Source: Tubulanus polymorphus (taxonomy: Eukaryota; Nemertea; Palaeonemertea; Tubulaniformes; Tubulanidae). Taken from it: 64,000 bases of DNA. Below, piece by piece: positions 1-64,000 of this stretch (position 1 is its first letter; every line of letters begins with the position of its first letter). Both the position numbers and the translations under genes were made by a program. Below the pieces are notes generated by a model, which saw nothing but the letters and a program-made list of their open reading frames with translations, was not told the DNA's origin and made no database searches. The stretch is taken from the NCBI RefSeq assembly GCF_964204645.1, contig NC_134032.1, positions 11,402,275 through 11,466,274 on the forward strand, read 5' to 3'.

Positions 1-1240
1 CCAGACCCTGTACGAGTTCTCCTACACGTTAGGAACAACTGCTGTGGATACTATACAGTTCGGATCTTCGATTGAAAAACTGATTATCTAAACGCGCGTC
101 TAAAATTCCGATGCATTATCCGTTTCTCTAATGCTGTTTTTTTTAAATATTAAGTTAGTACATTATTTTTGATGTACCGGACTGCCTGAAAAGTAAATAT
201 ATACATATACATACGCACCACGCGTCATGTGTATTCAAGCCGGAAACATGAATAGATATGAACGTGCGTATCTAACAGGTTATAATTAGCGAGACTAAAA
301 ACTTTCCGCATATGTAATTCAAATATGTCATTCAATCAGTTGAAGCCGTTCAGTTTTTGTGATTTGATTGATGTTTTTGCGTATTCTGTCTTTGTTTAGT
401 TGAACCGGAGAACCGAAACTTCCGATTTTATGTACTTCGATTTCAACGACTGCTGTGGATACTATACAGTTCGGATCTTAGATTGAAAAACTGATTATCT
501 AAACGCGCGTCTAAAATTCCGATGCATTATCCGTTCCCCTACTGCTGTTTTTAATATTAAGTTAGTACATTATTGTTGATGTACCGGACTGTCTGAAAAG
601 TAAATATATACATATACATACGCACCACGCGTCATGTGTATTCAAGCCGGAAACATGAATAGATATGAACGTGCGTATCTAACAGGTTATAATTGCCAGG
701 ACTCAAAAAAACTTTTTCCGCACATTATTAATGCATTCATTATTAAAATATGTCATTCAATCAGTTGAAACCCGTTTGTCGACCTTCCTTTCATAAAACC
801 ATGTTAACCGTTGAACAGGATTCTAAATTCCCCTCATTTTCATAGCATGGTGGGGATGTTATAGCAGACGTACATTCGATCGTGGTCGACACAGACAAGA
901 TCAAGAATACGAACAAGACTGTGCAGAAAACCCGTTATCGCTGCTTTGCAGCTATATTAAAAATCTATTTTTCAATCAGTTGAAACCGTTCAGTATTGTG
1001 ATTTGATTGATTGATGTCAGTAGGGCCTACGTACGTTTTTGCGTCTTCTGTCTTTGTTTACATGAACCAATTATGTACTTAGATTTCATTTGCATGAACT
1101 GTTTAAAGACAAACACGAACAACTTGGTTTTCAATCTTATTTATTACATAAATCTTACATCTTTTACTTGCAGGAGAAACAAACGAACAGATCGCTGTTG
1201 TATACAATGCCATTAGTCGTCTTCGTAGAAAACTGATATA
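1..1240. repeat. tandem ~411-bp repeat and non-coding flank
   Basis: A segment containing TGCTGTGGATACTATACAG occurs at 40 and again at 451, a spacing of 411 bases. The second copy is degraded after about 740. Parts of the block (around 255-450) resemble the DNA at 31,490-31,700 and 46,285-46,500, which lies beside the zinc-finger fragments of units C and D, so this looks like the left margin of unit A. No convincing coding region is seen. Confidence 0.6.
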
Positions 1241-1263
1241 ATGTCAGTTTTCGCAAAAGGTTA

Positions 1264-1432
1264 GTGCCGCAAGGCTTCGTCGGCAAACCTGCGCTGAACT
1301 TGCGCACCCGGGCGAGTGTCTAGTGTGGCAGGGCTTCGTGCCGTGGCTGAGTTTAGTGATGCCATCAGGTTCGAATCCCGAGGACGGAGGATGGTCTGGG
1401 TATGATCTGCGGGGTGAAAAAAAAACTTTATT
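1264..1432 (+). repeat. tRNA-derived SINE copy 1
   Basis: It contains an A-box-like GTGGCTGAGTTTAG and a B-box GGTTCGAATCC separated by a short stretch, a tRNA-like head, followed by a conserved tail (GAGTATGATCTG-like) and an A run. Three further copies lie at 3,258, 32,877 and 47,667. Each sits just 3' of a zinc-finger exon, so at least some copies were carried along by duplication of the cassette. Confidence 0.7.
1427..1432 (-). terminator. candidate polyadenylation signal AATAAA
   Basis: On the minus strand an AATAAA hexamer lies about 55 bases past the stop codon of the zinc-finger exon ending at 1,486. It lies inside the A-rich tail of the SINE. The other SINE copies read AGTAAA at the equivalent place. 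This is positional evidence only. Confidence 0.45.
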
Positions 1433-1485
1433 GAAAAATAAATTCTGATGATATCGATGATGATCCGTGTCAACTAACATCGAAT

Positions 1486-2210
1486 CTAGAAATCAAATGT
1501 GTTTGGGTCGACGTTATGAATGCGCTTCATGTGCTGTTTGCAGTTATATTTCAGATTAAAACGTTGCTCGCACATCGGACATTTAATCGGTTTTTCGCCG
1601 GTGTGAATTCGCTCGTGTATCGCCAAATTTACGCTAGTTTTCATCCTTTTACCGCAAAACTGACATTTAAACGGTCGTTCATCTAAATGAACTAGATTCA
1701 TGTGCTGTTTACAATGTGATTTCAGCGCGAAACATTTCTCACAAGTCGGGCATTTAAATGGTCGTTCATCGGTATGAACCAGTTTCATGTGCCGTTTACG
1801 GTTCGATTTCTGAGTAAAACATTGCTCGCACATTAAACATTTAAACGGTTTATCCCCGGTGTGAATTCGCTCGTGTTGTTTACATAATGCGGGAATATTA
1901 AACCATTTATCACAAAACTGACATTTGTATTTTTTACTATTGCCAGCCTTGAATTTCTCAGATGATACATGGCTATTCGGGCAAACATTGTGAACCTGCT
2001 TCATGTGCCGGTCACAGCTCGACTTCACCATGAAACATTGCTCGCACGTCAGACATTTAAACGGTTTTTTGCCGGTACTACCAGGCTCAATGTTACCCCC
2101 TTTACATCCTGTTGCTATTTTCAATCGACCTTGAGCATTGACCTTACCAGCGGGAAGACGACTCAGTTCAACAGACGGCAGTAATTCATTCGGCACGTCG
2201 TATCCGACAC
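1486..2210 (-). CDS. unit A zinc-finger cassette A3, terminal exon, six C2H2 fingers
   Basis: Terminal coding exon of a poly-C2H2 protein, expected to be nuclear and to bind DNA. The exon starts at 2,210 just after an acceptor (CTTTGTAG) and runs to a stop at 1,486. It has no initiator ATG at its start and opens with the shared leader (GVGYDVPNELLPSVELSR). Six fingers follow: one CX2CX12HX4H, a spacer (NVCPNSHVSSEKFKAG), then five more joined by TGDKP, TDERP, LDERP and TGEKP linkers. It ends NVDPNTFDF. The phase-1 start joins in frame to the donor at 10,033; with exons 1 and 2 of unit A the protein would be 688 residues. All zinc ligands are present. No target can be inferred. Confidence 0.88.
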
Positions 2211-3257
2211 CTACAAAGAAACATTAGAATCAAATTTAAGCCTCATCTTCACAATTCCGCCTCTGAATCCATTGAGAATTGAACAACTGGTGGAATAATA
2301 AAGGGTAACAGAGATTGAAGACAAATATCATCCTGAAGAAACTAATTCGTTCCTTACGAAGTTATGATGGACTGTGGCAATCGAGGATTCCACTTGTGGC
2401 AAGCGAAGATCCACCTGTTCGCTAGTGCGCATTCAGACAATTCCCAAATTTCTCCTCAGATTCAATTAAAATCTATCCATAATTTCTCATATTCTATGAA
2501 TGGTGATTAATAAAATTCACGCTATATATCAACCTAAAGATCATCTGAGTTTATCAAGAGTAATGATTTGCCAAATTTCTGATGAGGGATGCTAAATATC
2601 TAGATAAAAGTTCATTCATCGAAAATGAACTAGACTTTGACGGGGTTGTCGCACTGATACACACGTCATCCTGGTGGGATGTCTAGCTGGTGGCACAGGA
2701 GTCCTCATTAACGGTTTTCTTTCTGATTAAAATATTGCTCAGAAATCGACTAGTGAATCGGTTTTTCATATGCACGAACTATCAAAAGACTAACACGAAA
2801 AACTTGGTTTTCAATCTTATTTATTTGGATAAATCTTACATCTTATACTCGAAGGAATAACATATGAACAGATCGCTGTTGCATTAGTCATCTTCGTAGA
2901 AAAGTGATATAATGTCAGTTTTCTTTCCAGCTAAAATGTTCCCCATTCCAACAAACTAACGAATTCGCGACAAAAATCTGTGCGAAAAATACATTTAAAA
3001 AAATTAAATTTTGGAAGCATTTTTTTCATCAAAAGGAAGGACTAAGAGTAAAAATAAAGACGATGTTTGTCCAAACTGATTGCAAAAGAAGCCCGACACT
3101 AGCACGAGTGCGTAGCTAATGACGTCATCTACGAGATTATGTCATTATTAGCCAATCAGAAATCCCGTTTTATATTTGCCAGGCTTTCTCCGTTATCCGT
3201 GAAATTGTGCAATCATAATAATAATCAGCGCGACTATACAACAGGCAATCTGGATTG
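2211..3257. other. duplicated intronic flank, no gene
   Basis: The first 450 bases upstream of this exon (on the minus strand) recur upstream of almost every other finger cassette, including a conserved CTAAT branch-point-like motif 14-18 bases before the acceptor. Around 2,600-2,640 there is a short inverted repeat, AGTTCATT...AATGAACT, that recurs beside other cassettes. No coding signal is seen. Confidence 0.6.
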
Positions 3258-3390
3258 GTGCCGCATGTACTTGCGCACCCGGTCTAGTGTGGCAGAGCTT
3301 CGTGCCGTGGCTGAGTTATAAGCGATGCCATCAGGTTCGAATCCCTGCTGATGGTGTTGAGTATGATCTGCAAGGTATAAAAACCTTTAC
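3258..3390 (+). repeat. tRNA-derived SINE copy 2
   Basis: Same head as copy 1 (GTGGCTGAGTTATAAG, then GGTTCGAATCC) and the same tail. It lies 55 bases past the stop of the next finger exon. The tail reads AGTAAA on the minus strand instead of AATAAA. Confidence 0.7.
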
Positions 3391-3444
3391 TGAAAAATCA
3401 AATCTGATGATAACAATGATGATCCGTTTTAAGTAACATCAAAT

Positions 3445-4340
3445 TTAGAAATCAAACGTGTTTGGGTCGACGTCATGAATGCGTTTCATGTGCTGTTTAC
3501 GGTTATATTTCACATTAAAACACTCCTCGCACATCGGACATTTAAACGGTTTTTCGCCGGTGTGAATTCGCTCGTGTACCTCCAAATTTACCCTAGTTTT
3601 CATCCTTTTACCGCAAAACTGACATTTAAACGGTCGTTCATCTGAATGAACCAGTTTCACGTGCTGTTTACACTGTGATTTCAGCGCGAAACATTTCCCA
3701 CACACCTCACATTTAAACGGTTTTTCATCGGTATGAACCAGTTTCATGTGCACTTTACAGTTAGATTTCCACGTAAAACACGACTCGCACATTGGACATT
3801 TGAACGGTTTTTCGCCGGTGTGAATTCGCTCGTGTCGTTTAATGTCTGAGAGAAAAGTAAACCCTTGATCGCAAAAACGGCATTTAAACGGTCGTTCATC
3901 GGTATGAACCAGTCTCATGTGCGTTTTACGGTTTGATTTCTGAGTAAAACGTTGCTCGCACATCTGACATTTAAACGGTTTATCACCGGTGTGAATTCGC
4001 TCGTGTGTTTTACGTGATGCGGGAAAACTAAACCACTTATCGCAAAACCGACATTTGTACTTTTTACTATAGCGAGCCTTGACCTTCTCAGATGAAACAT
4101 GGCTATTCGGGCAAACATTATGAACCTGTTTCATGTGCCGGTCACAGCTTGATTTTACCATAAAACGTTTCTGACATGTCGGACATTTGAATGGTTTTTT
4201 GCAGTTACTTCCAGGGTCAATGTTACCCCCTTTACATCTTGTTGCTATTTTCAATCGACCTTGAGCATCAAACTTTCCAGCGGGCAGACGACTCAGTTCA
4301 ACAGACGGCAGTAATTCATATGGCACGACGTATCCGACAC
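3445..4340 (-). CDS. unit A zinc-finger cassette A2, terminal exon, eight C2H2 fingers
   Basis: Second intact cassette of unit A. The acceptor ends at 4,341 (TTTGTAG) and the exon begins GTGTCGGATACG. The leader is standard (PYELLPSVELSRLP). Eight fingers follow, all with complete CCHH ligands: finger 1, spacer, then seven fingers with TGEKP alternating with TDERP or TDEKP. The C-terminus VDPNTFDF is the same as in the 1,486 exon, so these two cassettes are recent sisters. Spliced to unit A exons 1 and 2 it gives 745 residues in frame. Expected role: sequence-specific DNA binding in the nucleus, inferred from the fold only. Confidence 0.88.
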
Positions 4341-6037
4341 CTACAAAGAGTCATTAGAATCAAATTTAAGGTTCATCTTCACAATTCCGCGTCTGAATCC
4401 AGTGAGAATTGAACGACTGGTGAAATAATAAACAGAGCTTGAAGACAAATATCATCCTGAAGAAACTAATTCGTTCCTTACGAAGTTATGATGGTGTTTC
4501 ACGTGCAATGAGGACTCGTTCGACTGTGGCAATCGAGGATTCCACTTGTGGCAAGCAAACATCCACCTGTTCGTTAGTGTGCATTCAGACAACAATTCCC
4601 GAATTTCTCCTCAGATTCAATTAACTCTATCCATAATTTCTCATATTCTATGAATGGTGATTAATAAAATTCATGCTATATATGAACCTAAAGATCATCT
4701 GAGTTTATCGAGAAGAGTGATTTGCCTAATTTCGGATGGAGGCTAAAAATCTAGATAAAAGTTCATTCACTGAAAATGAACTAGATTTTGACAGGTTGTG
4801 ACACTGATACACACGTTATCAAGTGGGAGAGCTGGTGGCACGGAGTCCTCATTAACGGTTTTCATTCTGATTGAAATATTGCTCACACTTCGAATGTTAA
4901 AATGGTTTTTCATTTGCGTGAACTATCAAAGACAAACCCGGAGGTAATTTTGGTTTTCAATTAATTTATTTCTTATTCATTTCTTATTTATTTGATTAAT
5001 CTTACATCTTATATTCGCTTTTGTGACATATTAACAATTAACCATCTTCATAGAAAAACGATAAGTTTATATAAGTATAATTACAAAATATGATATCTTG
5101 ATATAAGTTTCCATGAGTATATACATGACCGGATATACTGGTAGCCCGATGTGGCTGAAACCCTAAAATAGGGCAGTGTAACCGTTAAAAAAGGAGTAGA
5201 TGATAAAAAGAATAAGGTGATAGATGACGAAATGAAGCTTACACTTATGCTGAATGATAGCAAGTCTGCGTATATGGCCAAAATAACAGAAATTTATAAG
5301 AAATTAATGTAAAATAATGTGTTATTAATGATTATAGGGAATCAGCTTGATTGGATGTATCGGCATAGAAATAAGTTAACACGAATGGAAGGTTAATTTT
5401 CTAAACTGTTATCTGGGTTGGGGAGTTCTTTATGTCATCACAGCTGTTCTACCAGACTGTTGGTATTTTACCTAAGAAGGATCCGGAAAGAGGTATGAGG
5501 TGCAAGTCTAGGGTGATTTTTACATCGGGTATTGTAATCATGATAGGCTGCATTTTTCTCAAAGATGTTCAGGATGGGGGATGGGAGGTCTGTCTTACAA
5601 AATTTGTATCCAGATTAAATCAATTCAGGGTTTACAAGATCATCGAAAAAAATCTTACATCTCATACTGGCTTTTGTAACGTACTATCAATTAATCATCT
5701 CCATAGAAAAATTATTTGAAAAAAGTTTTCCAGCCACTTCTTTTGAATCCAATACTGAAATACTAAAATTTCTCTAAAACTTTGCGGAAAGAAAACAATA
5801 GTGTTTCAGATCTATAAAATTACTCATGAACCCTGTATATAATACATTGTATCAACTTTATAAGTTAACTGAATTATTTTCCGATCTATAGAATCCAAGT
5901 CTGTTTAAACTTAAACCTAACTTGAACCGAACATTCTACAAAACCTCACATAGGCTAACTAAAACTCCTTTTGACATTCAATCAACTTTTCAAAAATCTG
6001 ATGCCTTCCGGTCGGAATCATGAATCCATTTGAACCA
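4341..6037. other. intronic spacer without gene
   Basis: It begins with the cassette flank seen upstream of the other finger exons and continues into AT-rich DNA. Near 5,630-5,780 is a segment (CATACTGGCTTTTGTAACG) repeated in other units. Short open frames occur but have no recognisable domain and no paralogue kept open. Confidence 0.5.
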
Positions 6038-6175
6038 CAGTCAACCCCCGATATACCGACACCCCGCCTACCGCCAGGTTTTCCCAATGTTCATCTCTAT
6101 ACAAATTCATAGTATAACACCCTTACCGCCGAAATCGTTCAGTACCGATGTGGGCGGTATATCGGGGGTCGACTG
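6038..6175. mobile_element. TA-flanked MITE, family 1 (138 bp)
   Basis: Terminal inverted repeats CAGTCAACCCCCGATATACCG and its partner with one mismatch, 21 bases, enclose 138 bp. Other copies are flanked by TA on both sides, the usual target of Tc1/mariner/pogo elements; here the left TA has decayed to CA. There is no coding capacity, so it is non-autonomous. Copies lie at 16,692, 19,322, 25,936, 34,634, 36,984, 49,550 and 54,823. Confidence 0.8.
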
Positions 6176-6379
6176 TAGTTTCAAGCGTTCTTCTGTTACA
6201 GTTTCCTTACAGTCAGAACTGTTTTTGGTTTTTCATTGGTTTGTATCAGCATGTGTTAGGTGTGATCTGATATATAAGGAAAAACCTTTCACTAAAATTC
6301 AACTTCGATGATAACTAACGACGATGATCAACTTCAACTAACATTAAATTAAGAAATCGAATGTTTGGCTCATGAATGC

Positions 6380-6494
6380 TTTTCATGTGTTGTTTACAGT
6401 TATATTTTCGATTGAATTGATCGAACATTTAAACGGTTTTTCGCCGGTGTGCACGCGCTCGTGTCGCTTCAAATGGTAACTAGTTTTCATCCAT
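6380..6494 (-). pseudogene. out-of-frame finger tail of cassette A1
   Basis: Finger sequence continues past the stop at 6,495 in a different frame: WMKTSYHLKRHERVHTGEKP, then a degraded last finger. This marks the original longer reading frame of the cassette. It is not expected to be translated. Confidence 0.7.
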
Positions 6495-7336
6495 TTATCG
6501 CAAACATTTGAACGGTCGTTCATCGGAATGAACTTGTCTAATGTGCACTGTACAGGATCCTTTCCGACTAAAGCGTTGCCCGCACGTCGGACATTTAAAC
6601 GGTTTTTCACCGGTGTGAATTTGCTCGTGTTGCTTCAATTGGGTGCGATTTTTTATCCGTTTAGTGCAAAATTGACATCTAAACGGTCTTTCATTGGAGT
6701 GAACTTCTTTTATGTGCGTTTGACATGTTGATTTCTGCGTAAAACGTTGCTCGCGCGTCGGACATTTAAACGGTTTTTCGCCGGTGTGAATTCGCTCGTG
6801 TACCTTCAAACCGTAGCGAGTTTTCATCCATTTATAGCAAAACTGACATTTAAATGGTCTTTCATCGGTATGAACAAGTTTCATGTGCATGTTACAGTTC
6901 GATTTCCGAGTGAAAGCTTTCTTGCATATCGGACATTTGAACGGTTTTTTGCCGGAGTGAGTTCGCTCGTGTATATTCAAATAGTTGCGAGTTTTTAACC
7001 GTTTATCGCAAAACCGACATTTAAACAGTCTTTCATCCGTATGAACACGTTTAAAATGCACCTCACGGCTTCTTTTGAGCCTAAAACATTTCTCACATGT
7101 CGGACATTTAAACGGTTTTTCACTGGTGTGTGTTCGCTCACGCCGTGTACAATCTGCAGTCATCAACGCGTTAGACTTAGATCTATAGGCGGCTTCACTA
7201 GAACTAACAGGTTCGATGTTAACCTTTTCACATCCTGTCGCTATTCTAAATCGACCTTGAGCATTGTCCTTTCCAATTGGCAGACGACTCAGTTCAACCG
7301 ACGGCAATAACTTGCGCGGCACGTCGTATCCGACAC
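6495..7336 (-). CDS. unit A zinc-finger cassette A1, seven fingers, truncated by a frameshift
   Basis: The acceptor-proximal cassette of unit A, exon start 7,336. The leader differs most from the family (PRKLLPSVELSRLPIGKD) and lacks the usual first finger and spacer. Seven fingers follow. In the fifth the second zinc Cys is Arg (CPTREQRF), which should disable that finger. An apparent 5-base deletion near 6,503 then shifts the frame, so the exon stops after PFKCLR; a homologous finger (CDKWMKTSYHLKRHERVH) continues in another frame down to about 6,380. With exons 1 and 2 it would give 727 residues. It is the most divergent of the larger cassettes, and probably old. Confidence 0.75.
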
Positions 7337-7484
7337 CTACAAAGAGTTGTAAGAGAATCCAGATTTTAATTTATGGCGCATCAACATTTCAAACATCGTA
7401 TTTCGAGGTTGAATGAACAAAGCTGAAACAACGAAATAGATTCATGATCGGAGAATAAAATCAATAGATGCTACTCGTGAAAAC

Positions 7485-8397
7485 CGTCTGCTAGTTTGTG
7501 AAATCAGTCTGCTAGTTAGTGAAATCAGTCTGCTAGCTTGTGAAATCAGTCTGCTAGTTTATGAAATCAATCTGCTAGTTTATGAAATCAGTCTGCTAGT
7601 TTATGAAATCAGTCTGCTGGTTTGTGAAATCAGCTTGCTAGTTTATGAAATCAGTCTGCTAGTTTGTGAAATCAGTCTGCTAGTTTGTGAAATCAGTCAG
7701 CTAGTTTGTGAAATCAGTCTGCTAGTTTGTGGAATCAGTCTGCTAGTTTGTGAAATCAGTCCGCTAGATTGTGAAATCAGTCTGCTAGTTTATGAAATCA
7801 ATCTGCTAGTTTATGAAATCAGTCTGCTAGTTTATGAAATCAGTCTGCTGGTTTGTGAAATCAGTCTGCTAGTTTGTGAAATCAGTCTGCTAGTTTGTGA
7901 AATCAGTCTGCTAGCTTGTGAAATCAGTCTGCTAGTTTATGAAATCAATCTGCTAGTTTATGAAATCAGTCTGCTAGTTTATGAAATCAGTCTGCTGGTT
8001 TGTGAAATCAGCTTGCTAGTTTATGAAATCAGTCTGCTAGTTTGTGAAATCAGTCTGCTAGTTTGTGAAATCAGTCAGCTAGTTTGTGAAATCAGTCTGC
8101 TAGTTTGTGGAATCAGTCTGCTAGTTTGTGAAATCAGTCTGCTAGTTTATGGAATCAGTCTGCTAGTTTATGGAATCAGCCTGCTAGTTTGTGAAATCAG
8201 TCTGCTAGTTCATGGAATCAGCCTGCTAGTTTATGGAATCAGCCTGCTAGTTTGTGAAATCAGCCTGCTAGTTTGTGAAATCAGTCCGCTAGATTGTGAA
8301 ATCAGTCTACTAGTTTATGGAATCAGTCTGCTAGTTTATGGAATCAGCCTGCTAGATTGTGAAATCAGTCTGCTAGTTTGTGAATCAGTCCGCTAGT
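7485..8397. repeat. 21-bp minisatellite, about 43 copies
   Basis: Unit close to GTGAAATCAGTCTGCTAGTTT, repeated head to tail without gaps. Variants (TTATG, CAATC, CAGCC) recur in order: the variant block at 7,533 recurs at 7,911 (378 = 18 units), and a sub-block at 7,561 recurs at 7,792 (231 = 11 units), so there is higher-order amplification. The length is a multiple of three, so the plus strand stays open for 253 codons, but that frame is a by-product. It lies in the intron just upstream of cassette A1. Confidence 0.95.
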
Positions 8398-8399
8398 TT

Positions 8400-8761
8400 C
8401 CAAGTTCCTGAATCGCGAATGTTTCCATGTTGAAGTTATGACGACATTTTAGGCGACATTTACAATGAGCTTTCTGCGTGAATCTCAAATCGCAATTGGA
8501 CATTTAAACGGACGTTCGCCGGTGTGCACGCATTCGTGTCGCGTTAAATCAATAAATCCTTTGAACAGCTTCCCACAAAACTGACATCTATGTTTCATGG
8601 TTGTGTCACCAGGTGGGGTATTTCCGTACTCAATGTAGAGATATATTTGCCAGTTCCGTCGATTTTGGTTTTTCGTTGTGACGCGGTATTTTTACGGCTG
8701 ACAGTCAACCATTTAGTACCAGAAATCGTCGGTTCCCTGGGCTCATCGGTGAAAGCGCCAC
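8400..8761 (-). pseudogene. divergent, decayed two-finger terminal exon
   Basis: A possible acceptor (CTTTCCAG) ends at 8,762. From there, with a phase-1 join, about 56 codons without a stop read on the minus strand (GGAFTDEPREP...), unlike the common leader. One finger follows in another frame ([23 protein letters not shown]2CX12HX3H), then TGERP and a second finger broken by a missing base. The linker and finger spacing place it in the family, but it is far from the other cassettes. Two frameshifts make it a likely pseudo-exon. Confidence 0.6.
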
Positions 8762-9051
8762 CTGGAAAGAGCCATGAGAACCGATGATATGCGTGCGTTT
8801 AGATAATGACGTTACGTACGAAAGGGGGTCAGAACAAATTTCCGAGGACACAAACTAGAGCGGCGTTTAAACGACTTAAACCTAAAAATGTCGGTTTGAA
8901 GAGAAAAACTAGATATTCCGCATCCTTGGAAAAACAACAATGACGAGACCTAGAAAAATCCTGTTCCTCGCAGCTGACATCAAATATAATGGAGAGTCAT
9001 GGAATATTAACAGTTGCTAAAAAGGGTCACCTGAAATACAAACATTTATGG
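8762..9051. other. unassigned intronic spacer
   Basis: AT-rich sequence with no recognised gene or repeat. Confidence 0.4.
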
Positions 9052-9155
9052 GCCTGGTTCCACAACAGGACTTAAGATCTAAAATTGAGGTTTGAGACTC
9101 TTTGAATCAAACTCAATCTTGTTCTGATATCACATCATCACTGTGGAACCAGCTC
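9052..9155. mobile_element. short foldback element (about 104 bp)
   Basis: The ends CCTGGTTCCACA and TGTGGAACCAGC are inverted repeats of 12 bases with one end mismatch. Only one copy is seen in this window, so it is assigned as a MITE on structure alone. Confidence 0.5.
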
Positions 9156-10032
9156 CGCAGTAAGTTCCTTTATAAAGTATGTTTGTTCTGGTACGCTCAC
9201 TTTTCCTTAACGCCTGCAAAATTGATTTTTCCCCAGTTCCCGCGCTCTAACATAGCTGAGGTTCATGCATACTTTATTAAACTAGGGTTCCAGGAACTTG
9301 GAAAGTGGTTTGACATCAGAAAATGTCAATATTCAACACCCCTCAGTGAACTGACATGCGTGCTGTGTCCGGTTTAAAAGTTGTCGCCGAAATCCAGACT
9401 ATTGAGGCGAATTTCTAGTTGTAGTCGAACAGGGAGATCGAATTGAAATAAATTTTCAATGATTTCAAATTCAAAATCAAGTGACAACTTTAGAACGATG
9501 GCCTTAAATCTATGTCTAATACTGTTAGGTTAGGTAGATGATAAGCCTAGCCTAGTTGCAACCATATATTGTTGATAATGGATCGCTCACATCAAAGTGT
9601 ATGACAGTGATTGAGAACTAGCTGCTCAAAAGTAGAACAGGGGCAACTGGCTGGAACTGGAGATAGATGGACGTTAACCAGTCGTAACCTAGCTCTCATT
9701 GACACATTCAAGCAATTGATTGTATCCAGCCAGTTGCTCTTGTGCGTCAAAAACTGCCCGGCAACAAGTTGTCTCCGACCAATCTCAGTGTTGATGTAGG
9801 CTAGGCTTTAAATTAACCGTCTTATATCAATCAGATATTTTTCAAAAATCAAAACGGAATATAACTCTTATTTTTCAGCTCTCAAAAACCACAGAAATTC
9901 TTTCTTCAATTAACAAGGCAAAACTGTACGGGTGGCAAAAGATTTGAGACTTTTGTTTTTTGAGTGGAATGCGCAAAATGTGGTGTTTAAAAACTGGACA
10001 AGTGAATTGATAGAATGGCTGTTAACACCTAC
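9156..10032. other. intron between unit A exon 2 and its finger cassettes
   Basis: Non-coding. The stretch 9,830-9,970 is homologous to DNA at 37,735-37,765 plus 40,885-40,990. It serves as an empty site for the CTAG-hairpin element inserted in unit C. Confidence 0.55.
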
Positions 10033-11226
10033 CTGACTGATCAAAATCTCCACTTGTTCCCGGTTGTGGATCGTGCTGTTGTTGTTGCACGATCTGTTGA
10101 GTTGAATAATTTTCATCATCGTCGCTTCCTGACGATATTTCAACCGGTTCTATTTTCATCAGTACATTCTTAACATCACCGTTACCTTGGTGATGTGATT
10201 GTTCGAATGGAAGCGTATTGATATCAGCGGTATTCGTATCAGTTAATTGTTCACTGTATTTGAGTTCGACTTTTTCAGGATTGGTGGCGCCACTAAAAAG
10301 TTCTAATTGTTCAAATGACGGAGAAGAACCTACGATCGATTCTAATTGTTCTAACTTGTAATCGCAGCTAGAGACCGCCGGGGGCGGGGGTATCGATAAT
10401 CCACTTTCACTCGACTGTTCAACGTTAGTCTCATTTCTAATTGTTGATGCTTTGTCAGCGTTTGAATCATCAGGAATCGTAGAATCATCCGATTCCTCCT
10501 CGGCATTTTTAATTCTTTTTAAAGTTGATTCGATTTCGGCGCTCGATAATATTTCACAACTGTTTGAATTAAGAACTGAGAAATTGACGGTTTCTGCCGA
10601 TGCTGAGCTGACCGGAGCTGTTGCCACCAATGACACAACATTCTCAGATTCATTCAATTGTTGCTGCGATGCAATATCAGTTACCGATGGTTTCAAGCCG
10701 ATTCCTGATTGTAACGATATTATCGGTGATTCACCACCAGGTGGAGCTGGTTTAACGGGTGTTGTTTGCGTAATAGGCTGGGTTGGTGTTTTCTGTTGTT
10801 GAAACTGAATATCAAGATTATGAACACTATTAGCCGGTGATATTTGACGGACTCCGGATTGGTTTCCCATATTCATAGGAGGAATGTTGATAGCCGGTGA
10901 AACGTGTTGAGGAGGTAAACCTCGTCCTCTTCCGCGACCTCCTCGATTGGGCGTCATTCTCTGTTGAGCTGGTAACAGACCGATCGGTTGCTGCCCGACA
11001 GCCGTCATTGTTTGTGATTGAACTCGTTGCTGTGGTAACGTCCCCTGTATAGCTGCACCTCCTCTCCGACGTTTCACAGCTTTTAAAACGTTCTGAGCGA
11101 CAGTTTTTGTTCTGCTTTGAACTTCAAATCGTCTTTGTTTTCCGGTTTTTGATTGATTCGTACCGATGTACATAACACCTCCATCTCCGGACATTTGATC
11201 TAGGCCAATTTGTCCTCTTTTCTGAT
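10033..11226 (-). CDS. unit A exon 2, low-complexity Q-rich constant exon
   Basis: Middle coding exon, 1,194 bases (398 codons), phase 1 at both ends. Acceptor TGTGTTCAG at 11,227 and donor CAG/GTAGGTG at 10,033. In order: a basic segment (KRRFEVQSRTKTVAQNVLKA), Q/P-rich DNA with an RGG-like run (RGGRGRGRGLPP), a conserved PPGGESPIISLQSGIGLKP, one copy of the ~73-residue repeat (SESGLSIPPPPAVSSCD), an acidic VEISSGSDDDENY, and Q4. No catalytic domain is recognised. VEISSGSDDD resembles a SUMO-interaction motif followed by acidic residues, so recruitment of SUMO-dependent cofactors is an inference. This exon supplies the N-terminal part for unit A's finger exons. Confidence 0.85.
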
Positions 11227-11383
11227 CTGAACACAAAAAGTATATATTTACAGGGAATAAACCAATATTTAGACAATTTTAACCCTTTACTATTCCGATA
11301 GTGCCTTAGTGAGTTTTATTAGTTAATATAAGATTAAGCCAATCTAATCACTGAATTTGAGGATATAGTTTTTAAAGACGAAC

Positions 11384-11565
11384 CTTTAGTTTGACGTCGA
11401 GACATCCATCTAAACCAGGTATTATCATCAGCATCAATAACTAATTCATCTAACCAATCCATGTGTCGACGCAGACATTTTTTAAATGCATCCTCACGTA
11501 CGTGCACCTCGACACCTTCCAACAGCAACATTTTAACGTCACTTCTCTAACTATCTATCTTACTC
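11384..11565 (-). CDS. unit A exon 1, first coding exon (49 residues)
   Basis: The acceptor TTCTAATTTTTCAG ends at 11,566. A short leader with an in-frame stop precedes the ATG at 11,531, so that ATG is the start. It encodes MLLLEGVEVHVREDAFKK then CLRRHMDWLDELVIDADD and ends RQTK. The donor AAAG/GTTCGT at 11,384 is phase 1 and joins exon 2 to give a Asp codon. The sequence is almost unchanged in units B and C. I do not recognise the domain; it is acidic, with a Trp/Met-rich end (NTWFRWMSRR), and may be a small protein-interaction module. Confidence 0.8.
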
Positions 11566-11876
11566 CTGAAAAATTAGAAATATTTTTGAGTTCAGTGGCC
11601 TAACTGCAGTAACAGTCACTTCTACTGTGTCGTGCTGGTATTATTATATAATAGAGTGAATGTAGTGAATGCGTCTCAGGGTTTTTTCGGGGAGTTCGTT
11701 TTTGGGAAGAGAGGGTATCTGAGGGTTCCTCCCCCAGGAAATTTCGCGCAAGCAGGCGCGTTCTAGTGCAATCTGAGGCGGATAGGTAGACTGGTTTTAC
11801 CATTTACTTTGCATTGTGCGATTTTATTTTGCTAATCTAGCAAATACGGACCAAGTGCCGAAGTGTGAAAATTTGA
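11566..11876. other. short intron sequence upstream of exon 1
   Basis: Intron between the 5' exon (donor at 12,554) and exon 1 in unit A. No gene is seen. A stretch around 11,820-11,860 (GATTTTATTTTGCTAAT) is repeated in part at about 13,766. Confidence 0.45.
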
Positions 11877-12331
11877 AGTGGATATTTAACCATTTACTAC
11901 CGCTATTTTACCGTACATTATTACTATATATATATAGTATTTAACTAATAATAAAAGTAACAATAAAATCATTATATTGGGTTTAGGATCAGGGTTTCGA
12001 TAGGTTTAGTGTCGAGAGGGCGAGAAGAGAAACCAGAGGGTTCCGTTTTACCCCTAGGGATAGGATTAGGGTAAGATGAGTATCTATAGTTAGATAAAAC
12101 ATTCGATTGGTTTTCAGCGAGCTCGGTGGTCTAATGGTATAACGCTGCGCTAGTAATTTACTGGCCCGGGTTCGAGTCTCGCTCTATCCGCTCTAACTCT
12201 GTTCTCCACACTTTCCTAGAATTTTCTAAGTCGTGCACCTCTGTGCGCATGCGCTGCGTAAATAAGCCAATCAGCGACAATGTACAGTAAAATAGCGGAA
12301 ATACTCAGCTGTATGCGGTAAAATATCCACT
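11877..12331. mobile_element. 455-bp MITE carrying a tRNA-like sequence, copy 1
   Basis: Imperfect terminal inverted repeats: the left end AGTGGATATTTAACC and the right end, reversed, AGTGGATATTTTACC. Subterminal inverted repeats include CCGCTATTTTACCGTAC. The interior holds a tRNA-like stretch and TTAGGGT-type repeats. A second copy of similar layout lies at 62,739-63,186. It sits inside the first intron of unit A. Confidence 0.7.
12119..12190 (+). other. tRNA-like sequence inside a MITE
   Basis: It has a D-arm/A-box-like GGTGGTCTAATGG, a 5-bp anticodon-like stem (GCTAG/CTGGC) around a 7-base loop, and a T-arm/B-box-like GGGTTCGAGTC. The loop lacks the usual T before the anticodon position and the acceptor arm does not pair well, so I do not call it a working tRNA. 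It may supply a Pol III promoter to the element. Confidence 0.5.
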
Positions 12332-12553
12332 GTGTTGAAAACTCAAATCGGATTCGTTCGAACTACCGAACCCCCGCCCTAGGGACGCCCATGTGATGCA
12401 TAATCATAAGAACACCTTAACTGAACTGCAGTCGCTCGGACACTAAACTAAAGATTAATTAATTGAATTGAATTAGCAATACCAAAATATCGTGGATCGT
12501 TAATTCTCCCCTCAGGGAAATATCACTCTGCGTCAGTAATAATACCTACGTAC

Positions 12554-12720
12554 CGATTCCGAGTTATATTCATCAATTCACAGGCTCAATTAAGCGTGAA
12601 AACGGCGTTGAAACGAGGCAGACCCTTTGATTTTCGATCTCTCAGCTGTGTTCAGCGGGCACCAGTCTTAGAAGATGGCGCCAACGTACGGTAGAGCGAA
12701 GTCGATTCAACTCAAATGTC
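12554..12720 (-). promoter_or_regulatory. unit A non-coding 5' exon and promoter-proximal region
   Basis: A block conserved upstream of exon 1 in all four units. On the minus strand it contains TACGTTGGCGCCATCTTC and then a transcribed-looking stretch ending at a donor, TCG/GTACGTAGG, exon end 12,554. The only ATG near the donor opens a short frame that meets a stop after splicing to exon 1, so the exon is untranslated. The GGCGCCATCTT element resembles the YY1-type AAGATGGCG core-promoter motif. The transcription start is not fixed. Confidence 0.65.
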
Positions 12721-12759
12721 CTTTATTTTAATCTAAATTTCGATATTTATCTACGGTCC

Positions 12760-13150
12760 CATGCCCATCTTCACCCGTCAAGGGATTCGAACCCACTACG
12801 CTAAAGCTGTTCGCCGAACCCCTTGACCTCACGAGTCGTTGGAGTCGTTACTAGCCGACCAGAATCCGGTCGTACCAATCACAGCGCTTGTTACAAACGA
12901 CTTTAGGCTTAGTCTATTGGTTTTCCCGTTAAATAGACCAATCAGCGAACGTTTTACTGAACAAGGAAGTATTTCGCAAATCGATATGTGACGTCATGCG
13001 CAACAGCGCCAGTAATGAAATCACGCTTCGTGAGGCCAGGGGGCTGGTGGAAGCGAGTTCGGGAGTAATACCTGACCCCTGGCAAGCGAGGATGTCCCAT
13101 GCCCCACTCGGCCGGCGGGTCTGGAATAAAAACTGATTTAGGTCCGAAGC
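12760..13150 (-). repeat. probable tRNA-derived SINE, single copy
   Basis: On the minus strand a tRNA-like end is present: TGGGTTCGAATCCCTTGACG (B-box) preceded by a short arm. This is followed upstream by a GC-richer stretch unlike the surrounding introns. There is no second copy in this window, so its limits are approximate. Confidence 0.45.
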
Positions 13151-13159
13151 TGCCAGTAG

Positions 13160-14100
13160 TCCCTTCTGGTCGTAGTAAAACTTTTATCGGTTATGTACCA
13201 CCAAAACTGACTGAGCTAGGCCATCTGGTATGCTCTCGAGTCAAGTTGAAATAGATATTAGACATTAGTCGAATGGCCAAATTATGTAACATAACAATCA
13301 AGATTCTCGGGAAACTTTTCTTGTAAATCGATATTTCCACGAAACGTGTTCATAGTCATGATTTAGATAGAGAAAAAAGAAGAAGAATCACAGAACGGAA
13401 CTTGTCCCTGTCAATATTTTCGGCGTCAAGAGAGGAAACCTTGTTAAAACGCCGTAGAAATTCTTACATATCCATCTATTCCAATATATATTGTTTATAT
13501 ATCTCTGAATAACAGGCACACATTGGTGTGGACAAATATCTGGTCTCAGCTGCAAATTTGATTGAAAAAGGTCAGTTTTTTACCGGTCAAAAAGAATGCA
13601 CAATATGTGTTACTCACGATTACTGTATTAACGACGAACTTAACGATGTATATGTAATTTGTATTTACCCATCTGTATTCGTAGGTAATGTTTCACGGAA
13701 AAAAATATGTTTAAAAAAAACTTATTTCACATATGGAAACAAAAAGCGTCGTAAGCATGGGTGTCGATTTTATTTTGCTCATTTAACAAATGCAGACCAT
13801 GTGTGTCGCCGGTCACCGACGTTTGAAAATTAAAGAACCCCCCCCCCCTCGTTAGGTTAAATGAATAATCCAATAGGGCTGGATTCGGGAAAACAAGATC
13901 CAAGCGACGTAAAGCCAAAACAAACAAACAAACAAACAAACAGCATTTGGAGGACTGCTAGACATGATTTTTGTTTTTTCAATCTAATATATTATATTCT
14001 ACAATAAAAGAATTTAAAATATCGAATTATACAATTTGATTCCAACTCAAGATTTTACCTGATCTTGATTTAGATTATTAACATAAAAGCAGAACATAAG
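13160..14100. other. spacer between unit A and unit B
   Basis: AT-rich with no gene recognised. It contains a C homopolymer near 13,841 and a short (ACAA)n microsatellite near 13,918-13,940. The 101-codon open frame at 13,528 has no domain and no paralogue. Confidence 0.5.
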
Positions 14101-14104
14101 AGAA

Positions 14105-14370
14105 CCGATGAATAATCATTATCAGAGGTACATCAAATTTAGAAATCAAACGTTTGGCTGAAAATCATGAATGTGTTTCATGTTTTTTTTTGCAATTTCC
14201 TTTCTGAGTGAAACGTTTCTCGCCATATCGAACATTTAAACAGTTTTGCTGCAAATGGTCGTGAGTTTTCATCAGTTTTTCACAAAACTGACATTTAAAC
14301 GGTCGTTCCTCGGCATGAAAACGTTTCTCATGCAATGTACAATCTGATATCCGATTAAAACATTTGAACT
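14105..14370 (-). pseudogene. decayed zinc-finger fragment, unit B
   Basis: Minus-strand remnants of two or three fingers: FKCQFC-type, with HAEERPFKCQFCEK-like spacing, broken by indels. It is homologous to the fragments at 31,210-31,511 and 46,020-46,307, which hold the same position at the 3' end of units C and D. No acceptor or leader is left. Confidence 0.65.
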
Positions 14371-14399
14371 AGTTTCAAGCACTCATCGATTACAGTTTC

Positions 14400-14760
14400 C
14401 TTACAGTTGGAACTGTTTGAATGGTATGAATAAATGTATATAATACATTTTATCGACTTCATAAGTTAACCCAATTATCTTTTCAACCTATAAATAATTC
14501 AAGTCTGTTTGAACTTAAACCTAACCTCAACCTAACATTCTACAAAACAAACCGCACGTAACTCAAACTCCTTTTGACATTCAATCGAGTTTTCAAATAT
14601 CTGATGCGTTCCGGTCGAGATCATGAATCCATTTGTTTCAAGCACTCATCGATTACAGTTTCCGTACAGTCGGAAGTGTTTGGATGGTTTTTCTCTGGTT
14701 TGTATCAGCATGTTATAACCAAGCACGCTAAAATTCAACTTTGGTGACAGCTACCGACGA
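14400..14760. other. cassette 3' flank
   Basis: Repeats of the block found beyond other finger exons (GATGCGTTCCGGTCGAGATC and following). No gene. Confidence 0.5.
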
Positions 14761-14823
14761 TGATCAACTTCAACTAAAATTTAATCTAGAAGTCGAATGA
14801 GTTTCATTGGTGATGTACATATT

Positions 14824-15099
14824 TCATGTGCTTATTACAGCTTGATGTCTGCGAAAATGTTTCTCCCATATAGAATATTTAAACGGTTTTTCGCATAGTG
14901 TGTGAATTCGCTCGGGTTGTTTCAAATGGAAACTAGTTTTCATTCGTTTATCGCAAAACTGACATTTAAACGGTCGTTCAACGGTAAGAACCTGTTTCAA
15001 GTGAATGTACCAGCATGATTTCCAATGCAAAACATCGCTCACACTTTGAACCTTTTAACAGTTTTTCGACGGTGTGTTGGGTCAATTCGGCTCGACCAC
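14824..15099 (-). pseudogene. decayed C-terminal fingers of cassette B3
   Basis: Finger sequence (FKCQFCDKRMKTSFHLKQ, then ERIHTLCEKPFKYS) continues beyond the frameshift that ends the exon above it. Conserved His, Cys and linker positions are damaged, for example Pro for His before ERIH and FKYSIWEK for FKCSICEK. Confidence 0.7.
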
Positions 15100-15926
15100 T
15101 TAATTTTTTATCGCAAAATTTACACTTAACGGTTGTTCATCGTTATGAACACGTTTCATGTGCGCTTTACAGTTTCCTTTCACCGCAAAACATCGCCCAC
15201 ACTTTGAACACTTAAACGGTTTTTCGCCGGTGTGAATTCGCTCGTGTCGTTTAATGTCTGTGAGAGAAGTAAACCCTTGATCACAAAACTGACATTTAAA
15301 CGGTCGTTCATCGGTATGAACCATTTTCATGTGGTGTTTACATTTTGATTTATGCCTAAAACATCGCTCACACTTTGAACATTTAAACGGTTTTTCGCCG
15401 GTGTGAATTCGCTCATGTAGTTTCAAATTTAAACTAGTTTTCATCCTTTTATCGCAAAACTGACATTTAGATGGTCGTTCATCGGTATGAACCCGTTTCA
15501 TGTGCGTTTTAAGGTTCGATTTCTGAGTAAAACATTTCTCACACTTTGAACATTTAAACGGTTTTTCGCCGGTGTGAATTCGCTCGTGTATTTTACGTAA
15601 TGCGGGAATATTAAACCATTTATCGCAAAACTGACATTTGTACTTGACCTTGTACTTGCCAGCCTTGACCTTCTCAGATGACACATGGCTTTTCGGGCAA
15701 ACATCATGAACCTGTTTCATGTGCCCGTCACAGCTTGATTTTACCGTGAAACATTTCTTGCACGTTAGACGTTTAAACGGTCTTTTGCCGGTACTTCCAG
15801 GGCCATTGTTATCCCATTCAAATCCTGTTGCTATTTTCAATCGACCTTCAGCATCAACTTCTCCAGCTGGCAGACGACTCAGTTCAACAGACGGCAACAA
15901 TTCACGCGGCACGTCGTATCCGACAC
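15100..15926 (-). CDS. unit B zinc-finger cassette B3, truncated exon with seven finger positions
   Basis: Exon start 15,926 after the standard acceptor. The common leader (PRELLPSVELSRLPAGEVD) is followed by a first finger whose first zinc Cys has become Arg (FKRLTC), a spacer and six complete fingers. A one-base deletion near 15,129 changes the next finger (QPLSVNFAIKN in place of PFKCQFCDK) and ends the exon, leaving damaged fingers downstream. Joined to unit B exons 1 and 2 it gives 778 residues in frame, so it could still be expressed as a shortened protein. It is the acceptor most distal from unit B's constant exons. Confidence 0.75.
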
Positions 15927-16691
15927 CTACAAAGAGTCATTAGAATCAAATTTAAGCCTCATCTTCACAATTCCGCCTCTGAATCCTGTGAGAATTGAAC
16001 AATTGGTGAAATGATAAAAGGTAACAGAGATTGAAGACAAATATCATCCTGAAAGAAACTAATTCGTTCCTTACGAAGTTATGATGGTGTTTCACGTGCA
16101 ATGAGGACTCGTTCGACTGTGGCAATCGAGGATTCCACTCGTGATAAGCGAAGATCCACCTGTTCGCTAGTGTGCATTCAGACAACAATTCCCGAATTTC
16201 TTCTCAATTAAAATCAATTCAATTCAATTAAAATCTACCCATAATTTCTCATATTATGGGTAAATAATATGATTAGTGGTGAAATGAACTAGATTTTGAC
16301 AGGGTTGTTGCAATGACACCCACGTTATCTAGTGGGAGAGCTGGTGGCACGGAGTCCTTATTAACGGTTTTCTTTCTGACTGAAATATTGCTCACACTTT
16401 GAATGTTAAAATGGTTTTTCATTTGCATGAACTGTCAAAGACAAACACAAAGATAATTTTGGTTTTCAATTTATTTCTTGTTTATTTCTTATTATTCTAT
16501 TTTTTTTTCTTATTTACTTGATAAATCTTACATCTCATCGCTTTTGTAACGTACTATCAATTAATCATCTCCATAGAAAAATTATTTAAAAAAAGTTTTC
16601 CAGCCACTTATTTTGAATCCAATACTGAAATACTTAAAATAACTCTCAAACTTTGCAGAAAAAAACTGCGGTGTTTCATATCTATAAATTA
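15927..16691. other. duplicated cassette flank
   Basis: Same 5' flank as other cassettes (GTGCAATGAGGACTCGTTCG and others), then AT-rich DNA. No gene. Confidence 0.55.
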
Positions 16692-16871
16692 CAGTGAACC
16701 CCAGATAAACCTCATCCCATTTACCGCCACCCCCGCCTACCACCAGGTTTTCCTAAATTGCATTTTTATACAAATACAACATTAAATAAAACACCCCCGA
16801 TATACCACCATACTCTCTACACAGGTAAAATCATTCTGCACCGATGTGGGCGGTATATCGGGGGCTGACTG
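16692..16871. mobile_element. MITE family 1, 180-bp subfamily
   Basis: TA-flanked, with the left end decayed (CAGTGAACCCCAGATAAAC) and the right end intact (CGGTATATCGGGGGCTGACTG). It is longer than the 138-bp copies through an internal stretch. The 34,634 and 49,550 copies belong to the same subfamily. Confidence 0.75.
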
Positions 16872-17286
16872 TATTCTTAAACCCTGTATATAATAAATTT
16901 TATTAACTTCATAAGTTAACCCAATTATCTTTTCAACCTATAAATAATTCAAGTCTGTTTAAACTTAAACCTAACCTCAACCTAACATTCTACAAAACAA
17001 ACAGCACGTAACTCAAAGTCCTTTTGACATTCGACTTTTCAAAAATCTGATGCGTTCCGGTCGAGATCATAAATCCATTTGTTTCAAGCACTTATCGATT
17101 ACAGTTTCATTACAGTCCGAAGTGTTTGAATGGTTTTTCACTGGTTTGATGACAACTAACGACGATGATCAACTTCAACTAAAATTTGACCTAGAAATCG
17201 AATGAGTTTGGATCGTTATGAATACATTTCATGTGCTGTTAACCATTATATATCCGATTGAATTGATCGGAAATTTGAACGGTCTT

Positions 17287-18473
17287 TCATTGGTGATGTA
17301 CATATTTCATGTGCTTTTTACAGTTTGATGTCTGCGAAAAATGTTTCTCGCATATCGGACATTTAAACGGTTTTTCGCCGGTGTGAATTCGCTCGTGCTG
17401 CTGCAAAGTAAAGATAGTTTGCATCCGTTTGTCGCAGAACTGACATTTGAATGGTCGTTCATCGGAATGAACAGTTTTCATATGCCGTTCACAGTTCCCT
17501 TTCTGATTAAAACGTAGCCCGCACATTAAACATTCAAACGGTGTTTCACCGGTGTGAATTCGCTCGTGTTGTTTACATAATGCGGAATTATTAAACCATC
17601 TATCGCAAAAGTGACATTTGTACTTTTTACTATAGCCAGCTTTGACCTTCTCAGATGACACATGGCTATTTGAGCAAACATTATGAACTTGTTTCATATG
17701 CCGGTCACAGCTTGATTTCCACGTAAAACATCGCTCACACTTTGAACATTTTAACGGTTTTTCGCTGGTGTGAATTCGCTCGTGTTGTTTCAAATCTAAA
17801 CTAGTTATCATTCGTTTATCGCAAAACTGGCATTTAAACGGTCGTTCATTGGTATGAACCTGTTTCATGTGAATGTAACGGTTTGATGACTGCGAAAAAT
17901 GTTTCTCGCATATCGAACATTTAAACGGTTTTTCGCCAGTGTGAGTTCGCTCGTGTGTTTTACGTGATGTGGGAAAACGAAACCATTTATCGCAAAACTG
18001 GCATTTAAACGGTCGTTTAAACGGTCGTTTAACGGTATGAACCTGTTTCATGTGAAGGTTACAGCTTGATGACTGCGAAAAATGTTTCTCGCATATTGAA
18101 CATTTAAACGGTTTTTCGCCGGTGTGAATTCGCTCGTGTGTTTTACGAAATGCGGGAAAACGAAACCATTTATCGCAAAACTGACATTTGTACTTTTTAC
18201 TATGGCCAGTCTTGAATTTCTCAGATGGAACATGGCTATTCAGGCAAACATTATGAACAAGTTTCATGTGCCAGTCACAGCTTGATTTTACTTGGAAACG
18301 TTTCTCGCACGTCAGACATTTAAACGGTTTTTGGCCGGTACTTCCAGGGTCAATGTTACCCCCTTTACACCCTGTTGCTATTTTCAATCGACCTTGAGCA
18401 TCGACCATTCCAGCGGGCAGACGACTCAGTTCAACAGACGGCAGTAATTCATTCGGCACAACGTATCCGACAC
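17287..18473 (-). CDS. unit B zinc-finger cassette B2, intact exon, eleven C2H2 fingers
   Basis: Exon start 18,473 after TTTGTAG, stop at 17,287. Leader, then finger 1, spacer and ten further fingers, all with complete CCHH ligands. Two irregular linkers occur: TVKRPFKRPFK between fingers 3 and 4 (an in-frame duplication of RPFK), and a second copy of the NVCSNSHVSSEKVKAG spacer between fingers 7 and 8. The latter shows that a block including the start of one cassette was fused to the end of another. Fingers 1-7 resemble the unit C cassette; the C-terminus ends KKHMKYVHHQ. With unit B exons 1 and 2 the protein is 898 residues. This is the best candidate for a functional unit B isoform. Confidence 0.88.
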
Positions 18474-19321
18474 CTACAAAGAGTCATTAGAATCAAATTT
18501 AAGCCTCATCTTCACAATTCCGCCTCTGAATCCATTGAGAATTGGACAACTGGTGAAATAATAAACAGAGCTTGAAGACAAATATCATCCTGAAGAAACT
18601 AGTTCGTTCCTTACGAAGTTATGATGGTGTTTCACGTGCAATGAGGACTCGTTCGACTGTGGCAATCGAGGATTCCACTCGTGGCAAGCGAACATCCACC
18701 TGTTCGCTAGTGTGCATTCAGACAACAATTACCGAATTTCTTCTCAATCAAAATCAATTCAATTCAATAAAAATCTACCCATGATTTCTCAAATTATGGG
18801 TAGATAATATGATTAGTGGTGATTCTAATATATGGTGATTAGTGAAATTCACGCTATATATGAACCTAAAGATCATCTGAGTTTATCAAGAGGAGTGATT
18901 AATTTGCCTAATTTCTGATGATGGGGGCTAAAAATCTAGATAAAAGTTAATTCACCGAAAATGAACTAGATTTTGACAGGGTTGTCGCACTGACACCCAC
19001 GTCATCTAGTGGGAGAGCTGGCGGCACAGAGTCCTCATTAATGGTTTTCTTTTTGACTGAAATTATGCTCACACTTTGAATGTTAATGGTTTTTCATTTG
19101 CATGAACTGTCAAAGACAAACACAGAGATAATTTTAGTTTTCAATTTATTTCTTCATTATTTCTTATTATCTTATTTTTTTCTTATTTATTTGATATATC
19201 TTACATCTTATACTCGCTTTTGTAACGTATTATCAATTAATCATCTCCGTAGAAAAATGATTTAAAAAAGTTTTCCAGCCACTTATTTTGAATCCAATTC
19301 TGAAATACTTAAAATAACTCT
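18474..19321. other. duplicated cassette flank
   Basis: The same flanking block as at 2,211 and 15,927, followed by T-rich DNA. No gene. Confidence 0.5.
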
Positions 19322-19490
19322 CAGATAAACCGTCATCCCATTTACCGCCACCCCCGCCTACCACCAGGTTTTCTTAATATGCATTTTTATACAAATACAA
19401 CATAATAAAACACCCCCGATATACCACCATACTCTCTACACAGGTAAAATCATTCTGCACCGATGTGGGCGGTATATCGGGGGCTGACTG
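19322..19490. mobile_element. MITE family 1, left end deleted
   Basis: Right terminal repeat intact (CGGTATATCGGGGGCTGACTG, then TA). The left end and adjoining flank are missing compared with the 16,692 copy. Confidence 0.7.
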
Positions 19491-19957
19491 TACTTTTAAA
19501 CCCTGTATATAATACATTTTATCAACTTCATAAGTTAACCCAATTATCTTTTCAACCTATAAATAATTCAAGTCTGTTTAAACTTAACCCTAACCTCAAC
19601 CTAACATTCTACAAAACAAACCGCACGTAACTCAAACTCCTTTTGACATTCAATCGACTTTTCAAAAATCTGATGCGTTCCGGTCGAGATCATGAATCCA
19701 CTTGTATCAAGCACTCATCGATTACAGTTTCCTTATAGTCTGAACTGTTTGAATGGTTTTTCACTGGTTTGTATCAGCATGTTATAACCAAGCACGTTAA
19801 AATTCAACTTCGATGATAACTAACGACGATGATCAACTTCAAATAGAATTTAATCTAGAAATCGAATGAGTTTTGGTCGTTATGAATACGTTTCATGTGC
19901 TGTTAACCATTATATATCCGATGGAATTGATCGGACATTTAAACATTAAACGGTCTT

Positions 19958-21187
19958 TCATTGGTGATGTACATATTTCATGTGCCTTTTACCGCTTGAT
20001 GTCCATGTAAAATGTTTCTCGCATATCGAACATTTAGACGGTTTTTCGCCGGTTTGAATTCGCTCGTGTTGTTTCAAATGGAATCTAGTTTTCATTCCTT
20101 TATCGCAAAACTGACATTTAAACGGTCGTTCATCTAAATGAACCTGTTTCATGTGTTGTTGACAGCTTGACGTCTGCGTAAAACGTTGCTCGCACATTGG
20201 ACATTTAAATCGTTTTTACACCGGTGTGAATTCGCTCGTGTTGTTTCAATTGGGAACTAGTTTTCATTCCTTTATCGCAAAACTGACATTTAAACGGTCG
20301 TTCATTGGAATGAACCCGTTTCATGTGCGCTTGACAATGTGATTTCAGCACGAAACATTTCTCACACGTCGGGCATTTAAACGGTCGCTCATCGGTATGA
20401 GAACGTTTCATGTGAATGTTACGGGTTGAAATCTGCGTAAAATGTTTCTCGCATATTGAACATTTAAACGGTTTTTCGCCTGTGTGAATTCGCTCGTGTT
20501 GTTTCAAATAGAAACTAGTTTTCATTCGTTTATCGCAAAACTGACATTTAAACGGTCGTTCATCGGTATGAACCCGTTCAATGTGCCGTTTACAGCTTGT
20601 TTTCCACAAAAAACATTTCTCACACTTTGAACATTTAAACGGTTTTTCGCCGGTGTGAATTCGTTCGTGTAGTTTCAAATGGTAACTAGTTTGCATTCCT
20701 TTATCGCAAAACTGACATTTAAACGGTCGTTTAAACGGTTGTTTAACGGTATGAACCTGTTTCATGTGAAGGTTACAGTGTGATGACTGCGAAAAATGTT
20801 TCTCGCATATTGAACATTTAAACGGGTTTTCGCCGGTGTGAATTCGCTCGTGTATTTTACGTAATGCGGGAAAACGAAACCATTTATCGCAAAACTGACA
20901 TTTGCACTTTTTACTATTGCCAGCCTTGAATTTCTCAGATGGAACATGGCTATTCAGGCAAACATTATGAACAAGTTTCATGTGCCAGTCACAGCTTGAT
21001 TTTACTGTGAAACGTTTCTCGCACGTCAGACATTTAAACGGTTTTTGGCCTGTACTTCCAGGACGAATGTTACCCCCTTTACACCCTGTTGCTATTTTCA
21101 ATCGACCTTGAGCATCGACCCTTCCAGCGGGCAGACGACTCAGTTCAACAGACGGCAGTAATTCATTCGGCACAACGTATCCGACAC
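19958..21187 (-). pseudogene. unit B zinc-finger cassette B1, frameshifted after nine fingers
   Basis: Exon start 21,187 after the standard acceptor. Leader, finger 1, spacer and eight further complete fingers are open to 20,205. There a one-base insertion in the linker turns TGEKPFKC into TGVKTI and a stop. Three more fingers ([20 protein letters not shown] onward) follow in the next frame to 19,958, ending KRHMKYVHHQ; one has lost its last His (HERIQ). Translation of the spliced product to the new stop would give 830 residues with nine fingers, so it could still work as a shortened isoform. It is the cassette closest to unit B's constant exons. Confidence 0.75.
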
Positions 21188-21629
21188 CTACAAAGAGTCA
21201 TTAGAATCAAATTTAAGCCTCATCTTCACAATTCCGCCTCTGAATCGATTGAGAATTGAACAACTGGTGAAATAATAAAGGGTAACAGAGATTGAAGACA
21301 AATATCATCCTGAAGAAACTAATTCATTCCTTACGAAGTTATGATGGTTTTTCACGTGCAATGAGGACTTGTTCGATTGTGGCAATCGAGGATTCCACCA
21401 GGTTCGCAACAATTCCCGGATTTTTTCTCAAGATTCAATAAAATCTACCCATTATTTCTCATATTCTTTGAATGGTGATTAGTAAAATTCACTCTATATA
21501 TGAACCTAAAGATCATCTGAGTTTATCGAGAGGAGTGATTAATTTGCCTAATTTCTGATGAGGGAGGCTAAAAATCTAGATATCTTGTTCATTTTCAATG
21601 AACTAGATTTTAACAGGTTGTGACACTGA
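21188..21629. other. duplicated cassette flank
   Basis: Same 5' flank as other cassettes. Homology to them stops near 21,630, inside the GACACTGA... stretch. Confidence 0.55.
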
Positions 21630-24220
21630 CGCGGATGGTTGAAATCATTTTCGGCTTAAATTTATCGCCAGTTTTAGGACCTTAATGAATTTCACGAAAC
21701 CATGATCCTTAAAATGAGTCAATTGGTTAATTCTATTCGTAAATCAATTTACTACATTTGGCTACATTTCCTGAAGATTTCTGGCTCGATTCAACGTAAA
21801 TATGGACAGAAAACGTATTTTCATACGGAATTTTACTACCGCATTCACTCAACGACTCAGATCAATGACAACGACAGCAGATTATACGTAATTTAAGGTG
21901 AGAATCCGTAAACCAGGGAATGTTTCATATGATTTCTTTATAATATTAGTACATGTGGTGGCAAATGAGTACTCGGTGAAGCAATGATCATTGTTGGCTA
22001 GCTACTTTACCTAGCTATTTTGGGGGGATACACCTAGAATAGGCACTAAATGTAGTGAATAGAGACAGTGGAAAGCCTAAGTTGTTAGTAAGGGGCTGGT
22101 TTACACTTATGTGTACGACTATTTATTTCGATTACTTTCTTTCCAGCTATTATTCGTGGAATGAACTGGTCACTACGGTCCTCAATTCCTTTTCCAACTC
22201 TTGCAGCTGGTGGGAAATAAATTTAAACCACAGTGTGCAAGTGTACATTCTAAATCAAGCTTTTTCGTCATTGTCGTAACTTAAGCGCAACTGTCTCAGA
22301 TGCTGTAAGTACTTGACGTTTTATGCAATTGTTATTTTTTCAGTTGCCATGTTTACAATATTTGGATAAGTAATCAGTTATTTTACTTTCTTTCACTCCT
22401 CTATGATATTATATAACCGAGTAATTATTACATTTCATTTCTTGATTACAGGTGGAAAGAGGTCAGATGGCATGAAAATCGACTGTAGCTGACTAATTGG
22501 TGCGATTAGATCAGGCGTTGATGTTTCAAAAGGTGTAGCCAAAAAGCTTGTATCATCAGGGGGTAGACAAATATCCGAAGATAAATGAAAACTTCACCTC
22601 GTTGATCATCAGTTGATTTTGCTGTAATTTTTTCGCCTGGATAAATCAACATGTCAGTCAGTTCAAAATCTGTGTTCAGTAGAATTCCTTTCAATAAAAT
22701 GAAAACTTAATTGACTTATTTTTATGTATTCAAGATTGAAATTGAATGGATCTTAAAACCAGAGAAAGCATTTTTCAGAAATTTAAATAAAGGTCCAATG
22801 GCCCTGTGGCTCACCATTAAATCATTGAGTGCAAATATTGTCAAAAATATTATACTAAATATGAATCAATTTGGATTAGAAAAGTATGACAATTTATGCG
22901 CCTGCAGATGTGTGAGAGTGCTGTGTATACTATAATTGCCTATATATAGACTCGCTCAGGTGCTTACTAACACACCACAAACTGTAACCTATATTCGCAC
23001 ACACACGGCTGACAGCTGACGCGCCGGCTGACAGCTGACTTGCGTATATACAAATGTACTAGCGACGCAGTATTAGATTGACCGCAATTTCACAAGTCAG
23101 AATCCATCCATCGACAAAATGTAAATAATACAAACATCAGACTTTTTTCTAGAAATCAAAACAAATACAATAAGATGCGCGCCATTTTGTTTTCGGTTTC
23201 ACATTAGGCTTTCCCAATGACATCAGAAACGGCAAAATTCCCGGAATGTCCCGTATATCCCACAAACAGCCAATCACATTCATTGTAGCTCGGGTTACAA
23301 GGTCAACTCAAATAAATAGAAGCGAGGAAATTTAGGGGGTTTATACAGTGAGGGCCTGTAGGTCGAAAAGTACATTGAGATCAGTCGAACTAAAAACGGC
23401 AACACTTCCAGGAAGGATTGAACTTTTACATATTTCAATTGCAAGCATGCAAATTGTCATATGTAAAAACGTGCCATTACTTAGTGCTAAAAAGCAGGGT
23501 TTTTGCGTGTTTTTCAAGAATAAGTCCCCTAAAAATAACTCGATCACTATGAAATTTTTGTGGGCTCGAGAACTCATTAAGCCAAACCATGACACCAAAA
23601 ATATACACTATTGGTTCAACAGCCTATATATGTTTGTGCCTTGTTGACACACCGGTACTCTATTCATTTTCAATGAAAACTGCTTCATCAGACCGTTTGC
23701 ATAGGCAAACCTACGGTTCGCCAAAAATCCAAGACTTATAATCAAATTCTGTGAAGTCAGTTAAGGTCTTTTGCTTGAATCAAGCCGAGGGCTCAGATGG
23801 CTAAAATTCAACTCCTCAATGTCCTAGGACTCCTAAGCAAAAGGACTCCTAAGCAAGATGACCTGCCAAATCAAATGTAAATTAAGAAAGAAAACAACAC
23901 AATTGATCAGTCAATGACTTGCGTCTTCAAAAAAATTTTCCCGGAAATATTTCTTTTTCTGGCCACCACCTGCCTCGACACGCGACATTCAAGTTGATAC
24001 AACTGCCGGCACCGGGGGACCATATCTTCGGTATCCTCAAAGCCATTTTGATTAGACTTGGTACATAAGTACTTTTTACATGGTAGCCCTTTTGGATCCA
24101 CATAATCCAGCATATTGTTGACCCAGGTTGCGCTTCTTGGAAATAGTCCTATGTTACGGACGGATTTGAATAATTTCGATGAAATCTTTTTTACGCTTCC
24201 CGTTGCAACATATGAACCAG
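21630..24220. other. unit B-specific insertion of unknown nature (about 2.6 kb)
   Basis: Homology to the matching intron of other units breaks near 21,630 and resumes near 24,280, so about 2.6 kb is extra in unit B. I see no terminal repeats. On the minus strand a frame of about 110 codons is open from about 24,239 to 23,907 (...YVATGSVKKISSKLFKSV..., ...PRCRQLYQLECRVSRQ...). It has ordinary coding-like composition but no family I recognise. A short direct motif, CAGAAACCCGTTATCG, at the right edge recurs at about 927-945. The insertion may be a degraded mobile element. Confidence 0.4.
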
Positions 24221-24451
24221 TTAGGCAGAAACCCGTTATCGATGCTATGCAGCTATATTTTATTTCTTATTATTTTATTACTGGCTTTTGTAACGTACTA
24301 TCAATTAATCATCTCCATAGAAAAAAATGATTTTAAAAAAGTTTTCCAGCCACTTATTTTGAATCTAATACTGAAATACTAAAATTACTCTCAAACTTTG
24401 CGGAAAGAAAACAATGGTGTTTCAGATCTAAAAAATTACTCTTGAACCCTG

Positions 24452-25739
24452 TGTAGCCTAGTATATTAATTAAGTACGTTAGTTTCAGTAGAGGAAGGAC
24501 CACTCAGTATTTCGTTTCAGTTATCCCTTGGTGGTTTAAATTAGACTTTCAGGATGTAGTGATACATTTCAAATTCTCATCAGCAGTTCAAAATACTGAG
24601 AAATGGATTTGTCATTAGCAATAACCTTATCATTTTTGATAAGCCATGTGCCTCCAGATTGCATCTGCCCACATTTAAAACTTTAAAATATTAAGATTCA
24701 TCAGACTATAGTAAACTTCAATTATCAACTTTATCAGGTGCAGTTGGTGGGAGTGTTGTAATGTTTATTTTCAATTAAGAATAGTTTTCAAAGGTTTAAT
24801 TCTATATTTTGGATGGTACTATTTTTCCTGAGTAGTTTCAGGAACGGGGGGGTAATTTAGATTGGAATTTCCTGTTGTTGAATTTTAGTCAGGGAGAAGA
24901 AAAAGGGATCTCATGATCGAGAGGAGGGCAGTTATTGTCCTCTCTTTTATAAGTTTATTCTTTATTAAAAACCAACAAGGTTTCTAATTTTATGAAAGCT
25001 TTAGCTCTCGCAGTGGATCTGGAAAAAAATTAGCAATTGCTCATCGCTGATTTTTGAGTAATTAAGGAGTTACTGCTGATTTAACTTTTGTGGAAGCGTA
25101 ATTTTTACGGACGATACAAATATTGAAGTGCAATTTGTTCGATCAGGAACAGAAGTTTTACTATTTGTGAATTACAAATAAAACAGAGTACTGCAGCTTG
25201 CGGAACTTTTGTATTAATTTTTTCTTTGCAAGAAGAATATAAAATATAATCGAGAATATAATCGAAAGTATTCAAACGGATTGATTTACCGGAAATTATG
25301 GTGACATTCCGGAATTGGATTTAAAGCTACTTTTATTTTGGCGACGTATGTGGATTGGTGAGCGATGTGGTTTGGTTTATTTCATGTGTATTGGCTGTTG
25401 AGAATGATTCGGTAACTTTGTAATGCAGATGGAAAATTGGAAAGTGAATTTATTGTGTTAAGTGAAAAAACAAACTGACTGACATTATCGAATAATTTGA
25501 ATGAAGTGGCTGTAAAGAAACTGTGTAAATTAACACTAATTGGACATTAAGTTATCGTTGATTCGTGTAAGTTCGGAATGGACAACCAAAAAAGCAGGTC
25601 GTATGATAAAATCTTTTTAGGAAAACTATTTAATACATATTCAGTTCAGTCCTAGTATTTCTCTCTGACATTTGTTCCAAAACCCACCGTGGCGACTTTG
25701 GTTTTCTGGTAATTCAGTGTAGCAAGTGGGTATTTTACA
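24452..25739. mobile_element. probable solo LTR (1,288 bp)
   Basis: It starts TGTAGCC and ends TTTTACA, with a 4-base direct repeat CCTG on both sides (24,448-24,451 and 25,740-25,743). The paralogous sites read CCTGTATATAATACA without the insert. No gag or pol frame is present. It has TG...CA ends and a short target duplication, as in LTR retrotransposons with a 4-5 bp duplication. Family not assigned. Confidence 0.6.
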
Positions 25740-25935
25740 CCTGTAATCCATTGTATCAACTTAAGTTAACCGAATTATCTTTTCGATCTATAGAATCCAA
25801 GTGTGTAAAAACTCAAACCTAACTCCAAAAAATTCTACAAAACAAACTACACGTAACTAAAACACCTTCTGACATTCAATCGACTTTTCAAAAATCTGAT
25901 GCGTTCCAGTTGAGATCATGAATCCATTTGAACTA

Positions 25936-26073
25936 CAGTCCACCCCCGATATACCGACACCCCGCCTACCACCAGGTTTTCCCGATGTTCATCTCCATAC
26001 AAATTCATAGTAAAACACCCTTACCGCCGAAATCGTACTGCACCGATGTGGGCGGTATATCGGGGATCGACTG
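25936..26073. mobile_element. MITE family 1 (138 bp)
   Basis: TA-flanked on both sides. The ends CAGTCCACCCCCGATATACC and its inverted partner are present with few changes. Confidence 0.8.
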
Positions 26074-26349
26074 TAGCTTCAAGATTCTTCTGTTAAAGTT
26101 TCCTTACAGTCGGAACTGTTTTGGTTTTTTACTAGTTTGTATCAGCATGTGTTTATCAGATCAGATGCCGGTGGCAATAAATACGAGACTTTGTTTTACG
26201 AATGCGCAAAATGAGGTTTTTAAAAATGGAGCCTAAATAAATCGATAATTGAATAAACAAAATGGCTGTTCAAACCAGCATTTTGAATGCGCAAAATGTA
26301 GTTTTTAAGACTCGCCAAATGATTAGATGAAATCAGTGTTAATGCCTAC

Positions 26350-27711
26350 CTGACTGAAAAAAATCTCCACTTGTTCCCGGTTGTCGATCGTGTTGTTGTT
26401 GTACAATTGGTTGAGTTGAATAATCTTCATCATCGTCGCTTCCTGACGATATTTCAACCGGTTCTATTTTCATCGGTCCATTTTTAACGCTGTCGTAACC
26501 TTGGTGATGATGTGATTGTTGGAATGGAAGCGTATTGATATCAGCGGTATTTGTATCAGTTAATTGTTCACTGTTTTCAAGTTCCACTTTTTCGGGATTG
26601 GCGGCGCCACTAAATAGTTCTAATTGTTCAAACGACGGAGCGGAATTGACGATCGATTCTAATTGTTCTAACCCGTTATTGCAGTTGGAGACAGCCAGGA
26701 GCGGGGTCGTCGATAATCCATCGTTTAATTGTTCACTGTATTTTCGTTCGATGTTTTCGCCAACAGTGGCGCTGCTAGATATTTGTAACTGTTCAAACGA
26801 CGGAGCGGAATTTACGATTGATTCTAATTGTTCTAATGTGTTATCGCAGCTGGAGACCGCCAGTGGCAGGGGTGTCCATAATCCACTTTCCCTCGGCAGT
26901 TCCACGTAAATTTCTTTTTCATTTGCTGACGACACATTGTCCTGTGAATTGGCAGGAATCGTAGAATCATCCGATTCCTCAACAGCATTTTTAATACTTT
27001 CTAAAGTTGATTCAATTTCGGCGCTCGATACAATTTCACAACCATTTGAATCTAGAACTGTGAAGTTGACGGTTTCCACCGATGCTGAGCTGACCGGAGC
27101 TGTTGCTATGGATGACACAACATTCTCAGATTCATTCAATTGTTGCTGTGATGCAATATCAGTTACCAATGGTTTCAAGCCGATTCCTGATTGTAACGAT
27201 ATTATCGGTGATTCACCACCAGGTGGAGCTGGTTTAACAGGTGTTGTTTGCGTGATAGGCTGGGTTGGCGTTTTCTGTTGTTGAAACTGATTATTAAGAT
27301 TATGATCACTACCAGCCAGTGATATATGACGGACTCCGGATTGGTTTCCCATATTCATAGGAGGAATGTCGATAGCCATTAAAACGTGACGAGGAGGTAA
27401 ACCTCGTCCTCTTCCTCTTCCGCGACCTCCTCGATTGGGCGTCATTCTCTGTTGAGCTGGTAACAGACCGATCGGTTGCTGCCCGACAGCCGTCATTGTT
27501 TGTGATTGTTGAACTCGTTGCTGCGGTAGCGCCCCCTGTACAGCTGCACCTCCTCTGCTACTTTTCACAGCTTTTAAAACATTCTGAGCGACAGTTTTTG
27601 TTCTGCTTTGAACTTCAAATCGTCTTTTTTGTCCGGTTTTTGATTGATTTGTGCCGATGTACATAACATCTCCATCTCCGGACCTTTGATTCATTTGTCC
27701 TCCCGTCTGAT
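26350..27711 (-). CDS. unit B exon 2, Q-rich constant exon
   Basis: 1,362 bases (454 codons), phase 1 to phase 1, acceptor TGTATTCAG and donor CAG/GTAGGC. Same order as unit A: DQTGGQMNQ start, basic KRRFEVQSRTKTVAQNVLKA, RGGRGRGRGRGLPP, PPGGESPIISLQSGIGLKP, a Ser/Glu-rich stretch, two copies of the ~73-residue repeat (SESGL..., LEQLESIVNSAPSFEQL), VEISSGSDDDEDY, Q3. Predicted to be disordered. The end reads GDFFQSG instead of GDFDQSG. It serves cassettes B1, B2 and B3 downstream. Confidence 0.85.
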
Positions 27712-27849
27712 CTGAATACAAAAAGGGAACAAACCAGACAATTTTAACCCTTTACTATTCTGAAACTGCCTTCAGTGAGTTTTATTAGTTAATATAAGAT
27801 TTAACCAATTCAATCGCTGAATTTGAGGATTGAGATTTTGAAGACAAAC

Positions 27850-28027
27850 CATTAGTTTGACGTCGAGACATCCATCTAAACCAGGTATTATCATCAGCAT
27901 CAATAACTAATTCATCTAACCAATCCATGTGTCGACGCAGACAATTTTTAAATGCATCCTCGCGTACGTGCACCTCAACACCTTCCAACAGCAACATTTT
28001 AACGTCAGTTCTCTTACTAAACTTCAA
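27850..28027 (-). CDS. unit B exon 1, first coding exon
   Basis: The acceptor CTATTTTCAG ends at 28,028. The exon opens TTGAAGTTTAG. The ATG at 27,997 gives MLLLEGVEVHVREDAFKN and ends RQTN; donor AATG/GTTTGT, exon end 27,850. The frame is also open upstream of the ATG, but the ATG matches unit A, where a stop blocks any extension. Joined to exon 2 it gives an Asp codon at the junction. Same unrecognised acidic module as in units A and C. Confidence 0.8.
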
Positions 28028-29193
28028 CTGAAAATAGAAAACATTTTTGAGTTCGGCGGTCTTACTGCAGTTAAGGTCACCTTTCTACAGTGTGGTGCTA
28101 GTATCTGGATCAGCACCCGCCCCGAGTTTAAGGGTCGCCCGGAGTTTTTTAAATATTTTATATATAAAATATAAACTACCGCAGTAATTGTAAATATATG
28201 TATCTAAATCAAAGGTCGAGAAAAAACAAGGTGCCCATGGGCACGGTCGAGAAAAAACAAGGTGCCCATGGGCATGGTTAGATTCAACGCAGAAATTAGT
28301 GAATTGAAGAATTTAATCATATCTCTCATAATAGACCATACATTGGTTTTAGTAAGGCGCTCTATCAGCTTATACTTGATGAGAAGGAAATGCATGTTAT
28401 AAAAGTGAAAGGTAATTAGATTTTAAATGACAAAGAGTTGTTTATACAAGGAAGAGAAGGTAAATACATAATACATTTTAAGTAGGCCTAATAGATTTTG
28501 AAATGAAATACATATAATCAAAATAAATTATAAGCCTCCTGATAAATCATAAGGTTTCGTTAAATCAAAAGCATCTCGGATGTTATATTTATATTTTTGT
28601 TGCTGAAGCTGAAATCAGAAGCTGTAGCGGGAGATGAGAAAGTATTCTAAGTTCCATACAGGATTTTCAAGATTCAAAGCCAAGACCTAAGGCAAAAAAT
28701 TGATACCTTGACCCTCCACTCTTTGCCGAGCTTAATAGTTGACTCAGTCGACCACCTATCTATCCCTGTACATTACTTCTTTAAACTATGATCAACGCAT
28801 AATCTATGATAATTATTTCAAGTACTAATAAATATAAAGATATATTCTTTATGTACTAGAAGTACTAAAGACATTATGACACAGGAGGGTATTATTTGAA
28901 ATGTCTTTTATTGATATTGTTTCATAAATTCATATTCATATGGAAATTGAAGTCTCAGAAATAATTTGGAACCTTTATTATCTTTTAATTTATTCATATA
29001 TTCATCATGAATTCAGTAGGTATAGTTCGATTTGCTTCCAGAGATTTTTGCATAGATTTTTTATCTTCGTTATAAAATAACACTAAAAACCCATATTGTT
29101 ATTCCAAAATGTCTACCCGACAACATAGCTAGATAACATAATTCTGATTCTCTAATTTTCGAATCATGTAAATTTGCACAATCATCTATAATA

Positions 29194-29360
29194 CAGTGTT
29201 TTCAATAAGAGCCAGGTCCCAGGTCCCAGACCTGTCTGTCATTTGTAAAGGACCCGCCTGTTTTTTCAAACCAGCTTTCGTTTCAGGGACAGTGACATAT
29301 TATGGGACCCCCCTGTTTTTCAAAGGGACCTGGCTTGTTAATTTCTTATTGAAAACACTG
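29194..29360. mobile_element. MITE family 2 (167 bp)
   Basis: Perfect 17-base terminal inverted repeats (CAGTGTTTTCAATAAGA) with TA on both sides, and a G/C-rich interior with repeated GGGACC/GGTCCC motifs that could fold. The same element lies at 44,021. The matching stretch of unit D has no copy. Confidence 0.8.
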
Positions 29361-29615
29361 TAATATATAATGTATCAGATCCTTTATAAACATCTAGTGC
29401 AATATACAATATACAATATACAATATAAAATATACAATATACAATATACATATATATGCACACACATACATATGCTGTTGAAGCCTCAGTATAATAGCTA
29501 CCAAATTTCAGGACGCCTTGTATGAAATCGCTACAAAGATGTTTCTAACATAAATTTACCTCTCAAACTGAAAACGCCGGATTATATCACGAAATGCGAG
29601 TGTTGACTAAAACCT

Positions 29616-29825
29616 GTGCATGCACGCGTGTATATGAAACTTCCAGTTATTCACTCAACACCATCGTCCATTGTCATGATGGTAACATATGGTTCGATCC
29701 TTAATCATTCTAACAATAACTCGATAATTACGTGTAAGCGTGAGTCAGATGTTTTCATGTACAGGCAATATCACAGAGAAATTATCAGGCTGCTGTTGCT
29801 GTTATTCTATTCGATAACTTTGTGA
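29616..29825. other. strongly conserved intronic block, unit B copy
   Basis: About 200 bases identical to 44,421-44,620 and to 61,225-61,424, although the immediate flanks differ between units B and D at roughly one base in ten. A 69-codon plus-strand frame spans it, but no family is recognised. It could be a regulatory element, a small RNA gene, or the trace of gene conversion. Confidence 0.55.
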
Positions 29826-29922
29826 ATTTTTCAGCTTTTGCTAACTGTTTATCATACAATTTCATATCTAGTTTATTTCCTTTATGTCTATTTTGTAATT
29901 CTGATAATGTTTGAATATTTTT

Positions 29923-30186
29923 CTAATTACATATTGTTTTTATTTCAGTTTCTTCTTTTATTGATGATAACGGAATAACTTGATCCAACTCCCAATATTC
30001 TCCACGATTCTCAAATTTCAAGTTATCATCGAACTGATATTCTATCCATGCTTTAAAAAATTCTATTGCGCATCCTAAATATTTCGAAAATAGAGAATGT
30101 TTTGTGCGTTTGAAACCCTCGATCATCAAAATCGGTGAAGGATTTCGTGTCGAACTCGAAAACGTTTTAAATTTCGAAATCGGCAA
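29923..30186 (-). pseudogene. HNH-endonuclease-like remnant
   Basis: An open minus-strand frame of 87 codons carries a pattern I recognise from short HNH-type endonucleases: LGCAIEFFKAWIEYQFDD followed by an EYWELDQVIPLSS segment, where the family usually has a (W)xxDH(V/I)xP core. The catalytic His of the DH pair is Gln here, so it should be inactive, and no start or rest of a gene is seen. The C copy (about 44,740-44,960) is broken by a short deletion and the D copy (61,480-61,640) keeps only a part. The family occurs in phages and large DNA viruses of eukaryotes, so a viral or mobile origin is possible but unproven. Confidence 0.5.
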
Positions 30187-30672
30187 AAACTGGCGTTATA
30201 GCATTTTCGACCCAGGCGATTTTGGGCCCTAATTTCACATTCACGAACTATTCATTGGAAGTTAACGGGATTAGTTTGGTTAGAAGCAGGAAGCTATAAG
30301 AAGCTTTCATAATCTATCATGCCTGGATGGATTATCGAAATTGAATGAGAAATAACGAGGTAGTAAGGGACTGAAGTTGAGTAGTGTGTGAACGTCGTAA
30401 GCCCTCTTGTTATTTTATAGGCATTATTGGATTAACAGATTATCGTTTTTACGATTACCTACAACTCTGATACGAACCCCTGTGTTTTATATGGCCTTAC
30501 CAGTCCATGAACACTTCAACTGCAGTCGCTCGGACTAGGCCTAAATAAGATTAATTGTCAATTGAATTGAATTAATGCCGAAATGAAATTGGCAAAATAT
30601 CGTATCGTTAATTCTCCTTAAAGGAGAATATCAGGGAAATCTCACTCTGCATCGTCAATAATACCGACTTAC

Positions 30673-30860
30673 CGGTTACGAGTTATAGTCATCAATTCAC
30701 AAGCTTAATTAAGCGTGAAAACGGCGTTGAACCGAGACAGTCCAATTCGTTTTTCCACCCTTTCTCAGTTCTGTACGGCACCAGTCTGCAGATGGCGCCA
30801 ACGTACGGTAGAGCATAGTCAATTCAACTCAAATGCCCTTTATTTCAATTTCAATTTCGA
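30673..30860 (-). promoter_or_regulatory. unit B non-coding 5' exon and promoter-proximal region
   Basis: Same block as at 12,554-12,720 and near-identical to unit C. Minus strand: TACGTTGGCGCCATCTGCAG, then the transcribed-looking stretch ending CCG/GTAAGTCGG, a strong consensus donor, exon end 30,673. An ATG near the donor is closed by a stop after joining exon 1, so the exon is untranslated. The start of transcription is not defined. Confidence 0.7.
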
Positions 30861-31059
30861 TATTTATGGTACGATAACCACACTCAAACGTGGTGAACAG
30901 ATCAATAAGATGAAAACCCACCATGTACAAATTAAAGCAATTTTAAAATCGAGAATTTATTTATTCAAATAATCTAATATATTAATTACACGACGTTTTG
31001 ATCTCACCCTAGAGATCACCGACGAACTAAACACAGGGGTGTAGCCCTGTTTTTCTCGG

Positions 31060-31135
31060 CGTTTTTCTGTATATATATATATACAGATGAGAACCTGTAT
31101 ATCCTCTGTATATATACAGAGGAGAACAGGTTAAT
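31060..31135. repeat. AT-rich hairpins near unit C's 3' end
   Basis: A (TA)n run and a perfect palindrome, CCTCTGTATATATACAGAGG. A slightly shorter version is at about 45,863-45,920 in the unit D copy. Confidence 0.6.
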
Positions 31136-31209
31136 TGAGTAGATTAGTGAGTAAGTAATAAGTGTTTGGCAAGGCATGAAGTAATATACTTAGAAAGCGC
31201 TTGGACTGG

Positions 31210-31511
31210 ACTGCTAGACTGCAAGAGGTACATCAAATTTAGAAATCAAACGTGGATGAAAATCATGAATGTTTCATGTTTTTTTTTGCAATTTCCTTTC
31301 TGAGTGAAGTGTTTCTCGCATATCGCACATTTAAACAGTTTTGCTTCAAATGGTCGTGAGTTTTCATCCGTTTTTCACAAAACTGACATTTAAACGGTCG
31401 TTCCTCGGCATGAAAACGTTTCTCATGCAATGAATCTGATATCCGATTAAAACATTTCTCGCACGTCGGACATTTACATGATGCATGAATAGATATGAAC
31501 GCACGTATCAA
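31210..31511 (-). pseudogene. decayed zinc-finger fragment, unit C
   Basis: Minus-strand remnants: CKCPTCEKCFNRISDSLHEK then FKCQFCEKRMKTHDHLKQ, after which the frame is lost. It corresponds to the unit B and D fragments at the same relative place. No acceptor leader is visible upstream. Confidence 0.7.
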
Positions 31512-32876
31512 ACAGGTTATAATTAGCGAGACTCAAAACTGTCAACATATGTAATTAAAATCTGTACTGTCTTTCAATCAGTTGAAGCCGTTCAGTTTTT
31601 GTGATTTGATTGATGTTTTTGCATTTTTTGTCTTTGTTTACGTGAACTGGGGAACCGAAACTTCCAATTTTTTTGTACTTCGATTTCAACGAAATCATTC
31701 TGTAATTCCGACCGCCGATGATCACACAACTATATCTCTACTTCGACCATTTCCGATTTCAAAACATTACACTCCTTGCTTTCCTCCCGGCAGGTTCAGT
31801 GCGCTTGTACGGGAAACCAAATCGAAACGATTCAAACCCAATCTACCAATAAAGAAAAAGAAACAGGGACGGTACCTGTTTTAAGACCAATAAAACCCGA
31901 ATTTGATAATGATTCTGTTCTATATGAATGACCCTACACTACTGGGCTCCGCTCAATTCGGATCAAATTAACTCGGATCAGTTCAGTTCGTTGAAATATT
32001 TTTGCCAAATTGGTGAAACTTTATATGAGATACAGTGTTTATAACATTCAACTCAGATATCATTGAGGTCGGAACAAATTTTTACGTCCATCATGCTCTA
32101 ATCATCTTAGTGGAGGCTTGCTGAAAAAGCGCATCTATATTAGATACCAATTTTGTTGATAAGTATACAAGTATTACTGCGATAAAGGCATTTTACTCGA
32201 GTGCCCGTCCTCCACCCCTAGCCTTATTAAAAGAAAATTCTTCATGAAGATAAAAGGCTAACGCGGCTTCATACCGGTTATTACAGAATCTACAACAGAA
32301 TTGAAACATCAAGAATCACCTAAATTTGGTATAAACCTATACAGTCGTACAAAATTCCCAACTCCACATTACTGAAAGAACTGAACTAAAATTCATAATC
32401 GTTTTTTTAATTCAAATTAATGCTGGAATATCTGTTCTGGTCGGAATTATGAAAACTTTTCACGCACAGATGGCACCACTAGTGCTACCCTGTTGCACGT
32501 TAACTCTTTCATATCGGGTTGCTACATTAAATCGACCTTGAGCAGTAATCGTCCCGTTGGACAGCTGACTAATGGCGACTTGAATAGAGAACCTGCAACA
32601 TGGATAGCGATATTCTGAGAATTCAGATTTTATCACTTTTCATGAATCATTTTCAATGAAATTCTTTCATTTTCAAAGACGATGTTTGTCCAAACTGATT
32701 CCAAAAGAAGCTGAACACAAGCCTAAATGCGCAGCTAATGACATCACCTACGATATAATGTCATTATTAGCCAATCAGAAATCCCGTTTTATATTCGCCA
32801 GGCTTTCTCCGTTATCCGTGAAATTTTGCAATCATAATAATAATCAGCGCGACTATACAACAGGCAATCTGGATTA
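31512..32876. other. unit C 3' spacer without gene
   Basis: It contains the segment shared with 255-450 of the window and other DNA duplicated at 46,308-47,666. Short open frames here are conserved only because the duplication is recent. No domain is recognised. Confidence 0.45.
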
Positions 32877-33027
32877 GTGCCGCATGTACTTGCGCACCCG
32901 GTCCAGCTAGTGTCTAGTCTGGCAGGGCTTCGCGCCGTGGCTGAGTTCAGCGATGCCATCAGGTTCGAATCCCTACTGAGGGACGATGGTGTTGAGTATG
33001 ATATGCAGGGTAAAAAAAAAACCTTTA
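32877..33027 (+). repeat. tRNA-derived SINE copy 3
   Basis: Same A- and B-box-like motifs and tail as copies 1 and 2. It lies beyond the broken cassette of unit C. Confidence 0.7.
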
Positions 33028-33074
33028 CTGAAAAATCAAATCTGATGATAACAATGATGATCCGTTTTAACTAA

Positions 33075-34122
33075 CATCAAATTTAGAAATCAAACGTGTT
33101 TGGGTCGACGTTATGAATGCGTTTCATGTGCTGTTTACGGTTATATTTCACATTAAAACATCTCGCACATCGGACATTTAAACTGTCGTTCATCGGTATG
33201 AACAAGTCAGGGCCGGCGGAAGGTATAAACTATTGGTACGGCCACCCCAAACCGTACCTAATAGGCAGAAGCGAGTAGCGCGCTCTGGTTCGTCGCAATT
33301 AATAACTGCGCGGAAAATTTTGAAAAATTTACTTATGATACACATCATGGAGCATTTCAGAATGCATTTTAATAGTCAATTTTGCCGGTTCGTTTCCACC
33401 AAGCTCCAATAGCGGTGTCCCGTGCACCGAAAATATTCGAGGTCAAAATTTGCTGGTTCTATAGCCACACACCAAGAAATTGTCATGGCCGCCATCGACA
33501 TTGTGGCGATTTGTTGGGGAGATACTTGAAGGTAGTTAAAATTAGAAGGTTGCTAAACTGGATTTAGAAATCTATAGACACAAAACCGGTTTTTTAATAT
33601 CGCGATGAATCAATGTACAAGATTGGGATATGCAAACTTGAAAATATCGTAAACAGGATTATCTTGAGCTGCTATATTATGGAATTACTACATGTTTATA
33701 ATATCAGAAATATACCAATTAAAACTTGTGAAACTATGAAACACACATTTACTATCAGTCGACGAGAGATAACTGTAAATTACTCAGACTACTGAATGAT
33801 ACCACCAATGACCAAAGTTATTTTCATGTGCGGTTTTAAGTTCGATTTCTGAGTAAAACGTTGCTCGCACATCGGACATTTAAACGGTTTTTCGCCGGTG
33901 TGAATTCGCTCGTGTTGTTTACGTAATGCGGGAATATTAACTGTGAAACGTTGCTCACACGTCGGACATATAAACGTATTTTGCCAGTACTTCCAGGGCC
34001 AATGTTACCCCCTTTACATCCTATTGCTGTTTTCAATCGACCTTGAGCATCGACTTATCCAGCGGACAGACGACTCAGTTCAACAGATGGTAATAATTCA
34101 AACGGCGCGTCGTATCTGACAC
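33075..34122 (-). pseudogene. unit C zinc-finger pseudo-cassette C2
   Basis: The acceptor and leader are recognisable (exon start 34,122), but the leader has a TAA in place of a Lys codon just after RLSAG-type sequence (shared with unit D). A frameshift destroys the first finger. About 127 bases present in the unit D copy (48,720-48,850) are missing. A 615-bp insertion separates the middle from the last finger at 33,075-33,206, where a small deletion breaks the frame again before VDPNTFDF. It is clearly dead. Confidence 0.85.
33207..33821. mobile_element. insertion inside pseudo-cassette C2
   Basis: The finger array is interrupted between GAACAAG and TTTTCATGTG. The left end is TCAGGGCCGGCGG, like a hAT terminal CAGGGCCGG. 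I see no matching right terminal repeat, so the element may be truncated or another type. The same insertion is in the unit D copy, so it predates the duplication. Confidence 0.5.
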
Positions 34123-34633
34123 CTACAGAGTCATTAGAATCAATTTAAGCTACATCTTCACAATTCCGCCTCTGAATCCAGTGAGAATTGAATAATTGGT
34201 GAAAAAATTTAGGGAAATAGAGATTAGAAGAAGACAAACATCATCCTTATGAAAGACTGAAGGAACTAATTCATTCCTTAAGTTATGAATGATGGCGTTT
34301 CATGCGATTGAAATATTCCCAACGCTTCGAATGTTAAAATGGTTTTTCATTTTACATGAACTGTCAAAGACAAACACAGAGATAATTTTGGTTTTTCAAT
34401 CTTATTTATTACATAAATCTTACATCTAATACTCGCTTATTTAACGTATTATCAAATTGCAGCTCCTGAACTCCATGAAACGACAGGCAATTATTGCACA
34501 GTGCGCACATCTTCACCAAAAAAAAGATTTTTAAATGTTTTGCAGCCTCTTATTTTGAATCCAATACTGAAATACTAAAAATAATTCTCAAACTTTGCGG
34601 AAAAAAACTGCGGTGTTTCAGATCTATAAATTA

Positions 34634-34821
34634 CAGTGAACCCCAGATAAACCGTCATCCCATTTACCGCCACCCCCGCCTGCCGCCAGGTTTTCTTAAT
34701 ATGCATTTTTATACATATACAACATAATAAAACACCCCCGATATACCGCCATACTCTCTATACCGCTAAAATCATTCTGCACCGATGTGGGCGGTATATC
34801 GGGGGGGGGGGGGGCTGACTG
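34634..34821. mobile_element. MITE family 1, 188-bp subfamily
   Basis: TA-flanked, with the right end carrying a long G run inserted in its terminal repeat. Same subfamily as 16,692 and 49,550. Confidence 0.75.
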
Positions 34822-35259
34822 TACTCTTAAACCCTGTATATAATACATTTTATCAACTTCATAAGTTAACCCAATTATCTTTTCAACCTATAAATAATTC
34901 AAGTCTGTTTAAACTTAAACCTAACCTCAACCTAACATTCTACAAAACAAACTGCACGTAACTCAAACTCCTTTTGACATTCAATCGAGTTTTCAAATAT
35001 CTGATGCGTTCCGGTCGAGATCATGAATCCATTTGTTTCAAGCACTCATCGATTACAGTTTCATTACAGTCGGAAGAGTTTTTTGGTTTTTCACTGGTTT
35101 GTACCAACATGTTATAACCAAGCACGCGCCAAAAATTTAACTTTGATGATAACTAATGACGATGACATGATCGAATGTGTTTGGGTTGTTATGAATACGT
35201 TTCATGTGCTGTTAACCATTATATATCCGATTGAATTGATCGGACATTTAAACTGTCTT

Positions 35260-36488
35260 TCATTGGTGATGTACATATTTCATGTGCTTTTTACAGTTTG
35301 TTGCCTGCGAAAAATGTTTCTCGCATATCGGACATTTAAACGGTTTTTCGCCGGTGTGAATTCGCTCGTGTTGTTTCAAATAGGAACTAGTTTTCATTCG
35401 TTTATCGCAAAACTGACATTTAAATGGTCGTTCACCGGTATGAACACGTTTCATGTGAAGGTTACACTGTGATTGCACTGCGAAACATTTCTCACACGTC
35501 GGACATTTAAACGGTTTTTCGCCGGTGTGAATTCGCTCGTGCTGCTGCAAAGTAAAGAGAGTTTTCATTCGTTTATCGCAAAACTGACATTTAAACGGTC
35601 GTTCATCAGAATGAACCAGTTTCATGTGCCGTTTACACTCTGATTGCACTGCGAAACATTTCTCACACGTCGGGCATTTAAACGGTCGTTCATTGGTATG
35701 AACTAATTTCATGTGAAGGTTACAGTGTGATGCCTGCGAAAAATGTTTCTCGCATATTGAACATTTAAACGGTTTTTCGCCGGTGTGAATTCGCTCGTGT
35801 CGTTTCAAATCTAAACGAGTTTTCATTCGTTTATCGCAAAACTGACATTTAAATGGTCGTTCATCGGTATGAACCAATTTCATGTGAAGGTTACAGCTTG
35901 ATGACTGCGAAAAATGTTTCTCGCATATTGAACATTTAAACGGTTTTTTGCCGGTGTGAATTCGCTCGTGTGTTTTACGTGATGTGGGAAAACGAAACCA
36001 TTTATCGCAAAAATGGCATTTAAACGGTCGTTTAAACGGTCGTTTAACGGTATGAACCTGTTTCATGTGAATGTTACGGTTTGATGACTGCGAAAAATGT
36101 TTCTCGCATATTGAACATTTAAACGGTTTTTCGCCGGTGTGAATTCGCTCGTGTGTTTTACGTGATGCGGGAAAACGAAACCATTTATCGCAAAACTGAC
36201 ATTTGTACTTTTTACTATCGCCAGCCTTGAATTTCTCAGATGAAACATGGCTATTCAGGCAAACGTTATGAACAAGTTTCAAGTGCCAGTCACAGCTTGA
36301 TTTTACTGTGAAACGTTTCTCGCACGTCGGACATTTAAACGGTTTTTGGCTGGTACTTCCAGGGTCAATGTTACCCCCTTTACATCCTGTTGCTATTTTC
36401 AATCGACCTTGAGCATCGACCGTTCCAGCGGGCAGACGACTCAGTTCAACAGACGGCAGTAATTCATTCGGTACGACGTATCCGACAC
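35260..36488 (-). CDS. unit C zinc-finger cassette C1, intact exon, twelve C2H2 fingers
   Basis: Exon start 36,488 after TTTGTAG, stop at 35,260. The leader reads continuously from the acceptor (PNELLPSVELSRLPAGTVD). Twelve fingers follow, all CCHH ligands intact, ending KKHMKYVHHQ. The order alternates between QFCDKRMKT-type and CEKHFSQ- or CEKCFAVQ-type fingers, with TGEKP or TDERP linkers. The TVKRPFKRPFK irregular linker between fingers 3 and 4 is shared with cassette B2. With unit C exons 1 and 2 the total is exactly 929 codons (928 residues). If exon 1 is spliced despite its altered acceptor, this is a complete gene. Expected to act in the nucleus on DNA; target unknown. Confidence 0.9.
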
Positions 36489-36983
36489 CTACAAAGAGTC
36501 ATTAGAATCAAATTTAAGCCTCATCTTCACAATTCCGCCTCTGAATCGATTGAGAATTGAATGTTAAAATGGTTTTTCATTTGCATGAACTGTCAAAGAC
36601 AAACACAGAGATAATTTTGGTTTTCAATCTATTTCTTGTTTATTTATTATTTTATTTCTATTCTTATTTATTTGATAAATCTAACATCTCATACTGGCTT
36701 TTGTAACGTACTATCAATTAATCATCTCCATAGAAAAATGATTTAAAAAAAGTTTCCCAGCCACTTATTTTGAATCTAATACTAAAATACTAAAATTACT
36801 CTCAAACTTTGCGGATAGAAAACAGCTGTGTTTCAGATCTAAAAAATTACTCTTAAAAACTCAATCCTAACTTCAAAAAATTCTACAAAACAAACCTCAC
36901 GTAACTAAAACACCTTCTGACATTCAATCGACTTTTCAAAAATCTGATGCGTTCCGGTCGAGATCATGAATCCATTTGAACTA

Positions 36984-37121
36984 CAGTCAACCCCCGATAT
37001 ACCGACACCCCGCCTACCGCCAGGTTTTCCCAATGTTCATCTCTATACAAATTCATAGTAAAACACCCTTACCGCCGAAATCGTTCTGCACCGATTTGGG
37101 CGGTATGTCGGGGGTCGACTG
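36984..37121. mobile_element. MITE family 1 (138 bp)
   Basis: TA on both sides; the ends CAGTCAACCCCCGATATACC and a right end with one further change (GGTATGTCGG). The same element at the same place in unit D is truncated. Confidence 0.8.
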
Positions 37122-37765
37122 TAGCTTCAAGCATTCTTCTGTTACAGTTTCCTTACAGTCGGAACTGTTTTGGTTTTTCACTGGTTTGTATCAGCACGCG
37201 TTTATCAGATCACATGCTGATTTTAGTAAATTAGATTTTTTTCAATGCTCAGTAAATTAGATTTTAGTAAATTTTAGTAAGTTTTTTTTTTCATACATGA
37301 AAAACTCTTGAGGCGAATTTTTAGTTGTAGTCGAACAGCGAGATCAAATTGAAATAAATTTTCAATGATTTCAAATTCAAAATCAAAATCAAGTGACAAC
37401 TTTAAAACAATGGCCTTGAATCGAAGTTAGATCCTATAATAACCGACTTGTCGCGCATGCGCATTGACTGTCTGGACTTAAAGTGTAATCGTAATGTTTT
37501 CACACAGCGCTAGCGTTGCTAGCTTCCGGAACCACAGATTTTATAACTACATGACGTAGCCTTAGCCTAAGCTACCTTATAGAAATGAACCCTAAACCCT
37601 ACCCTACCGCCAACCCTAAATCATGTTGATGATAATCCTTCTGATCATCATATCTAGTTTCATCGGTTGGAATATCTGCCATTTTGTGTACGACTCGGTT
37701 ATAGGATCTAACATTTACCGTCTAATATTCATCCAATATTTTTCAAAAATTGAAACGGAATTTAA

Positions 37766-40700
37766 CTAGAATGTCGCTGAAGACGACTGATGCCCCCACA
37801 TCAGATGAAACGCCTGAGAGTAAAGTACACCTTGAGGATATCCGTATATTGAATTGTATATGAAGCCGCAAAATAGAGTAAAGTAACTCAATAGGAATAG
37901 GCGAATAGTGAACGAATAACTGATCAGCAAAAATAGAGTTAAGTAACTCAACAGGAATAGTTTGAATAAGGAAATACTCCCTGAGTTAATGTACAGAGCA
38001 TTCGTTGTTTGACAATTCTGGAAATATGCAACCATTAAAATTATTGAAGGCATATCATATAGTCACTAACATTAATGCTTGCCTGTAAACTTGATCAGGA
38101 CTTATATCAGTTACCCACTTCTTCGACCTGTGACATTGAACTTTGACCTACACTACTCAAATTGAATCAGTTAGGCCTACTTATAGTCACATGATTAATT
38201 CATTAATTATTTTACATAGTAATCGTAAACATTCAATGAATTAGAGCCCGGAAATGAAAATTCAACTAGGGGTCCAGGGACACCATGCCCATTTGGGAAG
38301 TGGTTCCAAATGCTCAACAATCTAACAATTTCAATATTCAACGCCCCCTGGTGACCATATACAGAATCCAATGCCCTTGAAACTCACCACAATCATAGAA
38401 CATGTCAGCAGCTACGATTTTGTAATTGATTGTGATAACAAAATATGCCTCGTTACCACTTTAATATTGAAATACTAAGTTATTCTACTATTCAACGCCC
38501 CCTGGTGACCATATTCAAAACCCAATGACCTTGAAACTCACCACAATCATAGAGCATGAACTATAACTTTGTAATTGATCATGGTAGCAAAATATGCCTA
38601 GGTACCAATATAATAAGTGAATACTAAGTTATTCTACTATTCAACACCCCCTGGTGACCATATAGAAAAACTAATGGCCTTAAAACTTGCCATAATCATA
38701 GATGACGTCATGAGCTACAACTTTGCAATTGACTGTGGTTACAAAATATGCATTGATACGAATATAATATAGAAATACTAAGATATTGCATTATTCAACG
38801 CCCCCTGGTGGCCATATACAAAAACCAATGACCTTGAAACTCACCACAATCATAGAACACGTTATGAGCTACAACTTTCTAAATGATTGTGGTAACAAAA
38901 TACGCTTAGGTATCAATATAATGTGGAAAAACTTTTTCCCACTTACGAATAAGTACTGCTGACACCAAGATGGCCGCCAATTGCGTCATAATTGGCTGAT
39001 GAAAAATACCTGTCTCAGGTATAAAACATCCCTATCCAAAGAATACCCATCACAAATTGCAATGAGAAATGATAAACCAGTAAGAAGCTACAGGACTCAG
39101 AATTTGGGCCAAAATTTACATTTTTGGGGACTAAAAAAGGTCAAAGGACGGCCATCTTGAGTCCGATCGACCCAATTTTTGTTATGCTGATGGGCCCTGG
39201 GGGAATTCACATATATCCGAAAGATAAAGGTAATTGATCAAAGCTTCTTCAAAATTTCCCTCAAAAAGTTAAAAAATGTGTATCTAGGGGTCCAGGGACA
39301 CCATGCCCACTTGGGAAGTGGTTTCAAATGCTCAAAAATCTAACAATTTCAACATTCAACGTCCCCTGGTGACCATTTACAAAAACCAATGACCTTGAAA
39401 CTCGTCACAATCATAGAACATGTCAGCAGCTACGATTTTGTAATTGATTGTGATAACAAAATATGCCTCGTTACCAATTTGATATGGAAATACTAAGTCA
39501 TTCTACTATTCAACGCCCCCTGGTGACCATATTCAAAACCCAATGACCTCAAAACTCACCACAATCATAGAACATGTCATGAACTACAACTTTGCAATTG
39601 ATCATGGTAACAAAATATGCCTAGGTACCAATATAATAAGGAAATACTAAGTTATTCTACTATTCAACGCCCCCTGGTGACCATAAAGAAAAACTTATGT
39701 CCTTAAAACTCGAAACAATCATACATGATGCCATGAGCTACAACTTTCCAATTGATTGTGGTTACAAAATATGCATAGGTACGAATATAATAAAGAAATG
39801 CTGAGATATTGTATTATTCAACGCCCCCTGATGGCCATATACGAAATCCAATTACCTTGAAACTCACCACAATCATAGAACACGTTATGAGCTACAACTT
39901 TCTTATTAATTGTGGTAGCAAAATATGCTTAGGTATCAATATAATGTGGAAAAACTTTTTCCCACTTACGAATGAGTACTGGTGACACCAAGATGGCCGC
40001 CAATTGCGTCATAATTGGCTGATGAAAAATACCTGTCTCAGGTATAAAACATCCCTTTCCAAAGAGTACCCATCACAAATTGCAATGAGAAATGGTAAAC
40101 CAGTAGGAAGCTACAGGACTCGTAATTCGGGCCAAAATTAACATTTTTGGGCACTAAAAAGGTCATAGGACGGCCATCTTAAGTCCGATCGACCCAATTT
40201 TTGTTATGCTGATGGGCCCTGGGGGGATTCATATATATCCGAAAGATCAAGGTAATTGATCAAAGCGTCAAATTTCCCTCAATAAGTTCAAAAATGTGTA
40301 AAAAGTGCTGATTTTGGCGAACAACAATGGCTGCCAGTCGGCCATCTTGATTCTGATAGGGCCAGTTTTTGGGCTGAAGATATGTCTAGGGTAGATACAT
40401 GTGTAACCCAAATATCAAGACATTACCTTGAAGCGTCTTCAAAACTTCCCAAAATAACTGGATTCCGTCTACGGACGGACGAACGACGGACGAAAAGTGA
40501 ACGCAATAGCCCGCTGGGACTAAGGTCCCAAGTGGGCTAAAAACAACTTCTGTTGACCTTGACCTTTGACCTACAGGACCCAACATCTAATCAGTTATCT
40601 ATTTGCTCTAGGACAATCCATCAATTTAATTTCACCAAGTTATCTTAAACCATTTATGAGTTATAGCCCGAAAATGAAAATAGCAAAATAACTTCTGGTG

Positions 40701-40881
40701 ACCTTGACCTTAGACCTACAGGACCCGATATGTAAGCAGTCACTGAAGGTCTCTAGGGTAACCCATCCATAAAATTTCAGCAAGTTATCTTAAATCGTTC
40801 ATGAGTTAGAGCCCTGAAATTAGACGGACTGATGACGAAATGAATATAGTATGCCCCTCTCCCACAACGTGTTGTGGGGGC
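37766..40881. mobile_element. CTAG-hairpin element, outer copy, unit C
   Basis: It starts CTAGAATGTCGCTG and ends in a hairpin (CCCACAACGTGTTGTGGG, then GGC). Three ~150-bp repeats (GTTGACCTTGACC-type) fill the body. Unit A (about 9,860-9,885) has the flanks without the insert. Unit D has the element at 55,543 without the nested 2.27-kb insert. It carries no transposase. The CTAG end resembles the CTRR end of Helitrons when read on the minus strand, but the hairpin is at the opposite end from a Helitron, so the class is open. Confidence 0.65.
38266..40538. mobile_element. CTAG-hairpin element, nested 2.27-kb copy
   Basis: It starts CTAGGGGTCCAGGGAC and ends in a hairpin, AGCCCGCTGGGAC / GTCCCAAGTGGGCT. 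It is inserted inside the outer element: unit D reads TTCAAAAACAACTT where unit C has TTCAA, the element, then AAAAACAAC. The body has two head-to-tail copies of 1,018 bp (CTAGGGG at 38,266 and 39,284). Each holds about four ~150-bp monomers with the motif CAACGCCCCCTGGTGACC. No protein is encoded. Confidence 0.75.
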
Positions 40882-41128
40882 AAATTTATTTTTCAGCTTT
40901 CAAAAACCCCAGAAATTCTTTATTCAATTAACAAGGGAAAACTGAACGGATGGCAATAAATGCGAGACTTAGTTTTACGAATGCGCAAAATGAGGTTTTT
41001 AAAACTGGAGCCTAAATAAATCGATAATTGAATAAACAAAATGGCTGTTCAAACCAGCATTTTGAATGCGCAAAATGTAGTTTTTAAGACTCGTCAAATG
41101 AACAGATGAAATCAGTGTTAACGCCTAC

Positions 41129-42538
41129 CTGACTGATCAAAATCTCCACTTGTTCCCGGTTGTCGATCATGTTGTTGTTGTTGTTGTACAATTGGTTGAG
41201 TTGAATAATCTTCATCATCGTCGCTTCCTGACGATATTTCAACCGGTTCTATTTTCGTAAGTTTATTTTTAACACCTTCTCCATAACCTTGGTGATGATG
41301 CGATTGTTGGAACGGAAGCGTATTGATATCAGCAGTATTCGTATCAGTTAATTGTTCACTGTATTTTAGTTCCACTTTTTCGGGATTGACGACGCCACTT
41401 AAAAGTTCAAATTGTTCAAACGACGGAGCTGAATTTACGATCGATTCTAATTGTTCTAACCCGTTATTGCAGCTGGAGACCGCCGGGGGCGGGGGTGTGG
41501 ATAATCCACTTTCACTCGGCTGTTCCACGTAAGTTTCATTTGTCGATGTCGCATCAACGTTTAATTGTTCATTGTATTTTAGTTCGATGTTTTCGCCAAC
41601 AGTGGCGCTGCTAGATATTTCTAATTGTTCGGACGTCGGAGCGGAATTTACGATCGATTCTAATCGTTCTAAGGTGTTATCGCAGCTGGAGACTGCCAGG
41701 GGCAGGGGTGTCCGTAATCCACTTTCACTCGGCAGTTCCACGTAAATTTCATTTTCATTTGCTGACGACACGTTGTCCTTTGAATTGTCAGGAATCGTAG
41801 AATCATCCGATTCCTCAGCAGCATTTTTAATACTTTCTAAAGTTGATTCGATTTCAGCGCTCGATAAAATTTCACAACCATTTGAATCTAGAACTGTGAA
41901 ATTGACGGTTTCCACCGATGCTGAGCTGACCGGAGCTGTTGCTATGGACGACACAACATTCTCAGATTCATTCAATTGTTGCTGCGATGCAACATTAGTT
42001 ACCAATGGTTTCAAGCCGATTCCTGATTGTAACGATATTATCGTTGACTCACCACCAGGTGGAGCTGGTTTAACAGGTGTTATTTGTTTAATAGGCTGGG
42101 TTGGCGTTTTCTGTTGTTGAAACTGATTAAGATTACGATCACTACCAGCCGGTGATATATGACGGACTCCAGATTGGTTTCCCATATTCATAGGAGGAAT
42201 GTCGATAGCCATTAAAACATGACGAGGAGGTAAACCTCGTCCTCTTCCTCTTCCGCGACCTCCTCGATTGAGCGTCATTCTCTGTTGAGTTGGTAACAGA
42301 CCGATTGGTTGCTGCCCGACAGCCGTCATTGTTTGTGATTGAACTCGTTGCTGCGGTAACGTCCCCTGTACAGCTGCACCTGTTCTGCTACTTTGCACAG
42401 CTTTTAAAACATTCTGAGGGACGGTTCTAGTTCTTTGAACTTCAAATCGTCTTTTTTGTCCGGTTTTTGATTGATTCGTGCCGATGTACATAACATCTCC
42501 ATCTCCGGACATTTGATTCATTTGTCCTCCCGTCTGAC
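41129..42538 (-). CDS. unit C exon 2, Q-rich constant exon
   Basis: 1,410 bases (470 codons), phase 1 to phase 1, acceptor TGTATTCAG and donor CAG/GTAGGC. Same layout as units A and B: basic KRRFEVQRTRTVPQNVLKA (one residue shorter), RGGRGRGRGRGLPP, PPGGESTIISLQSGIGLKP, two ~73-residue repeats, VEISSGSDDDEDY and Q5. Unlike unit D it keeps the Ser/Glu-rich segment (NVVSSIATAPVSSASVET) before the repeats. The first codon at the junction encodes Gly rather than Asp. Predicted to be disordered; proposed cofactor-binding region of cassette C1's protein. Confidence 0.85.
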
Positions 42539-42695
42539 CTGAATACAAAAAGTATATATTTACAGAGAATAAACCAATATTTAGAAAATTTTAACCCTTT
42601 ACTATTCCGAAACCGGCTTAGTGAGTTTGATTAGTTAATATAAGATTTAATCAATTCAATCGCTGAATTTGAGGGTTGAGATTTTAAAAAGAAAC

Positions 42696-42873
42696 CTTTA
42701 GTTTGGCGTCGAGACATCCATCTAAACCAGGTATTATCATCAGCATCAATAACTAATTCATCTAAGCAATCCATGTGTCGACGCAGACAACTTTTAAATG
42801 CATCCTCGCGTACGTGCACCTCGACACCTTCCAACAGCAACATTTTAACGTCAGTTCTTATACTAAACTTCAA
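42696..42873 (-). CDS. unit C exon 1, first coding exon with altered acceptor
   Basis: ATG at 42,843; MLLLEGVEVHVREDAFKS to RQTK, with Cys for Trp in HMDCLDEL. Donor AAAG/GTTTCT. The acceptor seen in unit B (CTATTTTCAG) reads CTATTTTCCG here, so the AG is lost at that site. A TTTAG 14 bases downstream, still before the ATG, could replace it without changing the protein. The exon start of 42,873 is therefore uncertain. The coding part is otherwise undamaged. Confidence 0.7.
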
Positions 42874-44020
42874 CGGAAAATAGAAAACATTTTTGAGTTC
42901 GGTGGTCTTACTGCAGTTAAGGTCACCTTTCTACAGTGTGGTGCTAGTATCTGGATCAGCACCCGCCCCGAGTTTAACGGGCGCCTGGTGTTTTTTAAAT
43001 ATTTTATATATAAAATATAAACGTATCTAAATCAAAGGTCGAGAAATCACAAGGTGCCCATGGGCACTGTTAGATTCAGCGCAGAAGTTGGTGAATTGAA
43101 GGAGTTAATCATATCCCTCATAATAGACCATACATTGGTTTTAGTAAGGCGTTCTATCAGCTTTTACTTGACGAGAAGGAAATGCATGTTATAAAAGTAA
43201 AAGGTAATTAGTTTTTAAGTGACAAACAGTTGTTTATACAAGGAAGAGGAGGTAAATACGTAACACATTTTAAGTAGGCCTAATAGATTTTGAAATGAAA
43301 TACATATAATCAAAATAAATTATAAGCCTCCTAATAAATCATAAGGTTTTGTTAAATCAAAAGCATCTCGGATGTTATATTTATATTTTTGTTGCTGAAG
43401 CTGAAATCAAATCTAGCTGTATCGGGAGATGAGAAAGTATTCTAAGTTCCATACAGGATTTTCAAGATTCAAAGCCATGACCTAAGGCAAAAAATTGATA
43501 CCTTGACCCTCCATTCTTTGCCGATCTTAATAGTTGACTCAGTCGTCCACCTATCTATCCCTGTACATTACTTATTTAAACCATGATCAATGATGTATCA
43601 AAAACGTTTTATTTGACGCATAATCTATGATACGGTAATAATTTCAAGTACTAATAAATATAAAGATATATTCTTTATTTTACTAGAAGTACTAAAGACA
43701 TAAAGACACAGGAGGGTATTATTTGAAATATCTTTTATTGATATTGTTTCATAAATTCATATTCATATGGAAATTGAAGTCTCAGAAATAATTTGGAACC
43801 TTTATTATCTTTTAATTTATTCATATATTCATCATGAATTCAGTAGGTATAGTTTGATTTTCTTCCAGAGATTTTTGCATAGATTTTTTATCTTCGTTAT
43901 AAAATAACACTAAAAACCCATATTGTTATTCCAAAATGTCTACCCGACAACATAGCTAGATAACATAATTCTGATTCTCTAATTTTCGAATCATGTAAAT
44001 TTGCACAATCATCTATAATA

Positions 44021-44187
44021 CAGTGTTTTCAATAAGAGCCAGGTCCCAGGTCCCAGACCTGTCTGTCATTTGTAAAGGACCCGCCTGTTTTTTCAAACCA
44101 GCTTTCGTTTCAGGGACAGTGACATATTATGGGACCCTCCTGTTTTTCAAAGGGACCTGGCTTGTTAATTTCTTATTGAAAACACTG
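44021..44187. mobile_element. MITE family 2 (167 bp)
   Basis: Duplicate of the element at 29,194, with the same 17-base ends and TA flanks. Confidence 0.8.
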
Positions 44188-44420
44188 TAATATATAATGT
44201 ATCAGATCCTTTATAAATATCTAGTGCAATATACAATATACAATATACATATACATATATATGCACACACATACATATGCTGTTGAAGCCTCAGTATAAT
44301 AGCTACCAAATTTCAGGACGCCTTGTATGAAATCGCTACAAAGATGTTTCTAACATAAATTTACCTCTCAAACTGAAAAAGCTGAATTATATCACGAAAT
44401 GCGAGTGTTGACTAAATCCT

Positions 44421-44630
44421 GTGCATGCACGCGTGTATATGAAACTTCCAGTTATTCACTCAACACCATCGTCCATTGTCATGATGGTAACATATGGTTC
44501 GATCCTTAATCATTCTAACAATAACTCGATAATTACGTGTAAGCGTGAGTCAGATGTTTTCATGTACAGGCAATATCACAGAGAAATTATCAGGCTGCTG
44601 TTGCTGTTATTCTATTCGATAACTTTGTGA
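44421..44630. other. strongly conserved intronic block, unit C copy
   Basis: Identical to the unit B block and, over about 200 bases, to the unit D block. Confidence 0.55.
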
Positions 44631-45469
44631 ATTTTTCAGCTTTTGCTAACTGTTTATCATACAATTTCATATCTAGTTTATTTCCTTTATGTCTATTTTG
44701 TAATTCTGATAATGTTTGAATATTTTTCTAATTACATATTGTTTTTATTTCAGTTTCTTCTTTTATTGATGATAACGGAATAACTTGATCCAACTCCCAA
44801 TATTCTCCACGATTCTCAAATTTCAAGTTATCATCGAACTGATATTCATGCTTTAAAAAATTCTATTGCGCATCCTAAATATTTCGAAAATAGAGAATGT
44901 TTTGTGCGTTTGAAACCCTCGATCATCAAAATCGGTGAAGGATTTCGTGTCGAACTCGAAAACGTTTTAAATTTCGAAATCGGCAAAAACTGGCGTTATA
45001 GCATTTTCGACCCAGGCGATTTTGGGCCCTAATTTCACATTCACGAACTATTCATTGGAAGTTAACGGGATTAGTTTGGTTAGAAGCAGGAAGCTATAAG
45101 AAGCTTTCATAATCTATCATGCCTGGATGGATTATCGAAATTGAATGAGAAATAACGAGGTAGTAAGCGACTGAAGTTGAGTAGTGTGTGAACGTCGTAA
45201 GCCCTCTTGTTATTTTATAGGCATTGGATTAACAGATTATCGTTTTTACGATTACCTACAACTCTGATACGAACCCCTGTGTTTTATATGGCCTTACCAG
45301 TCCATGAACACTTCAACTGCAGTCGCTCGGACTAGGCCTAAATAAGATTAATTGTCAATTGAATTGAATTAATGCCGAAATGAAATTGGCAAAATATCGT
45401 ATCGTTAATTCTCCTTAAAGGAGAATATCAGGGAAATCTCACTCTGCATCGTCAATAATACCGACTTAC

Positions 45470-45660
45470 CGGTTACGAGTTATAGTCATCAACTCACAAG
45501 CTTAATTAAGCGTGAAAACGGCGTTGAACCGAGACAGTCCAATTCGTTTTTCCACCCTTTCTCAGTTCTGTACGGCACCAGTCTGCAGATGGCGCCAACG
45601 TACGGTAGAGCATAGTCAATTCAACTCAAATGCCCTTTATTTCAATTTCAATTTCGATAT
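45470..45660 (-). promoter_or_regulatory. unit C non-coding 5' exon and promoter-proximal region
   Basis: Same layout as unit B, with TACGTTGGCGCCATCTGCAG and the strong donor CCG/GTAAGTCGG, exon end 45,470. Nearly identical to unit B because of the recent duplication. Confidence 0.7.
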
Positions 45661-46019
45661 TTATGGTACGATAACCACACTCAAACGTGGTGAACAGATC
45701 AATAAGATGAAAACCCACTATGTACAAATTAAAGCAATTTTAAAATCGAGAATTTATTTATTCAAATAATCTAATATATTAATTACACGACGTTTTGATC
45801 TCACCCTAGAGATCACCGACGAACTAAACACAGGGGTGTAGCCCTGTTTTTCTCGGCGTTTTTCTGTATATATATACAGATGAGAACCTGTATATCCTCT
45901 GTATATATACAGAGGAGAACAGGTTAATTGAGTAGATTAGTGAGTAAGTAATAAGTGTTTGGCAAGGCATGAAGTAATATACTTAGAAAGCGCTTGGACT
46001 GGACTGCTAGACTGCAAGA

Positions 46020-46307
46020 GGTACATCAAATTTAGAAATCAAACGTGTTTGGCTGAAAATCATGAATGTTTCATGTTTTTTTTGCAATTTCCTTTCTGAG
46101 TGAAGTGTTTCTCGCATATCGCACATTTAAACAGTTTTGCTTCAAATGGTCGTGAGTTTTCATCCGTTTTTCACAAAACTGACATTTAAACGGTCGTTCT
46201 TCGGCATGAAAACGTTTCTCATGCAATGAATCTGATATCCGATTAAAACATTTCTCGCACGTCGGACATTTACATGATGCATGAATAGATATGAACGCAC
46301 GTATCAA
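46020..46307 (-). pseudogene. decayed zinc-finger fragment, unit D
   Basis: Copy of the 31,210-31,511 fragment: CKCPTCEKCFNRISDSLHEK then FKCQFCEKRMKTHDHLKQ, then frame loss. It sits at the far 3' end of unit D. Confidence 0.7.
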
Positions 46308-47666
46308 ACAGGTTATAATTAGCGAGACTCAAAACTGTCAACATATGTAATTAAAATCTGTACTGTCTTTCAATCAGTTGAAGCCGTTCAGTTTTTGTGA
46401 TTTGATTGATGTTTTTGCATTTTTTGTCTTTGTTTACGTGAACTGGGGAAGCGAAACTTCCAATTTTTTTGTACTTCGATTTCAACGAAATCATTCTGTA
46501 ATTCCGACCGCCGATGATCACACAACTATATCTCTACTTCGACCATTTCCGATTTCAAAACATTACACTCCTTGCTTTCCTCCCGGCAGGTTCAGTGCGC
46601 TTGTACGGGAAACCAAATCTAAACGATTCAAACCCATTCTACCAATAAAGAAAAAGAAACAGGGACGGTACCTGTTTTAAGACCAATAAAACCCGAATTT
46701 GATAATGATTCTGTTCTATATGAATGACCCTACACTACTGGGCTCCGCTCAATTCGGATCAAATTAACTCGGATCAGTTCAGTTCGTTGAAATATTTTTG
46801 CCAAATTGGTGACACTTTATATGAGATACAGTGTTAATAACATTCAACTCAGATATCATTGAGGTCGGAACAAATTTTTACGTCCATCATGCTCTAATCA
46901 TCTTAGTGGAGGCTTGCTGAAAAAGCGCATCTATATTAGATACCAATTTTGTTGATAAGTATACAAGTATTACTGCGATAAAGGCATTTTACTCGAGTGC
47001 CCGTCCTCCACCCCTAGCCTTAGAAAATTCTTCATGAAGATAAAAGGCTAACGCGGCTTCATACCGGTTATTACAGAATCTACAACAGAATTGAAACATC
47101 AAGAATCACCTAAATTTGGTATAAACCTATACAGTCGTACAAAATTCCCAACTCCACATTACTGAAAGAACTGAACTAAAATTCATAATCGTTTTTTTAA
47201 TTCAAATTAATGCTGGAATATCTGTTCTGGTCGGAATTATGAAAACTTTTCACGCACAGATGGCACCACTAGTGCTACCCTGTTGCACGTTAACTCTTTC
47301 ATATCGGGTTGCTACATTAAATCGACCTTGAGCAGTAATCGTCCCGTTGGACAGCTGACTAATGGCAACTTGAATAGAGAACCTGCAACATGGATAGCGA
47401 TATTCTGAGGATTCAGATTTTATCACTTTTCATGAATCATTTTCAATGAAATTCTTTCATTTTCAAAGACGATGTTTGTCCAAACTGATTCCAAAAGAAG
47501 CTGAACACAAGCCTAAATGCGCAGCTAATGACATCACCTACGATATAATGTCATTATTAGCCAATCAGAAATCCCGTTTTATATTCGCCAGGCTTTCTCC
47601 GTTATCCGTGAAATTTTGCAATCATAATAATAATCAGCGCGACTATACAACAGGCAATCTGGATTA

Positions 47667-47816
47667 GTGCCGCATGTACTTGCGCACCCGGTCTAGCTAG
47701 TGTCTAGTCTGGCAGGGCTTCGCGCCGTGGCTGAGTTCAGCGATGCCATCAGGTTCGAATCCCTACTGAGGGACGATGGTGTTGAGTATGATATGCAGGG
47801 TAAAAAAAAACCTTTA
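47667..47816 (+). repeat. tRNA-derived SINE copy 4
   Basis: Duplicate of copy 3, with the same A- and B-box-like motifs. Confidence 0.7.
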
Positions 47817-47864
47817 CTGAAAAATCAAATCTGATGATAACAATGATGATCCGTTTTAACTAAC

Positions 47865-49037
47865 ATCAAATTTAGAAATCAAACGTGTTTGGGTCGACGT
47901 TATGAATGCGTTTCATGTGCTGTTTACGGTTATATTTCACATTAAAACATCTCGCACATCGGACATTTAAACTGTCGTTCATCGGTATGAACAAGTCAGG
48001 GCCGGCGGAAGGTATAAACTATTGGTACGGCCACCCCAAACCGTACCTAATAGGCAGAAGCGAGTAGCGCACTCTGGTTCGTCGCAATTAATAACTGCGC
48101 GGAAAATTTTGAAAAATTTACTTATGATACACATCATGGAGCATTTCAGAATGCATTTTAATAGTCAATTTTGCCGGTTCGTTTCCACCAAGCTCCAATA
48201 GCGGTGTCCCGTGCACCGAAAATATTCGAGGTCAAAATTTGCTGGTTCTTTAGCCACACATCAAAGAATTGTCATGGCCGCCATCGACATTGTGGCGATT
48301 TGTTGGGGAGATACTTGAAGGTAGTTAAAATTGGAAGGTTGCTAAACTGGATTTAGAAATCTATAGACACAAAACCGGTTTTTTAATATCGCGATGAATC
48401 AATGTACAAGACTGGGATATGCAAACTTGAAAATATCGTAAACAGGATTATCTTGAGCTGCTATATTATGGAATTACTACATGTTTATAATATCAGAAAT
48501 ACACCAATTAAAACTTGTGAAACTATGAAACACACATTTACTATCAGTCGACGAGAGATAACTGTAAATTACTCAGACTACTGAATGATACCACCAATGA
48601 CCTAAGTTATTTTCATGTGCGGTTTTAAGTTCGATTTCTGAGTAAAACGTTGCTCGCACATCGGACATTTAAACGGTTTTTCGCCGGTGTGAATTCGCTC
48701 GTGTTGTTTACGTAATGCGGGAATATTAAACCATTTATCGCAAAACTGACATTTGTAATTTTTACTATGGCCAGCATTGACCTTCTCAGATGAAACATGG
48801 CTATTCGGGCAAACTTTATGAACCTGTTTCATGTGCCAGTCACAGCTTGATTTTACTGTATAACGTTGCTCACACGTCGGACATATAAACGTATTTTGCC
48901 AGTACTTCCAGGGCCAATGTTACCCCCTTTACATCCTATTGCTGTTTTCAATCGACCTTGAGCATCGACTTATCCAGCGGACAGACGACTCAGTTCAACA
49001 GATGGTAATAATTCAAACGGCGCGTCGTATCTGACAC
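47865..49037 (-). pseudogene. unit D zinc-finger pseudo-cassette D2
   Basis: Sister of C2 without its 127-base deletion. Exon start 49,037. The leader has the same TAA. A one-base deletion after GSTGK breaks finger 1, and a TAA follows where the Cys-rich loop should be. The segment [18 protein letters not shown] to KPHMK (48,602-48,832) stays open as isolated finger frames. The 610-bp insertion and the broken last finger (47,865-47,997) are as in C2. It is dead. Confidence 0.85.
47990..48610. mobile_element. insertion inside pseudo-cassette D2
   Basis: Duplicate of the 33,207-33,821 insertion, with CAGGGCCGGCGG at its left end. Confidence 0.5.
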
Positions 49038-49549
49038 CTACAGAGTCATTAGAATCAAATTTAAGCTACATCTTCACAATTCCGCCTCTGAATCCAGTGA
49101 GAATTGAACAATTGGTGAAAAAATTTAGGGAAATAGAGATTAGAAGAAGACAAACATCATCCTTATGAAAGACTGAAGGAACTAATTCATTCCTTAAGTT
49201 ATGAATGATGGCGTTTCATGCGATTGAAATATTCCCAACGCTTCGAATGTTAAAATGGTTTTTCATTTTACATGAACTGTCAAAGACAAACACAGAGATA
49301 ATTTTGGTTTTTCAATCTTATTTATTACATAAATCTTACATCTAATACTCGCTTATTTAACGTATTATCAAATTGCAGCTCCTGAACTCCATGAAACGAC
49401 AGGCAATTATTGCACAGTGCGCACATCTTCACAGAAAAAAAGATTTTTAAATGTTTTGCAGCCTCTTATTTTGAATCCAATACTGAAATACTTAAAATAA
49501 TTCTCAAACTTTGCGGAAAAAAACTGCAGTGTTTCAGATCTATAAATTA

Positions 49550-49737
49550 CAGAGAACCCCAGATAAACCGTCATCCCATTTACCGCCACCCCCGCCTGCC
49601 ACCAGGTTTTCTTAGTATGCATTTTTATACATATACAACATAATAAAACACCCCCGATATACCGCCATACTCTCTATACCGCTAAAATCATTCTGCACCG
49701 ATGTGGGCGGTATATCGGGGGGGGGGGGGGCTGACTG
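49550..49737. mobile_element. MITE family 1, 188-bp subfamily
   Basis: Duplicate of the 34,634 element, with a G run in the right terminal repeat; the left end is slightly more decayed (CAGAGAACCCC). Confidence 0.75.
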
Positions 49738-50202
49738 TACTCTTAAACCCTGTATATAATACATTGTATCAACTTCATAAGTTAACCCAATTATCTTTTC
49801 AACCTATAAATAATTCAAGTCTGTTTAAACTTAAACCTAACCTCAACCTAACATTCTACAAAACAAACTGCACGTAACTCAAACTCCTTTAGACATTCAA
49901 TCGAGTTTTCAAATATCTGATGCGTTCCGGTCGAGATCATGAATCCATTTGTTTCAAGCACTCATCGATTACAGTTTCATTACAGTCGGAAGAGTTTTTT
50001 GGTTTTTCACTGGTTTGTATCAACATGTTATAACCAAGCACGCGCCAAAAATTTAACTTAGATGATAACTAATGACGATGACATGATCGAATGTGTTTGG
50101 GTTGTTATGAATACGTTTCATGTGCTGTTAACCATTATATATCCGATTGAATCTATTGGACATTTAAACGTTAAACTGTCTTTCATTGGTGATGTACATA
50201 TT

Positions 50203-52772
50203 TCATGTGCTTTTTACAGCCTGATGTCTGCGTAAAATGTTTCTCGCATATCGGACATTTAAACGGTTTTCGCCGGTGTGAATTCGCTCATGTTGTTTCA
50301 AAAGGTAATTAGTTTTCATTCGTTTATCGCAAAACTGACATTTAAACGGTCGTTCACCGGTATGAACACGTTTCATGTGAAGGTTACACTGTGATTGCAC
50401 TGCGAAACATTTCTCACACGTCGGACATTTAAACGGTTTTTCGCCAGTGTGAATTCGCTCGTGTTGTTTTAAATAGGAACTAGTTTTCATTCGTTTATCG
50501 CAAAACCGACATTTAAACGGTCGTTCATCGGAATGAACCAGTTTCATGTGCGCTTGACAACGTGATTTCAGCACGAAACATTTCTCACAAGTCGGGCATT
50601 TAAACGGTCGTTCATCGGTATGAACCCGTTTCATGTGCTGTTTACAGCTTGTTTTCCACGAAAAACATTTCTCGCACATCGGACATTTAAACAGTTTTTC
50701 ACCGGTGTGAATTCGCTCGTGTTGTTTCAAATAGGAACTAGTTTTCATTCGTTTATCGCAAAACCGACATTTAAACGGTCGTTCATCGGTATGAACCCGT
50801 TTCATGTGCTTTTTACAGCTTGTTTTCCACGTAAAACATTTCTCGCACATCGGACATTTAAACGGTTTTTCACCGGTGTGCATGTGCTCGTGTAGTTTCA
50901 AATAGAAACTAGTTTTCATTCCTTTATCGCAGAACTGACATTTAAACGGTCGTTCATCGGAATGAACCTGTTTCATGTGAACGTCACGGTGTGACGTCTG
51001 CTTAAAATGTTTCTCGCAAATCGAACATTTAAATCGTTTTTCGCCGGTGTGAATTCGCTCGTGTTGTTTCAATTGGGAACTAGTTTTCATTCCATTATCG
51101 CAAAACTGACATTTAAACGGTCGTTCATCGGTATGAACCCGTTTCATGTGCGCTTGACAATGTGATTTCAGCGCAAAACATTTCTCACACGTCGGGCATT
51201 TAAATGGTCGTTCATTGGTATGAACCAATTTCATGTGATTTTTACAGGTTGATGACTGCGAAAAATGTTTCTCGCATATTGAACATTTAAACGGTTTTTC
51301 GCCGGTGTGAATTCGCTCGTGTAGTTTCAAATGGGACCTAGTTATCATTCGTTTATCGCAAAACTGGCATTTAAACGGTCGTTCATCGGAATGAACCAGT
51401 TTCACGTGCTGTTTACAATGTGCTTTCAGCACGAAACATTTCTCACACGTCGGGCATTTAAATGGTCGTTCCTCTGTATGAACCAGTTTCATGTGAAGGT
51501 TACAGCTTGCTGACCTCGAAAAATGTTTCTCGCATATTGAACATTTAAACGGTTTTTCGCCTGTGTGAATTCGCTCGTGTAGTTTCAAATGGGACCTAGT
51601 TATCATTCGTTTATCGCAAAACTGGCATTTAAACGGTCGTTCGTCGGAATGAACCAGTTTCACGTGCTGTTTACATTGTGCTTTCAGCACGAAACATTTC
51701 TCACACGTCGGGCATTTAAATGGTCGTTCCTCTGTATGAACCAGTTTCATGTGAAGGTTACAGCTTGCTGACCTCGAAAAATGTTTCTCGCATATTGAAC
51801 ATTTAAACGGTTTTTCGCCGGTGTGAATTCGCTCGTGTCGGGTCATATCATTGTGATATTTCATTCGTTTATCGCAAAACTGGCATTTAAACGGTCGTTC
51901 ATCGGAATGAACCAGTTTCACGTGCTGTTTACAATGTGCTTTCAGCACGAAACATTTCTCACACGTCGGGCATTTAAATGGTCGTTCCTCTGTATGAACC
52001 AGTTTGATGTGAAGGTTACAGCTTGCTGACCTCGAAAAATGTTTCTCGCATATTGAACATTTAAACGGTTTTTCGCCGGTGTGAATTCGCTCGTGTCGTT
52101 TAATGTCTGAGAGAAAATTAAACCCTTGATCGCAAAACTGGCATTTAAACGGTCGTTCATCGGTATGAACCTGTTTCATGTGAATGTTACGGTTTGATGA
52201 CCTCGAAAAATGTTTCTCGCATATTGAACATTTAAACGGTTTTTCGCCGGTGTGAATTCGCTCGTGTAGTTTCAAATGGGACCTAGTTATCATTCGTTTA
52301 TCGCAAAACTGGCATTTAAACGGTCGTTCATCGGTATGAACCTGTTTCATGTGAATGTTACGGTTTGATGACCTCGAAAAATGTTTCTCGCATATTGAAC
52401 ATTTAAACGGTTTTTCGCTGGTGTGAATTCGCTCGTGTGTTTTACGTAATGTGGGAAAACGAAACCATTTATCGCAAAACTGACATTTGTACTTTTTACT
52501 ATTGCCAGCCTTGAATTTCTCAGATGAAACATGGCTATTCAGGCAAACATTATGAACAAGTTTCATGTGCCAGTCACAGCTTGATTTTACTGTGAAACGT
52601 TTCTCGCACGTCGGACATTTAAACGGTTTTTGGCCGGTACTTCCAGGGTCAATATTACCCCCTTTACATCCTGTTGCTATTTTCAATCGACCTTGAGCAT
52701 CGACCGTTCCAGCGGGCAGACGACTCAGTTCAACAGACAGCAGTAATTCATTCGGTACGACGTATCCGACAC
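50203..52772 (-). CDS. unit D zinc-finger cassette D1, 27 complete C2H2 fingers
   Basis: The longest finger exon here, start 52,772. The leader is standard apart from LLLSVELSR (Leu for Pro). Fingers 1-2 with the NVCLNSHVSSEKFKAG spacer are followed by 25 more with complete CCHH ligands. Fingers 7-9, 10-12 and 13-15 are near-identical triplets (CEKHFSRSASCN, CEKCFVLKA, QFCDKRM...), showing recent internal amplification. A 28th finger is lost: one T is missing from a T5 run in the TGEKP linker, so the exon ends RHQAVKST instead of a finger and KKHMKYVHHQ-like end. The exon alone encodes about 856 residues. Unit D's first exon is frameshifted, which casts doubt on expression. Confidence 0.88.
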
Positions 52773-53162
52773 CTACAAAGAGTCATTAGAATCAAATTTA
52801 AGCCTCATCTTCACAATTCCGCCTCTGAATCGATTGAGAATTGAATGTTAAAATGGTTTTTCATTTGCATGAACTGTCAAATACAAACACAGAGATAATT
52901 TTGGTTTTCAATCTATTTCTTGTTTATTTATTATTTTATTTCTATTCTTATTTATTTGATAAATCTAACATCTCATACTGGCTTTTGTAACGTACTATCA
53001 ATTAATCATCTCCATAGAAAAATTATTTTAAAAAAAGTTTCCCAGCCACTTATTTTGAATCTAATACTAAAAAACTAAAATTACTCTCAAACTCTGCGGA
53101 TAGAAAACAGCTGTGTTTCAGATCTAAAAAATTACTCTTAAAAACTCAAACCTAACTTCAAA

Positions 53163-54714
53163 CTAGAAAGAAACTTTAAAAGAGGACGTTCATTTGTGAA
53201 ACGCATGTAGACCCAGACATCTCCCACATTGATAGGAAAATTTGAATACCAGCTATTCAAGTGTCATCCTACTGTGTAATTCAAAAATTATTCTTTGGGA
53301 TTCAAAAATCGAGGAATCAACCATAAATTCTGCCATAAGTTTTACATTTATTCAAAAAATTGAGTAGGAGGCCGGTGAAGGTTTTAACGTTGAGACTGAA
53401 TGCAAGTGGATTTAGGGGTTGGACTAGTCCTAGCCTTCAGAATTTGAATGTGCCCGCCAAAAAGTATTAGAATAGATTTTCTAAGCAAAAATAAATCCAA
53501 ATGGCATAAAATACCCCTTTTGGTCCTATATATTCGGAGGGCCAAAGGAACCCCACCAATGTTTGCCTTGCACTTAGATAACCATAAAATAAAAGTAGTC
53601 AGGAAGTATTAATGGCAAGAAAACTTATGAGTAAAATATTTATTAAACACATTTTATAACAGGATATGATCTGTAGTCAAATGTGTGTCTGCCAGATGAT
53701 GTTTCTTCTAGGCTGTTTATATCCTAAAAATAAAAAAAACCAAAAACAACGATAATAGATATTTCAATACATGTCCCCTGGACAAGAATTATTTCAGAGA
53801 GAGTCTATAACACGTAAATACTTGATTGTACAATCTAATGGCATAGCAGTTGGCTCCAGTTGAAAAATCATCGGACAAAAGAAAAAATCAAAAAAGTTTT
53901 GGCGCCAAAAAATCTAATTTGTTGTCAGGTTTGTTTACACATGTGCGCGATGCACGTGGTTATATCATTGTTTACATCTGACGTCATCGGCAGATCGCAA
54001 GCCCCGCCCCACGTGTCAATCAAATGGCTCATAGGCAAAATGTTAAAAGAACCCTACTAAAAAAACTATGCAGTGTAACAATCCGGGATTTTGGTACAGA
54101 ATCCGACGCCAAATACCTTTCTCTTAAAGGTTTTTTGGTGTATATCGGATAAATAATGATTATGATATTCACTTCATAAAATTTGAAGTGGATTGCTTCT
54201 GATTCATGGCAGCTGTATTTAGTCACGTAGGTCAAACTGACAGCATGTGTGTGCGTGTCGAGCGGACCATTGCGTTATTTTCAATGCTGCGAACGTCTCT
54301 AGATTCTCACTGGGCCTCTGTGCGCTCACAAAGAATTAAGTTAAGTCACCATATGTTGACACTCACCTTTAAAGAGACTTCGTACGGTCCTCTAAAGTTA
54401 ACATCCACGATACAACGATTTTAAAAATGGCACTTCTGTCGATCACTATATTCTCTACGTCATAAGCAACACGTGATGTGTGATGTCACATAAACGGCGT
54501 GAAGAGCATTTTTTCAAGAGGGCACAGCAAAAACTAACCAACTATTTTCAACCAAATTCAATCCCAACTTGAAGACACCATTTCTGATGCGGAATTTGAG
54601 GAAATCTCTAACTAACTGACTTTAAAACGACCTTAAACGTCTGTCAACCAAATCGGAAGTGCGTCATCAACCGGCAAACTGATCACATAAGGACGTTCGT
54701 CTAACGAACGTCCT
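53163..54714. mobile_element. CTAG-hairpin element, unit D-specific (1,552 bp)
   Basis: It starts CTAGAAAGAAAC and ends in a perfect hairpin, AGGACGTTCG TCTAA CGAACGTCCT, at 54,690-54,714. Unit C has the empty site, CTTCAAAAAATTCTAC; unit D reads CTTCAAA, the element, AAAAATTCTAC, so two A are extra. The interior is unrelated to the other CTAG-hairpin elements and includes short unrecognised open frames. Confidence 0.7.
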
Positions 54715-54822
54715 AAAAATTCTACAAAACAAACCTCACGTAACTAAAACACCTTCTGACATTCAATCGACTTTTCAAAAATCTGATGCGTTCCGGTTGA
54801 GATCATGAATCCATTTGAACTA

Positions 54823-54938
54823 CAGTCAACCCCCGATATACCGACGCCCCGCCTACCACCAGGTTTTCCCAATGTTCATCTCTATACAAATTCATAGTTA
54901 AACACCCTTACCGCCGAAATCGTTCTGCACCGATGTGG
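54823..54938. mobile_element. MITE family 1, right end deleted
   Basis: Left end intact (CAGTCAACCCCCGATATACC, TA before it). The sequence breaks at CGATGTGGGAACTG, so the right terminal repeat is gone. Confidence 0.7.
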
Positions 54939-55542
54939 GAACTGTTGTCGGAACTGTTTTTTGTGTTTATCAGATCACATGCTGATTTTAGTAAATAAGA
55001 TTTTTTTCGATGCTCAGTAAATTAGATTTTAGTAAATTTTAGTAAGTTTTTTTTTCATATATGAAAAACTCTTGAGGCGAATTTTTAGTTGTAGTCGAAC
55101 AGCGAGATCAAATTGAGATAAATTTTCAATGATTTCAAATTCAAAATCAAAATCAAGTGACAACTTTAAAACAATGGCCTTGAATCGAAGTTAGATCCTA
55201 TAATAACCGACTTGTCGCGCATGCGCATTGACTGTCTGGACTTAAAGTGTAATCGTAATGTTTTCACACAGCGCTAGCGTTGCTAGCTTCCGGAACCACA
55301 GATTTTATAACTACATGACGTAGCCTTAGCCTAAGCTACCTTATAGGCCTAGTAATGAACCCTAAACCCTACCCTACCACCAACCCTAAATCATGTTGAT
55401 GCTAATCCTTCTGATCATCATATCTAGTTTCATCGGTTGGAGAATCTGCCATTTTGTGTACGACTCGGTTATAGGATCTAACATTTACCGTCTAATATTC
55501 ATCCAATATTTTTCAAAAATTGAAACGGAATTTGACGCTTAA

Positions 55543-56391
55543 CTAGAATGTCGCTGAACACGACTGATGCCCCCACATCAGGTGAAACGCCTGAGAGTAA
55601 AGTACACCTTGAGGATATCCGTATATTGAATTGTATATGAAGCCACAAAAATAGAGTAAAGTAACTCAATAGGAATAGGCGAATAGTGAACGAATATTTG
55701 ATCAGCAAAAATAGAGTTAAGTTACTCAACAGGAATAGTTTGAATAAGGAAATACTCCCTGAGTTAATGTACAGAGCATTCGTTGTTTGACAATTCTGGA
55801 AATATGCAACCATTAAGATTATTGAAGGCATATCATATAGTCACTAACATTAATGCTTGCCTGTAAACTCGATCAGGACTTATATCAGTTACCCACTTCT
55901 TCGACCTGTGACATTAAACTTTGACCTACTCTACTCAAAATTGAATCAGTTAGGCCTACTTATAGTCACATGATTAATTCATTAATTATTTTACATAGTA
56001 ATCGTAAACAATCAATGAATTAGAGCCCGGAAATGACAATTCAAAAACAACTTCTGTTGACCTTGACCTTTGACCTACAGGACCCAACATCTAATCAGTT
56101 ATCTATTTGCTCTAGGACAATCCATCAATTTAATTTCACCAAGTTATCTTAAACCATTCATGAGTTATAGCCCGAAAATGAAAATAGCAAAATAACTTCT
56201 GGTGACCTTGACCTTAGATCTACAGGACCCGATATGTAAGCAGTCACTGAAGGTCTCTAGGGTAACCCATCCATAAAATTTCAGCAAGTTATCTTAAATC
56301 GTTCATGAGTTAGAGCCCGGAAATTAAAAACAGACAGACTGACGACGAAGTGAATATAGTATGCCCGTCTCCCACAACGCGTTGTGGGGGC
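55543..56391. mobile_element. CTAG-hairpin element, unit D copy of the outer element
   Basis: 849 bp, CTAGAATGTCGCTG to the hairpin CCCACAACGCGTTGTGGG, then GGC. It has the same three ~150-bp monomers as the unit C copy without the nested insert. Confidence 0.65.
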
Positions 56392-56400
56392 ATAAAAATT

Positions 56401-57522
56401 CAGGGAGGAAAGTCACCATAGAAGAAAAATCCGGAAAATGAACATTTATTCATCTGCCCCACCTTGCGAGCGCCGAAGGCGCGAAGCAACCCTTAAGCCG
56501 CGGACACACTGGGCGATTTCGTCGGCCGACGAAATCGCCCAGGCCGCCGATTTTATGACCGATTTGATCGCCGACAGACCCAGACACACTGGGCGATTTC
56601 GTCGGCTGACGAAATCGGCGAACAGCGCCGCTTATTTTGAAACGACCAGCTGCTAGCGCCACCTTTAATAAATCAAGAGCCGTGATTGGCTGGTTAATAC
56701 GGCGCTCGAGGCGACTGATCGTCGTACCCGGACACACAGGGCGATTCTGTCGCCGGCGACGAAATCGCCGGCGACAGAATCCAACATATTGGATTCAGGC
56801 CATTTCGTCGGCCGACTAAATCGCCGAAGGCGATTGCCCGGACACACTGGGCGATTTCGTCGCTTCTTCGGGCGACGAAATCGGGCGACGAAATTTCCCA
56901 GTGTGTCCAGGCCTTTAGGGGGTTTGGGGGGCCTCCCCTAAGAAAACTTTTGAAATTACAAGCGTTTTCCGAGCACTAGAGCGATCTTGAACCCATGAAC
57001 GATCACCATATTTTGAAAGTAATGTCCATTTCCAATGCGGCACATCCACATTTCACTAACAATCAGCATCTCAAGCAGTAGAGGTCGAACCCCTAAATAA
57101 GAGAACATTGTGCATTGCGCACCGCGCTTCCCGAATGACTGTATTGAGTATAGACACTCGAGACACGACGACCCTTTGTTTTCTCACTATACATACTCAT
57201 AATAGTGGCTATAAATAGACGTAGCCTACACGTCGTACAAATGAGGTCACGTCACATAGGTGCACGGCTATCACCGAAAGATCGATAATCGTAACAGAAG
57301 GAAATTATACACTTGTTAAACGTCAGTAATAGAATCTAACTGTAAAACGAAATAAATGTTGTCCGATCTGCGGCGCTTTTACAGCCACCGGTACCAACAA
57401 ACTTTCGAATAAACCCTAACACCCCCCTCACATTTTCCCATCGTTTTTAAGCTTTTCAGAAAAATGACCCTGGACTTAAAAAATCCGAAATTCTGGATAA
57501 ATCCGGAAAACTTTCCTCCCTG
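56401..57522. mobile_element. hAT-like non-autonomous element (1,122 bp)
   Basis: Perfect 13-base terminal inverted repeats (CAGGGAGGAAAGT) and an imperfect 8-base flank repeat (TAAAAATT / TAAATTTA). Unit C's empty site is GGGCAAATTTATTTTTC. It has the CAGGG start typical of hAT elements. The interior carries a foldback and no recognisable transposase. Confidence 0.65.
56502..56908. repeat. GC-rich compound foldback inside the hAT-like element
   Basis: The ends GGACACACTGGGCGATTTCG and CGAAATTTCCCAGTGTGTCC are inverted repeats. Inside, GGACACACTGGGCGATTTCGT-type units occur four times, each with its own local hairpin (CGATTTCGTCGGCCGACGAAATCG). It is far more GC-rich than the surroundings. 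Confidence 0.7.
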
Positions 57523-57770
57523 TAAATTTATTTTTCAGCTTTCAAAAACCTCAGAAATTCTTTATTCAATTAACAAGGGAAAACTGAACGGATGGCAATA
57601 AACGCGAGACTTTGTTTTACGAATGCGCAAAATGAGGTTTTAAAAAATGGAGCCTAAATAAATCGATAATTGAATAAACAAAATGGCTGTTCAAACCAGC
57701 ATTTTGAATGCGCAAAATGTAGTTTTTAAGACTCGCCAAATGAATAGATGAAATCAGTGTTAACGCCTAC

Positions 57771-59348
57771 CTGACTGATCAAAATCTCCACTTGTTCCCG
57801 GTTGTCGATCATGTTGTTGTTGTTGTTGTTGTTGTTGTTGTACAATTGGTTGAGTTGAATAATCTTCATCATCGTCGCTTCCAGAAGATATTTCAACCAG
57901 TTCTATTTTCGTAAGTTTATTTCTAACACCTTCTCTGCAACCTTGGTGATGATGCGATTGTTTGAATGGAAGCGTATTGATATCAGCAGTAATTGAATCA
58001 ATTAATTGTTCACGGTATTCAAGTTCCACTTTTTCGGGATTGGCGGCGCCACTAAAAAGTTCAAATTGTTCAAACAACGGAGAGGAACTTACGATCAATT
58101 CTAATTGTTCTAACGCGTTATCGCAGCTGGAGACCGCTGGGGGCGGGGCCGTCGATAATCCACTTTCACTCGGCTGTTCCACGTAAGTTTCATTTTTATT
58201 TGTCGATGTCGCGTCAACGTTTAATTGTTCACTGCATTTTAGTTCCATTTTTTCATAACTGATGGCGCCATTAAATAGTTCTAATTGTTCAAACGACGGA
58301 GATGAACCTACAATTGGTTCTAATTGTTCTAACTTATCGCAGCTAGAGACCGCCGGGGGCAGGGGTGTCGATAATCCACTTTCGCTCGACTGTTCCACGT
58401 AAGTTTCATTTTTATTTGTTGATGTAGCGTCAACGTTCAATTGTTCACTGTATTTTAGTTCGATGTTTTCGCCACCAGTGGCACTGCTAGACATTTGTAA
58501 CTGTTCAGACGGAGCTGAATTTACGATCGATTCTAATTGTTCTAAGGCGTTATCGCAGCTGGAGACTGCCGGGGGCGGGGCCGTCGATAATCCACTTTCA
58601 CTCAACTGTTCCACGCAAGTTTCATTTTTATTCGTCGATGTCGCGTCAACGTTTAATTGTTCACTGTATTTTAGTTCAATTTTTTCATAACTGGTGGCGC
58701 CACTAAATAGTTCTAATTGTTCAAACGACAGAGATGAACCTACAATTGGTTCTAATTGTTCTAACTTGATATTGCAGCTATTTAATTGTTGCTGCAATGC
58801 AACATTAGTTACCAATGGTTTCAAGCCGATTCCCGATTGTAACGATATTATCGGTGATTCACCACCAGGTGGAGCTGGTTTAACGGGTGTTGTTTGTGTA
58901 ATAGGACGCTGTGATGTCCTCTGTTGTTGAAACTGCATATTAAGATTACGAACACTATTAGCCCGTGATATTTGACGGATTCCGGATTGGTTTCCCATAT
59001 TCATAGGAGGAATGTTCATAGCCGGTGAAACGTGTTGAGGAGGTAAACCTCGTCCTCTTCCGCGACCTCCTCGATTGGGCGTCATTCTCTGTTGAGCTGG
59101 TAACAGACCGATCGGTTGCTGCCCGACAGTCGTCATTGTTTGTGATTGAACTCGTTGCTGCGGTAGCGCCCCCTGTACAGCTGCACTTCCTCTCCGACGT
59201 CTCACAGCTTTTAAAACATTCTGAGCGACAGTTTTTGTTCTACTTTGAACTTCAAATCGTCTTTTTTGTCTGGTTTTTGATTGATTCGTGCCGATGTACA
59301 TAACATCTCCATCTCCGGACATTTGATTCATTTGTCCTCCCGTCTGAC
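57771..59348 (-). CDS. unit D exon 2, expanded and rearranged constant exon
   Basis: 1,578 bases (526 codons), phase 1 to phase 1, acceptor TGTATTCAG, donor CAG/GTAGGC. Basic segment, RGGRGRGRGLPP and PPGGESPIISLQSGIGLKP are present, but the Ser/Glu-rich segment seen in A-C is missing: the frame runs directly from LQQQLN into NSCNIKLEQLE. The ~73-residue repeat has about four copies (YSEQLNVDATSTNKNETYVE and others). The acidic motif VEISSGSDDDEDY is kept and the Q run is nine, the longest of the four units. The reading frame is intact although exon 1 is not. Confidence 0.85.
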
Positions 59349-59499
59349 CTGAATACAAAAAGTATATATTTACAGAGAATAAACCAATATTTAGACAATT
59401 TTAACCCTTTACTATTCCGAAACTGCCTTAGTGATTAGATAATATCAGATTTAACCAATTCAATCGCTGAATTTGAGAATTGAGATTTTAAAGACGAAC

Positions 59500-59679
59500 C
59501 TTTAGTTTGACGTTGAAACATCCATCTAAACCAGGTATTATCATCAGCATCAATAACTAATTCATCTAACCAATCCATGTGTCGACGCAGACAACTTTTG
59601 AATGCATCCTCGTGTACGTGCACCTTCCAGCACTTTCCAGCAGCAACATTTTAACATCAATTCTCTTAATAAACTACAA
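59500..59679 (-). pseudogene. unit D exon 1, frameshifted start
   Basis: The acceptor TATTTACAG at 59,680 and the donor AAAG/GTTCGT at 59,500 are intact. Between the ATG (59,649) and the conserved HVHEDAFKSCLRRHMDWLDE the sequence is two bases longer than in units A-C, so the ATG reads out of frame into a stop. The remainder of the exon keeps the family frame, so the loss is recent. Use of a later in-frame Met (HMDWLDE) is possible but would drop about half the module. Confidence 0.75.
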
Positions 59680-59797
59680 CTGTAAATAGAAAATATTTTT
59701 GAGTTTGGTGGTCTTACTGCAGCTGAGGTCACCTTTCTACAGTGTGGTGCTAGTATCTGCATCATAGGGAAATAATGTCTATGTTAGGTTAGGTAGG

Positions 59798-59868
59798 GGC
59801 ACACGAGCGTATTTTTTCGCCCGATCGCGGCGAATTTGTAAATCGCCCGAAAAAAATGCTCGTGTGGC
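59798..59868. mobile_element. short foldback element
   Basis: GGCACACGAGCGTATTTTTTC and an inverted partner ending GCTCGTGTGGCC enclose about 71 bp. Its ends resemble those of the compound foldback at 56,502. It is absent from the matching DNA of units B and C. Confidence 0.5.
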
Positions 59869-61224
59869 CACTCACGGTGACTACGATTTTGTCAATGATT
59901 TTGACGATTTTGAAATGAAAAACATATAATCAAAATAAATTATAAGCCTCCTAATAAATCATAACGTTTTGTTTAATCAAAAGCATCTCGGATCATATCT
60001 ATATTTTTGTTGCTGAAGCTGAAATCTAATCAAGCTGTATCGGGAGATGAGAAAGTATTCTAAGTTCCATACAAACTCTGTCAGAATTTTCAGGATTCAA
60101 AGCCACGACCTAAGGCAAAAAAATTGATACCTTGACCCTCCACTCTTTGCCGAGCTTAAAAGTTGACTCAGTTGACCACCTATCTATCCCTGTACATTAC
60201 TTCTTTAAACCATGATCAATGAAATTTTACCATAACAGACCCGGCAAGTATAGAAATGAACCGATTACAAAGTTTATAACATTTTACAACTCGAAAGTTT
60301 CTGTGCGGTCGGGTTAGCAACAAGTTCGACATTTAAATGAATTATCTATCTATTCTTACACTATGGTAGATCAGTTCGATATTAAAATTCTAATTGAATC
60401 TATTCAAATTCTATTCACTCAAATGTTTAATAAGGATCAAATAGATTCAACAATAAAATTAATCATCTAACTAGCTAGTATCATTCTAGTATTATTTTAC
60501 TAGAATATATATAGACCTAGATATAATATTAACAATATATTTATAAAATTTTCTAAAATATATTGTTAATATTATGTGTATTAATTTCAAATGATACGTA
60601 TTATGATAAGTATCAAAAACGTATTATTTAATGCATAATCTATGATAATTATTTCAAGTACTAATAAATATAAAGATATATTCTTTATGTACTAGAAGTA
60701 CTAAAGACATAAAGACACAGGAGGGTATTATTTGAAATATTTTATATTGATATTATTTCATAAATTCATATTCATATGGAAATTGAAGTCTCAGAAATAA
60801 TTTGGAACCTTTATTTTCTTTTAATTTATTCATATATTCATCATGAATTCAGTAGGTATAGTTTGATTTTCTTCCAGAGATTTTTGCATAGATTTTTTAT
60901 CCTTGTTATATAATAAATAAAAATCCTATATTCTCTCTAAAATCTTTCATAATTGAATTATATTTTTGATTTAAAAGCCGTACTGTTGTTCCAAAATGTC
61001 TACCCGACAACGTATATGTATATTGTACATGTATATGTACATGTATATATGTGTGTATGTATGTGTATACATACGTACATATCTTGTTGAAGCCACAGTA
61101 TAATAGCTACCAAATTTCAGGACGTCATGTATGAAATCGCTACCAAGATGTTTATAAAATAAATTTACCTCTCAAACTGACAAAGCTGAATTATATCACG
61201 AAATGCGAGTGTTGACTAAATCCT
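59869..61224. other. unit D first intron, AT-rich part
   Basis: Partly collinear with 43,300-44,420. It contains a 20-bp inverted repeat (ATAATATTAACAATATATTT and its partner, 60,523-60,575) and a TATG/TACA microsatellite near 61,010-61,080. It lacks the MITE family 2 insert of units B and C. No gene. Confidence 0.55.
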
Positions 61225-61434
61225 GTGCATGCACGCGTGTATATGAAACTTCCAGTTATTCACTCAACACCATCGTCCATTGTCATGATGGTAACATATG
61301 GTTCGATCCTTAATCATTCTAACAATAACTCGATAATTACGTGTAAGCGTGAGTCAGATGTTTTCATGTACAGGCAATATCACAGAGAAATTATCAGGCT
61401 GCTGTTGCTGTTATTCTATTCGATAACTCAGTGA
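61225..61434. other. strongly conserved intronic block, unit D copy
   Basis: Identical to the unit B and C blocks across about 200 bases, with flanks clearly diverged. Confidence 0.55.
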
Positions 61435-61479
61435 ATTTTTCAGCTTTTGCTAACTGTTTATCACATACAATTTCATATC

Positions 61480-61640
61480 TTGGACATCCTAAATATTTCG
61501 AAAAAAAAGAGAATGTTTTGCGCGTTTGAAACCCTCGATCAACAAAATCGGTGAAGGATTTCCCGTCAAACTCGACAACGTTTTAAATTTCGAAATCGGC
61601 AAAAACCGGCGTTATAGCATTTTCGGTCCAGGCGATTTTG
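61480..61640 (-). pseudogene. remnant of the HNH-like frame, unit D
   Basis: Homologous to part of the 29,923-30,186 frame, with the 3' part missing and an A-run indel. Non-functional. Confidence 0.45.
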
Positions 61641-61861
61641 GCCCTAATTTCGCGTTCAAACACATATAATATAATTCACGAACTATTCAACGCAACTATT
61701 CATTGGAAGTTAACGGGATTAGTTTCGTTAGAAGCAGGAAGCTATAAGTAGCTTCCATAATCTACCATGCCTGGATGGATTATCGAAATTGGATGAGAAA
61801 TAACGAGGTAGTAAGCGACCGAAGTTGAGTAGTGTGTGAACGTCATTAGCTCCGTTCTTGT

Positions 61862-61946
61862 TAGGGTTTTCTGTTACATCACAGAAAACCCTATTGAGAT
61901 TCGCATGTTTCTTATTAGGGTTTCTGCTGCCTTCGCAGAAACCCTA
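61862..61946. repeat. two adjacent short hairpins
   Basis: TAGGGTTTTCTG...CAGAAAACCCTA (61,862-61,892) and TAGGGTTTCTGC...GCAGAAACCCTA (about 61,916-61,946) are two perfect stem-loops with related stems. They are absent from the matching intron of units B and C. Confidence 0.7.
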
Positions 61947-62738
61947 TTGTATTCCTATATTCGTTAGCTCCCTTGTTGTTATTTTAGGCTATATAAACTA
62001 TAGTCTGAATACCAGTCGTTGATGTATCACATAGAGGTTAACTCCTGTTAATTGCAATGCAACAACTGATTTTAATGTCATATCATACCTTTGTACTAAA
62101 ATAAATTAATTAGTTACCTTGTTGACTTTGAAAACGTGTTTTATAATAGCATTTTTGTTGATTTAAATCGCGAATGAGTGAATTTATTGATTTGAATTGA
62201 TTGCCACAATCGGGATTTCCAATACAGACTTAATTAATAAAATGTGCAAATTCAATATGTCTCTCAAAAATTACTCTAAATGTTAATTGTTGTTGATAAA
62301 CGCATAAATTTTGGTCAATTTTAACCTTAAGAATTTGAAACAAGAATAATATCTGCATTGGCATCAATGTCAGTCCAAGTTCAAGTCCGAATCCGTAATT
62401 TACACTCCCCTGATGCACCACGAAAAACCGCCATATTTGTTATGTTGCTTCACTTCAACTATTTTTTGAGGCGACTAGTCAAAAGTTTGAGCTACTACGA
62501 TCGTCAAAAGCTACATAGGATTACCAATTTATGCACAAACAATAGTTAACTTCCGTCTGATTACAGAAAAGTCAGTTTGAGGTAAGTTGATGGTGTTTTA
62601 AGGGGTGAAATAGACGCTCTAAATCTCGTCCCTCAAAATGAGGGACGAAAATTAACCTTATATGAGCACCTTATATGAGCACTTGCCCTAGACGTTGTTT
62701 GGGAACAACGCGGGGCTAGGTACTAGACTATATAAACT
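61947..62738. other. intronic spacer
   Basis: AT-rich. It contains a hairpin, CGTCCCTCAAAATGAGGGACG (about 62,620-62,642), and a short direct repeat, TTATATGAGCACCTTATATG. No gene. Confidence 0.5.
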
Positions 62739-63186
62739 AGTGGATATTTTGCCAATGCGGCATATTTTAGTAAAAACGCTAATTTGCCAATGGCTTTATA
62801 CAATAGGATATAGTAATAAAATAAGACAATAAAATCATTATATTGGGTGTAGGGTTAGGGTTTCGATAGGGTTAGGGTCTAGAGGGTCCAGAGGGTTAGG
62901 TTTAGGGTGAGGATTAGGGTCTGTTTTTATCCCTAGGGATAGGGTTAGGTAAAGGTGAGGCTATATGTGTAGTGAAAATTACATGTGGTTTTGAGTGAGC
63001 CTGGTGGTCTAGTGGGAATATGTTACGCTAGTAATCTGCTGGTCCGGGTTCGAATCCTCTGTTCTCCACACTTTCCTTGAATTTTCGCACCTCTGTACGC
63101 ATGCGCGGCGTCAATTAGCCAATCAAAACCCACCACTGGCAAAATAGCGTTAACAGGAATAATACCGCATTGGCAAAATATCTACT
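62739..63186. mobile_element. 448-bp MITE carrying a tRNA-like sequence, copy 2
   Basis: The ends AGTGGATATTTTGCCAATGC and GCATTGGCAAAATATCTACT are inverted. The interior has TTAGGG-like runs and a tRNA-like stretch (62,997-63,064: GGTGGTCTAGTGG and GGGTTCGAATCC). It is in the same intron relative to exon 1 as copy 1 in unit A. Confidence 0.7.
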
Positions 63187-63492
63187 GCCTAAAAACTATA
63201 GACATTGGATTAACGGATTATCGTTTTTACGATTACCTACTACAACTCTGGGTTAAGTGCAGATCCGCACCTCTCGTGATTGACACAATCTGCTGAATGA
63301 CAGAATCCAGGCTAAAATCTTTCTAGTGAAGATATCTTAAATTAACCAATGGCAATGTACTGAATTGCTGAATTTTGAATCTGAAACATCCAATCCAATT
63401 GACCAATTAATGTAATTGGAATTGAATTTGCAATGCCGATATCGTAGATCGTTAAGTCTCCTAACGGGAGAATATCAGTAATACCGACGTAC

Positions 63493-63680
63493 CTGGTACC
63501 AATTACGAGTTATATTCATCAATTCAAAAGCTTAATTAAGCATGAAAACGGCGTTGAAACGTGGCAGCCTCATTCGATTTTCGCTTTCTCAATTGTGCAC
63601 AGCACCAGTCTTTGTAGATGGCGCCAACGTACGGTAGAGCACAGTCCATTCAAGTCAAATGTCCTTTATTCAATTTTGAT
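63493..63680 (-). promoter_or_regulatory. unit D non-coding 5' exon and promoter-proximal region
   Basis: Same block as in units A-C: TACGTTGGCGCCATCTAC and, at its end, the donor CAG/GTACGTCGG, exon end 63,493. The promoter-proximal motif and donor are intact although the coding exon 1 of this unit is frameshifted. Confidence 0.65.
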
Positions 63681-63944
63681 ATATATAAATATCGAAATTG
63701 AAATAATTATTTCACGAAAGAGCAGCCGAAGCAAATTACATAAGACAACTACGGAAAGTTGATTCTTACGCACGATCTAGCAATCTCATCAAATTTCCCC
63801 GACTTTTCCCTGAATTTCTTTCACAAAATTCCGTGACAATTCAAGGAAAAGACTCATTATCCCTCACTTTTAGTTACTGATAAGTCACCGCGCTGGGCAC
63901 CGTGCGATTTTATCAAAATACAACAATACATGTTATAAAAATCG

Positions 63945-64000
63945 AATGTGTTCAGGTCAAAATTATGAACCGTTTTCATGTGCCGTTAGCCTTTAATTTT
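63945..64000 (-). pseudogene. partial last finger of a further unit (edge)
   Basis: Minus-strand sequence matches the C-terminal tail of the cassettes: RHMKTVHNFDLNTFD, like KQHMKRIHNVDPNTFD. A stop just before it suggests an indel. It belongs to a fifth unit that continues past the right edge. Confidence 0.6.

Follow-up and report, generated by a model that had tools for sequence, protein, structure and literature searches.

A tandemly repeated zinc-finger locus predicted to place alternative C2H2 terminal exons on a common N-terminal module

Does a series of zinc-finger exons lying behind one constant module represent a single gene with alternative endings, or a row of separate genes? To our knowledge, lola and mod(mdg4) are the main examples of loci in which a constant N-terminus is combined with many DNA-binding ends, and the original prediction proposed a build of this kind for four tandem units (A to D) in the window, by which we mean the whole 64-kb stretch of DNA analysed. 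In the model that we consider probable, each unit is one gene in which a constant module would be combined with alternative terminal finger exons via a single phase-1 donor. A unit would have a promoter of its own, followed by a non-coding 5' exon, an exon 1 encoding 49 residues and a long linker exon 2. After the exon 2 donor, one terminal exon or a series of alternative ones would follow, each consisting of a leader, at least two C2H2 fingers and a stop. In any one transcript exon 2 would be spliced to a single terminal exon, presumably chosen in cis or in trans, and a common N-terminal effector or assembly part would thereby be placed on many DNA-binding ends.

All window parts of units A to D lie on the minus strand, and each unit has a promoter-like block and a non-coding 5' exon. 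In unit D these were located by similarity (63,493 to 63,639, with the block at 63,639-63,616), and the 5' exon ends at 63,493 with the donor GTACGT. Coding exon 1 (59,500 to 59,679, from an alignment of 15 copies) is followed by exon 2 (57,771 to 59,348), a Q/S-rich linker, disordered by eye, which has a phase-1 donor and contains a coding tandem repeat of 216 nt (58,002-58,764), and by a terminal exon with 27 C2H2 fingers by pattern (50,203 to 52,772). In this exon 1, an insertion of 2 nt after the first ATG (59,649) puts that ATG out of frame, and the next in-frame Met lies within the motif. A second terminal finger exon, interrupted by an internal stop, survives as a relic at 48,602 to 49,061. 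Unit C comprises a block and 5' exon (45,470 to 45,610, donor GTAAGT), exon 1 (42,696 to 42,873, ATG at 42,843, donor GTTTCT), exon 2 (41,129 to 42,538, phase-1 donor), a terminal exon with 12 fingers by pattern (35,260 to 36,488) and, as a relic with an internal stop, the leader of a second terminal exon (33,937 to 34,146); its exon-1 acceptor reads CG where the homologous position in the other units is AG. Units B and A each have three terminal exons. Those of unit B have 9, 11 and 6 fingers by pattern (20,205 to 21,187, 17,287 to 18,473 and 15,100 to 15,926) and stand behind a block and 5' exon (30,673 to 30,813, donor GTAAGT), an exon 1 with the 49-aa motif (27,850 to 28,027, ATG at 27,997) and an exon 2 with the psiKxEP site MKIEP and a phase-1 donor (26,350 to 27,711). 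Unit A has the same site and donor phase in exon 2 (10,033 to 11,226), which is preceded by a block and 5' exon (12,554 to 12,696, donor GTACGT) and by exon 1 with the 49-aa motif (11,384 to 11,565, ATG at 11,531), and its terminal exons have 6, 8 and 6 fingers by pattern (6,495 to 7,336, 3,445 to 4,340 and 1,486 to 2,210).

The sites at which these parts would be joined are uniform. GTAGG stands directly after the last base of exon 2 in all four units (10,033, 26,350, 41,129 and 57,771), and CTTTGTAG directly before the first base of each of the eight terminal exons (2,210, 4,340, 7,336, 15,926, 18,473, 21,187, 36,488 and 52,772). All four donors and all eight acceptors lie at the bases originally predicted, in phase 1 and in frame, including those of the three finger exons that had been placed behind one constant module in each of units A and B. 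The codon split at the junction is Gly, with one base from the end of exon 2 and two from the start of the finger exon, so that all eight within-unit joins and all 32 donor-acceptor pairs are in frame. Across the cluster to which the window belongs, the exon-2 donors read G/GTAGG and are in phase 1 in 17 of 17 cases. When acceptors of open reading frames with at least two fingers in 264 kb were ranked by a simple home-made score, the best one was in phase 1 in 89 of 100 frames, in phase 0 in six and in phase 2 in five, two further frames having no candidate AG; at a score of at least 0.5, there were 86 in phase 1 versus 6 others. These 86 high-confidence terminal exons form 27 leader groups without detectable mutual similarity, and phase 1 is kept across all of them. 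The excess of phase 1 is more than chance, and is given without a p-value since the exon copies are not independent. A branch-point-like CT[ACG]A[CT] was present upstream of 46 of the 86 acceptors, versus 494 of 5000 places chosen at random and 544 of 4300 shuffled sequences, a difference that paralogy inflates. At the genomic level, several phase-compatible terminal exons do lie behind one constant donor, and from the sequence we infer alternative splicing at the locus.

The window makes up about one quarter of this cluster, which spans ~260 kb (C8:11.39-11.653 Mb) and contains 15 exon-1 copies, 17 exon-2 3' ends and the 86 terminal exons; tblastn over 264 kb listed no further copies of exon 1 or exon 2 at E below 0.05. 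The proposal that the whole locus is tandemly repeated was right and an underestimate, as the array extends past the window in both directions. With each finger exon assigned to its nearest upstream module, 9 terminal exons belong to unit E, 16 to unit H and 11 to unit O, and in unit F 33 stand behind one module. Two fingers are present in 51 of the 86 terminal exons. This was probably the ancestral state, and the long finger arrays of the window look like internal amplifications of a two-finger pair. The cluster would have grown by duplication of whole units, of single terminal exons and of two-finger modules inside exons. Judged from the 97.5% identity of units B and C across 5.7 kb, tandem growth is recent. 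An Rfam scan of the window gave no match at the gathering score. As regards the lineage, ten Hox homeodomains lie in a run on C6 with Lox5-, Lox4- and Lox2-like flanks, which points to a spiralian. Chitin_bind_4 and innexin had no matches here, but they drew blanks in the control genomes as well, so that these results do not count as absence; the innexin result nevertheless sits awkwardly with a spiralian. A search with a COI peptide gave no match. An earlier assignment to insects or Hymenoptera, based on CCTAACC repeats noticed by eye, was abandoned in view of the Hox run and of the lola-type BTB search described below, and the animal is probably not an insect.

Exon 1 encodes a 49-residue motif with two invariant Trp, and neither exon 1 nor the exon-2 copies scanned gave a Pfam match above cut-off. 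KRAB, SCAN and ZAD were absent in Pfam scans of exon 2 from units A, B and D, of the joined exons 1 and 2 from unit F, of exon 1 alone and of 18 motif sequences (one from the cluster and 17 from outside). There is no BTB in the cluster: a genome search with PF00651 gave 57 matches, the sole one on contig C8 being at 722,646. A lola-type BTB query reached at best E 8.9e-11 with 30% identity in the genome, and no match exceeded 35%. The Pfam scans and genome BTB search uphold the early view that the N-terminus belongs to none of the BTB, KRAB, ZAD and SCAN types, and the two BTB searches rule out that the locus is lola itself. With a single exon-1 sequence as query, residues 14-33 matched the circular tendon repeat protein 7rdr in the PDB (E 1.8e-4); a profile of 18 sequences did not recover this match, which is taken as chance. 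The AlphaFold model of exon 1, built from three window copies, has two helices with a mean pLDDT of 68.7, too weak for a fold search. The products are likely to be nuclear DNA-binding regulators, and probably repressors that would act through SUMO, because a psiKxEP site and a basic block are present in the majority of linkers; of the 15 cluster modules examined, 12 have the strict site.

The same plan is found elsewhere in the genome. The exon-1 motif occurs at 18 places outside the cluster, and all four of those that were followed downstream have the motif, a linker with a SUMO-type site (psiKxEP in 4 of 4), a two-finger terminal exon and phase 1. In these four loci, GGTA[AG] donor candidates in the exon-2 frames are in phase 1 in six of six cases and the best acceptors in five of six. 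The W-W motif, phase-1 junctions, psiKxEP linker and two-finger terminal exon are family traits common to the cluster and the four outside loci. The 18 outside occurrences and the plan shared by the four point to a genome-wide family with a lola-like plan without BTB, of which one locus appears to have exploded by tandem duplication in a probable spiralian.

Several observations were counted against the shared-module model. Units C and D have the lesions in or at exon 1 described above, and both are among the three modules that lack the strict psiKxEP site. Modules I, L, M and N have zero high-confidence terminal exons, and 7 of the 15 units have no 5' exon by similarity. A Met stands ahead of the first finger in 55 of the 86 leaders, and downstream of the stops there is no excess of AATAAA or ATTAAA (36 of 86 terminal exons versus 873 of 2000 background stretches). 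The lack of a Met ahead of the first finger in 31 of 86 cluster and five of eight window terminal exons, on the other hand, speaks for the model.

Selection was compared between exon copies. For reciprocal-best pairs of terminal exons, pN/pS was below 1 in 20 of 20 (range 0.10-0.76); these pairs cover 40 of the 86 terminal exons, with one pair from the window (the terminal exons of units C and D, 0.65). The ratio was 0.29 for exon 1 (14 copies) and 0.41 for exon 2 (8 copies). The constant exons and the tested terminal exons are under purifying selection, and some exons of the constrained pairs lie a long way from their module, for instance 11534522 and 11535286/11536104. The predicted build of the lola and mod(mdg4) type is backed by this selection and by the plan of the four outside paralogues, in addition to the phase and the conserved 5' exon, exon 1, exon 2 and acceptors.

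Within the fingers, the picture differs between positions. For helix positions -1, 2, 3 and 6, 92 close finger pairs from the window gave a pN/pS of 6.4 relative to the synonymous sites of the same positions and 2.8 relative to all, with 1.1 at other positions and about 0 at zinc/core positions. Such values, together with the recent tandem growth, would suit a genome-defence repertoire that generates new DNA-binding specificities against transposons and works like KRAB zinc-finger proteins. However, position -1 taken singly shows no elevation (1.07), and two positions outside the contact set do (2.33 and 1.99 versus all synonymous sites). When the pairs are independent, the ratio for the contact set drops to 1.47 in the window (21 pairs) and 0.67 in the cluster (59 pairs), where 234 and 38, respectively, of 1365 four-position sets are as high as the contact set. 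The DNA-contact set changes faster than other variable positions, modestly so with independent pairs, and a role in defence, which the original prediction had suggested along with silencing, appears conceivable but on balance doubtful.

Terminal exons could also be transcribed from internal promoters of their own and then be linked in trans to the constant exons, perhaps across units. There is a precedent in mod(mdg4), which PMC12692577 describes as wholly trans-spliced, with alternative 3' exons that have independent promoters. The layout of the cluster would be compatible with this, as the distance from donor to finger exon reaches 38 kb, the 17 donors are interchangeable in phase, and both strands carry constant modules and finger exons. 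Yet 8 of the 15 exon-1 copies, including the four of the window, have a non-coding 5' exon recognisable by similarity, and all eight aligned blocks show a GT donor. An own 5' exon of this kind would be enough for cis splicing, and joining in trans is considered unlikely.

It is quite improbable that most of the array consists of decaying duplicates and that only unit F and the dispersed paralogues are functional. The lesions in units C and D, the relic exons and the modules without terminal exons would agree with decay, but the terminal exons of units C and D are constrained and have long open frames with 12 and 27 fingers, and zinc/core positions are almost invariant in close window pairs. 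An ordinary cluster of separate zinc-finger genes, with accidental sharing through duplication and use of only the nearest finger exon, would fit the single intact terminal exon of window modules C and D and the relic exons, but is very improbable given the many terminal exons of units E, F, H and O, the selection on pairs distant from the module and the constancy of phase 1 over 27 leader groups.

The model of alternative terminal exons on a shared module can be set beside known systems. KRAB, ZAD and SCAN clusters consist of tandem-expanded finger arrays with variable contact residues, one array per gene. The present cluster shares this expansion and variability, but has no such N-terminal domain and has many terminal arrays per constant module. 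Dscam-type clusters combine a constant part with one exon from a large duplicated array, as proposed here, but the exons concerned are internal receptor exons there and terminal DNA-binding exons here. Drosophila lola, for which PMC11426971 mentions 20 isoforms, 17 of them with C2H2, similarly has common N-terminal exons and many alternative C2H2 terminal exons. Its BTB is of the TTK type, called Arthropoda-specific in the title of that paper, whereas the present locus has the 49-aa motif with its two invariant Trp, finger pairs with HTGEKPF-type linkage and some 15 repeats of the whole locus. In mod(mdg4), constant exons are likewise combined with alternative 3' exons, given as 30 or more, but the N-terminus is BTB and the ends are mostly FLYWCH instead of C2H2. 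No FLYWCH was found in the two of eight window terminal exons scanned with Pfam, which matched C2H2 families; since a C2H2 pattern served to select the 86 exons, a terminal exon without C2H2 would be missed. A non-arthropod case of the lola/mod(mdg4)-type plan was not recognised among the literature matches listed. The array resembles lola and mod(mdg4) on a much larger scale and seems to have been built up independently of them.

A more far-reaching proposal, which we regard as somewhat unlikely, is that a system of the lola/mod(mdg4) type, built on an unrelated N-terminal motif, evolved in a spiralian lineage independently of arthropods. A single locus in one species would then have become a repertoire generator, with 15-17 constant modules and about 90 phase-interchangeable finger endings in a quarter megabase, contact residues that follow genomic parasites and possibly trans-splicing between units. 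Under the main model, the unrelated N-terminal motif and the dispersed family in a probable spiralian would mean that the plan arose more than once. The array would yield many DNA-binding proteins from few promoters, and the tandem locus is a natural experiment on repertoire growth at three nested levels, those of the unit, the terminal exon and the finger pair.

The window spans C8:11402275–11466274 in an animal genome of 267.8 Mb assembled in 77 contigs, and its four units lie on the minus strand. Each follows the same plan: a promoter-like block with a non-coding 5' exon comes first, then coding exon 1, then exon 2, which is rich in Q and S, and finally one to three intact finger exons, of which units A and B have three each and units C and D one each, together with a second, broken finger exon in both C and D. 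The donor and acceptor positions of the original prediction were exact and could be confirmed to the base. Both the exon 1/exon 2 junction and the junctions of exon 2 with every finger exon are in phase 1, so that the predicted protein joins a 49-residue motif through a linker of about 400–530 residues to a finger array. Repeat periods in the arrays include 87, 171 and 258 nt, equal to one, two and three fingers. The exon-1 acceptor position of unit C reads CG in place of AG, and exon 1 of unit D carries a 2-nt insertion after its first ATG that is missing in the 14 other aligned copies. Units B and C are 97.5% identical across 5.7 kb, which reflects recent duplication or conceivably an error of assembly, although the finger exons of the two units differ from each other.

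Several repeats lie within or between these units. In unit A, the intron separating exon 2 from the first finger exon holds a 21-nt minisatellite of 44 copies (7477–8399), one of whose plus-strand frames is open over 318 codons. Tandem repeats of 154 and 145 nt occur between exons of units C and D (38328–38933, 39354–39956; 40540–40819, 55997–56329), and an in-frame 216-nt tandem repeat at 58002–58764 lengthens the linker encoded by unit D exon 2. At about 62860–63110 on the minus strand, degenerate CCCTAA-type repeats follow a tRNA-like box that looks SINE-like by eye and for which ARAGORN and Rfam report nothing.

The window is part of a larger cluster on contig NC_134032.1 (C8). Genome matches to one window leader number at least 139 with 150 of 364 candidates scored, and all those listed lie at 11.40–11.65 Mb. 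Exon 2 has 24 matches, 23 in the cluster and one, 24 residues long, on contig C12. With a further 200 kb of sequence and 40 kb of flanks added, the survey gave 15 exon-1 copies and 17 exon-2 3' ends, one of the latter showing no exon-2 5' part. Modules are on the minus strand up to 11.492 Mb and on the plus strand from 11.496 Mb. ORFs with at least two fingers number 102; of the 100 having a candidate acceptor, 89 have their best one in phase 1, with a score of at least 0.5 in 86 of these 89, and 51 of the 86 encode exactly two fingers. When each is assigned to the closest same-strand module upstream, the 86 terminal exons are distributed as 3, 3, 1, 1, 1, 9, 33, 2, 16, 0, 3, 2, 0, 0, 1, 0 and 11 per module.

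An inverted duplication around 11.494 Mb spans C8:11475647–11536466, in which several terminal exons of the minus arm have mirror counterparts in unit F on the plus arm (for example 11487697 and 11502012, 98% identical). The left flank of the cluster holds a mucin-like repeat ORF (C8:11378886–11390330, one open frame of 3,814 codons with Thr-rich repeats) and a GPCR-like ORF in three copies (C8:11392365–11402219), of which two are almost the same, with one of this pair truncated, and the third is more diverged; the right flank holds a PABP-like RRM gene. These names were given by eye, except for one GPCR ORF identified by Pfam. Between the GPCR-like copies lie incomplete copies of a two-finger terminal exon also found at 11535286, and the cluster and this neighbouring gene seem to have been duplicated together.

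Exon 1 has a wider distribution: of its 33 genome matches, 15 belong to the cluster and the other 18 are spread over contigs C1, C2, C3, C4, C7, C8 and C11. On C7 two copies with identical motif sequences stand inverted 2 kb apart (17708871, minus; 17711049, plus). Two of the 18 outside copies share the same motif sequence; aligning 17 of them with one cluster copy gives the consensus V.E..LK.CL..HLDLLDEIV..ADE.TW.RW...R, in which two Trp are invariant and Asp and Arg nearly so. Pfam returned no family at E <0.01 for any of the 18 motif sequences, and a PDB profile search with the motif gave nothing better than E 1. Several outside copies lack a Met ahead of the motif in its open frame, and therefore the motif need not be in the first coding exon there. 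Downstream of four of the 18 outside loci (9–10 kb each; two on C8, at 10.8 and 16.0 Mb) we found in every case a second exon bearing psiKxEP, a SUMO-type site, and at least one two-finger C2H2 terminal exon; one locus has two, and in another a second runs off the end of the piece. Candidate GGTA[AG] donors are in phase 1 in six of six cases and best acceptors in five of six, the second-best being phase 1 in the sixth. From this plan shared by the four loci, the two-finger arrangement is probably the older state and the cluster an amplification of it at three levels.

Constraint is evident in exon 1 (pN/pS 0.29, 14 copies) and exon 2 (0.41, 8 copies). Each of the 20 reciprocal-best terminal-exon pairs, together covering 40 of the 86 exons, has pN/pS <1, and thus alternative exons, some far from their own module, are maintained. 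Among 92 close finger pairs from the window, which have fingers in common with each other, contact positions -1, 2, 3 and 6 jointly give pN/pS 6.4, or 2.8 against all synonymous sites, with 1.1 at other positions and about 0 at zinc/core positions; position -1 taken singly shows no increase, and two non-contact positions do. When each finger is used once, the contact ratio comes to 1.47 for the window and 0.67 for the cluster (other positions lower, 0.91 and 0.38), and 234 of 1365 four-position sets in the window and 38 of 1365 in the cluster are as high as the contact set. On these figures, diversifying selection is plausible but not strongly shown.

The locus would work in the manner of lola and mod(mdg4). 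It belongs with neither, since a BTB domain was looked for in the locus and not found, in keeping with the original prediction for the N-terminal module, and the FLYWCH domain of mod(mdg4) was unseen in the two window terminal exons scanned. The organism is no lola-type arthropod, as the best genome match to a lola-type BTB query has 30% identity. A Hox run on contig C6, with Antp-type homeodomains of up to 95% identity and flanks that we take to resemble Lox5, Lox4 and Lox2, suggests a spiralian. Among the open-licence papers listed by word matching, as distinct from sequence matching, none was recognised as describing a comparable locus outside arthropods.

What the sequence itself shows is the exon plan, the compatible phases, the conservation of signals and the constraint. 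The linker psiKxEP, present in 12 of the 15 cluster modules examined, would together with a basic block allow modification by SUMO and import into the nucleus. A role of the exon-1 motif in assembly, as for BTB, is a guess by analogy. One exon-2 donor would be joined, in cis or in trans, to one of many terminal-exon acceptors, and the result would be a set of DNA-binding regulators, aimed perhaps at host genes or at transposons, sharing their N-terminal part.
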